From assembly GCA_027314515.1 (NCBI GenBank), contig DAHVAR010000118.1, positions 1 to 43,190 of the forward strand: a stretch of 43,190 bases of DNA, read 5' to 3'. The DNA is from Actinomycetota bacterium (lineage in GTDB: Bacteria; Actinomycetota; Actinomycetes; Streptosporangiales; Streptosporangiaceae). The first letter of the stretch is position 1; each line of letters begins with the position of its first letter. This document shows positions 1 to 43,190 of the stretch, in pieces. A program made the position numbers and the translations under genes. The notes below the pieces were generated by a model. That model was not told the DNA's origin. It saw nothing but the letters and a program-made list of their open reading frames with translations, and did no database searches.

Positions 1-1
1 C

Positions 2-535
2 GGCTGCACCGACCCGGCCTTGCTGCACACGATGATGGCCTGGAAGGGCGAACAGTACCGCCGTAATGGCTGGGTCTTCGACTACGGCCGTCCCTGGGCG
101 AGCGGGCTGCTTGAGGAGCTGCTGGCCGCCCGGGGTGAGCAACTCTCCGGCGTGCTGACCGTCAGCTATGCGGGCGGCCAGCCAGTCGCCGGCCAGTTCG
201 GGCTCCGGGCCGGCACTCAGCTTGACGGCTGGTTCATTGCCTACGACCAGCGCTTTGCCCGCTATTCACCGGGGCTGATCCACATTCTGCAGCTGACCGA
301 GGCGATCGCCGGGGCGGGCGTGCGCACCATCGATATAGGCGACGGCGCAGCCAGCTTCAAGGAGAAGCTGCGCAGCCACGACAACGTTGTCTCCAGGGGC
401 ATGGTGACCACCGGCTCTGTGCTGGCCGCCGCGCATCGGGCGGGCACCGCGGTCCGGCAGCGGGCCGGTCACGCGGTCTACCAGCACCCCCGCTTGTACC
501 GTGCCACCCTGCGGGCCCGCAGCGCGCTCCGCTAG
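2..535 (+). CDS. GNAT-superfamily acyltransferase, CelD/BcsL type (3' part)
   Basis: The frame is open from the first bases of the window, so this is the C-terminal part (about 177 residues) of a longer protein. The stretch GQFGLRAGTQLDGWFIAYD followed by the helix HILQLTEAIAGAGV and the DIGDGAASFKEKLR segment is the pattern of the C-terminal acetyltransferase domain of the CelD/BcsL ('cellulose biosynthesis acetyltransferase') family. These proteins acylate cell-surface sugars or peptides. The stop TAG at 533-535 overlaps the stop of the convergent gene on the other strand, the two codons sharing CTAG. The neighbouring glycosyltransferases and flippase support a role in envelope polysaccharide decoration. 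The acceptor cannot be inferred. Confidence 0.75.
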   Translation, partial: GCTDPALLHTMMAWKGEQYRRNGWVFDYGRPWASGLLEELLAARGEQLSGVLTVSYAGGQPVAGQFGLRAGTQLDGWFIAYDQRFARYSPGLIHILQLTEAIAGAGVRTIDIGDGAASFKEKLRSHDNVVSRGMVTTGSVLAAAHRAGTAVRQRAGHAVYQHPRLYRATLRARSALR

Positions 536-2100
536 CTGTCCCGCCAGGGACTCCCGGCGGCTAAGCGGTGCCCGTCACCGCCGGCAGCCGGCGGGAGGAG
601 GTAGAGCGCCAGGTCCCCGAAAGTACGGCCGTGGAAGGAGAACACCAGCCGGCCTTGTCCGGTGAGCTGGCGTACCTGCGCCGGGCTGAGATACGAGTAG
701 CCCTCATCGACCTCGGCCCACGGCACCAGCACGTACCTGACGTGCTGCCGGGCGCGGGCGGCCGGCGTTACCCACAGCCCGGCGTGATAGCCGTAATCGG
801 CGAGCGCGTTCTGGCCGACGTCGCCGGACAGGCCAACCGCGGCGTCGGTGATATTGGCCCCGCGCGGGACATGAGCCGTGATGTAGGCCAGCGCGCGCGC
901 GAATCCGTTGTCGGGCTGCACCAGCCAGCGCACGGACGTCGCGAGGTTGATGGCCAGGATGACGGCCAGCGCCGCGACGGCCGCGGCACGCACCCTGGGC
1001 AGCAGGCTGGCGGCCACCGGGATGATCAGCACGCTCGGCACTACGAGCAGATAGAGTTCCTGCTCCTCCAGCGTGCCCAGGGTAAGGGCGTAGCCGAGGG
1101 CGAGCACCGCCGATGCGTACACCAGCCCGAGCAGCCTCGGCACCGGGCCGCCCCGGCGGAACACCACGAACCCGGCCGCGACGGCCGCGATCAGCAGCAC
1201 GTACGTCGTGCCGAAGTAACCGCCCTCCGCGACTATGCGGGCGGTCAGCGAGCCCCCGCCGGCGCTGTGGAAGCCGGTGACCTGGATGAGCCCCAGCATT
1301 CGCTGCAGGCCGGTCGTCTTCGCCTGCCAGAAGGCGGGGAAGTAGCCGCAGGCGGCGGCGAGCGCCACGTAGCTGGCGTAGACCGCGACGGCGGTGCCGA
1401 CAGTGATCAGGGTCAGGCCCCGGCGGGCACCGGAGCGCAGTCCGGTCGCGGCGAGCAACGGCACTACGGTCAGCAGCGTGCCCTCGTCCTTGGTGAGCGC
1501 GGCGCAGCCGAACAGCAGGCCGGCCCCCACGGCGCGAAGCCGCCCCTCGCCCGGCGCGGGCGGATGGCTGATCAGGCGGGTGTAGACAAGGTAGCCAAGC
1601 ACTACCCACAGCATCATCGAGGTCTCGAGGAGCGCCCGGTCGTTCTGCCGGGTGCAGAACGGCTCGAGCGCGAAGAGCAGGCCTGCCGCCACGCCCGCCC
1701 GCAGCGAGGCGGCCCGCGTCGCCAGCAGCACGAGCACCGCCGCGGTGGCCGCCGCGAGCAGGGAGTTGAGCGCGCGCGCCTGGAAGACCCGGCCCATCAT
1801 GGTGGCCGGGCTGCCCAGCAGGTGCGCCCAGGCCGCCTCCAGGTAGAAGAAGGCCGGCCCGTTCAGGAAGAACACCTGCCCGGTATAGCGGGGAAACCCG
1901 CCGGACATGACGCCGCGGCCCATGTCGGCGTAGATGACCTCGTCGCCGAACAAGTCAAATGACCGGGTATGCATGGCAAGCCGGAGCAGCAGCGTCGCCA
2001 GCCCGGCCGCCGCCGCGACGAGAGCGGCCGCGCGGCCAGGCGAGGCGGCCTGCGCGATCCGCGCCGGAACGCGGATGGGCTTAGTGATCGCCGTCGCCAT
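532..2100 (-). CDS. GT39-like membrane glycosyltransferase
   Basis: This 522-aa polytopic membrane protein starts at ATG 2100, overlapping the end of the deacetylase gene by 20 bp. After a short basic N-terminus comes a first membrane helix (LVAAAAGLATLLLRLAM), then the luminal-loop segment FDLFGDEVIYADMGRGV. The acidic DE pair there matches the conserved catalytic loop of family 39 (PMT/ArnT-like) transferases, which move a sugar from a polyprenyl-phosphate donor. About ten further hydrophobic helices follow up to residue ~390, then a soluble C-terminal region. It is the last gene of a - strand polysaccharide operon. Donor and acceptor are unknown. The family call is fairly firm; the precise role is inference from context. 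Confidence 0.8.
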   Translation of the reverse strand: MATAITKPIRVPARIAQAASPGRAAALVAAAAGLATLLLRLAMHTRSFDLFGDEVIYADMGRGVMSGGFPRYTGQVFFLNGPAFFYLEAAWAHLLGSPATMMGRVFQARALNSLLAAATAAVLVLLATRAASLRAGVAAGLLFALEPFCTRQNDRALLETSMMLWVVLGYLVYTRLISHPPAPGEGRLRAVGAGLLFGCAALTKDEGTLLTVVPLLAATGLRSGARRGLTLITVGTAVAVYASYVALAAACGYFPAFWQAKTTGLQRMLGLIQVTGFHSAGGGSLTARIVAEGGYFGTTYVLLIAAVAAGFVVFRRGGPVPRLLGLVYASAVLALGYALTLGTLEEQELYLLVVPSVLIIPVAASLLPRVRAAAVAALAVILAINLATSVRWLVQPDNGFARALAYITAHVPRGANITDAAVGLSGDVGQNALADYGYHAGLWVTPAARARQHVRYVLVPWAEVDEGYSYLSPAQVRQLTGQGRLVFSFHGRTFGDLALYLLPPAAGGDGHRLAAGSPWRDS

Positions 2101-2893
2101 GCTCTTCCGTTCTCCGGCAGTAAAAGACTTCCGGGACCAGTGGTACGTGCCCGTCAGGGAACATCGCGCTCGCCTGGGTTCGGTAGGAGCGGATCAGGTC
2201 GGCCTTGGCCTGCGGCGGCCGCGGTCCGCGCACCTCGCAGAGGCGGTGGCGCCGGATGAACGCCGCGTCGGGGACGTGGCGCTGGTTGTAAGGGAAGTCG
2301 CTGTAGTAGATCAGCGGCTTCCCGCTGCGCTGGGCGGCCAGCCGGGCCAGCACGTGGTCCACATGACCTCCGACGGCCAGCGGGGCGAGCACCAGCGCCG
2401 GCCTTCGCCCGGCCAGCCACCGGACGAAGGCGATGGCCGCTCGCAGGGTCCCCGCGTCGTCCGGGGCGAGGCGTCCGGACGTGACGTGCAGCCGGTAGAC
2501 CGGATAGGTGTGCACCAGTTCCGGCAGCAGCGCTGCCCGCCAGATGCCCTGCCCGTCAGCCATCTTCCGGCGGCGGTGCTGCGCCTCGGTCAGCCCGGCA
2601 TGCGCCCAGCCGACCCCGAGCGACTCAAGGGCGGCCTGGTCCTCATCGCGCCGCTCGCGGTACAGCGCCTGCGCGTCGCTCGCCCCGGCCTGCCGCAGGT
2701 AGCGCCGCGCCGAGAGGGTGTACGGTGGCGGCCCGGCCTCGGTGAACAGCGTCACGACAGTAACGGGCAGCCGCGGCGCGGCATCGGCGATCAGCGCACC
2801 GCAGGAGAGCACTGCGTCGTCGAGGTGGGGGGATAGGACCAGCAGCTGGGCACTGTCGCGGATCGCATCGGCCAGCGGGCTTGCCGCCGTCAC
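2081..2893 (-). CDS. PIG-L / LmbE-family deacetylase
   Basis: The 270-aa protein carries SPHLDDAVLSCGALI at residues 21-35, the zinc-binding signature of the PIG-L family (H23, D25, D26), and a later GGHVDHVLA segment that supplies the third metal-binding histidine. Family members remove N-acetyl groups from GlcNAc-type sugars, as in mycothiol, GPI and antibiotic pathways. It starts with GTG at 2893, overlapping the TGA of the upstream flippase-glycosyltransferase gene as GTGA, so the two are probably translationally coupled. Its place among glycosyltransferases suggests deacetylation of an exported or lipid-linked sugar rather than mycothiol synthesis. No signal peptide is seen, so it should act in the cytoplasm. 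Confidence 0.85.
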   Translation of the reverse strand: MTAASPLADAIRDSAQLLVLSPHLDDAVLSCGALIADAAPRLPVTVVTLFTEAGPPPYTLSARRYLRQAGASDAQALYRERRDEDQAALESLGVGWAHAGLTEAQHRRRKMADGQGIWRAALLPELVHTYPVYRLHVTSGRLAPDDAGTLRAAIAFVRWLAGRRPALVLAPLAVGGHVDHVLARLAAQRSGKPLIYYSDFPYNQRHVPDAAFIRRHRLCEVRGPRPPQAKADLIRSYRTQASAMFPDGHVPLVPEVFYCRRTEEHGDGDH

Positions 2894-5424
2894 CCGCTCC
2901 CCCCAGGGCGGTCAGCGAGCACATCCCGCACCAGCGCGCGGTAGCGGTCCGCGGCCGCGGCTGGCTGGTACTGGCGGGCGGCTGCGCAGGCGGCCCTTCC
3001 CAGCCGGCGCCGCATGTTCTCGTCACCGGCCAGGGCCCGCATTCCGGCGGCCAGCGCGTCGACGTCGAAACACGGCACCCGCAGATCGCCGTCCATCCAG
3101 CGCAACGCGGGCAGGTCGAAATGGACCACCGGCTTAGCGCAGGCCATCCCCTCCAGCGCGGCCAGGCCGAACGCCTCGTGTCGTGACGGCAGCACCACGA
3201 AGGCGCTGTGGTCGAGCAGCCATTGCCGGTCCGGCCCGGCGACGTGGCCGGCCCGGCGGACGACGCCGCCGGCCCGCTCGAGCAATGTCTGGAGCCGGGC
3301 CTCCTCGCGCCGCGTCCCGCCCCCGGCCAGAACCAGCGGCACGTCGAGCCCGCTGCGCTGGTAGGCCGCCAGGAGCAGGTCCAGCCCCTTCTCCTGGACG
3401 TCGATGCGGCCCAGGAACAGGATGTGCGCAGCCGGACCGGGCTCGCCGTCGCGCCCGGCCAGCTCGGTCCAGTTCGGGATGACCCGGACCCGGGCGGCCG
3501 GGCTCCAGCGGCGGACCCGGAGCGAGTCCGTGCGGTTGAGCGTCACGATGTCGCGGTAGCAGCGCAGGCCAAGCCGCTCGAGGAGGAAGAACGGCAACCG
3601 GTAGCGCTGCCACATCTCCTCACCGGAGAGATTCTGGGCCAGCCCCACCACCGGCGCCTGCGAGAACACCGGCAGGAAACTGGTCGAGAACGGCGGGGTG
3701 AAGCTCTCGATCCACAGGTCGTGGGGGATCCGCCGCGCCGTCGCGGGCAGCACCGAGTGAAACAGCAGCTGCCCGCCCCGCGGGCCCGCCCACGCCAGCG
3801 GCAGCTGCCGGTAGCGCACTCCGCCCTGGACAACCGTGCCGCCGCGGCGGCCTGCGGTGACGACCGTCACGTCATAGTCGCGGGCGAGCCAGCGGGCGAT
3901 CTGCTCGACCACGGCGGCGCCGCCGCCGCAGTAGTGCGGGTTCCCCGGACTGTCGAAGCTGGAGATGACCACGCGGCGGACCGCCTTGCCGCCCGGCCGG
4001 CCGGCGGCGGGAGCGGCCTCGCCCGGCGCCCTCGGCCCGGATCGGCAGAACCGCAAGCCGGTCCGCAGCCCGGCGAGAACCGCTAGCGCGAGCCAGGCCA
4101 CCGGGTAGGGCCGGACCAGCACGAGCAGCCCGGCGGTGACGATGGCCTCGGCCAGCGGGATGCGCGTCAGCGTGACCCGGCCGCCGCGGCGCGCCAGGCG
4201 ATACTGCAGCAGCGCCAGCGTGACCAGCGCGCCGGCGGCCGACCCGGCCGCTAGCCCGACGATGCCGCCAAGCCGCCAGCCGGCCAGGAGTGCGGCAATG
4301 TAGCCGGTGAGGCCGACGGCGAGCCAGGGGAGGCACGAGTAGTCGTCGGCGGCCTGGAAGAACGCGGTGATCAGGATGATCCCGCCGGCCGCCAGGCCTG
4401 TTACCGCGGTGAACCTGAGCAGCGTTGCCATCGCGCCGTACTGGACGGGGAACAGCGCAGCGAGTACGGCCGGGGGCATGGTGGCCAGGACGATCGCGAC
4501 CGGCAGGGCCGCGGCCGCATACATCTGGACCGCGCGTGCGGCGATCGGGCTCCCCGCCGCGCGCCGGGACAGCGCGGGGAAGAACGCGGTCAGGATCGCC
4601 CCGGCGAGGTACAGCGGTACCCGGGACAACGTCACGCTGGCCTGGTAGCTGGCCGCGCTGTCGTGGCTCACGCCCGGCAGGACGGCGACAAGCACCACGT
4701 CAGCCACCGCGAAGAGGGATACCATCCCTTCGGTCAGGGTGATCCGGCCGATGCGCTGCCACAGCCCGCGGTCGGCCGCGGCAGCCAGCCAGTGCCGCGC
4801 CGCCCCGTGCGGCGCTGGCGGCCAGCGAGTCAGCATCACGATTCCGCCGATTGCGAATGCCGCCAGCGCGCCTGCCTCGCGCAGCCCTGCCGCCAGCACC
4901 AGGAGGAGGCCGGCGGCGTTCTTGACCAGGTTCTCGCCGACGTAAAGGAATGACAGGGTGCGCATCTGCTGCCGACCCTGCAGATAGCCGGTGGTCACCA
5001 TGCTCAGGAAGATCACCATGGTGGCGAGCGCGATCACCAGCGCGGTGGCCGGGCGGGCGAACCGCAGCGCGATGACGCCGACGATGACGGCGGCGACGGT
5101 GCCGCTGCCGACGCTGGCCAGCATCGCGAACCGGACGGCGTTATCCTGCTCGGCCCGGCTCCGGGCCCGTGCCACCCCCTGGACGAGTACCCAGGGTATC
5201 GAGACGCTCGCGACCGCGGACGCCCACATGATCAGGCTCTGGCCGGCCGCGAAGGCGGAGTAGGCCCTGACGTCAAGCAGCCGGGTCTGCGTCAGCCCGT
5301 AGGCATAGTTGAGCACCCCGATGACCAGGAATGCACCCGTGATCCAGCGCGCTCCGAGCGCGACCGCGGACTCCTCCCGGCGCGCTCCGGTCAGCACCGT
5401 GCCCTGTTCTTGCGGCAGCGTCAC
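2890..5424 (-). CDS. Fusion of a polysaccharide flippase and a GT4 glycosyltransferase
   Basis: The 844-aa product has two parts. Residues ~20-460 are a string of 12-14 hydrophobic helices of the MOP/Wzx-MurJ flippase type, with the charged loop VQGVARARSRAEQD and the conserved-looking TLSRVPLYLAGAILTAFFP helix. Residues ~490-840 are a GT-B family 4 glycosyltransferase: the N-terminal SSFDSPGNPHYCGGGAAVVE loop, then the donor domain with HILFLGRIDVQEKGLDLLL and the EAFGLAALEGMACAKPVV acidic motif. One reading frame spans both with a short Pro/Ala/Gly-rich linker around residues 462-480, so this looks like a genuine fusion. It would couple addition of a sugar to flipping of the lipid-linked chain across the membrane (inference). 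It overlaps its neighbours by 4 bp on both sides. Confidence 0.8.
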   Translation of the reverse strand: MTLPQEQGTVLTGARREESAVALGARWITGAFLVIGVLNYAYGLTQTRLLDVRAYSAFAAGQSLIMWASAVASVSIPWVLVQGVARARSRAEQDNAVRFAMLASVGSGTVAAVIVGVIALRFARPATALVIALATMVIFLSMVTTGYLQGRQQMRTLSFLYVGENLVKNAAGLLLVLAAGLREAGALAAFAIGGIVMLTRWPPAPHGAARHWLAAAADRGLWQRIGRITLTEGMVSLFAVADVVLVAVLPGVSHDSAASYQASVTLSRVPLYLAGAILTAFFPALSRRAAGSPIAARAVQMYAAAALPVAIVLATMPPAVLAALFPVQYGAMATLLRFTAVTGLAAGGIILITAFFQAADDYSCLPWLAVGLTGYIAALLAGWRLGGIVGLAAGSAAGALVTLALLQYRLARRGGRVTLTRIPLAEAIVTAGLLVLVRPYPVAWLALAVLAGLRTGLRFCRSGPRAPGEAAPAAGRPGGKAVRRVVISSFDSPGNPHYCGGGAAVVEQIARWLARDYDVTVVTAGRRGGTVVQGGVRYRQLPLAWAGPRGGQLLFHSVLPATARRIPHDLWIESFTPPFSTSFLPVFSQAPVVGLAQNLSGEEMWQRYRLPFFLLERLGLRCYRDIVTLNRTDSLRVRRWSPAARVRVIPNWTELAGRDGEPGPAAHILFLGRIDVQEKGLDLLLAAYQRSGLDVPLVLAGGGTRREEARLQTLLERAGGVVRRAGHVAGPDRQWLLDHSAFVVLPSRHEAFGLAALEGMACAKPVVHFDLPALRWMDGDLRVPCFDVDALAAGMRALAGDENMRRRLGRAACAAARQYQPAAAADRYRALVRDVLADRPGGSG

Positions 5425-6836
5425 CAGAACTCGTCCCCGTCGGAGCCGCTGAGCACCGCTGTGCTGGTAGCCAGCCTCAGGCGCGCGGGCGGGACCTGGG
5501 CCCGGCGCAGCGCTACTGCGGCGGCTGCCTCATCGCAGCCGCACATCAGCACGCTCAGGCCGGCCGCGTGCCGGGTGATGACGTCGTTCATCCCGAGGGC
5601 CTTGCGCAGCCGCCGCTCAAGGTCCTCGTCCGCCTGGTCAGCAGGCCAGAACGCGACGGTGCACAGGTCCACCACGTTTCTCCGGCCGGGCCGGCCCAGC
5701 TCCCGGTCCTTGATCTCGGAAAGCAGCAGGCCGGCCAGGCGCTCGGCGCTGGAGTCCCAGGAGAACGCGGCCGCCCACCGGCGGCACTGGTCGGCCATGA
5801 AGTTCCTGCGGCTGGTGTCCTGCAGTTCGCCCAGCGCCGTGGTCAGCACGGAGGCCAGGTCGGCGCTGGCGGGCACCAGCCACCCGGTCCGGCCGTTGCG
5901 GATGGAGTCGCGCAGGCCCGGCACGTCGTAACCGACGGCCGGGGTGCCGAGCGTGTTCGCCTCGATGACGGTGAGACCCCAGCCCTCTGCCAGCGAGGGC
6001 ATCGCCGTCAGCCAGGCAGCGCCCAGGAGGTCGCTTTTGTCCGGCTCGGTTACCCGGCCGGGCAGGCTCACGGCGCGTTCCACCCCGAGACGCCTGGCCA
6101 GGGCGGCCAGCTGCTCGCGAGCCGGGCCGGTGCCGCCGATCTGCAGGCGCAGGCCCGGCCAGCGTCGCAGCACCGGTGGCATCGCCTCCACCAGCAGGTG
6201 CAGCCGCTTGTGCGGTACCAGCCGGGTCACAACGGCGATAGCCGGGTCGGGGGAGCGGGGAACGCGGCTGGCCGGAAGCGGCTGGACCCCGTTGGGCACG
6301 ATGTGGATCGGCCCGCGGATGCGGAGTTGCGTCCGCATCTCGGCGCGGGTGGATGGCGAGACGGCAACGAACGGGCGCCACCCGTAGACCCGCCGGCTGA
6401 CCGGGCCCTCCAGGAACCGCCCGACGTGGTTGACCGGCCAGCGGAAATAGCTGTTGAACTGCGCCTGGTGCACGTGGTGCACGACGCAGACGACGACGGT
6501 GCCCTTCGGCGCCCACAGCGGGCTGAAGAACGGGATGCCGTTCTGGAAGTCGACGACAGCGTCATAGCGGCGCCCGTAGCGGCGGAGGTGATGCGCGGCC
6601 GCTGCGTACACCCCGAAACGGCCGCCCCGCCGCACGACCAGGTAGTCGTTCTCCCAGTCGTGCGGCTGGGCGTCGTCGTACTCGGAGGTGAACAGCGTGA
6701 CCTCGGCACCCGCCGCGGCGAACCGCCGGGCGATCTGCTCGGCATAGGCCTCGGCGCCGCCCGCTGCGGGGTTGGTCAGGTCGCGCCAGTTCAGGAACAG
6801 GAGCCGGCGCCCGCCAAAGTGCTGCAGCGAGGACAT
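5421..6836 (-). CDS. GT4 glycosyltransferase with degenerate GGDEF-like C-terminal domain
   Basis: The chosen start is ATG 6836 (MSSLQHF), which shares its A with the TGA of the preceding gene (TGATG). The open frame continues upstream only as antisense-like coding. The 471-aa protein begins with LLFLNWRDLTNPAAGGAEAY, the acceptor-side loop typical of GT4 enzymes, and has the donor-site motif region HIVPNGV...VTRLVPHKRLHLL and the acidic motif AEGWGLTVIEANTLGTPAVG. Residues ~385-465 form an extra domain (RRLRKALGMNDVITRHAAGL, then CDEAAAAVALRRAQV and LATSTAVLSG) whose order of elements resembles a GGDEF fold. The GGDEF signature itself is replaced by HAAGLS, so no diguanylate cyclase activity is expected. 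Confidence 0.82.
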   Translation of the reverse strand: MSSLQHFGGRRLLFLNWRDLTNPAAGGAEAYAEQIARRFAAAGAEVTLFTSEYDDAQPHDWENDYLVVRRGGRFGVYAAAAHHLRRYGRRYDAVVDFQNGIPFFSPLWAPKGTVVVCVVHHVHQAQFNSYFRWPVNHVGRFLEGPVSRRVYGWRPFVAVSPSTRAEMRTQLRIRGPIHIVPNGVQPLPASRVPRSPDPAIAVVTRLVPHKRLHLLVEAMPPVLRRWPGLRLQIGGTGPAREQLAALARRLGVERAVSLPGRVTEPDKSDLLGAAWLTAMPSLAEGWGLTVIEANTLGTPAVGYDVPGLRDSIRNGRTGWLVPASADLASVLTTALGELQDTSRRNFMADQCRRWAAAFSWDSSAERLAGLLLSEIKDRELGRPGRRNVVDLCTVAFWPADQADEDLERRLRKALGMNDVITRHAAGLSVLMCGCDEAAAAVALRRAQVPPARLRLATSTAVLSGSDGDEFW

Positions 6837-7666
6837 CAGCGGGCCGAGACTGACGTCGGCCGGAGCAGGTTGAACAGGTCGGCCAGCGCACGCCGGCCAT
6901 CGGTCAGCACCCGTAGGGTCGAGCCCTGCTGATCCGACCACTCGACGGGGATCTCTGTCACTCCGATGCCCTGGCGGGCGATCGCGCAGAGCAGTTCGAC
7001 ATCGAACGCGAAACCGTCGATGCTGAGCTGCCGGGCGACAGCCCGGGCGAGGTCGCCGGCGAAGAACTTGAAGCCGCACTGGGTGTCTGCGATCCCGCGC
7101 AGCAGCATGGCCGCCATCATGCGGAAGACCAGGCCGCCAGCGCTGCGGAGGAGGGGCTGCCGTCGTCCCAGCACGGCGCCATCGATGCGCCGGGACCCGA
7201 CCACGGCCTGTGACCCGGCTTCGAGCAGGGGCATGACCACGTCGAGCGTCTCGACAGGTGTCGCCAGGTCAGCGTCCATGTATCCGACATAGCGGGCCTG
7301 CGAGGTGTCGATCCCGCGCCGGACGGCAGCACCCTTGCCCCGCTGCGCGCAGCCGATGACGCGCACCGGGACCCGGCCGGATGGCGTGCTGCTGGCCACG
7401 TCGACCGTCCGGTCGACGCTGCCATTGTCGATGACGACGATCGACGACGAGTAGGGCTGCGCCTCCAGGTAAGCGACCGTCCGGGCAAGGGTGTCCGGCA
7501 GCCGCCGAGCCTCGTTGAGGCTCGGCATCAGCACCTCCAGATGGCAGGGGGGACGTCGCAGCTCCTCGAGGATCTCGTGGTCCTGCAGGCGCGGCCCGGC
7601 CGGCCAGGCCGCGTAATCCGGGTCAATGCCTAGGCGTGGACGTGCGTATTCGACGCTCGCCTGCAC
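6836..7666 (-). CDS. GT2 glycosyltransferase, dolichyl-phosphate-sugar synthase type
   Basis: The 276-aa protein has a GT-A fold: LEVLMPSLNEARRLPDTL at the start of the nucleotide-binding domain, VVIDNGSVDRTVD, the RGKGAAVRRGI loop and the metal-binding DADLATP motif. It continues with GSRRIDGA and DTQCGFKFF, which are shared with dolichyl-phosphate glucose/mannose synthase-like enzymes. It probably makes a polyprenyl-phosphate sugar, the donor class used by GT39 enzymes such as the last gene of this operon. The GTG start at 7666 is preceded by GGGAGG on the - strand. It is the first gene of the polysaccharide operon, so the operon promoter should lie just upstream, between about 7670 and 7900. 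Confidence 0.85.
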   Translation of the reverse strand: MQASVEYARPRLGIDPDYAAWPAGPRLQDHEILEELRRPPCHLEVLMPSLNEARRLPDTLARTVAYLEAQPYSSSIVVIDNGSVDRTVDVASSTPSGRVPVRVIGCAQRGKGAAVRRGIDTSQARYVGYMDADLATPVETLDVVMPLLEAGSQAVVGSRRIDGAVLGRRQPLLRSAGGLVFRMMAAMLLRGIADTQCGFKFFAGDLARAVARQLSIDGFAFDVELLCAIARQGIGVTEIPVEWSDQQGSTLRVLTDGRRALADLFNLLRPTSVSAR

Positions 7667-7949
7667 AGGTGCCTCCCACTGGATGTCTGTCCGGCCCCGC
7701 CCGGCCCGTGCCTACCCGAACTGACAGCGGGGGAAGCCAAGGGACCGGCAAACGATCAGTAAGAGCCCGGAAACTGGGTCTTCTGCGCCCGGCACTGGCG
7801 GCGGGTAGGCCGGTAAGCGGCTTCCGCCCGGTTTGCGCGGCAGGCATCATCGACAGATCTCAGTCTGATCTGCCGCCGGAGATAGCAGCCGGCGCTGCAT
7901 GCCGCCGTCCAGCGGCCCGGCCGGGACTGACAGCGTGCACCGCGATGCT

Positions 7950-7995
7950 AAATGTAACCGCGCTTGCAAATGTAACCGCCACTGGTTACATTTGC
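7950..7995. repeat. AAATGTAACC direct and inverted repeat cluster
   Basis: AAATGTAACC occurs at 7950-7959 and 7968-7977 (18 bp apart), and its reverse complement GGTTACATTT at 7984-7993. The second and third copies form a perfect inverted repeat with 12-bp arms (GCAAATGTAACC / GGTTACATTTGC, 7966-7977 and 7984-7995) and a 6-bp spacer. The AT-rich motif stands out in GC-rich DNA and looks like the operator of a dimeric regulator. It lies just ahead of the AlbA_2-type remnant, whose promoter it may once have controlled. Confidence 0.65.
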
Positions 7996-8096
7996 GCCGC
8001 GCCGGTCGACGCGAACGAGATGATCACGGCGCTGCGAGTCGCGGAGCTGATCCGCAGATCATCAAGCAAGGGCTCGCGAGCAAGGCGCGTTCCTGC

Positions 8097-8408
8097 AGTC
8101 CGCCGGTCCGGCTCACCGTTGAAGACGGGGTTGCCGACGGCCAGCCAGTGATCATCGCGGCGGTTCATGAGTGCGACCCGTCGGCCAAGCCATGCCGGGG
8201 AGCGGCGACAGGCGTGGCGTACCTGCGAGGCTACGACGGTGACTTCGCGCTGTCGGAACTCGAACAGCAGGCGTTTCCGGCCGCCCGGCAGCCGCCGATG
8301 TTCGACCGTGCGCCGGTCAGCGGCGCCACTCGCGATGATCTCGACCCGGAACTGCTCGCCGGATACGCTGACTCGGTAACTGACCGTGATCCGCAGGGGC
8401 ATCCATAG
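8097..8408 (+). pseudogene. Remnant of an AlbA_2-domain (Schlafen-like) DNA-binding / ATP-binding protein
   Basis: The frame SPPVRLTVEDGVADGQPVII, then AAVHECDPSAKPCRG, VAYLRGYDGDFALSELEQQA and FDRAPVSGATRDDLDPELLA matches, from memory, the middle of actinobacterial helix-turn-helix / putative DNA-binding (AlbA_2) proteins. Those proteins normally continue for several hundred residues after a phrase such as RDPxGLGRFD. Here the frame ends at once after DRDPQGHP. The N-terminal third of the family is also missing upstream: the same frame back to 7899 is Cys/Arg-rich and unlike it. I therefore call a fragment, not a gene. A divergent short protein remains possible. Confidence 0.5.
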
Positions 8409-8608
8409 TCACGCGTGCGCTCGCGCTGCCGGGACGCGGCCTGCGCGGCACGGGCAGCTGACCGGTGCTCCGCGTCAGCTCGCTGCCGCAGCGCAGCGAT
8501 CCGCGGCTGCACGGACTCCGGGCGTGTCGTCAGGCCCGTAGGTTACTGGCGGCCGCCGGCGAAAGCGCAGCGGCCGCCGGTTTCGCCCGGGTCAGGCATT
8601 CTCGCCGG

Positions 8609-8656
8609 GCGGCTTTCTCCCGGGGCGGCTTTCTCCCGGGGCGGCTTTCTCCCGGG
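8609..8656. repeat. Three perfect tandem copies of a 16-bp unit
   Basis: GCGGCTTTCTCCCGGG is repeated head to tail at 8609-8624, 8625-8640 and 8641-8656. Each copy ends in the self-complementary CCCGGG, so the array can form several alternative hairpins. It lies about 50 bp beyond the stop of the cold-shock gene, on its downstream side, and may act in 3' end formation of that transcript. Confidence 0.8.
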
Positions 8657-8703
8657 CCGAGTCCGCCGGCCGGCGAGCTGGGAATGCCGTCCCGCCGGAA
8701 TTG

Positions 8704-8907
8704 TCAGAGCGGCTGAACCTGCTCTGCTTGCAGTCCCTTCGGACCGCGCGTGGTCGAGAACTCCACCCGCTGGTTCTCCTGCAGGCTGCGATAACCGTCG
8801 GACAGGATCGCTGAGTGGTGGACGAAGACGTCGGCGCTGCCGTCATCGGGAGCGATGAAACCGAACCCCTTGTCGGCGTTGAACCACTTCACGGTGCCCT
8901 GAGCCAT
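8704..8907 (-). CDS. Cold-shock protein, CspA family
   Basis: This 67-aa single-domain OB-fold protein starts [18 protein letters not shown]. Both RNA-binding motifs are present: RNP1 KGFGFI (residues 13-18) and RNP2 VFVHH (27-31). Family members bind single-stranded RNA or DNA and act as RNA chaperones or antiterminators. ATG 8907 was chosen because MAQGTVKW is the conserved N-terminus and because AGAAGGAAA precedes it at the right distance; an upstream in-frame start would add 12 unrelated residues. About 250 bp of non-coding sequence precedes it, room for the long structured leader common in csp genes. It stands alone, so its job here is probably general. Confidence 0.95.
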
Positions 8908-9162
8908 TTGCTTTCCTTCTGCTAGAGCGATCAACAGGGACACGCGGCTGCGCGTCCTGTGGGCTGCTTGCGACCGCCTGCTGGAAAGCTTCTGGCTTAG
9001 TCCAGGTCAGGGCACCCGCTGTCAGAATCCGCAGGCGCTGTGACACGTGAACGAACTTCGACGACAACCAGGCTCCATTAAACACCACCGGACGGGACGG
9101 CTACGCCATCCCTCCTGCCGGCCACGTACCGGCATCGCTCTGTGCCTCGATGCCCGCGACAC

Positions 9163-10236
9163 TCAGTTGTCGCACGGGCCGGGCTCGAGGCGGCCGGCGC
9201 CGTTCCCGTACAGGGCGGCCACGCCAGGCACGTCGCCGGCTGCTCGCATGGCGCGCGCGGCGGCGGGCCGCCCGAGCACGAACCGGTCGAAGAACGCCAG
9301 CCCAACTTGGACGACCGTGCGCTCGTACCGGTCGGTTCCCCAGTAAGGCCTGGTGTGGCTCGCGCCGAACAGGTCCAGGTAGTACCGCGCCCCGGCCGGG
9401 TCTGCACGGTAGAGCTGCACGCTGCACCCTGGCCAGTTGATCTGGTCCGCGCTGCCCTGGGTGAACAGCATCGGGACCGGTGTCCGGGCAAAGTACCGGC
9501 CGGGCATCTGCGGCCATTCCGCGCCGGACAGCACCGCTACGGCGACAACCCGGCGGTCTGAGCAGCAGGTGCTGGCCGCTAGGGCAGCCACGGTATCCCC
9601 GCCGTCGCTTTGGCCGGCGACTGCTATCGCCCGCCGATTGATCACCCCGGCGAACGGGCCGTTCCCCGCGGCGTCCAGCGCAAGCATCCGGCTGATCGCG
9701 AAACTCACGTCGGCCGGCTGGTTGACCATGTCGGACTCGGTCGCGGCCGCTCCTGCCTCGCAGTCGGAGTTCGGGAAGTTGACGACCACCACGACGTAGC
9801 CCGCGCTCGCCCAGGATCGCAGCATCGGGCCGTACGGTCCGCCGCACTGCATAAACCCGGGCGCGAACATGAGCATCGGGAACGCGCCCTTGGCAGGCGG
9901 CGCGAGCCGGGCGGGCTTGGCCACCGCCGGATACAGCACCTGGACCAGCAGCCTGCGCCTGCTCAGCCAGGCACCGGTCACGCCGCGGTGGGCTGGCTCG
10001 GAGAACCGCAGCCAGCGCTGGCCGACCCGGAAACTGCCGAGCACCCCCACCGGGTGACCGCTGTCAGTGCCCTGGGCAGGCGTCACTGTGCGGTCCGGGG
10101 CCGGCGTCATGGTGCCGGCCGGCGTCATGGTGCGGTGTGCCGTCCTCGGAGCCGCGCCGGGACTGGCTGCCGCAGAGCAGCCGGCACCCGCCGTGACGAG
10201 CAGGGCGGCAAGCGCTGCGGCGGCGATCTTGACCAC
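9163..10236 (-). CDS. Secreted alpha/beta hydrolase, chlorophyllase/PAF-acetylhydrolase-like, probable lipoprotein
   Basis: The 357-aa protein begins with a signal peptide (VKIAAAALAALLVTAGAGC) whose Cys20 could be a lipidation site, though the residues before it fit a lipobox only loosely. A Pro/Thr-rich linker follows. The hydrolase domain from about residue 65 has the oxyanion region FAPGFMQCGGPYG, the nucleophile elbow VAGQSDGG (Ser210), a GSADQINW turn that can supply the acid, and GASHTRPYWG for the histidine. The order and motifs resemble the poly(ethylene terephthalate) hydrolase / chlorophyllase branch, so it is an esterase or lipase of unknown substrate acting outside the cell. The start is GTG 10236. 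Confidence 0.8.
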   Translation of the reverse strand: MVKIAAAALAALLVTAGAGCSAAASPGAAPRTAHRTMTPAGTMTPAPDRTVTPAQGTDSGHPVGVLGSFRVGQRWLRFSEPAHRGVTGAWLSRRRLLVQVLYPAVAKPARLAPPAKGAFPMLMFAPGFMQCGGPYGPMLRSWASAGYVVVVVNFPNSDCEAGAAATESDMVNQPADVSFAISRMLALDAAGNGPFAGVINRRAIAVAGQSDGGDTVAALAASTCCSDRRVVAVAVLSGAEWPQMPGRYFARTPVPMLFTQGSADQINWPGCSVQLYRADPAGARYYLDLFGASHTRPYWGTDRYERTVVQVGLAFFDRFVLGRPAAARAMRAAGDVPGVAALYGNGAGRLEPGPCDN

Positions 10237-10284
10237 CTTGGTAACTCTAGCCAGTGGGGGCGAGGCTGGCCGTCAGCCCGGCTG

Positions 10285-10322
10285 GCGGGTCAGCAGCCGG
10301 ATCGCGGGTCAGCAGCCGGATC
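10285..10322. repeat. Two tandem copies of a 19-bp unit
   Basis: GCGGGTCAGCAGCCGGATC is repeated exactly at 10285-10303 and 10304-10322, and GCGG begins a third copy. The repeat lies in the 269-bp spacer between the divergent secreted hydrolase and the small zinc-ribbon gene. The spacer shows no other clear feature apart from the ribosome binding site at 10494-10500. Confidence 0.8.
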
Positions 10323-10505
10323 GCGGCTGTCCGGGCCGAGTGCAACGGCTATGCCAGCCCGTCCGCCAGCAGCCGCGGGCGGTGCGGGGCTACGGCCATT
10401 TGCCCGGCCAGCACGGGCCGAACGACCCTGCTGCGCAGCCCATTGATGGTCGTTTCTGGAAGTAGCAGCTGTTCCCCTGACATGGGACAGCCCGAGGAGG
10501 TCGTG

Positions 10506-10733
10506 ATGACCGCGTACCTGATGCCGTTGCCTGCACTGACCGGCACGGCTCCGCGCTGCCCCGGCTGCGGCAGCAGCCGCACTAGCTGGGTCGACGCCGC
10601 CGCTGAGCGCAACTTCCTGTGCAAGACCTGCGGCACGTGCTGGCATCCGGCCGCCGATGCGGCAGACCGGGTGGATCCGCGGCAGTGCCCTGGCTGCAGC
10701 ATGCGCCGTATCTGCCTGGCGGCTTGCTGCTAA
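10506..10733 (+). CDS. Small twin zinc-ribbon protein of unknown function
   Basis: The 75-aa product holds CPGC (residues 19-22), CKTCGTC near residue 40, CPGC near residue 64 and ends in CLAACC, enough cysteines for two zinc sites. The start is ATG 10506, with a strong GAGGAGG site at 10494-10500; the adjacent in-frame GTG 10503 is the alternative. The upstream part of the open frame is not plausible protein. There is no recognisable enzyme domain. Such small ribbons often bind nucleic acid or a partner protein, but no function can be assigned. It is convergent with the GntR regulator gene, 48 bp away. Confidence 0.65.
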   Translation: MTAYLMPLPALTGTAPRCPGCGSSRTSWVDAAAERNFLCKTCGTCWHPAADAADRVDPRQCPGCSMRRICLAACC

Positions 10734-10781
10734 GGCGCTCGATGCCGGCGACGCGGGCGCTGCCGGAGAGATCCGGCTGCG

Positions 10782-11621
10782 TCAGCCCGAAGTGACGGCC
10801 TGGCCGGAGACGGCAGGCTCGGCCCGTCCGTCACCGGCGGCGGGCTCGAAGCCGGCGTCGTGCTTACGCGCCGACCATCGCGTCACGTAGGCGAAGCGAT
10901 CTGTCCGGAGCAGGCCATGGCGCCATTCCACGGGGGCAGCGTCGCGCAGGGTCAGCCGCTCCACAGCCAGCACCGGGCTGGCGGCCGGCAGGCCGAGGAG
11001 ATGTCGCTGCTCGGTGGTGGGCAGCGCCGGCGTGAGCCGTTCCCAGCCGGCGTTGGGCTCGACGCCGCACCGCACGTGCAGTTCCCGGTACAGCGCGGTG
11101 CGGGTGAAATCGACCCCGAGCAGTGGCCGCGCCAGCGCGGCAGGCATCCACGAGTAGTCCAGCACTATCGGCTCGCCGTCAGCCAGCCGCAGCCGTTCCA
11201 GGTACACCAGCGGCTCATCTGGGCTAAGGCCCAGCATCTTGGCGGCATCCTCGTCGTGCCGTTCCGCCAGGCGGCGAACGATGCTGCGCTGGATGAACCC
11301 TTGCGCCTCTACCGAGCGGAACAAGCTGTAGAAGGAGCCCACCTGCTGCTCGATGACGGCGCCGCGGACGAAGGTGCCGCGGCCGCGGCCGCGCTCGATG
11401 ACCCCGTCTGCCTGCAGCTGCCTGACCGCCTCTCGCACGGTGTGGCGGCTGACGCCGTAGTGTGCCCGGAGTTCCTCATCGCCAGGAAAATGCGAGGTGA
11501 ACTCACCGCGGGCGATCCGCCGGCGCAAGTCGCCAAGTACCTGAGCCCACAGCGGGAGCGCGCTTTCCCGGTCGATTGTCACGTCCCCAGTATGCTTCGC
11601 TGCCAGTGCGGTCACCTCCAC
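10782..11621 (-). CDS. GntR-family transcriptional regulator with UTRA domain (HutC type)
   Basis: The 279-aa protein has an N-terminal winged helix (residues ~22-86: PLWAQVLGDLRRRIARGEF, HYGVSRHTVREAVRQLQADG, RGRGTFVRG). A C-terminal UTRA effector domain follows (~100-250: EPLVYLERLRLADGEPIVLD, VLAVERLTLRDAAPVEW). UTRA domains bind small metabolites and relieve repression. It is transcribed away from the MFS exporter gene, and the intergenic region contains a TGTACGGACA dyad, so it most likely controls the exporter and itself. The start is uncertain: GTG 11621 gives the longest form; in-frame GTG codons at residues 3 and 14 are alternatives. Confidence 0.88.
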   Translation of the reverse strand: MEVTALAAKHTGDVTIDRESALPLWAQVLGDLRRRIARGEFTSHFPGDEELRAHYGVSRHTVREAVRQLQADGVIERGRGRGTFVRGAVIEQQVGSFYSLFRSVEAQGFIQRSIVRRLAERHDEDAAKMLGLSPDEPLVYLERLRLADGEPIVLDYSWMPAALARPLLGVDFTRTALYRELHVRCGVEPNAGWERLTPALPTTEQRHLLGLPAASPVLAVERLTLRDAAPVEWRHGLLRTDRFAYVTRWSARKHDAGFEPAAGDGRAEPAVSGQAVTSG

Positions 11622-11650
11622 CCGTTATCGGCATCAGCCCGATGCTATGG

Positions 11651-11666
11651 CATAATTGTACGGACA
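11651..11666. promoter_or_regulatory. Candidate GntR operator overlapping divergent promoter elements
   Basis: CATAAT (11651-11656) reads as a -10 hexamer on the + strand, and ATTGTA (11655-11660) gives TACAAT on the - strand. The adjacent near-palindrome TGTACGGACA (11657-11666) fits the GT-N4-AC core of GntR operators. This is the most AT-rich point between the regulator and the exporter. No good -35 is evident on either strand. Confidence 0.35.
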
Positions 11667-11741
11667 TCCGGATTTTGGTGGCGACAGGGCCCGGGCCGTG
11701 CACGCGCTGACCGGGAATCTGCCCTGACCGGAAGGAGCGTC

Positions 11742-11831
11742 GTGCTGCTCGCCACCCCCCTGGCAAGCCACTACCAGATCACCGCCGTCAGCCATGGCCG
11801 GGACGAGGTTCCCGGAGCTGGCTCATGGTGA
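11742..11831 (+). CDS. Possible 29-aa leader peptide overlapping the exporter start
   Basis: GTG 11742 follows GGAAGGAG by about 4 bases and opens a 29-codon frame (MLLATPLASHYQITA...). Its TGA stop at 11829-11831 lies just inside the MFS gene, whose ATG is at 11825 (ATGGTGA). The arrangement would couple translation of the exporter to that of the peptide. The exporter's own start has only a weak site (CGGAG about 11 bases ahead). The peptide is too short for homology judgement, so this is a positional inference. Confidence 0.35.
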   Translation: MLLATPLASHYQITAVSHGRDEVPGAGSW

Positions 11832-13309
11832 CCCCGGCCGCACCACCTTCTGAGGCTCCTGCCCGTGGCCTCCGCTGGTTGCTTACCGAGCCGCGGCGGC
11901 CCGCGGCGGTCCGCAATTCCGCCATGGCCCCGTGGCTGGTGGTCGGCACCGTCTGCATCGGCGCCTTCATGGGCCAGCTCGACGCAAGCATCGTCACCCT
12001 GGCTTTCCCGACCTTCCGGCATGACTTCGGCGCGTCCCTGGCCGATGTCCAGTGGGTCGGGCAGGCCTACCTGCTCGTGCTCATCGGGCTGCTGACGGCG
12101 GTGGGCCGCTACGCCGACATGATCGGCCGCAAGCTGCTCTACATCTATGGCTTCGTGATCTTCATAGCCGGCTCCGCGCTGTGCGGTTTCGCGCCGAGCC
12201 TGGCCGCCCTGATCGGCTTCCGGGTGTTCCAGGGCATCGGCGCGGCGATGCTGCAGGCCAACAGCGTTGCGATCATCACCGGAGCGGTACCCAGGGAGCG
12301 GCTCGGCCGCGCCATCGGCGTGCAGGGCGCGGCCCAGGCACTTGGCCTGGCCCTCGGGCCGGCCGCCGGCGGTCTGCTGATCAGCCTGGGCGGCTGGCGG
12401 CTGATCTTCTTCGTCAACGTGCCGATGGGAATCATCGGCTCGGTGCTGGGCTGGTTCCTCATTCCCCGCAGCCGGCATCTTGCGCCCAGGCACAGCTTCG
12501 ACTGGCTGGGGCTGGCCATCCTGCTGCCGGCCACCACGGCGCTGCTGCTGGCCATCTCCTACGGCGGCCGCTTCGGCTGGGGCTCGCTGGTCATCATCGG
12601 CACCTTCATCCTCTCGGCCCTGCTGCTGGCTCTCTTCGTCTGGCGCGAACGGCGGACGTCCGCGCCGATGCTGGACCTCAGCCTGCTGAAGGTGGTTCCG
12701 TTCAGCGCCGGCATCGCCAGCGGGCTGCTCTCCTACCTGGTCCTGTTCGGCACGCTCACGGTGGTGCCCTTCTATCTGGAGATCGCCCGGCACGCCCGGC
12801 CCGCCAGCGCCGGCTTGCAGCTGCTGGTCGTTCCGCTGGGCCTCGGGCTGATCGCGCCCGTCGCCGGACGGCTGGCCGACCGGATCGGCGCCCGGCCGCT
12901 GACCGCAGGCGGGATGGCCGCCACCGCCGTCGCGCTCGCCATCAGCCCGTTCCTTGATACGGGAACGGCGATGTTCCTGCTGGTGCTCGCCGTCGCCGGG
13001 CTGGGCCTTGGCGCGTTCACGCCGCCGAACAACGCCGCGATCATGGGCGCGGCGCCAGCCCACCAGTCGGGCATGGCCAGCGGGGTGCTCAACATGACCC
13101 GCGGTCTCGGGACCTCGCTCGGCCTGGCGCTCGCGGGCCTGGTGTACACGATCGGCGCGGGCGCCGGCGAGGGAACGCCGGCCGGCGCAGCCAGCGGTTA
13201 CCGCGACGCTGCGCTGTTCATGGCAGCGGTCGCCGCGCTCGCGGGGATAGTCGCGAGCTTGCGTGGCAGCTCCCCGCTCAGTCATGACCCCACCCTTACC
13301 GCGGAGTAA
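11825..13309 (+). CDS. MFS drug exporter, DHA2 family (EmrB/QacA-like, 14 TM)
   Basis: The 494-aa membrane protein has about 14 hydrophobic helices. Motif D1 of the family, LDASIVTLAFPTF (residues ~53-65), sits in helix 1. Motif A, GRYADMIGRKLLY (~94-106), lies in the loop between helices 2 and 3. Motif B RVFQGIGAAML and the motif C-like GLALGPAAGGLL follow. These proton antiporters expel cationic drugs, dyes or metabolites across the cytoplasmic membrane. It is divergent from a UTRA-type GntR gene, its probable regulator. The substrate is unknown. The stop codon lies inside a perfect hairpin (13299-13320). Confidence 0.92.
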   Translation: MVTPAAPPSEAPARGLRWLLTEPRRPAAVRNSAMAPWLVVGTVCIGAFMGQLDASIVTLAFPTFRHDFGASLADVQWVGQAYLLVLIGLLTAVGRYADMIGRKLLYIYGFVIFIAGSALCGFAPSLAALIGFRVFQGIGAAMLQANSVAIITGAVPRERLGRAIGVQGAAQALGLALGPAAGGLLISLGGWRLIFFVNVPMGIIGSVLGWFLIPRSRHLAPRHSFDWLGLAILLPATTALLLAISYGGRFGWGSLVIIGTFILSALLLALFVWRERRTSAPMLDLSLLKVVPFSAGIASGLLSYLVLFGTLTVVPFYLEIARHARPASAGLQLLVVPLGLGLIAPVAGRLADRIGARPLTAGGMAATAVALAISPFLDTGTAMFLLVLAVAGLGLGAFTPPNNAAIMGAAPAHQSGMASGVLNMTRGLGTSLGLALAGLVYTIGAGAGEGTPAGAASGYRDAALFMAAVAALAGIVASLRGSSPLSHDPTLTAE

Positions 13310-13320
13310 GCACTCCGCGG
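13299..13320. terminator. Hairpin between the convergent exporter and sulfur operons
   Basis: CCGCGGAGT (13299-13307) and ACTCCGCGG (13312-13320) form a perfect 9-bp stem with a 4-base loop. The exporter's TAA overlaps the loop. There is no T-run on either side, which is usual in high-GC actinobacteria. Its position between two convergent units suggests a bidirectional terminator. Confidence 0.55.
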
Positions 13321-13338
13321 GCACGGTTCAGGGCCGGC

Positions 13339-14046
13339 TCAGCTCCGGATCAGCAGGCAGATCTGGCCGCCCATCTCGGCCAGCGGGAACACGGCGACGC
13401 CGGTGTCTGCCGGGCCGCGAAGCCGTTCGCCTGTGCAGATGTCGAAGCGGCTGCCGTGGCCGGGGCAGGTGAGCACGCTGCCGTCCGCCTCTCCCGCCGA
13501 CAGTTGTGCGCCGGCATGCGGGCACCGGTCCGCGATCGCGTACAGCCGGCCGGCCACCCGGTAAACGGCAAGTGGCCCGGCCGGCGTATCCGGGGCCCGG
13601 AACACCAGTCCCAGCCGCCCGGCCGCGTCGGCGGCGTCCAGCAGCGGGAAGGCCCGGCTGGCAGGGGCGCTGCGCGCCAGCAGTTCGCGCAGCCGAAGTG
13701 CCAGTGCTCCGCGGTTGCTGACGACGTCGCAGCCGGCCCGCTGGGCAGCCAGCCACAAGTCCCGGTCCGGCGTCTGGAGGTATCCGGCCAGCAGCGCGGT
13801 CGGCCAGCGGGCGCGCCAGGCCCGGATCTGCTCCAGGGCGCCGGGGACGTGCAGGTCGATGACGGCCACGGCGAGCTCGGCGGCCTCCTGGGCCGGCTCG
13901 GAATCGGCGATCGCGAGCTTGTGGTCCGCCGCCAGCTGCTGTAGCCGGCGGCGGACCTGCAGGTCCTCGGTGAGCAGCAGGCAGACCGGCGCGGTCGGCC
14001 TCCGGCCCTGGTTGTCATCGTGCGGCCCGTCCGCTGCGTTCACCAC
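13339..14046 (-). CDS. Receiver-like domain fused to a Rieske [2Fe-2S] domain
   Basis: The start chosen is GTG 14046, six bases after GAGG and 8 bp after the DsrE2-like gene; the open frame upstream overlaps that gene and is not plausible. Of 235 residues, ~20-125 look like a response-regulator receiver: VCLLLTEDLQVRRRLQQL, then AVIDLHVPGALEQI with Asp64 at the phosphoacceptor position. The conserved lysine after strand 5 appears absent. Residues ~130-235 are a Rieske domain with all four ligands, C175-P-H177 and C194-PG-H197. It is the last gene of the sulfur operon. A soluble electron carrier with a degenerate sensor domain is the simplest reading; its partner is unknown. Confidence 0.75.
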   Translation of the reverse strand: MVNAADGPHDDNQGRRPTAPVCLLLTEDLQVRRRLQQLAADHKLAIADSEPAQEAAELAVAVIDLHVPGALEQIRAWRARWPTALLAGYLQTPDRDLWLAAQRAGCDVVSNRGALALRLRELLARSAPASRAFPLLDAADAAGRLGLVFRAPDTPAGPLAVYRVAGRLYAIADRCPHAGAQLSAGEADGSVLTCPGHGSRFDICTGERLRGPADTGVAVFPLAEMGGQICLLIRS

Positions 14047-14054
14047 GCCGGGCC

Positions 14055-14576
14055 TCAGATGAACAACGTGATGTCGGCTTTCGCCGCCATGTCGATGAAG
14101 CTGGCTGCCCCCAGGGACGGCTGCAGCCCGTCGATGAAGTCCTCGGTGCGCAGGCCGTACAAGTCCATCGTCATCTGGCACGGGTGCAGCCGCACGCCAA
14201 CGTCGATGGCCATCTCCAGCAGCTCGGTGGGGGAGGCTACCTTGTACTGCCGGGCCAGCTTCTTGATCATCGTGGTGCCGATGCCGCCCATGTGGATCTG
14301 CCGCCGGCCCAGCTTCAGGTGATCGGTGCCGCCGGGGTCGACCACCGACTCCATCTTCTGCATCCAGTTCTTGCCGGTGAGGCGCTTGTTGTTGCGCTGC
14401 AGCACCCGCAGTCCCCAGAACGTGAAGAACACGTCCACCTCGAGGCCGGAGGCCGCGCCGGTGGTGGCCAGGATCAGGGTCGGCCAGACCCGGTCGAGGT
14501 CGCTGCTCCAGCAGATCATCGCCATCCGCTTGGCCTGCTCAGTGTCGATTGCCTGGTCGCTGTCATTGATGTCCAT
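14055..14576 (-). CDS. DsrE2-like sulfurtransferase protein
   Basis: The 173-aa protein matches the DsrE/F/DrsH-like (DsrE2) family: VDVFFTFWGLRVLQ (residues 48-61) and the reactive-cysteine segment VRLHPCQMTMDLYGL, with Cys133 as the expected persulfide carrier. Many DsrE2 proteins have N-terminal membrane helices; none is visible here. A perfect AAGGAGGT lies 5-6 bases ahead of ATG 14576. Its place at the end of the sHdr operon, together with TusA and another DsrE at the beginning, supports sulfane-sulfur transfer in the cytoplasm. Which DsrE subgroup it belongs to would need a tree. Confidence 0.82.
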   Translation of the reverse strand: MDINDSDQAIDTEQAKRMAMICWSSDLDRVWPTLILATTGAASGLEVDVFFTFWGLRVLQRNNKRLTGKNWMQKMESVVDPGGTDHLKLGRRQIHMGGIGTTMIKKLARQYKVASPTELLEMAIDVGVRLHPCQMTMDLYGLRTEDFIDGLQPSLGAASFIDMAAKADITLFI

Positions 14577-14657
14577 GGCTAACCTCCTTATCGCGGCGCT
14601 GGCATCGCTGCCCCGCGCCGCCTGGTGCGGGCACCCGGGCCGGTCGCCCGGGCCTGA

Positions 14658-14801
14658 TCACAGATGACCGGCCAGCCAGAGCACGCCCTGGACCAGCCGG
14701 AACCCTAGATAGACAACGAGGACGGCACCCGCCGGCAGCGCCATGCGCAGCCATAGCGGGCGGCGTCCGCGACCTGCGGTCCCCTCGGGGAGGCCTTCCA
14801 T
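14658..14801 (-). CDS. Small single-pass membrane peptide in the sulfur operon
   Basis: A 47-codon frame starts at ATG 14801 and ends with TGA at 14658-14660. The N-terminus is polar and basic (MEGLPEGTAGRGRRPLWLR), followed by one hydrophobic helix (MALPAGAVLVVYLGFRLVQG and onward to WLAGHL). GGAAGGTGA lies 8-10 bases upstream, and the frame begins 21 bp after the stop of the lipoyl-carrier gene on the same strand. The positive-inside charge predicts a cytoplasmic N-terminus. It fills what would otherwise be the only gap in this part of the operon. It could anchor a soluble partner to the membrane; I recognise no homologue. Confidence 0.6.
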   Translation of the reverse strand: MEGLPEGTAGRGRRPLWLRMALPAGAVLVVYLGFRLVQGVLWLAGHL

Positions 14802-14822
14802 CAGCGGCTCACCTTCCTGCGG

Positions 14823-15278
14823 TTAGCCGGCGCACCGGTAGCACCGGATGTCTCGTTCCTCGATCAGCGCGCGGTAGTGCGCGAAGGCGGCGGGGCCGTC
14901 CACCAGATGCTCGCGCTCAGCCGCCAGCGCGGACGGCCGCAGGCGGGCGAGCCAGCCGGCGCCGTACGGATCGCGGTTGGCGATGGCGATATCTTCGGCG
15001 AATGCCGCGGCGTTAACCGCCAGCAACTCACCCGTCAGCGGGGTGGGAAACGGCCCGACCCACTTGGCGCTCTCGATGACCGCGAGCGACCGGCCCCTGG
15101 GGTAGCTGCGCCCGGTCTTCTTCCAGCTGATCTGGACCACGCGGCCGCCCATGGTCTGCGCCACGTCGGTCATCCCCAGGACCGCGGTGCCGTCCTCGAG
15201 CCGGACCCAGACATGCAGGTCCACGTCGTAGAGGAGATCATCCGGTACGACGCAGCCGAGCCAGTGCTGGTCGGTCAT
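14823..15278 (-). CDS. GcvH-like lipoyl-carrier protein of sulfur oxidation (LbpA-like), copy 1
   Basis: The 151-aa protein has a GcvH fold: VWVRLEDGTAVLGMTDVAQ (residues 23-41), then VIESAKWVGPFPTPLTGEL with Lys72 in the hairpin turn where GcvH proteins are lipoylated, then NRDPYGAGWLARLRP. The ESAKWVGP context differs from the ESVKAASD form of true glycine-cleavage H proteins and resembles lipoate-binding proteins linked to sHdr. It ends in DIRCYRCAG, with a C-terminal cysteine pair. ATG 15278 is preceded by GGGTGAGG and lies 3 bp after the stop of its paralogue. It probably carries sulfur-oxidation intermediates on lipoate. Confidence 0.85.
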   Translation of the reverse strand: MTDQHWLGCVVPDDLLYDVDLHVWVRLEDGTAVLGMTDVAQTMGGRVVQISWKKTGRSYPRGRSLAVIESAKWVGPFPTPLTGELLAVNAAAFAEDIAIANRDPYGAGWLARLRPSALAAEREHLVDGPAAFAHYRALIEERDIRCYRCAG

Positions 15279-15281
15279 GCC

Positions 15282-15719
15282 TCACCCGCCGCAGGCGATC
15301 CCTTCCGCGTCCAGGAACTGCCGGTAGGCCTGCACGCCCGCCGGGCCGAAGACGAGGTCGGCCGCGTCGGTCTCCCAGTCATCCGGGCGCAGCCTGGCCA
15401 CCCAGCCCGCACCGTAGGGGTCGGAGTTGATTAGCCCCGGGCTCGTCGCAAGGCTCTGGTTGACCTCGGCGATCTCGCCGCCTACCGGAGCGGGGACAGG
15501 GCCGACCCATTTGCCGCTTTCCACCGTGGCGATGTTGCGGCCCTTCCTGACCGGCTTCCCGGTCGCTTTCGGGGTCACCGCGATGATTGTCTTCGCCATG
15601 TTCTGCGCGACGTCGGTCATCCCGACGGTCACGAGGTCGCCGTCGAAGCGCGCCCACACGTGCTTCTCGACGATGTAGTAAAGATCATCCGGCAGTTCGC
15701 AGTTGTTGACAACCGCCAC
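15282..15719 (-). CDS. GcvH-like lipoyl-carrier protein of sulfur oxidation (LbpA-like), copy 2
   Basis: The 145-aa paralogue of the next gene has the same elements: VWARFDGDLVTVGMTDVAQ, TVESGKWVGPVPAPVGGEI with Lys70 as the lipoylation site, and NSDPYGAGWVARLRP. It ends EGIACGG, with one cysteine near the C-terminus. The two copies clearly share an origin but are far from identical, so they are old paralogues with possibly separate partners. The start is GTG 15719 behind AGGAGA. The stop lies 3 bp before copy 1, and the small zinc-finger gene ends 3 bp upstream. The absence of gcvP or gcvT genes supports a role outside glycine cleavage. Confidence 0.85.
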   Translation of the reverse strand: MAVVNNCELPDDLYYIVEKHVWARFDGDLVTVGMTDVAQNMAKTIIAVTPKATGKPVRKGRNIATVESGKWVGPVPAPVGGEIAEVNQSLATSPGLINSDPYGAGWVARLRPDDWETDAADLVFGPAGVQAYRQFLDAEGIACGG

Positions 15720-15722
15720 GGC

Positions 15723-16004
15723 TCAGTCTCCTGTCTCCGCTACCTCGTGCTCAGCAAGCAGGTGGTTGACCAGCATGTCGAGCGCGACGAGCTGGATCTC
15801 GCGCTCGAATTCGGTCAGGAATGCGGGATCGCGCCTGCCCTTGCGGACAACGTGCTGGTAACGCTCTCCGCACTGCGGGCAGGTGATCTCGTAACGGGCA
15901 TTGCCCTGCTCCGCCGTGGCGACGACCGCATCACTGTGCCGCTCGCCCAGATGCGCGTGCAGTGCGCGGGGCTGCGCCGCGAAGTCGCACCATGGGCAGT
16001 TCAT
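15723..16004 (-). CDS. Small zinc-finger protein in the sulfur operon
   Basis: The 93-aa protein carries two likely zinc sites of CxxC...HxxxxH form. The first is C3PWC6 with H18 and H23 (HAHLGERH). The second is C42PQC45 with H81 and H86 (HLLAEH). A basic-to-acidic helical segment separates the second pair. The ATG overlaps the TGA of the membrane oxidoreductase (ATGA, 16001-16004), so it is firmly within the operon. No enzyme motif is seen. It may bind nucleic acid or act as a scaffold or metallochaperone for the carrier proteins encoded next; that is speculation from position. Confidence 0.7.
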   Translation of the reverse strand: MNCPWCDFAAQPRALHAHLGERHSDAVVATAEQGNARYEITCPQCGERYQHVVRKGRRDPAFLTEFEREIQLVALDMLVNHLLAEHEVAETGD

Positions 16005-18220
16005 GCCGTCACCTGCGCTGCCAGCGGCTCGGCTGGGTGTGCCATCGCTTCGGCCACCAGCAGGGTGATGTCGCGTACTGCCAGCGTGCCGTCGTGCCCG
16101 GTGGTCTTGGCCGCGTCGGAGTACATGGTCACGTCCTTCGGGCAGGCGACGATGAACTGGCTGACGTTGAGCGCGGCGGCCTCGGCGATCCGGTTCTCGC
16201 TGGGACGCTCGGCCAGGTAGCTGTCGTCCATCCAGATCCGCCCGCCGCCGGCTCCGCAGCAGAACGTGTTGACGCCGTTGCGCGGCATCTCCACGAGTTC
16301 GCAGCCAAGTGCGCGCAGGACCCGCCGGGGCGCCTCGGTGACGCCGTTGTAGCGGGCGAGGTAGCAGGGGTCATGGTAGGTGACCTTGTAGCCGAGCGGC
16401 CGGACCTGGATAGCTCCGGTCTCCAGCAGGTGGGCGAGAAGTTCGGTGTAGTGCCACACCTTGTAGCTGGCACCGCGCTCCGGGTACTCGTTGCGCAGGG
16501 TGTTCAGCGAGTGCGGATCGGTGGTGAAGATCTCCTCGAACTGCGCCTCGCGCAATGTCTCGATATTGTGCTCGGCGAGCATCTCGAACAGGCCTTCTTC
16601 GCCGACCCGGCGCACGTCGTTCCCGGCATTGCGCTCGCCGTCGTAGAGCAGGCCGAAGTCGACGCCGCCGGCGGTGAGGATCCTGGCGAGGGCGCGGGAG
16701 TTCTCCTGCAGCCGGTCGTCGAAACTGGCGAAATCACCGACGAACCACAGGTACTTCACCGGCTCCTTGCGGGCATCGGGGATCTGGAAATCCAGTCCCT
16801 TGACCCAGCGAGCCCGCATCCTGGCCGATTTCCCGAACGAGTTGCCCTGGGTTGCGAGATTTTGCAGCGCTGTCTGCAGCGTCGGATCCATCGTGCCCTC
16901 GTCGACCAGGCTGCGGCGCAGTTGCACGATGGTGGGCACGTGCTCGATGCCGACCGGGCACACCTCTACGCAGTGCATGCAGGTGGTGCACGACCACAGG
17001 GTCCGCTCGGCCACCACGTCCCCGGCGATCCGGGTGCCCGCGCCGACAGCGAGCGGCCCGGTGCGGTCAGGGCGCTGCTCGCGGTCCAGGAGGGTATGGC
17101 CGCCGGAGCTGGCATCGGCCCATTGGCGCAGGTCCAGGATCAGGTCACGGGGGGACAGCGGAGCGCCGGCGGTACGGGCCGGGCAGACTTCGTGACAGCG
17201 GCCGCACTTGGTGCAGGCGTCGAGGTCGAGCAGTTCCTTCCAGGTGAAGTCGCTCAGCTGCTGGTAGCCGGCCTGACCCTGCGCGGGCACCGGGGCCGGC
17301 AGGTTCGGCGTGGTGCCCCGGTCGGTGGCCAGCAGGTTGGCCATGTCCAGCAGCATGTGCATGGCCTTGGAGAACGGGATGTAGGCGACGAAGGTCAGCG
17401 CCAGTGACGCGTGGATCCACCACATGATCGTGTGCGCGGTGACCGCGCCGGCCGGGCTCATGCCGAAGGCGGCGAACATCTCCGCGACCAGCCGGCCGAA
17501 GGGGGTGAACAGGGTGAACCATGGCATCCCCTGGGTGAGGATGCGCAGGCCGGTCAGCAGGTAGGCGGTGACCAGGATGGCCAGCAGCAGCCCGAGGAAC
17601 ACCCAGTCGCCCGCCACCAGCCGCTTGCGCGAGTAGCCGGCCTCCGGCTGGTGCGCCCGCGCGTACCCCAGCCGCCACGGCCGGCGCACCCCCCGCCGCA
17701 GCGCCATGTAGATCAGCGAGAGCAGGAACGCGAATCCCATCGTGTCCACGGTGAAGGTGTAGACGAGGAAGAACGGACCGTGGAAGAAGCTGTCCTCGTG
17801 GCCGACGATCAGGCGGGAAAGGTTACGGACGATGTCGACGTCGATGGTCAGGATCACGGTGGCGGCGAAGGCGACGATGAATCCCCAGAAGATGAAGAAG
17901 TGCGCGATGCCGAGCGCCCGGTCCCCCCGCCCGATCGTCTTGTTGGAGGCGAGCGTGCCGATCGTGGCCGTGTCCGGCCGGCCGATTCCGCCGGCCGAGC
18001 CGGCCCGGGACCGGCCGGCGAGCGCCTGCCTGACGGTCGGCCAGCGCCCGGCTGGCCGGCCCCGGCGGTACTTCCGGATCCGCAGCCACATCCCCCAGCA
18101 GAAGACCGCGATCGACACCGTCGCCGCGGCGTAGAAGATGGCCTTGCCGACGGGCCCGATGTCCTGGAAGACGACTCGGGTGACGGGAATCCCGGCAGCC
18201 ACCAGCTTGTCCGCCAGCAT
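16001..18220 (-). CDS. Membrane-bound ETF:quinone oxidoreductase of the HdrD/NarI-fusion type
   Basis: In 739 residues, the N-terminal ~300 hold about six membrane helices with histidines placed for haem b (such as HFFIFWGF and HTIMWWIHASLALTFVAY), like NarI-type cytochromes. Two [4Fe-4S] ferredoxin motifs follow: C336-C339-C342-C346 and C411-C414-C417-C421. The C-terminal half is an HdrD-like CCG region with DPCYLARYNG and CCGAGGGR; the first CCG module lacks its usual cysteines (NAGNDVRRVGEEGLF). Such proteins pass electrons between ETF and menaquinone. The ATG overlaps the TGA of etfA (TGATG), supporting an EtfAB partner. It probably delivers sulfur-derived electrons to the quinone pool. 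Confidence 0.87.
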   Translation of the reverse strand: MLADKLVAAGIPVTRVVFQDIGPVGKAIFYAAATVSIAVFCWGMWLRIRKYRRGRPAGRWPTVRQALAGRSRAGSAGGIGRPDTATIGTLASNKTIGRGDRALGIAHFFIFWGFIVAFAATVILTIDVDIVRNLSRLIVGHEDSFFHGPFFLVYTFTVDTMGFAFLLSLIYMALRRGVRRPWRLGYARAHQPEAGYSRKRLVAGDWVFLGLLLAILVTAYLLTGLRILTQGMPWFTLFTPFGRLVAEMFAAFGMSPAGAVTAHTIMWWIHASLALTFVAYIPFSKAMHMLLDMANLLATDRGTTPNLPAPVPAQGQAGYQQLSDFTWKELLDLDACTKCGRCHEVCPARTAGAPLSPRDLILDLRQWADASSGGHTLLDREQRPDRTGPLAVGAGTRIAGDVVAERTLWSCTTCMHCVEVCPVGIEHVPTIVQLRRSLVDEGTMDPTLQTALQNLATQGNSFGKSARMRARWVKGLDFQIPDARKEPVKYLWFVGDFASFDDRLQENSRALARILTAGGVDFGLLYDGERNAGNDVRRVGEEGLFEMLAEHNIETLREAQFEEIFTTDPHSLNTLRNEYPERGASYKVWHYTELLAHLLETGAIQVRPLGYKVTYHDPCYLARYNGVTEAPRRVLRALGCELVEMPRNGVNTFCCGAGGGRIWMDDSYLAERPSENRIAEAAALNVSQFIVACPKDVTMYSDAAKTTGHDGTLAVRDITLLVAEAMAHPAEPLAAQVTA

Positions 18221-19185
18221 CAGTGCTTAACCCTCTCCGCCAGCGCCGGGATCAGGTCGAACAGGTCCACCGTCGTCCCGTAATGCGCCACGTCGAAGAT
18301 CGGCGCGCCCGCGTCGGTGTTGCAGGCGATGATCAGCTCGGCGCTGCGCATCCCTTCCAGGTGCTCGGGCGCCCCGGAGATGCCGAACATCAGGTACGCC
18401 TTCGGCTTCACCTTCAGGCCCGACTTGCCAACCTGGCGCGACTTGGGCAGCCAGCCCGCATCGACCACCGGCCGGGAGGCCGACAACGGCACCCCGAGCG
18501 CGTCGGCGAGTTCCTGCACCACCTCGAGGTTGTCCCGGCCATCGATGCCACGGCCGACCGAGACGAGGACGTCGGCCGCGGTGATGTCCACGTCGCCTTC
18601 CTGCGGCTCAAGCACCTGCTGCAGGCTCATCCGCAGCGCCTCCAGCCCGGCCGGCGCGGCGAACTCCACGACGGCGCAAGAGCCGTCGCCCTGGCCGGCA
18701 GCGGCGGGGAACGCGCCGCCGACCACGGTGGCGATGCCGCGCTCGCCGCCGAGTTCCACCTCGGCCAGCACCTTGCCGCCGAGGATCTGGGCGGTGGCCA
18801 CCACCGCGGCCGGCTCAGCCGTCAGGCTGGTGACGTAGGCAGCGAGCGGCGCCTGCCAGCGGACCGACAGCGCCGCGCCCAGGTCCAGCCCGACGGTGGC
18901 GTTGGACATGAGGATGAGCCGGGGGTTGCGGTCGGCGAGCACGGCCATCAGCGCCTGCTCGTAGGCTTCCGGCAGGTACTCAGACAGGGCCGGATGGTCG
19001 ACCGACACCACTACGTCCGCGCCGCCCAGCTGAGCAGCGAGGTCACGCGGGCCGAACAGCGCGACCTCTGCCTGGCAGCCGAGAGCGGCGGCCAGTTCCC
19101 TGGCCTTGCCCAGCAGCTCGTAGCTGCCTTCGGAGACCTGCTTGCCGGTGTGCTCGGCGAGCACCATTATGTTCCCGCTCACCAC
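18220..19185 (-). CDS. etfA: Electron transfer flavoprotein alpha subunit
   Basis: The 321-aa protein has the ETF alpha N-terminal domain (IMVLAEHTGKQVSEGSYELLGKAREL) and the C-terminal FAD-binding domain with VSVGRGIDGRDNLEVVQELA, SRPVVDAGWLPKSRQVGKSG and YLMFGISGAPEHLEGM. The segment IIACNTDAGAPIFDVAHYG closes the FAD site. With EtfB it forms the heterodimer that passes electrons to the membrane oxidoreductase encoded next. GTG 19185 starts 1 bp after the etfB stop; a second in-frame GTG follows directly. No acyl-CoA dehydrogenase gene lies nearby, so sHdr or the lipoyl carriers are the likely electron donors (inference). Confidence 0.95.
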   Translation of the reverse strand: MVSGNIMVLAEHTGKQVSEGSYELLGKARELAAALGCQAEVALFGPRDLAAQLGGADVVVSVDHPALSEYLPEAYEQALMAVLADRNPRLILMSNATVGLDLGAALSVRWQAPLAAYVTSLTAEPAAVVATAQILGGKVLAEVELGGERGIATVVGGAFPAAAGQGDGSCAVVEFAAPAGLEALRMSLQQVLEPQEGDVDITAADVLVSVGRGIDGRDNLEVVQELADALGVPLSASRPVVDAGWLPKSRQVGKSGLKVKPKAYLMFGISGAPEHLEGMRSAELIIACNTDAGAPIFDVAHYGTTVDLFDLIPALAERVKH

Positions 19186-19186
19186 G

Positions 19187-19963
19187 TCATCCCTTCATCA
19201 GGCCGCGACCGCGGAGCAGGTCCGCGATCTTGGCGGCCACCTCGTCCGCGTTCCCGGTCAGCATCTCGGCGTGGCCCGCCGCCTCTGGCCGGTACATCCG
19301 GCGCACGGTCAGGGACGGCCCGGTCGTGCCGGGTGACGCATCGACTTCGCGCAGGCCGCCCGCCTGCATCGCCTGCCGGATCCGGCTGATCGGCGCGTAC
19401 CGCGGTGCCTGCCGTGCCGCCTGCACGCCCACCACGGCAGGCAGGCTCACCTCCAGTTCGTGTGACCGGCCGCCGGCGAACTCCTGCCGGATCGTGACCG
19501 CGTTCCCGTTCGCCTGGACCCCGACCACCACGGATACATGCGGCAGCCCTAGATGTGCCGCGAGCATCGGCGGGAGCTGGCCGTCCAGGTCGTCCGCGGC
19601 CTGCACCCCGGTAAGCACCAGATCGGCTGGCTCCGCTGACAGGTAGCCTGCGAACACCGCGGCCCGGTCGCTGGTCCGGGTGCTGCCCTCGCCGCCGCTT
19701 ATCTTGACCGCCGAGTCCGCGCCCTTGGCGATGGCGGTGTACAGGGCCTGGTCGATGTCGGGGTCCTCGTGCAGGCCGACGACCACCACCTCCGCCCCGG
19801 TCGCATCCTTGACCAGCAGCGCTTCCTCCAGCGCCTGCGCGTCCCATTCATTGAGCACGAACTTGAGGAACTCTCGGTCGATATCGGTCTCGTCGGGAGT
19901 CAGCTCGATCTCCTCGACAAGGTCGGGTACCGCCTTCACGGGAACGACGATTCGCACGGGCAT
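19187..19963 (-). CDS. etfB: Electron transfer flavoprotein beta subunit
   Basis: The start was set at ATG 19963 (MPVRIVVPVKAVPDLVEEIE), the conserved N-terminus of ETF beta, preceded by GAGAGGTGAG; the open frame further upstream is not plausible. The 258-aa protein has NEWDAQALEEALLVKD, EVVVVGLHEDPDIDQALYTA and the AMP or FAD-binding loop DLVLTGVQAADDLDGQLPPM, all typical. ETF beta pairs with EtfA. Some sHdr-linked or bifurcating ETFs carry a second FAD here in place of AMP; the sequence alone does not settle which. It lies 28 bp after the radical SAM gene's stop, in the same operon. Confidence 0.94.
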   Translation of the reverse strand: MPVRIVVPVKAVPDLVEEIELTPDETDIDREFLKFVLNEWDAQALEEALLVKDATGAEVVVVGLHEDPDIDQALYTAIAKGADSAVKISGGEGSTRTSDRAAVFAGYLSAEPADLVLTGVQAADDLDGQLPPMLAAHLGLPHVSVVVGVQANGNAVTIRQEFAGGRSHELEVSLPAVVGVQAARQAPRYAPISRIRQAMQAGGLREVDASPGTTGPSLTVRRMYRPEAAGHAEMLTGNADEVAAKIADLLRGRGLMKG

Positions 19964-19991
19964 CTCACCTCTCCGGAACTGGCCCCGGCCG

Positions 19992-21089
19992 CTAGCCGAG
20001 TACCTCGTCCAGTCGAATTTGCTGCCGGATTTCGGCCAGGTCGCCCGGGCCGGGCATGAACGGGTAGTCGCGGAACGGCTCGGACGGCCGGTAGGAGCCA
20101 TAGGGCCGGGTGCAACCCGGCTCGCCTTTCTCGCCAGGGCAGCCGTTGGTCACGAAGGCCACGCCCTGGTCGACGACCGCCTGCACGCTCGCCTGGTCGG
20201 CTCGCAGCCGGGCCAGTGCGCCGTCGGGACCGAAGTCGAACTGGCTCAGGTCGTAGCCCTCGCTCTCGATCAGGTGCTTGGCCAGCTGGACGCGGCGCCA
20301 GCGGGTCAGCGGTGACTTCGCCAGGTCGGCCATCCGCGAGTCGGGCTCGGGGTTGAAGCAGAACAGGTAGGAGAAGATCTGCCGGTCCCGCAGGGCCAGG
20401 AAGATCTCGATCAGGTCCCGGTCGGTCTCGCCGAGGCCGACCAGGGTGTGCACGTTGACCTTCCATGGTCCGAAGATCTCTCGCGCGTCGGTCACGACCT
20501 CCCAGTACTTCTCCCACTTCAGGCCGCCGGCCGGAACGTCGGTGCGGATGTGGCGGAACAGATCCTCGGTGACCGCGTCCAGGCCGATGCCGATCATGTC
20601 CACGCCCAGTGCCTTGAAGGTCTCCAGCCGTTCGCGGTTCAGGGTCGGCGGGGCTACCAGGATGGACAGCGGAGTGGACACCCGCTCGGCGATCCGCCGG
20701 GTGATGTCACAGGTGTCGCGGTAGGCGTGGCCGTGGGTGACCATCGATATGCACAGCCTGGTCAGCGTGGCCTCGTGCCGGGCCATCCGGTCCACCAGGT
20801 CGTCAGTGCGCACCAGCGGCCATTCGACCCGGATGAAGGACTTGTCCTCGTAAGCTCCGGGCCGGGTGCGGGCCAGGCCGCAGTAGCCGCAGTCGGACAG
20901 GCAGCCCTCGTCGTAGTTGAGCAGCAGGTTGATGCCGCCGAAGTCGAAGTCGCGGCTGAACCGGCCGGACCGCATGCGCAAGGCGATGGCGCTGGCCATC
21001 GAGATCCGGACGTAATCGGGACTGATCTGCGGCTCGCTGGCGCGCGCGGGCAGCACGGGCAGCTGGCGGATGGCCACGTCATGCTCCAT
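19992..21089 (-). CDS. Radical SAM lipoyl synthase component (LipS1/LipS2 type)
   Basis: The 365-aa protein has the radical SAM cluster motif CLSDCGYC near residue 63 in the order CxxxCxxC, then a TIM-barrel pattern (LCISMVTHGHAYRDTCDI, LSILVAPPTL, GVDMIGIGLDAVTEDLF, VNVHTLVGLGETDRD). Late cysteines in TNGCPGEKGEPGCTRPYG may bind a second Fe-S cluster. Paired with the second radical SAM gene of this operon and with lipoate-ligase genes, it fits the two-protein LipS1/LipS2 lipoyl synthase, which inserts sulfur into octanoyl groups. I cannot say securely which of the two this is. Biotin-synthase-like function is the main alternative. The start overlaps the ligase gene by 11 bp. Confidence 0.8.
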   Translation of the reverse strand: MEHDVAIRQLPVLPARASEPQISPDYVRISMASAIALRMRSGRFSRDFDFGGINLLLNYDEGCLSDCGYCGLARTRPGAYEDKSFIRVEWPLVRTDDLVDRMARHEATLTRLCISMVTHGHAYRDTCDITRRIAERVSTPLSILVAPPTLNRERLETFKALGVDMIGIGLDAVTEDLFRHIRTDVPAGGLKWEKYWEVVTDAREIFGPWKVNVHTLVGLGETDRDLIEIFLALRDRQIFSYLFCFNPEPDSRMADLAKSPLTRWRRVQLAKHLIESEGYDLSQFDFGPDGALARLRADQASVQAVVDQGVAFVTNGCPGEKGEPGCTRPYGSYRPSEPFRDYPFMPGPGDLAEIRQQIRLDEVLG

Positions 21090-22221
21090 TCAGTGCCGGT
21101 GCTGGCACGTCCGGGTCAGGGAAGTAGCAGGAGCCAGTCGCGCGGACGGGCGCCGCCGTGGCACGCTGGTCCGCCTGCCGGCCAGCGTCGAGCACGGCGA
21201 GCGTGAGCTGGCCGGCTGGCACGCCGAGCGCCCCGGCAGCGCCGGAGCGGGCCACGGCGGCGGCGACGGAGCGCTCGTCGAGGCGGCGCCAGCGCAGCGC
21301 TGACTCCAGCTCCACCAGGGCAGCGGGCAGCGCGTTGAAGTCGCCGACCACGATCGCGTTCTTGACCAGGTCGCCGTGGGTGGTGACATAGATGCGGGCC
21401 AGCCCGGCCGGGGTCGTGAGCACCGCCGAGCCGCTGCCGTCAGCGGCCAGGCTGCGGTCGGCGAGCCAGGACCGTGCGCCATACCGGTCGGCTGCCAGCG
21501 CTGCGGCGCGAGACTGCTCATCGGCCGTGGGCGCGGCCGGTTCGAGCGTGGCCCCGAATGCCGTTGCGAAGCCGGCCGCGATAGCGTCTCGCAGTGCAGC
21601 GCCTGACCAGGGGCGAGAAGTCTCACGGGTAACAGTGGTGACCCGTTCGGCGACGGCAGTTGCGGCCTTGCCGGCCAGCTTGGCCGCGGGAATGCGCAGC
21701 ACTTGCAGCATGAACGGGATATCGAGGTCGGCAAGGATGCTGGCGTGAAACAGCATGCCGCCGGCGTCGTCCACGTACAGGCCCAGGCCGGCAATCTTGC
21801 GGCCGGCCACTTCCAGGTCGTTCTTGCCCCGGAACACCGCCGTGATGCCGAGACCGGCCAGCCCGGCGGCTACCGCGGCGGCGAGTTCCTCGATGATCTC
21901 GCGGGGCCGCTGGCCGGCCGGTGCCGTGCTGGCAAGGGCAACGCCGAGCTGGCCCGCGCCCATGATGATGGCCCCGCCGCCGGTTGGCCTGCGGCTGACC
22001 TGGGTGCCCGTCCGCGCGCAGGAGTCCAGGTCGACCTCGGCTTCCAGGTTCTGGTACCGGCCGATGAGCGCGCAGTGACTGCGGTAGGTGTACAGGCGCA
22101 GCGTCGGCGGCCGCTGCCTGGCGTCGCGCCCGTAGCCCGCCATCAGCGCCTCGTCCAGCCCCAGTCCCGCCGCCGCGCCCGCGCCGTCATCGGCCAGCAG
22201 CCGCCATGCCCGGCTACTCAT
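21079..22221 (-). CDS. Lipoate-protein ligase-like protein for the sulfur-oxidation carriers (sLpl(AB)-like)
   Basis: The 380-aa protein has a biotin/lipoate ligase domain: RSHCALIGRYQNLEAEVDLD, the RRPTGGGAIIMGAGQLGVAL motif that shapes the acyl-adenylate pocket, and KNDLEVAGRKIAGLGLYVD with the conserved lysine. About 130 residues form a C-terminal accessory domain (RYGARSWLADRSL, YVTTHGDLVKNAIVVGDFN), as in two-domain LplA. It would attach lipoate or octanoate to the lysine of the LbpA-like proteins encoded in the same operon. ATG 22221 overlaps the TGA of the preceding radical SAM gene (ATGA). The long open frame upstream of it is antisense-type noise. Confidence 0.87.
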   Translation of the reverse strand: MSSRAWRLLADDGAGAAAGLGLDEALMAGYGRDARQRPPTLRLYTYRSHCALIGRYQNLEAEVDLDSCARTGTQVSRRPTGGGAIIMGAGQLGVALASTAPAGQRPREIIEELAAAVAAGLAGLGITAVFRGKNDLEVAGRKIAGLGLYVDDAGGMLFHASILADLDIPFMLQVLRIPAAKLAGKAATAVAERVTTVTRETSRPWSGAALRDAIAAGFATAFGATLEPAAPTADEQSRAAALAADRYGARSWLADRSLAADGSGSAVLTTPAGLARIYVTTHGDLVKNAIVVGDFNALPAALVELESALRWRRLDERSVAAAVARSGAAGALGVPAGQLTLAVLDAGRQADQRATAAPVRATGSCYFPDPDVPAPALNGA

Positions 22222-23210
22222 GCGCCTACCTCCACCTTCGTGTAGCTGTCGTGGCCGGCCCAGGTGAGGGAGCAGCAGTACTCGAAGAGCCGGGGCGTGA
22301 GCCCTCGTGAGCGGGCGTACTCGATGGCTCCGTCGGCTGGGTAGGCGATGCCGTTCAGCCCGAGATCGATGGCCGCCTGGTCCAGTTCGGCCTTCACCGG
22401 CCCGAGGGGCCGGGCGCAGCCCAGGTTGATCGGAATGGCCGGAGCGGCCGTCCGGGCGATGGCGAAGAAGCTGGCCACTTCCTGCGGGGAGGGCGGCGGG
22501 ATGTGCGCCATCGGCGTTCCGGTCAGCGGCACCAGCACCACGAGGATGAGCGTGGAAACCGGGTAGCGGGTCAGCATGTCCAGAGCCCGGTGCTCGCCCA
22601 GGAACTGGCCGTAGTGCAGGCCAAGCACGATATGCGGGATGATCCGCAGCCCGTGGTCGCTGAGCAGGCGCAGCGAGCGTTCCATGTCGGCGACGGTGAG
22701 GTCGAGGTGGTAGACATCGCGGAGCGTCTCGTCGGCGCCGATGATGTCGAGCATCACCCCGTCCACGCCCGCGCCGGCGAGCCCGGCGGCGAGTCTTGGG
22801 TCCACCACCCCGGAATGGACGATCACCCGCATGCCGAGTTCCTCGCGGATTCGCGGGATGTGCCGCAGATGGGGCAGCAACGGCACGCCGCCGGTCCGGG
22901 TGGAGCCGCCGGAGACCAGCAGGCCCTCGCTGCCGCTCGCTTTCAGCCGGGAAGCCAGCGCGAAGAGGTCTTCCTCCGCGCGCACCGAGATCATCCCGTC
23001 CAGGACCTTCGCCTGGCAGTGGTCGCAGGACAGGGCGCATGCCGACCCGGTCACCGAAACCGGCAGGAACCTTCGCGGGTTGACGGGGGTCCACTCCGGG
23101 GTCTGCCAGCGCTTGAGGCCGGGCGCGTAGAAATCCATCACGTCGCCGAAGTTGGCCTGCCGGATCCGGGCGGGGTCGGCAGCGGCGGGCGCTAGGGGAT
23201 GCGCGGTCAC
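22218..23210 (-). CDS. Radical SAM lipoyl synthase component (LipS2/LipS1 type)
   Basis: The 330-aa protein has SVTGSACALSCDHCQAKVL, giving the radical SAM CxxxCxxC motif, and then the GLLVSGGSTRTGGVPL glycine-rich strand, GVMLDIIGADETLRDVYHLD and LGCARPLGPVK. The last may supply an extra cluster ligand. The two radical SAM genes flank the lipoate-ligase gene, the arrangement expected of the two-subunit lipoyl synthase associated with sHdr. GTG 23210 overlaps the TGA of the lbpA-like gene (GTGA). In a sulfur oxidiser this system would make lipoate in place on the carrier proteins. Which of the two LipS proteins it is remains open. Confidence 0.8.
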   Translation of the reverse strand: MTAHPLAPAAADPARIRQANFGDVMDFYAPGLKRWQTPEWTPVNPRRFLPVSVTGSACALSCDHCQAKVLDGMISVRAEEDLFALASRLKASGSEGLLVSGGSTRTGGVPLLPHLRHIPRIREELGMRVIVHSGVVDPRLAAGLAGAGVDGVMLDIIGADETLRDVYHLDLTVADMERSLRLLSDHGLRIIPHIVLGLHYGQFLGEHRALDMLTRYPVSTLILVVLVPLTGTPMAHIPPPSPQEVASFFAIARTAAPAIPINLGCARPLGPVKAELDQAAIDLGLNGIAYPADGAIEYARSRGLTPRLFEYCCSLTWAGHDSYTKVEVGA

Positions 23211-23731
23211 TGTGCGATCACCCCGCTGAGCCGGTACTCCTCAACTTTCCCGGCGAACCACGCGGTGATCTCGTCCGGATCGGCCAGCAGCCCGGGCAGA
23301 TCGTGCGCGGCGCCCGCGACGGCGGCCTCGATCAGCCAGCCGGCGCCGAACGGATCCTGCTCGGCCAGCCCCGGATCTGCGGCGACCGCCTCGTTGACCG
23401 TCACCAGCGTTCCCGTCACCGGGCTGACCAGGGGGCCGACGAACTTGGCCGCTTCGAGCTCGCCGAACGGGCGGCCGGCGGCTAGTCCGGTCCCGGCCGC
23501 ACGGAACGATAGCTGAGCCAGCGTGCCGCTGGTCTCGATGCCGAGTGCATCCATGCCGATCCGCACCAGGCCAGGTCCGGCCGGCAGCACCCACATGTGG
23601 GTGTCCGGCTGGTACTGGCGGTCCAGCGCGAGCGGGTAACCGAGGATCCGGAGCAGCCCGCCTGCGCCGCGGCCGGACTCTGCCCCGGCGGCTGCTTGCG
23701 CAGGCAGGCCGGCGTGGTGGGGGTGAGACAT
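23207..23731 (-). CDS. GcvH-like lipoyl-carrier protein (LbpA-like), third and most divergent copy
   Basis: The 174-aa protein has a ~28-residue His/Ala/Gly-rich N-terminal extension, then a GcvH-type core: MWVLPAGPGLVRIGMDALGI, ELEAAKFVGPLVSPVTGTL with Lys96 as the lipoylation site, and DPFGAGWLIEA. The AAKFVGPLVSPV context is closer to canonical H-protein-like LbpA than that of the two copies at 14.8-15.7 kb. No cysteine occurs in it, in contrast to the other two. Its ATG shares a base with the stop of the ligase-like gene (TGATG), and its stop overlaps the radical SAM start. It sits directly among its own probable maturation genes. Confidence 0.83.
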   Translation of the reverse strand: MSHPHHAGLPAQAAAGAESGRGAGGLLRILGYPLALDRQYQPDTHMWVLPAGPGLVRIGMDALGIETSGTLAQLSFRAAGTGLAAGRPFGELEAAKFVGPLVSPVTGTLVTVNEAVAADPGLAEQDPFGAGWLIEAAVAGAAHDLPGLLADPDEITAWFAGKVEEYRLSGVIAQ

Positions 23732-24786
23732 CAGATCCTCTTTCCGTCAGCCCCGGCGAAAGCCGCGGCGAGCTGCCGTCCGGGTTCCCCGAACCGCGCG
23801 AGCACGCCGGGCACCTCGGGCAATGGCACCCCGGTGACGGCGCGCTCGGCGGCCGCGGTGTCGCCGTTCAGTCCGGGTGCGGTCAGCCATGCCCGATGCA
23901 CCGTGCCTGCTACCACGCTGGCCACCACCTTGGCCGGGCCGGCCTGCGCGGCGACCGTCCACACCCCGGCGCGCACTTTCACCTGGCGGGCGGCCTGCCT
24001 GCTGGCACGCCGCGGCCCATCCAGCCAGTCGGCGCTGGTGAATCGGTCATCGAGGTCGGCCAGGCACAGTTCCTCGGTTGCGGTGAGCTTGCCGGGGGCC
24101 GCATCCAGCCCGAGTGCCTGCGCGTAGGCACGGGTCATGGCTGCCTGGAAGGCGGCCGCATCCACCGGAGTAGGCGCCACGTAGCGGCGCATCAGCCGGA
24201 GCGTCTCGGCCCGCTGCGCCGGGTCGGCCACCGCCAGCACCCTGGTGGCGCGCTCGTGATCGAACCGCTCGATCAGGTTGCCGCAGACGACCACGGCGTC
24301 TTCGATCTGTCCGGCGCCATGCCCGCAGATCTTGCGGTCACCGGCACAGATCTCGCCGTCCTCGTCCAGCCTGGCGGCCACGCCCGCCGACCGGAACGCA
24401 GCCACCGCCGGCGCCAGCAACAGCCGCAGTGCGTCCAGCCGGGCGACGGGAACGGCCGCGGCCGGCAGGCAGATCTGGAAGAACAGTTGCCCGTCGTCCA
24501 GGTACACCGGGCCGCCGCCTACCATCCGCCGGTACACCGGCAGCCCTTCCGCCAGGCAGTAGTCGCGGTCAACCTCGGCCAGGTCACGGTGATAGCCGAC
24601 GCAGACATACGGCGCGGACGGGCGGGCGAAGGACAGCGTGGCAGGCTGGCCGCCGCTGACCCCGTAGCTGACGGCATGCCAGAGCGTCTGCGAGCGCAGC
24701 GGCGTGACCTGCCCGAAGTCGATCACCCGCAGCAGGCCGACGCTGGCCGGCGTGGCAGGCGCCGCGGCGCCCCGGCCGCTAGTCAC
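23731..24786 (-). CDS. Second lipoate ligase / octanoyltransferase-like protein
   Basis: The start is placed at GTG 24786, which overlaps the upstream stop by 8 bp; a later in-frame GTG (MIDFGQVTP) is the alternative. The 351-aa protein has the ligase fold motifs LSFARPSAPYVCVGYHRDLAEV, YRRMVGGGPVYLDDGQLFFQ and GDRKICGHGAGQIEDAVVVCG, the last with the conserved lysine. A long C-terminal part follows (LGLDAAPGKLTATEELCLAD). The RMVGGGPVYLD motif suggests an acyl-adenylate or octanoyl-transfer activity. It is distinct from the ligase at 21.1-22.2 kb, so the operon has two acyl-loading enzymes for three carriers. Confidence 0.78.
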   Translation of the reverse strand: MTSGRGAAAPATPASVGLLRVIDFGQVTPLRSQTLWHAVSYGVSGGQPATLSFARPSAPYVCVGYHRDLAEVDRDYCLAEGLPVYRRMVGGGPVYLDDGQLFFQICLPAAAVPVARLDALRLLLAPAVAAFRSAGVAARLDEDGEICAGDRKICGHGAGQIEDAVVVCGNLIERFDHERATRVLAVADPAQRAETLRLMRRYVAPTPVDAAAFQAAMTRAYAQALGLDAAPGKLTATEELCLADLDDRFTSADWLDGPRRASRQAARQVKVRAGVWTVAAQAGPAKVVASVVAGTVHRAWLTAPGLNGDTAAAERAVTGVPLPEVPGVLARFGEPGRQLAAAFAGADGKRI

Positions 24787-26089
24787 CGGCGGGGGCAAGG
24801 CCCATGGCCTGGTCGATGAGCTCGATGATGTCGCGGACGAGCACGTGGTCGTTGCCGGTCGACTTGGCCGCGTCCTCGAACCGCGACACCTCGTAGGGGC
24901 AGCAAACCACGAGCATGTCCGCGCCGGTCTGGCTGGCCTCGCGAACCCGCCGCTCGGATAGCCGCTCGGAAGTCTTGTCGCGGGTGAACCCGTCCAGCCA
25001 CATGCCGCCGCCACCACCGCCGCAGCAGTAGGCGTTCACGCCGCAGCGGCCCATCTCCACCAGTTCCACGCCCGGGATGGCCCTGATCAGGGTGCGCGGC
25101 GCGTCGTACTCGCCGTTATGCCGGCCCAGGTAGCACGGGTCGTGGAAGGTCACCTTCAGATCGAGCGGCCGCACCCAGCTGATCTGGTCCGCCAGCGGCG
25201 CAAGCAACTGGGTGTAGTGCAGGGCCTCGAACGTGTGGCCGCGCTTGGGGTACTCCTTCACCAGCGCATTGAAAGCATGCGGATCCGGGGTGACGATGCG
25301 GGCGAACTCATACCTGGCCAGGGTGGCCGTCACGTCCTCGACGAGCGCGTCGAACAGCCCCTTCTCGCCCGCGAGCCGCTGGGAGTCGCCAAGGGTCTTC
25401 TCCTCGTGGCCGAGGATTGCCCAGTCGATGCCAAGCGCGGTGGCGACCCTGGCGAAGGCCCTGGCCGCGTCCTGCCCGCGCGGATGGTAGCTCCAGTAGT
25501 CCTCGACATAGAACAGCACGTCGACGGGCGACGGGTCGGTCGGCAGGATGCGCACGGGTACCCCGGCGGAACGAGTCCACTGGGCGCGCCGGCGCGGGTT
25601 TTCCCCCAGCGCGTTGCCGTAGCGGAAGGTCTTCTCAAACACGTCCTGCAGTTCGCCGGGCACCTCGCGGCCGCCGGTCAGCGCCGCCTCCCTGACGGTC
25701 GGCATGATCTGGATCATGTCGACCTCCTTGGGGCAGACCCGCAGGCAGTTGCCGCAGGTGGTGCAGAGCCACAGGTCCGCGTCGGCCAGCAGGTCGGTGC
25801 CCGTCTGGACCTTGCGGTGGAGTTTGCGCGGGGCGTAGTCACCGACCACGTCCACCGGGCAGACCGGGACGCACTTACCGCAGCCGTAGCACCACTCAAG
25901 CGACTCGGCCCCGGGCAGCGCGCTGATCGCCTCGAAGGCGTCCGGCCCGGTGCGCGTCAGCACGCGGGGCTCGAACATCCGGTTCCACATGGCCGGCAGC
26001 TCGACCTCGCGGCCGGAGATGGTGGAGGCGACAGTTGCCGTCTGCTTCTCGACGGCCTGCGGCGGTACCTTCCGCCCTCCGATCGGCAT
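24779..26089 (-). CDS. shdrB3: Fused sHdrC2-B2 subunit (sHdrB3 type)
   Basis: ATG 26089 (MPIGGRK) was chosen because it lies 4 bp after the preceding stop with GAGG in range. The 436-aa protein joins an HdrC-like ferredoxin domain to an HdrB-like CCG domain. The ferredoxin clusters are C67-C70-C73-C77 and C109-C112-C115-C119. The C-terminal region has FHDPCYLGRHNGEYDAPR and AYCCGGGGGGMW with a later VVCCPYE. The first CCG module has no matching cysteines (EEKTLGDSQRLAGEKGLF). Such fusions replace separate C2 and B2 subunits in the sHdr variant linked to EtfAB. Its layout also resembles the soluble half of the membrane oxidoreductase at 16.0-18.2 kb. Confidence 0.85.
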   Translation of the reverse strand: MPIGGRKVPPQAVEKQTATVASTISGREVELPAMWNRMFEPRVLTRTGPDAFEAISALPGAESLEWCYGCGKCVPVCPVDVVGDYAPRKLHRKVQTGTDLLADADLWLCTTCGNCLRVCPKEVDMIQIMPTVREAALTGGREVPGELQDVFEKTFRYGNALGENPRRRAQWTRSAGVPVRILPTDPSPVDVLFYVEDYWSYHPRGQDAARAFARVATALGIDWAILGHEEKTLGDSQRLAGEKGLFDALVEDVTATLARYEFARIVTPDPHAFNALVKEYPKRGHTFEALHYTQLLAPLADQISWVRPLDLKVTFHDPCYLGRHNGEYDAPRTLIRAIPGVELVEMGRCGVNAYCCGGGGGGMWLDGFTRDKTSERLSERRVREASQTGADMLVVCCPYEVSRFEDAAKSTGNDHVLVRDIIELIDQAMGLAPAGD

Positions 26090-26093
26090 CTGT

Positions 26094-26825
26094 TCAGACC
26101 TCCAGGTGGTAGACGCCAAGCAGGCGGCGGATCAGGGCGGGCAGCGGCGGCACCAGCCGGGTGAATTCCTGCGTCATGCGCATCCGCAGCACGGTGGACA
26201 TGTACACGCCGTACACCGCTGCGAGAAACACATCGGTGCCGAACAGCCCCGGCCCGGCGCCGGTGAAGCCGGCCGCCTTGCCGGTCTCGTCGACGAACGC
26301 GGTGGCCCGCCCGACCGTCAGGTACATGCCACCGCCGCTGGCGCCCTCGGTCAGGTCGATGTCGTCGGTGGTGACCAGGCGCAACGCCCCGGTCTCGGTG
26401 GACGGGTCCCACATCCACCGGGTCCACAGCCAGTACTGGCCGGGCTCGGTGAAGTGCAGCAGTTCGCTGGCCAGCTCGTAGCTGCTGCCCGGCAGGCCGG
26501 CAGCGAACTCGCCGAACCGGTCGAAGCGCCCGATCACCGGCTCGCCGGGATCGAGCAGGCCGGCGATGGCAGCGCCGAGTCGCTCCGGGCCGGCTTGCGC
26601 GAGTATCTCGTCAGCGCGGCGGCGGGTGGCGAACACCCATCGCAGCACCTGGCGCAGGGCCGCGCTGTCCGGCCGCTGCGCGCCCGGCGTCAGCAGTTCC
26701 CGCAACGCCAGCGACTTGCGGTCCAGGTCGCTGGCTATCGCGGCGAGATCGGCAGCGCTGACCCGGCTCGCGATCTCGCGCTGGAATTCCTGAGCGCTAA
26801 GAGTGTCGACGACGGCCCCTGTCAT
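26094..26825 (-). CDS. shdrH: sHdr-associated conserved protein (sHdrH / 'hyp')
   Basis: The 243-aa protein starts at ATG 26825, 14 bp after the shdrA stop. It lies exactly where sHdr operons carry the conserved protein of unknown function between shdrA and the C2/B2 genes. The sequence is mostly helical in its first 120 residues (FQREIASRVSAADLAAIASD). A mixed region follows with YWLWTRWMWDPSTETGALRL and GMYLTVGRATAFVDETG, then a basic tail. There are no cysteines or recognisable cofactor motifs, so a structural role in the complex is more likely than catalysis. The assignment rests mainly on synteny. Confidence 0.7.
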   Translation of the reverse strand: MTGAVVDTLSAQEFQREIASRVSAADLAAIASDLDRKSLALRELLTPGAQRPDSAALRQVLRWVFATRRRADEILAQAGPERLGAAIAGLLDPGEPVIGRFDRFGEFAAGLPGSSYELASELLHFTEPGQYWLWTRWMWDPSTETGALRLVTTDDIDLTEGASGGGMYLTVGRATAFVDETGKAAGFTGAGPGLFGTDVFLAAVYGVYMSTVLRMRMTQEFTRLVPPLPALIRRLLGVYHLEV

Positions 26826-26839
26826 TGGTGCCAACCCGG

Positions 26840-27904
26840 TCAGTCCGCGCTCACGGCGGCGCGGCGCCGCAGGAAGCCGACCGCCTTCATCGCCGCGCCC
26901 GCCGCCGAGGACACGGTGTCCTCCAGGTCGGCCGGGCCGAGTGCCGCCCCGCACGCGAAGATGCCCGCACGGCTGGTCGATACCGTGTCGAGCGGGCCGC
27001 CCACGGCATGGATGAAGCCGTACTTGTTCTGGGCAACGCCGAGCACCCTGGCCATCTGCTTGGTGCCGGCCGACGGCTCCATCCCGACCGACAGCACAAC
27101 CAGGTCCATCTCGAGTTCCATCGGGCGGCCCATGGTCGTGTCCTCACCGCGCACCAGCAGGCGGTCGCCCTTGGCGATGACCTCGGTGATCATTCCCTTG
27201 ACGTACTGGACGTGGTGCTTCTCCTGGGCGGGCCAGTAGATCTCGTTCTCCCAGTAGCCGTACATCCGCATGTCGATGTAGAAGATGTAGACCTTGGAAC
27301 CGGGGAGCAGCTGACGGATCTCGATGGCCTCCTTGGAGGCGACTCCGCAGCATACCTTGGAGCAGTACTCGTTCCCGATGTGGCGATCCCGGCTGCCGAC
27401 GCACTGGATGAAGCAGACCCGCTCCGGCGGCTGGCCGTTCGACGGGCGCACCACCTGGTGCTGCGACAGCATGGACTCCAGATCCGGCAAAGTGACGACG
27501 TCGGGGTACTCGTAGTACCCGTAAAGCTGCGTTTCCCGGCCGGGGTCGAAGTGGGTGAAGCCGGTCGCGAGCACTATCGCGCCGCACTCCACCAGTTGGT
27601 CGCCGGCCGGGCCGCGCACGGTGAGCGTGTACGCGCCCGGCTCGCCGGACAGCGCCGTGACCACCGAGCCGAGCCGCACGTCGGCGTCCGGATGGCTGGT
27701 CACGGCCTCGATCATCCGCTCGATCTGGGGGCGGGCCGGCTCGCCGTGCGGGGTCAGGCCTGCGTAGTTCTCCGCGATCGGAGTACCGCCCAGGAAGTCG
27801 CGCTGCTCGATGAGCACGACCTTGCCGCCTATCTCCGTGATGGCGTCGGCCGCGCGGAGGCCGCCGGGTCCGCCGCCGATGACGGCTACCGTGTCTGCGG
27901 ACAT
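26840..27904 (-). CDS. shdrA: sHdrA, FAD and Fe-S subunit of the sulfur-oxidising heterodisulfide reductase-like complex
   Basis: The 354-aa flavoprotein begins TVAVIGGGPGGLRAADAITE, a Rossmann FAD-binding motif, and ends with GIFACGAALGPADLEDTVSS, the second FAD-contact motif. C168, C181, C185 and C186 in CVGSRDRHIGNEYCSKVCCG form the HdrA-type iron-sulfur site. The length is that of the short sHdrA of sulfur oxidisers rather than the longer methanogen HdrA. GAGGGG precedes ATG 27904. sHdrA is thought to be the flavin hub through which electrons from bound sulfur pass between the B/C subunits. The flanking shdrB1 and shdrH genes confirm the context. Confidence 0.93.
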   Translation of the reverse strand: MSADTVAVIGGGPGGLRAADAITEIGGKVVLIEQRDFLGGTPIAENYAGLTPHGEPARPQIERMIEAVTSHPDADVRLGSVVTALSGEPGAYTLTVRGPAGDQLVECGAIVLATGFTHFDPGRETQLYGYYEYPDVVTLPDLESMLSQHQVVRPSNGQPPERVCFIQCVGSRDRHIGNEYCSKVCCGVASKEAIEIRQLLPGSKVYIFYIDMRMYGYWENEIYWPAQEKHHVQYVKGMITEVIAKGDRLLVRGEDTTMGRPMELEMDLVVLSVGMEPSAGTKQMARVLGVAQNKYGFIHAVGGPLDTVSTSRAGIFACGAALGPADLEDTVSSAAGAAMKAVGFLRRRAAVSAD

Positions 27905-27949
27905 TCGTTCCCCTCAAATATCGTGAGCTGCTGGTTCGTCCTGGACGGC

Positions 27950-29140
27950 TCAGCTGTCGACGTCATCCCAGTCGAGGAATTGCTTCTCGCCTCTTTCAAG
28001 GCGCTTGAGGTCGGCCTGGAATTCGGCCCATGCCTGCTCCCAGTCGATGCCCATCTTTTCCAGCACCGGCCGGTAATCCGCTGAGTGCCAGTGCAGCTGG
28101 CAGACCTTGTACGGGTGGGCGCCCATGGCCAGCGCGGCGAACTGGGCTTCGCTCATCACGCCGACCCCGACGTTACGGTCGTGCGCACGGGCAGCGAACT
28201 GGCTCTTGTCGAGGGTGGTGACGCAGCCGGTGTCGTGCGTGAGGACGACGTCCGGGTCTGCCTCCTCCTTCATTACCTCGATCTTCCGCAGGGTGGCGAA
28301 TGACCTGGTGAAGTCGCGCTGGACCAGGATGTGCCGGAAGCCGAAGCCGCAGCAGTCGAACCAGGTGGAGTAGTTGCGCACGTCCGCGCCGAGGGCCTGG
28401 GCCAGCCCGGTCACCACGGCGGTGCGCTGGCCGCCGTAGACGTCGGGGTCGTAGATGGCGTCGCCCTCGACCAGCTTGTAGTAGTGGCACGCGGGGTGGA
28501 CGGTGACCTTCACCTGGGATACGTCGCGCACCTGCCGGGCCGCGATCTCGTGCCGCAGGGCGTAGAACCACTCGGAGTAGTGGACGATCTCCTCCGGCAG
28601 TACCAGCTGCTTGCCGAGCTTGGCCATGATCTCCCGTACCTCCGCCCGCAGCTCGGGATGGCGGATCAGTTCCTCCCGCACCTCCTTGTAGTGCCCGTAG
28701 GAGGTGCCGCAGTGGATGAGCGGGAAGAAGCCGGTCTCATTGGCTGCCGCGAAGTTCCGCACCGCCACCGCGGCCTGGGCGGCGGTGTTGGAGGTGGCGC
28801 TGGCGTAGTAGTTCCAGGCGGTGCAGCTGGTCTGGTCCTTCGGGTCGTGGTAGTCGTAGCCGAGCTTGCGCATTACCCAGAAGATCGAGGTGGAGTAGCC
28901 GGGAATGTGGCCGCACTGGCCGCACGACTTGTGGTGCCACAGGTGCGCCTTCTGGATCCGCTTGTCCCGGCCGTACTTGGTGGGCACCGTGACCACGTCG
29001 CGGTCGATCTTCTGCACCACCAGCTCGCCGCGGGCCTCCAGGTCCAGCAGCTCGGCTCGCGGGTCCGCAAGGGCCCGGCGATCCTCGCCGCGGTCGAAAT
29101 GCTCCTTCTTGCGCTTGAGCGCCTCGATAGGGATGGTCAC
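27950..29140 (-). CDS. shdrB1: sHdrB1, CCG-domain catalytic subunit
   Basis: The start is GTG 29140, overlapping the shdrC1 stop as GTGA; the open frame upstream lies on top of shdrC1 and is not used. The 396-aa protein carries two cysteine-rich CCG-type modules. The first has C73GQC76, C106 and IHC144GTSYGHYK. The second has HPACHYYK, FDCCGFGFR and THDTGC. In HdrB these modules hold the non-cubane [4Fe-4S] clusters that split or form disulfides; in sHdr they are believed to act on protein-bound sulfur. The many His and Trp residues near the clusters (HLWHHKSC, VHYSEWFY) are seen in the sequence but unassigned. Confidence 0.92.
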   Translation of the reverse strand: MTIPIEALKRKKEHFDRGEDRRALADPRAELLDLEARGELVVQKIDRDVVTVPTKYGRDKRIQKAHLWHHKSCGQCGHIPGYSTSIFWVMRKLGYDYHDPKDQTSCTAWNYYASATSNTAAQAAVAVRNFAAANETGFFPLIHCGTSYGHYKEVREELIRHPELRAEVREIMAKLGKQLVLPEEIVHYSEWFYALRHEIAARQVRDVSQVKVTVHPACHYYKLVEGDAIYDPDVYGGQRTAVVTGLAQALGADVRNYSTWFDCCGFGFRHILVQRDFTRSFATLRKIEVMKEEADPDVVLTHDTGCVTTLDKSQFAARAHDRNVGVGVMSEAQFAALAMGAHPYKVCQLHWHSADYRPVLEKMGIDWEQAWAEFQADLKRLERGEKQFLDWDDVDS

Positions 29141-29865
29141 AGCTCGATCCCTTCGTCTTCCAGTCGTTCCTCCATCAGTTCCTGGAGGATGGCATGCAGG
29201 CTGGCGTCGACTTCGGCGATCATGTCGAGCGAGCCGGTGTGCAGCCAGATCAGGTAGAGCTCGATGAGAGTCCGGTCGCTGACGGCCCAGCCGGTGGTGG
29301 TGGTGTGCAGCGTCTCGGGGGGCAGCGCCCGCCGCCAGAGGTCCAGGTTGGCGGATACGTCGCCGGTTTCCGGGCCCCAGTCGGGGAACGCGTCTGGCTG
29401 GAGCATGTCCGGCGACACCTGGGTTCCGGTGGACATGATCTTGTAGATGATCCGGGAGTAGCCCGCGAGTGCTTCCCTCGCGGAGGCCAGGCCGTTGCTG
29501 ACGGCCACCTCCCGCATGATCGTGATGATGCCGCCGGGGTTGTTGCCGCGCGGGCAGCGCAGGCAGGAGAAGCACTGGGAGCATTCCCAGATGTCCTCCT
29601 GCATCTGCTGGTAGATGAGCTCGACGTCCTCCCTGGCCGCCGCCTGGGCGATCCGGCGCGGGCTGAAGTCGTAGAACCGGGCCGACGGGCAGGCGGCCAC
29701 GCAGATGCCGCACTCGTAACAGCCGTAGAGGTAGTCGCCGAACCGCAGGTCACTCTTGACCAGGTCGAACAGCCTGGCCTTCTCCTCATACGGCACATCG
29801 GCATACCCGGCTACCTGCGGAGCCTTGTAGTGCGCGTCCGGCTTGGCGGCGTCGGTAGTGGTCAT
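29137..29865 (-). CDS. shdrC1: sHdrC1, ferredoxin-like subunit
   Basis: The 242-aa protein has a first cluster motif CYECGICVAACP (C49, C52, C55, C59). The second, CSQCFSCLRCP, places C95, C98, C101 and C104 two residues apart, one shorter than the usual CxxCxxCxxxCP. After these comes a helical C-terminal domain (TLIELYLIWLHTGSLDMIAE) typical of sHdrC1. It would relay electrons between HdrB1 and HdrA. ATG 29865 lies 9 bp after the dsrE stop, and the end overlaps shdrB1 by 4 bp. The gene order dsrE-C1-B1-A-H matches known sHdr operons. Confidence 0.92.
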   Translation of the reverse strand: MTTTDAAKPDAHYKAPQVAGYADVPYEEKARLFDLVKSDLRFGDYLYGCYECGICVAACPSARFYDFSPRRIAQAAAREDVELIYQQMQEDIWECSQCFSCLRCPRGNNPGGIITIMREVAVSNGLASAREALAGYSRIIYKIMSTGTQVSPDMLQPDAFPDWGPETGDVSANLDLWRRALPPETLHTTTTGWAVSDRTLIELYLIWLHTGSLDMIAEVDASLHAILQELMEERLEDEGIEL

Positions 29866-29874
29866 CGCGGGCGC

Positions 29875-30258
29875 CTAGAAGCTGATGACTGCGTCGGCGT
29901 TGATGGCCAGGTCGTTGAAGGCGGCTCCGCCGATCATCTCGACCCCGTCGATAAGCTCGTCGATCCGCAGATCATTCAGGTCGAGCGACGGCTGGCAGAT
30001 GAGCAGCCGCACCCCCAGGCTGGTCGCCTGGTCGATGAAGTAGCGCAGCGGCTGCCCCACCTCTCCCTTCGGGCCGATCTTGTCCACGATGTCCTTGCGC
30101 AGCAGCGTCGGCCCGTACATCGTGAAGTAGATCATGACCTCGCACTCCATCGCCGCCGCCGAGGCCGCGAGGAAGAACGGGGTAGCCGACCTGCCAGGGT
30201 CGCTGATCCCGTGGGTGTGCACGTAGAGGATCTTGGAATCGAAGTCTCCGGACCACAT
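29875..30258 (-). CDS. DsrE-family sulfurtransferase (DsrE3-like)
   Basis: The 127-aa protein has the DsrE fold pattern: KILYVHTHGISDPGRSATPF, then a long helix, CEVMIYFTMYGPTLLRK, and the reactive site GVRLLICQPSLDLNDL with Cys88 as the likely persulfide carrier. The last strand is AINADAVISF. In sHdr operons a dsrE gene next to tusA is standard; the pair is thought to relay sulfane sulfur toward the oxidising complex. It lies 8 bp downstream of tusA and 9 bp upstream of shdrC1. It is clearly different from the larger DsrE2-like protein at the operon's end. Confidence 0.9.
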   Translation of the reverse strand: MWSGDFDSKILYVHTHGISDPGRSATPFFLAASAAAMECEVMIYFTMYGPTLLRKDIVDKIGPKGEVGQPLRYFIDQATSLGVRLLICQPSLDLNDLRIDELIDGVEMIGGAAFNDLAINADAVISF

Positions 30259-30266
30259 CGTCCCGC

Positions 30267-30515
30267 CTACCTCGTCCGCCGGATCAGGACGTGGAACACG
30301 TCGCCTTCCCTGGCGATGCCGAGCAGTTCGTTGCCGGTGCGGCCGGTCCAGGCCTTCATGTCCGGCTCGACTCCGGGGTCGGTAGCCAGCAGTTCGAGAA
30401 CCTGACCCGCCTCGATCTTCTTGATCGCCTGCGAAGTCTTGACCACCGGCAACGGGCAGGCCATCCCGGTACAGTCGAGTACCTGGTCAGCCACTGGAAC
30501 GGGCGCGTCGGACAC
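30267..30515 (-). CDS. tusA: TusA sulfur-carrier protein
   Basis: The 82-aa protein has DQVLDCTGMACPLPVVKTSQ: Cys20 in the CPxP motif is the persulfide-carrying residue of TusA, and the C-terminal part (GDVFHVLIRRTR) completes the two-layer fold. The start is GTG 30515, with AAGGGGAT about 7 bases ahead; the frame upstream overlaps the promoter. TusA takes persulfide from rhodanese-type or other donors and hands it to DsrE or sHdr partners in the cytoplasm. As the first gene of the 17-kb operon it lies just below the best promoter candidate in this region. Confidence 0.95.
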   Translation of the reverse strand: MSDAPVPVADQVLDCTGMACPLPVVKTSQAIKKIEAGQVLELLATDPGVEPDMKAWTGRTGNELLGIAREGDVFHVLIRRTR

Positions 30516-30564
30516 GGGATCCCCTTCGGGGTAGGCTCGGTGAGACGTAGGACACATTCGAGAT

Positions 30565-30606
30565 TGCACATATGCTTATATCTGACGCCTGGGTTTGTCC
30601 AGTGTT
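30565..30606 (-). promoter_or_regulatory. Candidate promoter and ArsR operator of the sulfur operon
   Basis: On the - strand a TATAAG -10 (plus-strand cttata, 30575-30580) lies about 15 bases after TGGACA. It would start transcription some 50 bases before tusA. The AT-rich dyad ATATGCTTATAT (30570-30581) covers the -10 and resembles the ATA-rich sites bound by ArsR/SmtB repressors; two such repressor genes follow within 1.3 kb. The same region must also serve the divergent Cys-rich gene at 30637. Confidence 0.5.
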
Positions 30607-30636
30607 ACGCCGAGATTAGTTTGGCAGGCGACTAGC

Positions 30637-30996
30637 GTGACGATCCACGACGTCAGGTGCGACGGGTGCGGCAGCTTCCTGGCAGGGCCAGCCGCCGGAG
30701 TCCGGTTCGTCTTTCACCCCGGCGTTCCCGACCTGCGTGACGACTCCGGCCTGACCTGCTCAGCCTGCTGGGATCGGCTGACCGGGCACCTTGTCCTGGC
30801 CGCCACCGGCCGCTGCGCCGCCTGCGGCGCCCCGGCCAGCCGGGGGGAGAGCCTGCACCTTCGCAGCTTCACTGACCACCAATCGTGGCGGCTCTGCGCG
30901 AGCGATGCGGTCGGCTTCCTCAATTCGCTGCGGACTGTGCAGCCCAAGCTGGACCTGGCGACGTTCCGGTTCCCCGGCACGCCGGGCGGCGCCTGA
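30637..30996 (+). CDS. Cys-rich putative zinc-binding protein divergent from the sulfur operon
   Basis: The 119-aa product carries CDGCGSFL (residues 8-15), CSACWDRL (~42-49) and CAACGAPASRGESLHLRSF (~62-80), with a later LCASDAV. These are three CxxC pairs plus single Cys and His residues, enough for two zinc or iron sites. No known enzyme domain is visible. GTG 30637 is chosen because the protein-like sequence begins there; no strong ribosome site is seen, so it may be translated from a near-leaderless message. It shares its promoter region with tusA, which suggests co-regulation with sulfur oxidation. Function unknown. Confidence 0.6.
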   Translation: MTIHDVRCDGCGSFLAGPAAGVRFVFHPGVPDLRDDSGLTCSACWDRLTGHLVLAATGRCAACGAPASRGESLHLRSFTDHQSWRLCASDAVGFLNSLRTVQPKLDLATFRFPGTPGGA

Positions 30997-31036
30997 CAAC
31001 AGGGGTCTGCCGGCCTGGGCGGGGGTCAGCCGGGGG

Positions 31037-31360
31037 TCAGCCGGCCAGCGAGCGCCGGGTGCCGGCCTGCTCGTGCATGAACTCGCAGAGCAGATCGACC
31101 GCCTGGACGATCTTCATGCTGGTGAGCGAGTACTCGACGTTGACGCCGGAGCGGCGGGCAGCCACGATGCCCCGGTCCCGCAGGATGGCAAGGTGCTGAC
31201 TGGCGTTCGCCTGGGAGACTCCGAGCGCGGCGACCAGTTCGCCCACAGTGCGCGGGCCGTCCCGCAGTTCGTTAATGATCTGCAGCCGCTTGCCGTCCGC
31301 GATGGCTTTGCACACGCGAGCATGCAGCTCCGAAATCTCCGCTGCGTCAACGCGGGCCAC
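31037..31360 (-). CDS. ArsR-family repressor with two candidate redox cysteines
   Basis: The 107-aa winged-helix protein has RVCKAIADGKRLQIINELRD, then the recognition helix VSQANASQHLAILRDRG and the wing VNVEYSLT. Cys17 lies in the first helix and Cys92 (DLLCEFMHEQ) in the last. In ArsR dimers these helices pack together, so the pair could form a disulfide or polysulfide bridge on oxidation, as in sulfur-responsive ArsR members, although the positions differ from the BigR/SqrR pair I remember. No ELCVCDL-type metal site is present. It is near the sulfur operon and faces the Cys-rich gene. The start is GTG 31360. Confidence 0.87.
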   Translation of the reverse strand: MARVDAAEISELHARVCKAIADGKRLQIINELRDGPRTVGELVAALGVSQANASQHLAILRDRGIVAARRSGVNVEYSLTSMKIVQAVDLLCEFMHEQAGTRRSLAG

Positions 31361-31453
31361 TGCGGTGCGTGTCCTTTCGGTAGAAATGCCTGATCAAGTC
31401 TAGCAACGGGCGGCAGCGAGCAATTGCCGGCCGATGGCCGGCGCGGCCGGGCG

Positions 31454-31807
31454 TTATCCCGGACCGCCGGCCGGCGTCGCCGCCAGCAGCCGCGGCGCAG
31501 GACTGGCGCCCAGCTCCTCGGCCATGAACTCGCGCAGCAGGTCCACGGCATGCAGGATCTTCGGGCTCGTCAGCCGGTAGTGGACACTGCTGCCGAACCG
31601 CTCGGTCGTGACGAAGCCCCGGTCGCGCAGCAGCGCCAGGTGCCGGCTGACATTCGGCTGCGGAATGCGCAGCGCCGCGGCGATGTCACCAACCGAGCGC
31701 GGCCCTTCCCGCAGTTCGTTGATGATGAGCAGGCGGTTCGGATCGGCCAGCGCCTTACACACGCGAGCATGCAGCTGGTTCAGCTCTGCCGTTTCCCGCC
31801 GCGCCAC
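31454..31807 (-). CDS. ArsR-family repressor, paralogue lacking the second cysteine
   Basis: The 117-aa protein aligns without gaps to its neighbour over about 97 residues ([57 protein letters not shown]). It keeps Cys17, but position 92 is arginine, so a Cys17-Cys92 switch is impossible. A Pro/Ala-rich tail of about 17 residues follows. AAGGGA lies upstream of GTG 31807. The two genes are probably an old tandem duplication with divided roles: one redox-responsive, one not or responding otherwise. Targets are unknown; the sulfur operon and the genes themselves are the obvious candidates. Confidence 0.87.
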
Positions 31808-32144
31808 GAGCCATCCCTTCAGGTCCGGTACTCCGGCCCGTCATCCCGGCAGTCAATGCCGCCCGGGAACGCCTCATCTGAGCGTGAGGTGACACTACGT
31901 CGCGAAACTGCGCAGCGCCAGCCTCCGCGGCCGCAAACTGGCCGCTGGCGAGGGATCCCCCCCTTCCCCGGCTGGAAGACCTGCCGTCGCCGGCCGGGCA
32001 GCATCACTGACGACCTGCGGATCCGTGCCTCGATAGACACGCTGACCTGGCTGCCTGGCAGTGGCGCACGGCAGGTGACGGTCGCCACGCACCTGGGCAG
32101 GTCGAGAGGGCAGCAAGATCCCAGGTATTCGCTACGGCCGGATT
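31808..32144. other. 337-bp intergenic region, no gene seen
   Basis: It lies between the 3' end of the aldolase gene and the 5' end of the second arsR, both on the - strand. It should contain the arsR promoter and the terminator of the prk-fba operon. I see no convincing hairpin with a T-run, no repeat and no protein-like frame. Confidence 0.5.
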
Positions 32145-33137
32145 TCACGCGGCCAGCAGGGCCGCCCGATTGCACAGCACACGGGCAGCCAGGGCGTCCT
32201 GGCCGGCCGCGACCCGCTCCGGCTTGCCCTGCCAGGCCGCCAGCGCCGGGTCGACCAGCGCCCGGCCGAAGGAAAACGTGAGCGGCCAGGGCAGATCGAA
32301 CCGCTGCATCGCGGCCAGGTTCTCGGTAGCCCGAGCCGGGCTCTGGCCGCCCGACAGGAAGGCGATCCCGGCCACGTCGTCAGGGACGACGCCGCGCAGC
32401 GTGCCGACAGTCGCCGTCGCGACCTGCCGCGAGCTCGCGCTCTCCGGGCACGCCTGACCCGGCAGCACCATGTTCGGCTTGAGCACGATTCCGGCCAGCT
32501 CCACCCCGGCGTCGGCCAGCTCGCCGAAGACGCTGACCAGCGTCGTCGCGGTCGCCTCGGCGCAGGCCGCCATCGAATGCCCGCCATCCATCAGCACCTC
32601 GGGCTCAACGATGGGCACGATGCCCGCCTCCTGGCACAGGGCCGCATAGCGCGCCAGCGCGTGCGCGTTAGCCCGGCGGGCCCTGGCACTCGGCTTCCCG
32701 TTCCCTATCACGATGACCGCGCGCCACTTGGCGAACCTTGCTCCCGATGCCGCGTAGTCAGCCAGGCGCTCGCGCAGGCCATCCAGGCCCTCGGTGACGG
32801 TCTCGCCCGGCGCCGCCGCCAGTGGCCTGGCGCCACAGTCGACCCTGATGCCGGGCAGCATGCCGATCTCGGCCAGCGCGAGCGGGAACGGCCGGCCATC
32901 AGATGTCGACTGCCGGAATGTCTCGTCGCAGAGGATGACTCCGCTGATCCCCTCGGCCAGGCCGGGAGTGGTGGCCAGCAATTCCCGGTACGCGCGCCGG
33001 TTCTGCTCCGTGGGTGCCACCCCGGCCGCGCAGAGCCGGGACGACATCGTGGCCGTGCTCTCGTCCGCGGCGAGTATCCCCTTGCCGGCGGCCACCATGG
33101 CCGAGGCAGTGCACGACAATTCGGTCTGGCCGGTCAC
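32145..33137 (-). CDS. fba: Class I fructose-bisphosphate aldolase
   Basis: The 330-aa protein has the class I features in order: [18 protein letters not shown] (residues 18-35), [35 protein letters not shown] and [12 protein letters not shown] with Lys220 as the Schiff-base residue, then [15 protein letters not shown] and LTFSFGRAL. It joins dihydroxyacetone phosphate to glyceraldehyde 3-phosphate or erythrose 4-phosphate, both Calvin-cycle steps. The usual C-terminal GxY tail is missing, the protein ending after CNRAALLAA. Its GTG overlaps the stop of the transketolase relic (GTGA), so its translation may depend on that relic. It is the last gene of the prk operon. Confidence 0.93.
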
Positions 33138-33466
33138 GAGCGGCTCTCCCTTCGCTGGTCCGGTACCACTGCTGCCATGACGTCCAGCGCCGCAGCGCGA
33201 ATCCGCTCCGGGCTGATGCCAAGCCGGGCCAGCACCACCGGGCCGGGCGCGGGGGCGCCGTCGTCGGCTGTGGCTGATCGCAGCGCGGCGTCCACGGCGC
33301 TCAGGTCGTTGCCGTCGGCGACTCGCTGCACCTGCCAGCCGTATGCCGTAAACCGCCCGGCTACGTCGTCGCCGGCGATCCCGGTCCGGCCAGGATGGCC
33401 CGAGCCGGCAGCCTGCACCATGTCGGCAGCCAGCATCCGGATCGTGATCACTGCCTGCTCATCCAC
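33134..33466 (-). pseudogene. Transketolase relic: three non-adjacent pieces joined in frame
   Basis: The 110-codon frame reads as a patchwork of transketolase (normally ~650-700 aa). Residues 1-30 (ITIRMLAADMVQAAGSGHPG) match its extreme N-terminus. Residues 32-70 (GRFTAYGWQVQRVADGNDLS and AVDAALRSA) match the segment following the thiamine-binding region. Residues ~77-97 (VVLARLGISPERIRAAALDV) match the C-terminal end. Thiamine-binding and catalytic residues in between are gone, so it cannot be active. It keeps a start (GTG 33466) and a stop overlapping fba. Assembly error is the alternative explanation. Confidence 0.65.
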
Positions 33467-33519
33467 ATCGCCGGGCAGGGGTGCGAGGTCAGCCGCCGGC
33501 TGGACGGCTGGCGGCGCCG

Positions 33520-34071
33520 TCAGCTGGCACCGCCGTCAGCGGCGGCGCGCAACTCGGTGACGGCTGCGGCAGCGCCCCCCGGATGACTGAAGAGCGCGCT
33601 GCCCGCGCAGAGCACGTCGGCGCCCGCGCAGAGCACGTCGGCGCCTGCGCTGACCGCGCGTCCGGCCGTGGCCATGCCGATCCCTCCGTCCACTTCCAGC
33701 TCGATCACGTGGTCCGCGTGGCTGATCAGCCGGCGCGCGGCGGCAATCTTGGGTTCCATCGCGTGAAGGTACGGCTGGCCGCCGAAACCCGGATTGACCG
33801 TCATCACCAGGAGCAGGCTCACCAGGTCGAGAACGTGCGTGACGGCATCTAGCGGGGTAGCCGGGTTGAGTGCCACCCCGGCCCGCGCGCCCGCGTCGCC
33901 GATCGCCGCCAGCACCCGGTGCAGGTGCGCGGTCGCCTCAGCGTGCACGATGATGAGCTCGCAGCCGGCCTTCTCCAGGTCCCGGCAGTCCTCGCCGAGC
34001 CTGGCGAAGTCAGCCGCGAGGGCCGACCCCACGATCTGAACCGGCCTCGCGAGCGACTGCGGGCCGGTCAT
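33520..34071 (-). pseudogene. rpe: Ribulose-phosphate 3-epimerase with an internal deletion
   Basis: The 183-aa frame begins GSALAADFARLGEDCRDLEK and continues at once with IIVHAEATAHLHRVLAAIGD, GVALNPATPLDAVTHVLDLV, MTVNPGFGGQPYL and ELEVDGGI. About 50 residues that normally lie between are missing at residue ~37. They include the HVDVMDG and DVHLM segments with two histidine metal ligands and the catalytic aspartate. Near the end GADVLCA is duplicated (21-bp tandem repeat). The protein is therefore probably inactive as an epimerase, although the frame is open and ATG 34071 overlaps the prk stop (ATGA). A deletion between repeated AGCE-like codons is a plausible origin. Confidence 0.7.
33601..33642. 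repeat. 21-bp tandem duplication inside the rpe remnant
   Basis: Two exact copies of a 21-bp unit beginning GCCCGCGCAGAG lie at 33601-33621 and 33622-33642. The duplication is in frame and doubles GADVLCA in the phosphate-binding end of the epimerase. Perfect identity points to a recent event. Confidence 0.85.
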
Positions 34072-35012
34072 CTGGCCGCCTCCAGCATGTGGTAGAGAAG
34101 CAGCAGCTGGGTAATCGCCAGCGGCTCGCTGCGCCTGCCGCCGTCCAGCTCGCCCAGGTAACAGGGCAGCCCGGTGTCGGTGCCAAGCTGCGCCCAGATC
34201 GCCTTCTCCAGCATGTGGCTGTCCTCGCGCGGCACATAGCCGTGGACGTGCAGGGTATCGACCGGCCGTCCGTCTTCGTCCCGGCTCAGCTTGAGATGCA
34301 TCGGCTGCCCGCTGTCGGCCAGCATCGTGCTCAGGTCCGGGTGCCGGACCGTGGGTCGCAGCACGATCTCGGCTGACAGCGGCGTGCCCGGCGGGTCGCG
34401 GCGCTGCTCGACGTGAGCGAAGCGCACCACGATGTCCGCGCGCTGGCGCTGGGGGCGGATGAAGGCCGCGGATTCGGTCTCACGACGGCCAAGCTCGGAG
34501 AGGACCTGATCCCTGCTATAGCCGCGCTGCGTGGTGTCCCGCCTGATCTTCCAGTCCCGGCGGATCTCCTCGGGCGGGTTGAGGAAGACGGTGACGTCGA
34601 AACATGCCGCCATGAGCTTGGTATGGAGGGGCAGCAAGCCCTCCACGATGACGAACTCCCGCGGCTGCACGTACTCGGGCCTGGTCAGTTTCCCGGTGTG
34701 ATGGTCGTAGACAGGCTTGAGTACCGGATGGCCGGTGGCCAGCAGCTGAAGATGCTGCTCCATGATGTCGACGTGATTGCAGTCGGGATGCAAGGCAGTG
34801 AATGGCAGGTCCCTGCGCTCGTCCCGGTCGTAGCGGTGGTAGTCGTCCACGCAGACCGCCACGCACCGGTCCGGGCCAAGAGCCCTCAGCAGGCCGGACG
34901 TGATCGTCGTCTTGCCCGCCGCGCTGTCGCCCGCGATCGCGATCATGACCGGCCGGCGTCCTGCGGCGCCCATGGCGTCTGCGCGGTGCACGCGCAAGAG
35001 CTTGTGCGGCAT
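34068..35012 (-). CDS. prk: Phosphoribulokinase, class II-like
   Basis: ATG 35012 follows GGAAGGGG; upstream codons of the open frame are not protein-like. The 314-aa protein has a P-loop at GDSAAGKTT (residues 28-36), then VCVDDYHRYDRDERRDLPFT, HPDCNHVDIMEQHLQLL, KPVYDHHTGKL and EFVIVEGLLPL. Further on are WKIRRDTTQRGYS and FIRPQRQRADIVVRF. The KPVYDHHTG and IRPQ...AD elements are those of the plant/cyanobacterial-type (class II) enzyme, less of the shorter proteobacterial type usually paired with red RuBisCO. It phosphorylates ribulose 5-phosphate to the RuBisCO substrate. It is the first gene of the operon and overlaps rpe by ATGA. Confidence 0.93.
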   Translation of the reverse strand: MPHKLLRVHRADAMGAAGRRPVMIAIAGDSAAGKTTITSGLLRALGPDRCVAVCVDDYHRYDRDERRDLPFTALHPDCNHVDIMEQHLQLLATGHPVLKPVYDHHTGKLTRPEYVQPREFVIVEGLLPLHTKLMAACFDVTVFLNPPEEIRRDWKIRRDTTQRGYSRDQVLSELGRRETESAAFIRPQRQRADIVVRFAHVEQRRDPPGTPLSAEIVLRPTVRHPDLSTMLADSGQPMHLKLSRDEDGRPVDTLHVHGYVPREDSHMLEKAIWAQLGTDTGLPCYLGELDGGRRSEPLAITQLLLLYHMLEAAR

Positions 35013-35122
35013 CGTGCCCCTTCCGGTTGGCGGCTCGGCGTGAGCTTGTTCCGGTGTCAAGCTATTGACCTGGGCATCCGGCGCGGATCCCCCGGCAGGG
35101 GGGACCAGCGGGGGAAGGCGCA

Positions 35123-35824
35123 ATGGCCCTGGCGGCACCGCCGGTTACCTCCTATCGTGTCGTCATGAATGCCCGCCCTGTCCGCGTTGTCCTGGTCGAT
35201 GACCACGAGATGGTGCTCGAAGGGCTGAAGGCGATGCTGGCCCGGTTCGCCGGGCGGATCCGGGTCGTGGGCGTGGCAGCCAGCGCAGAGGAAGCCCGGC
35301 GGGTGGTGAGCGCACTCGACCCGGACGTCGTGCTCTGCGATGTACGGCTGCGCGGATCCAGCGGCCTTGACCTCTGCCGGCAGCTCATCGAGCTGCACGC
35401 GCAGCGCCGTGTCCTGCTGCTGAGCGTCTATGAGGACGAGCAGTACCTCTACCAGGCGCTCCGCGTCGGCGCGGCCGGCTACCTGCTCAAGCGGGTCGGC
35501 GGCGAGGAGCTGGTGACGTCCCTGGAGATGGTCCACGCGGGCGAGACGGTCGTCGACACCACGCTGGCCGGGAGGGTCGCCAGCTCAGCGGCCCGGCTGC
35601 ACAGCGGAGAGTTCTGGCCGGGAGCGCGGCTGGGCCTGAGCCAGCGCGAGAGCGAGGTCCTCGGGTTCATCGTCGCCGGCCTGTCCAATCGCGCCATCGC
35701 GAGCCGGCTGGTCATCGGCGAGGAGACAGTCAAGAGCCACTCCAGTTCGATCTACCGCAAGCTCGGCGTCAGCGACCGAGCCGGGGCCGTGGCCGCCGCG
35801 CTCCGCGAGGGGGTATTCCGGTGA
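35123..35824 (+). CDS. NarL/FixJ-family response regulator
   Basis: The 233-aa protein has a receiver domain (VRVVLVDDHEMVLEGLKAML; phosphoacceptor in VVLCDVRLRGSSG; YLLKRVGG with the conserved lysine). A LuxR-type helix-turn-helix follows (LSQRESEVLGFIVAGLSNRA, then GEETVKSHSSSIYRKLGVSD). GGGGGAAGG precedes ATG 35123; a shorter form from ATG 35165 (MNARPVRVV) starts closer to the domain but lacks a ribosome site. Its stop overlaps the histidine kinase start (GTGA), so the two form a two-component pair. Being divergent from prk, with about 110 bp between, it is a candidate regulator of the Calvin-cycle genes. Confidence 0.93.
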   Translation: MALAAPPVTSYRVVMNARPVRVVLVDDHEMVLEGLKAMLARFAGRIRVVGVAASAEEARRVVSALDPDVVLCDVRLRGSSGLDLCRQLIELHAQRRVLLLSVYEDEQYLYQALRVGAAGYLLKRVGGEELVTSLEMVHAGETVVDTTLAGRVASSAARLHSGEFWPGARLGLSQRESEVLGFIVAGLSNRAIASRLVIGEETVKSHSSSIYRKLGVSDRAGAVAAALREGVFR

Positions 35825-37056
35825 GCCTGCCGGCGGCGGCCGGCCAGGGACTCGGGCTGGCCGACCCGGAGCGGGAGAACGCTCTGCTGGTCGGCATCAT
35901 CGAGGCCATCTCGGCCGGCCCTGACCTGGGCCCGCTCGCGGCCAGCGTGGCGCGGCTCATCGTGGCTGCCACCGCAACCGACGTCTGCTTCGTCCATGTA
36001 CTCGACGACGCGGGCGGCGCGCTGACGCTGACCGGCGCGACGCCGCCGTTCGATCGCCAGGTGGGCCGGATACATCTCCCGCTGGGCGAGGGCGTGAGCG
36101 GCTGGGTGGCAAGTCATCACAAGCCCGCCGTCATCACCGAGCACAAGGAGACAGATGCGCGGTACCGGTACTTTCCCGAGCTAGGCGGCCGTGACTATAC
36201 CTCGATGGCCTCGGTGCCGATGGAAAGCCGCCTGGCGGGCCTGGTAGGCGTGCTGAACGTGCACACCCGCCAGCGCCGTGACTTTACCGACCGTGACGTC
36301 CGGCTGCTGAGCTCCATCGGAAGCCTCGTGGCCGCCGCGATGCACCAGGCCCGGCTGCACCGCCAGCTGGCGACCAGGGAGCAGGCAGCGGAACGTTTCG
36401 CTGAGCAGGTCATCGCCGCCCAGGAAGCAGAACGGCGCAGGCTCGCCAGCGACATCCATGACGGGATCACTCAGCGACTGGTAAGCCTCGCATTCCACCT
36501 GGACGCAGCGGTGGGGGCGATCGGAGGTGCGGATACATTCACGGCGTCCGAACTGGCGCGCGCCCGCCAGCTGACGGAGCTGACACTGGATGAAGCCCAC
36601 GCCGCCATCTGGGGCCTGCGGCCGCCCGTCCTGGAGGACCTCGGCCTTGCCGATGCGCTGGCGAGCCTCGCCCGGTCAATTGCCCAGGTCCGGGTGACCG
36701 TGACGGGCTCCGACTGCGGGCTGCCGGATCATGTGAAGATCGCCCTGTACCGGATCGCGCAAGAGGCCTTGCAGAACGTCGTCAAGCACGCGAGGGCCTC
36801 GCGGGCGCGGGTCGAATTGAACTGCGGGGAGTCCGGCGCAACGATGCGCGTGACCGACGACGGGCAGGGATTCGATCTGGCCGCGCGCCAGGACGATGAC
36901 GTGTCCTACGGGATGCGCAGCATGGCCGAACGCGCGGATCTTGTCGGCGGCCGCATCGCGGTGACATCCCGGCCAGGCGTCGGGACGACAGTGACCGTCA
37001 CCGTCCCGATGCGGCCAGGGCAGCCAGGGCCTGACCCTCCCCGCGGCCGGGCTTAG
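35821..37056 (+). CDS. GAF-domain sensor histidine kinase, NarX/DegS type
   Basis: The 411-aa soluble protein begins with a GAF domain (~residues 20-180: DVCFVHVLDDAGGALTLTGA, LPLGEGVSGWVASHHKPAVI, SMASVPMESRLAGLVGVLNV). A HisKA_3 dimerisation helix follows, with the phospho-acceptor in RRRLASDIHDGITQRLVSLA. The HATPase domain has RIAQEALQNVVKHARASRA, VTDDGQGFDL and GMRSMAERADLVGG. No membrane helix is seen, so it senses a cytoplasmic signal: redox, gas or small molecule. GAF domains of this kind can bind haem in related sensors; no haem ligand can be named here. It overlaps its response regulator by 4 bp. Confidence 0.92.
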   Translation: MSLPAAAGQGLGLADPERENALLVGIIEAISAGPDLGPLAASVARLIVAATATDVCFVHVLDDAGGALTLTGATPPFDRQVGRIHLPLGEGVSGWVASHHKPAVITEHKETDARYRYFPELGGRDYTSMASVPMESRLAGLVGVLNVHTRQRRDFTDRDVRLLSSIGSLVAAAMHQARLHRQLATREQAAERFAEQVIAAQEAERRRLASDIHDGITQRLVSLAFHLDAAVGAIGGADTFTASELARARQLTELTLDEAHAAIWGLRPPVLEDLGLADALASLARSIAQVRVTVTGSDCGLPDHVKIALYRIAQEALQNVVKHARASRARVELNCGESGATMRVTDDGQGFDLAARQDDDVSYGMRSMAERADLVGGRIAVTSRPGVGTTVTVTVPMRPGQPGPDPPRGRA

Positions 37057-37078
37057 CTGCGCTTCCTCGCCTGCCGGA

Positions 37079-38008
37079 TCACGTCCCGCTGCCGGCGGAG
37101 CGCACGGGCGAAGCCCGGCGCTTCCGGGGCTCGCGCCACGACCGGCCGGCCGGCTCATCCGCGGTGAGCATATGCCTCACCAGGAGTTCTGCCACGGCGG
37201 TCGCGCGGGGGCGGGTGACCGCGTGCCAGGGGCGCGACATAGGAGTGTGCGGCACGGCCAGCTCCACCAGATCTCCCGCGGCTAGTGCCCTGGTGACAGC
37301 GTCGCGGGAGACCAGGGTCACCCCGAGTCCGGCGACCGACCCGGCCACGACGGCGCCGTTTGAGCCCAGAGTCAGCGTGGGCGGGTCCGCGTCCAGGCTG
37401 GCGAGCAGCGCCTCGCAAGTCGCCCTGGTGCCCGAGCCGGCCTCGCGCATCAGCCAGGTCAAGCTCAGCGCCCCTGGCGCCCCCGGCGTTCCCGGCGCGC
37501 CGACCACCACCAGGGCGTTCGGCCGGATCGCGCGGATCGCGGCGGCCAGGGAACGGGGCGGCCGGCCGGCGATCACCAGGTCAGCGCGCCACTCGCTGAG
37601 CAGCCCCCAGATGTGGTCGCTGGGACCGACCTCGAGCGATATCTCGACGCCTGGGTGACGAGCGCGGAAGGTCGTGAGCAGCGGGGGCACGATGTGCTCC
37701 GCCGCAGTCGTGACGGCCGCGACCCGCACCCGGCCGTGCTCCGGGTCGGCGTCCCCGCGGGCGGCCGCGAGTGCTTCATCGTGCATCCCGAGGATGGCGC
37801 GCGCGTAACCCGCGTAGGTGAGTCCTGACGGGGTCAGCCGCAGCCCGCGGCCCTGCCGTTCCAGCAGCGGGACGCGGACCTCGCGGGTCAGCGCGGCAAT
37901 GGCCGCTGAGATCGCTGAGTCGGTGACCATGAGCCGGTCCGCCGCCGCGTGCACGGAGCCGGTGTCAGCTACCGCTACCAGCGCGCGCAGCCGCGCGTCA
38001 GTTGCCAC
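37079..38008 (-). CDS. cbbR: LysR-type regulator divergent from RuBisCO (CbbR-like)
   Basis: The 309-aa protein has an N-terminal LysR helix-turn-helix (ALVAVADTGSVHAAADRLMV, DSAISAAIAALTREV, RGLRLTPSGLTYAGYA) and a periplasmic-binding-protein-like effector domain (RVRVAAVTTAAEHIVPPLLT, GVEISLEVGPSDHIWGLLSE, VGAPGTPGAPGALSLTWLMR). It is divergent from cbbL with a 146-bp AT-rich spacer, the standard position of CbbR, which activates the cbb operon in response to Calvin-cycle metabolites such as RuBP. GTG 38008 is the start. It is convergent with the histidine kinase gene, 22 bp away. Confidence 0.85.
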   Translation of the reverse strand: MATDARLRALVAVADTGSVHAAADRLMVTDSAISAAIAALTREVRVPLLERQGRGLRLTPSGLTYAGYARAILGMHDEALAAARGDADPEHGRVRVAAVTTAAEHIVPPLLTTFRARHPGVEISLEVGPSDHIWGLLSEWRADLVIAGRPPRSLAAAIRAIRPNALVVVGAPGTPGAPGALSLTWLMREAGSGTRATCEALLASLDADPPTLTLGSNGAVVAGSVAGLGVTLVSRDAVTRALAAGDLVELAVPHTPMSRPWHAVTRPRATAVAELLVRHMLTADEPAGRSWREPRKRRASPVRSAGSGT

Positions 38009-38042
38009 GTCGTGCCTGTGCGGGCATCGTCCCGGTCACTCC

Positions 38043-38100
38043 TTTAGTTAAATATTTAGTTGACGATTGCTGAGAATACTTGATTGACCTTAGATCAATC
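38043..38100. promoter_or_regulatory. AT-rich cbb control region with candidate CbbR sites
   Basis: TTTAGTT is repeated at 38043-38049 and 38055-38061. A perfect inverted repeat GATTGA (38082-38087) / TCAATC (38095-38100) with a 7-bp spacer contains a TTGA-N7-TCAA LysR-type box. The region is far more AT-rich than its surroundings. The cbbL ribosome site AAGGAGG follows at about 38141. The promoter hexamers are not certain. Confidence 0.6.
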
Positions 38101-38130
38101 CAGCACGCAGACTCGGTGGCGTTCGGCTAG

Positions 38131-39585
<1,455 letters not shown>

Positions 39586-39596
39586 GGGGAACAACC

Positions 39597-40025
39597 GTGC
39601 GTATCACCCAGGGCACTTTTTCCTACCTGCCCGACCTGTCTGACGACGAGATCAAGGCTCAGATCCAGCGGGCGCTCGGCCAGGGCTGGCCGCTGTCGGT
39701 GGAGTTCACCGATGACCCGCACCCGCGCAATACCTACTGGGACATGTGGGGCCTGCCGATGTTCGACCTGCACGATGCCGCAGCCGTGCTGTACGAGGTG
39801 AATGAATGCCGCAGAGCATATCCCCGGCATTACATCCGGGTTAATGCCTATGACGCGGCCAGGGGACGTCAGACGGTCGCGCTGTCATTCATCGTCAACC
39901 GGCCGCCCGACGAGCCGGGATTCCGGCTCGACCGGCAGGAAACCGCCGACCGGCGCGTCCGCTACACGACCCACTCCTACGCAACCGAGCGCCCGGCGGG
40001 CGCGCGTTACCAGGAGGCGAGATAG
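39597..40025 (+). CDS. cbbS: RuBisCO small subunit, red type
   Basis: The 142-aa protein starts [20 protein letters not shown], followed by [34 protein letters not shown] and a strand pattern typical of small subunits. The C-terminal extension ([20 protein letters not shown]) is the hairpin that red-type small subunits insert in the central channel of the L8S8 complex. GTG 39597 is chosen because GAGGGGA ends 6 bases before it; an earlier GTG at 39582 would overlap cbbL. The TAG shares one base with the cbbX GTG. It belongs to the cbbLSX operon. Confidence 0.97.
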
Positions 40026-41044
40026 TGGCGTCAGACGGCCATCCCCGCATCGCGTTCGGCGCCGGCGCGCCCGCTGCGCTGTCATCGCGGTCAGCGCCGT
40101 CAGCGGACGGCGGGGGCGCGCTGGGCGGCCGTGCCTGCCAGCCGGAGCCCGACGATGCGGTCGTCGATCTGGCAACGGCGCGCCAGGTCTCGGGGATCGA
40201 TGAGGTCCTCGACGCTATGGAGCAGGAACTCGTCGGCCTGGCCCCGGTCAAGACGAAGATCCGCGAGATCGCGGCACTGCTGCTCGTCGACGCGGAGCGC
40301 GCCAGGTTCGGGCTGACCGCCGGCCGGCCCAGCCTGCACATGTCCTTCACCGGCGACCCCGGTACCGGGAAGACGACCGTCGCGCTCCGGATGGCCGATC
40401 TGCTCAAGCGCCTCGGCTATCTGGAGCGGGGCCACCTGGTCGCGGTCGGCCGGGACGAACTCGTCGGCCAGTATGTCGGCCATACCGCGCCTAAAACCAA
40501 AGAGGTCCTGAAGCGGGCCATGGGCGGCGTGCTGTTCATCGACGAGGCCTACTACCTCTACCGGGCGGACAACGAGCGGGACTACGGGCAGGAATCCATC
40601 GAGATCCTGCTCCAGGTAATGGAAAACCAGCGGGACGATCTGGTGGTTATCCTGGCTGGCTACAAGGACAGGATGGACACCTTTTTCCAGGCGAATCCGG
40701 GCATGAGTTCCCGCATCGCGCACCACATCCACTTCCCTGGTTACACACTCGACGAACTGGAGCAGATCGGGCTCCTGATGGTCGGCCAGGCTGGCTACCG
40801 CCTCTCGCCGGCCGCCGGCACTACCTTCCGCGATTATCTCGGCCGCCGGTCCGGGCAGCCCAGGTTTGCCAACGCGCGCAGCGTCCGCAACGCCGTGGAA
40901 CGCGCGCGGCTGCGCCACGCCAGCCGGCTCGTCCAGCAGTCCGGCGCCCCGGTATCCAAGGATGACCTGATGCGGTTCGAGCCCGGCGACTTCCTCGCCA
41001 GCCGGGTCTTCCACTCCGGCAGCGGCGATGCCCCGGCTACCTGA
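40025..41044 (+). CDS. cbbX: Red-type RuBisCO activase, AAA+ protein CbbX
   Basis: The 339-aa protein has a Walker A motif in [20 protein letters not shown], the pore-loop-like region [20 protein letters not shown], Walker [14 protein letters not shown] and a later [20 protein letters not shown] with arginine-finger candidates. The C-terminal small domain ends [20 protein letters not shown]. CbbX pulls on the large-subunit C-terminus to release inhibitory sugar phosphates and is itself activated by RuBP. About 55 low-complexity residues precede the AAA+ core, longer than in many homologues. It starts at GTG 40025, directly on the cbbS stop. Confidence 0.97.
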
Positions 41045-41083
41045 CGGGGCTGAAGTGGCGGCGCCCTAGCGTTCGCTGCGATG

Positions 41084-41101
41084 CTTGCGCAGCTGCGCAA
41101 G
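41084..41101. promoter_or_regulatory. Perfect 18-bp palindrome ahead of the CDF exporter gene
   Basis: CTTGCGCAGCTGCGCAAG is a perfect dyad 53 bp before the exporter start. Its form (TTGCGCA-N2-TGCGCAA) is like operators of metal-sensing ArsR or similar dimeric repressors, which often control CDF exporters. It has no loop, so it is a poor terminator for cbbX. Confidence 0.55.
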
Positions 41102-41153
41102 GCTGGTTGTTGTCGATGTGCGGCAATGGGACTTTCCGGGCAGGCTGGCTGGC

Positions 41154-42245
41154 ATGACCGGCGCAGGTTTCCATCATCACGATGAGCATGACCCGACGGA
41201 CGGTGACCGGCATCGCCATCATGACCATGATCATGGGGATCAGGGCGATCGCCGGCGGATGCAAGGCCGCATCCGGCACGTGCTGAGGCCGCATTCGCAT
41301 GAGGCCGCCGGGAAGGTCGACGCGGCAATGGAGGCCAGCGCGCAGGGCATGCGCGTGCTGTGGATCTCGCTGGCGGTCCTGGCGTTCACCGCGGGCGTCC
41401 AGGCGGTGGTGGTGGCTTTTTCCGGGTCGGTGGCGCTGCTGGGTGACACGCTGCACAACGCCGCTGACGCCCTCACTGCGGTTCCCCTTGCCGTCGCGTT
41501 CGTGGCCGCCCGGCGTTCGCCGAACCGCCGCTACACCTACGGCTACGGCCGGGCCGAGGATCTGGCCGGCGTCGTCATCGTGCTGCTCATGGCGGCCTCG
41601 GCCGTCGCGGCCGGGTGGGCGGCAGTGTCCCGGCTGGCCAGCCCGCATCCGGTCAGCAACCTGCTGGCCGTCGCCGCCGCTGCCGTGGCCGGGTTCGCCG
41701 GCAACGAGCTGGTGGCCACGTACCGTATCCGGGTCGGGCGCACGATCGGCTCGGCGGCCCTGGTAGCCGACGGGCTGCATGCCCGTGCCGACGGGTTCAC
41801 CTCGCTTGCGGTGTTGCTGGGCGTCGGCGGCATGGCGCTGGGCTGGGCCTGGGCTGACCCGGTCATCGGGCTGCTCATCACCGTTGCCATCCTGGCCGTC
41901 CTCCGCCAGGCCGGCCGGGAGGTGTACCGCCGCCTGATGGATGCGGTGGACCCGGCTCTGCTGGACACTGCCGAGCATGCGCTGCGGGAGGTGCCAGGGG
42001 TTCTGGATGTGGGGGAGGTCCGGCTGCGCTGGATCGGGCATCAGCTGCGTGCCGAGTGCGAGATCCTGATCCGCGCCGACGCCACAGTCGTTGACGGGCA
42101 TCGGGTCGCCGTGGCCGCCGAGCACGGGCTGCTGCATGCCCTGCCCCGGTTGTCGGCAGCGCTCGTCCATGCCGACCCCGAACCCGCAGCCGGGCTGGCT
42201 GATCAGCACGCGCTGCTCGCGCCGCACCGGACAACTCGGCAGTAG
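41154..42245 (+). CDS. Cation diffusion facilitator (CDF) metal exporter
   Basis: ATG 41154 begins a 363-aa protein with a histidine-rich cytoplasmic leader (HHHDEHD, then HRHHDHDH). Six membrane helices follow. The zinc-site motifs are GDTLHNAADALTA in helix 2 and VADGLHARADGFTS in helix 5, each in HxxxD form. The C-terminal cytoplasmic domain (HALREVPGVLDVGEVRLRWI) binds regulatory metal in homologues. It exports Zn2+, Co2+, Fe2+ or similar ions by proton exchange. The HxxxD pair suggests a zinc-type site. The ribosome site is weak. A palindrome upstream may be its metal-responsive operator. Confidence 0.92.
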   Translation: MTGAGFHHHDEHDPTDGDRHRHHDHDHGDQGDRRRMQGRIRHVLRPHSHEAAGKVDAAMEASAQGMRVLWISLAVLAFTAGVQAVVVAFSGSVALLGDTLHNAADALTAVPLAVAFVAARRSPNRRYTYGYGRAEDLAGVVIVLLMAASAVAAGWAAVSRLASPHPVSNLLAVAAAAVAGFAGNELVATYRIRVGRTIGSAALVADGLHARADGFTSLAVLLGVGGMALGWAWADPVIGLLITVAILAVLRQAGREVYRRLMDAVDPALLDTAEHALREVPGVLDVGEVRLRWIGHQLRAECEILIRADATVVDGHRVAVAAEHGLLHALPRLSAALVHADPEPAAGLADQHALLAPHRTTRQ

Positions 42246-42254
42246 CGAAGAGCC

Positions 42255-42286
42255 CGGCCGCCATGCCGGTAGCCAGGCGGCGGCCG
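42255..42286 (+). terminator. Candidate terminator hairpin after the CDF gene
   Basis: CGGCCGCC (42255-42262) pairs with GGCGGCCG (42279-42286) around a 16-base loop, starting 10 bp after the exporter stop. A short A-rich rather than T-rich stretch follows at 42301. It is a plausible factor-assisted terminator. Confidence 0.4.
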
Positions 42287-42423
42287 CTCGCCCCGGTGCT
42301 AAAAGAAGACTAAAGTGCACTGAAAGTGGCCTGCCGCGGTCGCGGAGACCCTGGCGGGCCTGACGCCGAAGTTGGCAGCGCGGGCAGACGACCGGCTCAC
42401 CGTCTCGATGGAGGTGCCTGGCG

Positions 42424-43190
42424 ATGAAGCCCGCCGCTGGCCGGATGCTGGTGATCATAGGCTCGGGGGAAACCAGCCCGACGATGGTCACCGTGCACAA
42501 GGATGTCATCTCCCGGATGCCCGGCCCGGCCGATGCGGTGCTGCTGGATACCCCGTATCAGTTCCAGGAGAATGCGGCAGATGTGTCAGCGCGCGCCCGG
42601 GCGTACTTTGCCGGCAGCGTCGGCATCGACGTAGACCTCCTGCCGGAGGTCGAGGGTAGCGGCGAAGCCGGCCGCCGCGCGCTGGCCCGCCTGCGGACCG
42701 CCGGCTGGGTGTTTGCCGGGCCGGGAAGTCCCTCGTATGCACTGCGGCGGTGGCACGCCGCAGCAATGGGCGAGGCTCTGCGCGAACGCGTGGCCGCGGG
42801 GACCGGCGTCACTGTGCTGGCATCGGCTGCGGCGGCGACCGCCGGGCTGGTGGCGCTGCCGGTCTACGAGATCTACAAGGCGGGCGCCGACCCGCACTGG
42901 CTGGCCGGCCTGGACCTGCTGGCCGCCGCCGGGCTCTCGGTGGCCGTGATCCCGCACTACGACAATGCCGAGGGTGGCGCTCATGACACCAGGTACTGCT
43001 ACCTGGGCGCGCGCCGGCTCGACATGCTGGAACGCGAGCTGCCGGATAAAGCGGCGATTCTCGGCGTCGACGAGCACACCGCGGTCCTGCTTGACCTGAT
43101 GACGGACTCGGTGGAAGTGCGCGGTCGCGGCGGCCTGACAGTGCGCAAGGGCGGTTCCTCCGAGGTCCTGGCAGCACCGGCGCGCGTCCC
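42424..43190 (+). CDS. Type 1 glutamine amidotransferase-like / peptidase S51-like protein (5' part)
   Basis: The frame opens at ATG 42424 behind GGAGG (42410-42414) and is still open at the window end, so at least 255 residues are present. It begins MLVIIGSGETSPTMVTVHKD, then VLLDTPYQFQENAADVSARA, VFAGPGSPSYALRRWH, TVLASAAAATAGLVALPVYE and VIPHYDNAEGGAHDTRYCYL. This layout (strand, GSGETSP loop, nucleophile-elbow-like LASAAAAT without an obvious Cys or Ser catalyst) is that of class I amidotransferase-like proteins of unknown function common in actinobacteria. The expected nucleophile position seems to be Ser or Ala; activity is uncertain. No functional link to its neighbours is evident. Confidence 0.6.
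   Translation, partial: MKPAAGRMLVIIGSGETSPTMVTVHKDVISRMPGPADAVLLDTPYQFQENAADVSARARAYFAGSVGIDVDLLPEVEGSGEAGRRALARLRTAGWVFAGPGSPSYALRRWHAAAMGEALRERVAAGTGVTVLASAAAATAGLVALPVYEIYKAGADPHWLAGLDLLAAAGLSVAVIPHYDNAEGGAHDTRYCYLGARRLDMLERELPDKAAILGVDEHTAVLLDLMTDSVEVRGRGGLTVRKGGSSEVLAAPARV

What the first reader, a model, noticed from the sequence alone, without database searches (positions are those of the whole stretch)
13339..30515. A 21-gene actinobacterial sHdr-lipoate sulfur-oxidation operon with EtfAB and a quinone oxidoreductase
All genes lie on one strand with overlaps or gaps of 1-45 bp. The set unites sulfur delivery (TusA, two DsrE types), sHdr C1-B1-A-H and a fused C2B2, three lipoyl carriers, two acyl-loading enzymes, two radical SAM lipoyl synthase proteins, EtfAB and a membrane oxidoreductase. 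From established knowledge, sHdr/LbpA oxidises protein-bound sulfur in the cytoplasm; the fused B3 with EtfAB fits, as I recall, the second published sHdr type. The order suggests a complete route from persulfide to menaquinone. The accessory genes at its end (zinc finger, membrane peptide, DsrE2, receiver-Rieske) are not part of the standard set as I know it.
Basis: partly seen in the sequence, partly recalled or inferred. Interest (0 to 1): 0.85.

Follow-up and report, generated by a model that had tools for sequence, protein, structure and literature searches.

The report
Actinobacterial sulfur-oxidation operon (type II sHdr)
This is a full-looking gene set for oxidising sulfur inside the cell, of a kind already described from related bacteria, with conserved helper genes and an odd lipoate-carrier protein that I did not find described.

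Summary
Twenty-one minus-strand genes run from tusA (start 30515) to a receiver-Rieske gene (end 13339), nearly all with overlaps or gaps under 46 bp (two wider gaps: 52 and 81 bp). The operon meets the published definition of a type II sHdr system (shdrC1B1AHB3 plus etfAB in one cluster). Cao et al. 2018 reported this arrangement (Group III) in Actinobacteria and Firmicutes, so it is a new member of a known kind. One reading fails: the "accessory" genes are conserved. The zinc-site gene lies between emo and lbpA in 28 of 36 testable loci. A cbbL match occurs in 15 of 20 sHdr-positive genomes tested, two of them cultured Amycolatopsis. Most novel: the GcvH-like protein of the lipoate cassette lacks both cysteines that mark sulfur-carrying LbpA. 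Such proteins accompany lipS1/lipS2 in 35 of 36 loci and group together in the tree (support 98 with, 83 without the cysteine regions), which suggests a dedicated lipoyl-assembly carrier. Caveats: the contig may be mis-binned; there is no expression or enzyme evidence.

The parts
31454..31807 (-). arsR2, ArsR-type regulator (one Cys)
   Evidence: NCBIfam NF033788 84.5 bits, over cut-off 55; same place in 7 named loci
31037..31360 (-). arsR1, ArsR-type regulator (two Cys)
   Evidence: NCBIfam NF033788 80.1 bits, over cut-off 55; same place in 7 named loci
30637..30996 (+). divergent 119-aa CxxC (zinc-ribbon-like) protein between arsR1 and tusA
   Evidence: tblastn matches in 13 of 76 named loci; no NCBIfam match
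30267..30515 (-). tusA
   Evidence: Pfam TusA 9.4e-22; CPxP motif in 55 of 60 aligned rows
29875..30258 (-). dsrE (DsrE-type sulfurtransferase)
   Evidence: Pfam PF13686/PF02635; Cys88 in 63 of 63 rows
29137..29865 (-). shdrC1
   Evidence: Fer4 dicluster; 8 near-invariant Cys
27950..29140 (-). shdrB1
   Evidence: CCG domain; HdrB PDB 8rvu 2.5e-14
26840..27904 (-). shdrA
   Evidence: best PDB match 6tjr, 2.5e-82; 4 Cys in 69 of 69 rows
26094..26825 (-). shdrH
   Evidence: position and conservation only; no Pfam or NCBIfam match
24779..26089 (-). shdrB3 (fused C2B2)
   Evidence: Fer4 + CCG; query (part of it)
23731..24726 (-). sLpl1, lipoate-protein ligase family
   Evidence: Pfam PF21948 1.9e-21
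23207..23731 (-). cysteine-less GcvH-like protein of the lipoate cassette
   Evidence: Pfam GCV_H 2.8e-19; no Cys in the sequence; groups with 35 others
22218..23210 (-). lipS1
   Evidence: NF053742 LipS1 220 bits, below cut-off 230
21079..22221 (-). sLpl2, lipoate-protein ligase family
   Evidence: Pfam PF21948 1e-34
19992..21089 (-). lipS2
   Evidence: NF053743 LipS2 192.7 bits, below cut-off 270
19187..19963 (-). etfB
   Evidence: Pfam ETF 1.3e-23
18220..19185 (-). etfA
   Evidence: Pfam ETF and ETF_alpha
16001..18220 (-). emo, Fe-S/CCG reductase with hydrophobic N-terminal part, probable Etf:quinone oxidoreductase
   Evidence: Pfam CCG and Fer4; PDB 9ojn 6e-85; function inferred
15723..16004 (-). 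znf, conserved two-site C/H protein of 93 aa
   Evidence: 28 of 36 testable loci; model pLDDT 87.9
15282..15719 (-). lbpA2, with N- and C-terminal Cys
   Evidence: Pfam GCV_H 2.6e-34
14823..15278 (-). lbpA3, with N- and C-terminal Cys
   Evidence: Pfam GCV_H 1.6e-25
14658..14801 (-). 47-aa single-helix membrane peptide
   Evidence: similar 49-aa peptide at the same place in G036
14055..14576 (-). dsrE2
   Evidence: Pfam PF13686 1.2e-41; Cys133 in 34 of 34 rows
13339..14043 (-). receiver-Rieske fusion protein
   Evidence: Pfam Rieske 1e-14; fold matches to receivers and Rieske ferredoxins
38155..39585 (+). cbbL (RuBisCO large subunit), neighbouring CBB cluster
   Evidence: NF003252 770 bits over cut-off 438

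Best explanation
A type II sHdr-LbpA operon for cytoplasmic oxidation of sulfane sulfur. DsrE, DsrE2 and TusA pass persulfide sulfur to the lipoyl/cysteine carriers LbpA2 and LbpA3. The sHdr C1-B1-A-H-B3 complex oxidises it, most likely to sulfite. Electrons leave through EtfAB to the membrane Fe-S/CCG reductase (Emo) and the quinone pool. The sLpl-LipS1-LipS2 cassette makes the lipoyl groups, and the neighbouring Calvin-cycle genes suggest that the energy supports CO2 fixation. Shown here: gene content, conserved active residues, conserved order. Inferred: direction, product, electron acceptor, autotrophy.
For: Published gene definition met. HdrA is nearest to PDB 6tjr, an entry I recall as the Hyphomicrobium sHdrA. 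Conserved Cys in DsrE (63/63), DsrE2 (34/34), HdrA (4 Cys, 69/69), B3 and Emo, and the lipoyl Lys in 35/35, 42/42 and 29/29 rows. LbpA2 and LbpA3 carry the two cysteines reported as typical of sHdr LbpA. Order conserved in named loci incl. Aciditerrimonas, both Amycolatopsis and Paraconexibacter, and in Ferrithrix apart from the lip cassette. No SoxB match and no AprA over cut-off in the assigned genome. cbbL match in 15 of 20 chosen sHdr-positive genomes.
Against: No expression, growth or enzyme data. The sulfite-oxidising step was not found: two PF00174 proteins are not diagnostic. SQR, Sat, SoeABC and rDsr were not searched. Five of 20 sHdr-positive genomes gave no cbbL match, among them that of L026, whose sHdr proteins are the nearest to the window's. 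LipS1 and LipS2 score below the curated NCBIfam cut-offs. The contig's binning is doubtful.
Confidence: 0.82

Rival explanations
1. The operon oxidises sulfane sulfur as a side activity of a heterotroph (for example from volatile organic sulfur), for detoxification or a supplementary electron supply, and does not support autotrophic growth.
For: Five of 20 sHdr-positive genomes, those of Paraconexibacter and L026 among them, gave no cbbL match. Hyphomicrobium, an obligate chemoorganoheterotroph, uses thiosulfate as a supplemental donor (abstract passages).
Against: A Calvin cluster lies 7.6 kb away, and cbbL is on the sHdr contig in three further genomes.
Confidence: 0.3
2. The complex runs in the reductive direction, as a disulfide or sulfur reductase drawing electrons from quinol through Emo and EtfAB.
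For: HdrB1's nearest PDB chains are methanogen-type heterodisulfide reductases.
Against: DsrE/TusA genes, LbpA with the sHdr-typical cysteines and the published type II definition drawn from sulfur oxidisers; driving it from menaquinol would be uphill by recalled redox chemistry.
Confidence: 0.06
3. The cysteine-less GcvH-like protein is just a third working LbpA or a stray glycine-cleavage H protein, not an assembly carrier.
For: It keeps the lipoyl lysine (35 of 35 rows) and matches GCV_H; GcvH also lacks the cysteines.
Against: It sits with lipS1/lipS2 in 35 of 36 loci and groups together across phyla; I saw no gcvP- or gcvT-like protein in the window (by eye; no dedicated search).
Confidence: 0.45

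Closest known systems
Type II sHdr system (shdrC1B1AHB3-etfAB; PMC11582611), which I take to be Group III of Cao et al. 2018 (PMC6067878)
   Same: Fused B3, EtfAB, HdrH and two or three lbpA in one cluster in Actinobacteria or Firmicutes.
   Different: Here the LipS1/S2-Lpl cassette with a cysteine-less GcvH-like protein lies inside the operon; znf, membrane peptide, dsrE2, receiver-Rieske, an ArsR pair and a divergent CxxC protein are added. I did not see the papers' figures or supplements, so some of these may be drawn there as unnamed genes.
Sulfobacillus Hdr cluster II (PMC4378227, passages)
   Same: Hdr genes with etfAB and a long membrane HdrC-like protein with CCG domains, dsrE, tusA, gcvH-like and lpl genes.
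   Different: Sulfobacillus itself was not examined. In the six Bacillota MAG loci here no lipS1 or lipS2 matched, and the four that reach 1.5 kb past emo had no znf match. The paper gives two CCG domains in the membrane protein; Pfam finds one here.
Type I sHdr-LbpA of Hyphomicrobium denitrificans
   Same: C1-B1-A-H core, LbpA, sLpl and LipS1/S2, ArsR-type regulators.
   Different: C2 and B2 separate, etfAB not part of the definition; its regulators use a Cys50/Cys116 pair, whereas arsR2 here has a single Cys.
Lipoyl relay of Bacillus subtilis (LipM, GcvH, LipL)
   Same: A GcvH-like protein receives the acyl group first and a second enzyme moves it on (passages).
   Different: Only a resemblance proposed here; no activity tested, and the synthase would be LipS1/S2, not LipA.

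Membership tests
Type II sHdr system | shdrC1, B1, A, H and B3 in one syntenic cluster | tested here: met
   (H by position and conservation only)
Type II sHdr system | C2 and B2 fused as B3 | tested here: met
   436-aa protein with Fer4 and CCG domains
Type II sHdr system | etfAB in the same cluster | tested here: met
   etfB 19187-19963, etfA 18220-19185
Type II sHdr system | oxidises sulfur in the cell | not testable with these tools
   no physiology available
sHdr-type LbpA (lbpA2, lbpA3) | lipoyl lysine plus conserved N- and C-terminal cysteines absent from GcvH | tested here: met
sHdr-type LbpA (23207-23731 protein) | the same two cysteines | tested here: not met
   the protein holds no Cys; 36 of 37 proteins within 500 bp of the lip cassette lack both
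LipS1/LipS2 lipoyl synthase | score over the curated NCBIfam cut-off | tested here: not met
   LipS1 220.0 against 230, LipS2 192.7 against 270, each the best-scoring family; so LipS1-like and LipS2-like in the strict sense
LipS1/LipS2 lipoyl synthase | radical SAM CX3CX2C cysteines | tested here: met
   C58/C62/C65 in 34 of 34 and C63/C67/C70 in 29 of 29 rows
sHdrR/SqrR-type sulfane-sulfur repressor: arsR2 | two conserved cysteines | tested here: not met
   one Cys in the protein; pair described
sHdrR/SqrR-type sulfane-sulfur repressor: arsR1 | cysteines matching Cys50 and Cys116 | tested here: inconclusive
   two Cys, at 17 and 92; no sHdrR sequence was aligned
Phosphorylatable receiver domain (receiver-Rieske protein) | conserved phospho-acceptor Asp and Lys | tested here: inconclusive
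   read by eye in the 7-row alignment: Asp in 4 of 7 rows (the window among them), no Lys at the expected place; column choice is mine. The fold is a receiver
Rieske ferredoxin | CxH and CxxH cluster ligands | tested here: met
   C173/H175 and C192/H195 invariant in 7 rows

The most novel reading that the evidence does not exclude
Type II sHdr bacteria make the lipoyl cofactor of sulfur oxidation by a dedicated relay. sLpl2 loads octanoate onto a cysteine-less GcvH-like carrier, LipS1/S2 insert sulfur there, and sLpl1 moves the finished lipoyl group to the cysteine-bearing sulfur carriers LbpA2 and LbpA3. The cysteine-less carrier would be a separate, ancient protein family that goes with LipS1/S2 in loci bearing at least six phylum labels.
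Probability: 0.35. Interest if true: 0.65.

Novelty: new member of a known kind. Interest (0 to 1): 0.5.

Why it matters
It shows a known sulfur-oxidation system in further soil-type actinobacteria, with cultured carriers (two Amycolatopsis species) that also hold RuBisCO genes. That makes sulfur-driven autotrophy in a genus known (recalled) for antibiotics directly testable. The split between cysteine-bearing and cysteine-less GcvH-like proteins gives a handle on an open question that Cao et al. state for LbpA1/LbpA2, namely why such operons hold more than one carrier. The conserved zinc-site protein and the receiver-Rieske protein are candidate new components.

Tried and rejected
Horizontal transfer of the operon into this genus: considered, because none of the 8 same-genus genomes has a close B3 orthologue (they are 72-98% complete) and the sHdr tree joins the window to L026 while SecA joins the genome to G006. 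Not concluded, since mis-binning explains the same facts: G006 matches own contig C103 at 94% over 14.4 kb, but none of its listed matches to the 25.9 kb of window flanks is comparable (the first list is cut, and only the best 30 candidates per genome were scored). Tetranucleotide profiles do not decide.

A 220-bp 'repeat' at 8694-8915 with matches in most of the 10 genomes is a cold-shock-protein-like gene, read by eye on the minus strand. My notebook entry calling it a repeat, and an entry giving 14 loci for the divergent ORF, are superseded: distinct named loci number 13.

Plasmid origin: B3 matches on plasmids are 39% paralogues covering under 80%. Rfam: no match at gathering scores. No tRNA in the window. 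PDB matches for the zinc-site protein: none at E 0.001 or better, best VIA Z 4.4; this does not show a new fold. The ORF at 14563-14754 (GC3 0.55) was rejected as the membrane peptide in favour of 14658-14801. sLpl1's conserved Cys62 was considered as a LipL-like catalytic residue and dropped, because the window's sLpl2 has a Cys at what looks like the same place.
Full report
WHAT IS THERE. The window is a whole contig (C191, 43,190 bp) of a 5.86-Mb, 280-contig genome, 97.9% complete and 3.55% contaminated. Order: tusA, dsrE, shdrC1, B1, A, H, B3, sLpl1, GcvH-like, lipS1, sLpl2, lipS2, etfB, etfA, emo, znf, lbpA2, lbpA3, 47-aa membrane peptide, dsrE2, receiver-Rieske. HdrA matches PDB 6tjr at 2.5e-82, an entry I recall as the Hyphomicrobium sHdrA; Emo matches 9ojn, 'Iron-sulfur-binding reductase', at 6e-85. 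That Emo passes electrons from EtfAB to quinone is inferred.

MEMBERSHIP. PMC11582611 (passages) defines type II sHdr as shdrC1B1AHB3 and etfAB in one syntenic cluster, with B3 the fusion of C2 and B2. That is met. Cao et al. 2018 (PMC6067878; section 5 and passages) described Group III, in Actinobacteria and Firmicutes, with EtfBA and two or three LbpA; that it equals type II is my reading. The Sulfobacillus paper (PMC4378227, passages) described Hdr cluster II with etfAB and a membrane HdrC-like protein in 2014. So the system is known; this is a new member. The LipS1 and LipS2 calls rest on best-scoring NCBIfam models that stay below their cut-offs.

DISTRIBUTION. Close B3 orthologues (84-87%) occur in 2 of the 59 relatives searched besides the own genome; the other listed matches are at 47% identity or less, mostly longer paralogues. 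Across the phylum, 4 of 396 genomes match at E 1e-85 or better, the own one included. A scan of one genome per species, by two short motifs of six aligned B3 proteins, gave 76 named loci from 191 candidate stretches, so it is not exhaustive. They include Amycolatopsis acididurans, A. alkalitolerans, Ferrithrix thermotolerans, Aciditerrimonas ferrireducens, Paraconexibacter antarcticus and MAGs titled Actinobacteria, Chloroflexi, Rokubacteria, Bacillota, Bacteroidota, Planctomycetota, KSB1 and others. In a quick tree of C1+B1+A+B3 (67 rows with at least three of the four; the rest dropped) Actinomycetota form one side of a branch (support 100) and the window's nearest row is L026 (92% identity, support 99).

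THE ACCESSORY GENES ARE MOSTLY STANDARD. tblastn of window proteins against these loci shows the order conserved; the lip cassette lies between B3 and etfB in many actinobacterial loci but not in Ferrithrix, G136 and some others. Among 36 loci where emo is followed by an lbpA, 28 have the zinc-site gene between them; 8 do not: L036, L041, L054, L062, L064, L071, L072, L080. Counted otherwise, of loci reaching 1.5 kb past emo, 8 of 10 actinobacterial and 10 of 24 other ones have it; it is absent from the Bacillota, KSB1, Planctomycetota and Bacteroidota loci among these. Seven Cys/His positions are invariant in 30 sequences (C2, C5, H17, H22, C41, C44, H80) and H85 nearly so: two potential zinc sites (zinc itself not shown). 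The model is confident (pLDDT 87.9) but has no PDB match at E 0.001 or better. In the five actinobacterial loci that extend at least 2.5 kb past the lbpA genes, all five have dsrE2 and four have the Rieske gene. The Rieske protein folds as a receiver (residues about 17-128, VIA Z up to 14.3) joined to a Rieske ferredoxin (127-232, Z up to 16.6). The receiver looks degenerate: Asp at the presumed phospho-site in 4 of 7 rows, no Lys at the presumed place (by eye). The membrane peptide was seen only here and in G036.

CATALYTIC RESIDUES. Conserved through the aligned loci: DsrE C88 63/63, DsrE2 C133 34/34, HdrA four Cys 69/69, HdrB1 eight Cys, B3 and Emo twelve Cys each, and lipoyl Lys 35/35, 42/42 and 29/29 in the three GcvH-like proteins. 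No TusA Cys column passed the automatic filter; the CPxP motif is in 55 of 60 TusA rows.

TWO KINDS OF GcvH-LIKE PROTEIN. Cao et al. report that sHdr LbpA proteins, some archaeal ones excepted, carry an N-terminal and a C-terminal Cys that GcvH lacks. The window's lbpA2 and lbpA3 have both; the protein at 23207-23731 has no Cys. Over 117 GcvH-like proteins from the loci and the window, 37 lie within 500 bp of lipS1, lipS2 or sLpl2, and 36 of these lack both Cys (the exception, L078, is an lbpA3 beside the cassette). Of the other 80, 67 have both, 2 have only the N-terminal one, 8 have the N-terminal one with the other end unseen, 1 has the C-terminal one with the N end unseen, and 2 lack the N-terminal one with the C end unseen (L042 and L063, at contig ends). 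Of 36 named loci with lipS1 or lipS2, 35 have the cysteine-less protein; L089, where the cassette lies at the edge of the locus, is the exception. The 36 complete cysteine-less proteins form one side of a branch in a quick tree that includes E. coli GcvH: support 98 on all columns, 83 and thus not firm when the regions with the cysteines are left out. sLpl1 also occurs in 18 loci without lipS1/lipS2 in view, whereas sLpl2 occurs in one such (L050, a 32% hit); assignment is by best tblastn hit only, and flanks are limited. I read this as a synthesis module (sLpl2, LipS1, LipS2, carrier) and a delivery enzyme (sLpl1). The Bacillus relay (LipM to GcvH, LipL onward) is described in PMC10332631 (passages). 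In the passages of that paper and of Cao et al. that I read I saw no cysteine-less cassette protein; figures and supplements were not seen, and no literature search was aimed at it alone.

REGULATION. Two ArsR genes precede the operon, in this order and orientation also in seven named loci: L025-L030 and L038. arsR2 has one Cys and arsR1 two (17 and 92); Cys17 is shared by 25 of 29 arsR2 rows and 10 of 13 arsR1 rows, window included. sHdrR and SqrR use a pair, Cys50 and Cys116; I had no sHdrR sequence to align, so only arsR2 can be said to lack a pair. The 2025 paper notes that many ArsR regulators near shdr genes lack the pair and may act otherwise. A divergent 119-aa CxxC protein lies between arsR1 and tusA; it has matches in 13 named loci.

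CARBON FIXATION. Window 32145-41044 holds an aldolase, RPE, PRK, a two-component-like pair, a LysR gene, cbbL, cbbS and cbbX (named by eye; only cbbL and PRK were checked by a family search). A cbbL match is found in 15 of 20 sHdr-positive genomes that I chose; the five without are those of L025, L026, L035, L044 and L060. It shares a contig with sHdr in the two Amycolatopsis (about 29 and 34 kb apart) and in G060 (about 13 kb), judged by contig numbers and lengths; in the single-contig genome G136 the two are about 0.85 Mb apart, and in the remaining 11 they are on different contigs. RuBisCO also occurs without sHdr: G003 and G008 of the assigned genus match cbbL DNA.

REST OF THE PATHWAY. 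In the assigned genome no AprA over cut-off and no SoxB were found; two PF00174 proteins are not diagnostic of sulfite oxidase. Other steps were not searched. These absences count only if the contig belongs to this genome.

BINNING DOUBT. G006, same genus and 99% identical in SecA, matches another own contig at 94% over 14.4 kb, but its listed matches to the window flanks are short or weak (lists limited as said under Tried and rejected). The flanks match G036, another genus, in blocks of 68-81%. Either this is a large accessory region or the contig is mis-binned.

VERDICT. Real, well-formed and mostly known. The points I did not find described are the conserved partner genes, the cysteine-less carrier group and the cultured Amycolatopsis carriers with RuBisCO genes. 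A search for three of the cultured species names listed three papers; by titles and abstract starts none concerns sulfur oxidation. Literature searches covered open-licence PMC papers only.

Noticed in passing
window 1-43190 (G000:C191): The contig may be mis-binned: its flanks resemble G036 (another genus) and not G006, a near-identical relative of the assigned genome by SecA.
   Followed up: partly
window 32145-41044: Calvin-cycle cluster with aldolase, RPE, PRK, regulators, LysR-type gene, cbbL, cbbS and cbbX beside the operon.
   Followed up: partly
window 30637-30996 (+): Divergent 119-aa protein with CxxC motifs between arsR1 and tusA, with matches in 13 of 76 named loci; no NCBIfam match.
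   Followed up: partly
window 31037-31807 (-): Tandem ArsR regulators that share a conserved Cys17; arsR2 has no second Cys.
   Followed up: partly
window 532-7666 (-): Cluster of glycosyltransferase, flippase-like and deacetylase-like genes (named by eye), also found in G036 at 68-69% DNA identity.
   Followed up: no
L032, L035, L036, L041, L098: MAGs titled Acidimicrobiaceae from fen and bog; four of the five (L041 was not in the tree) fall among the window's close relatives in the sHdr tree, away from Ferrithrix and Aciditerrimonas: misnaming or transfer.
   Followed up: no
L055 400-4700: hdrA-like (29-37%) and hdrB3-like (51%) matches lie just upstream of the type II operon.
   Followed up: no
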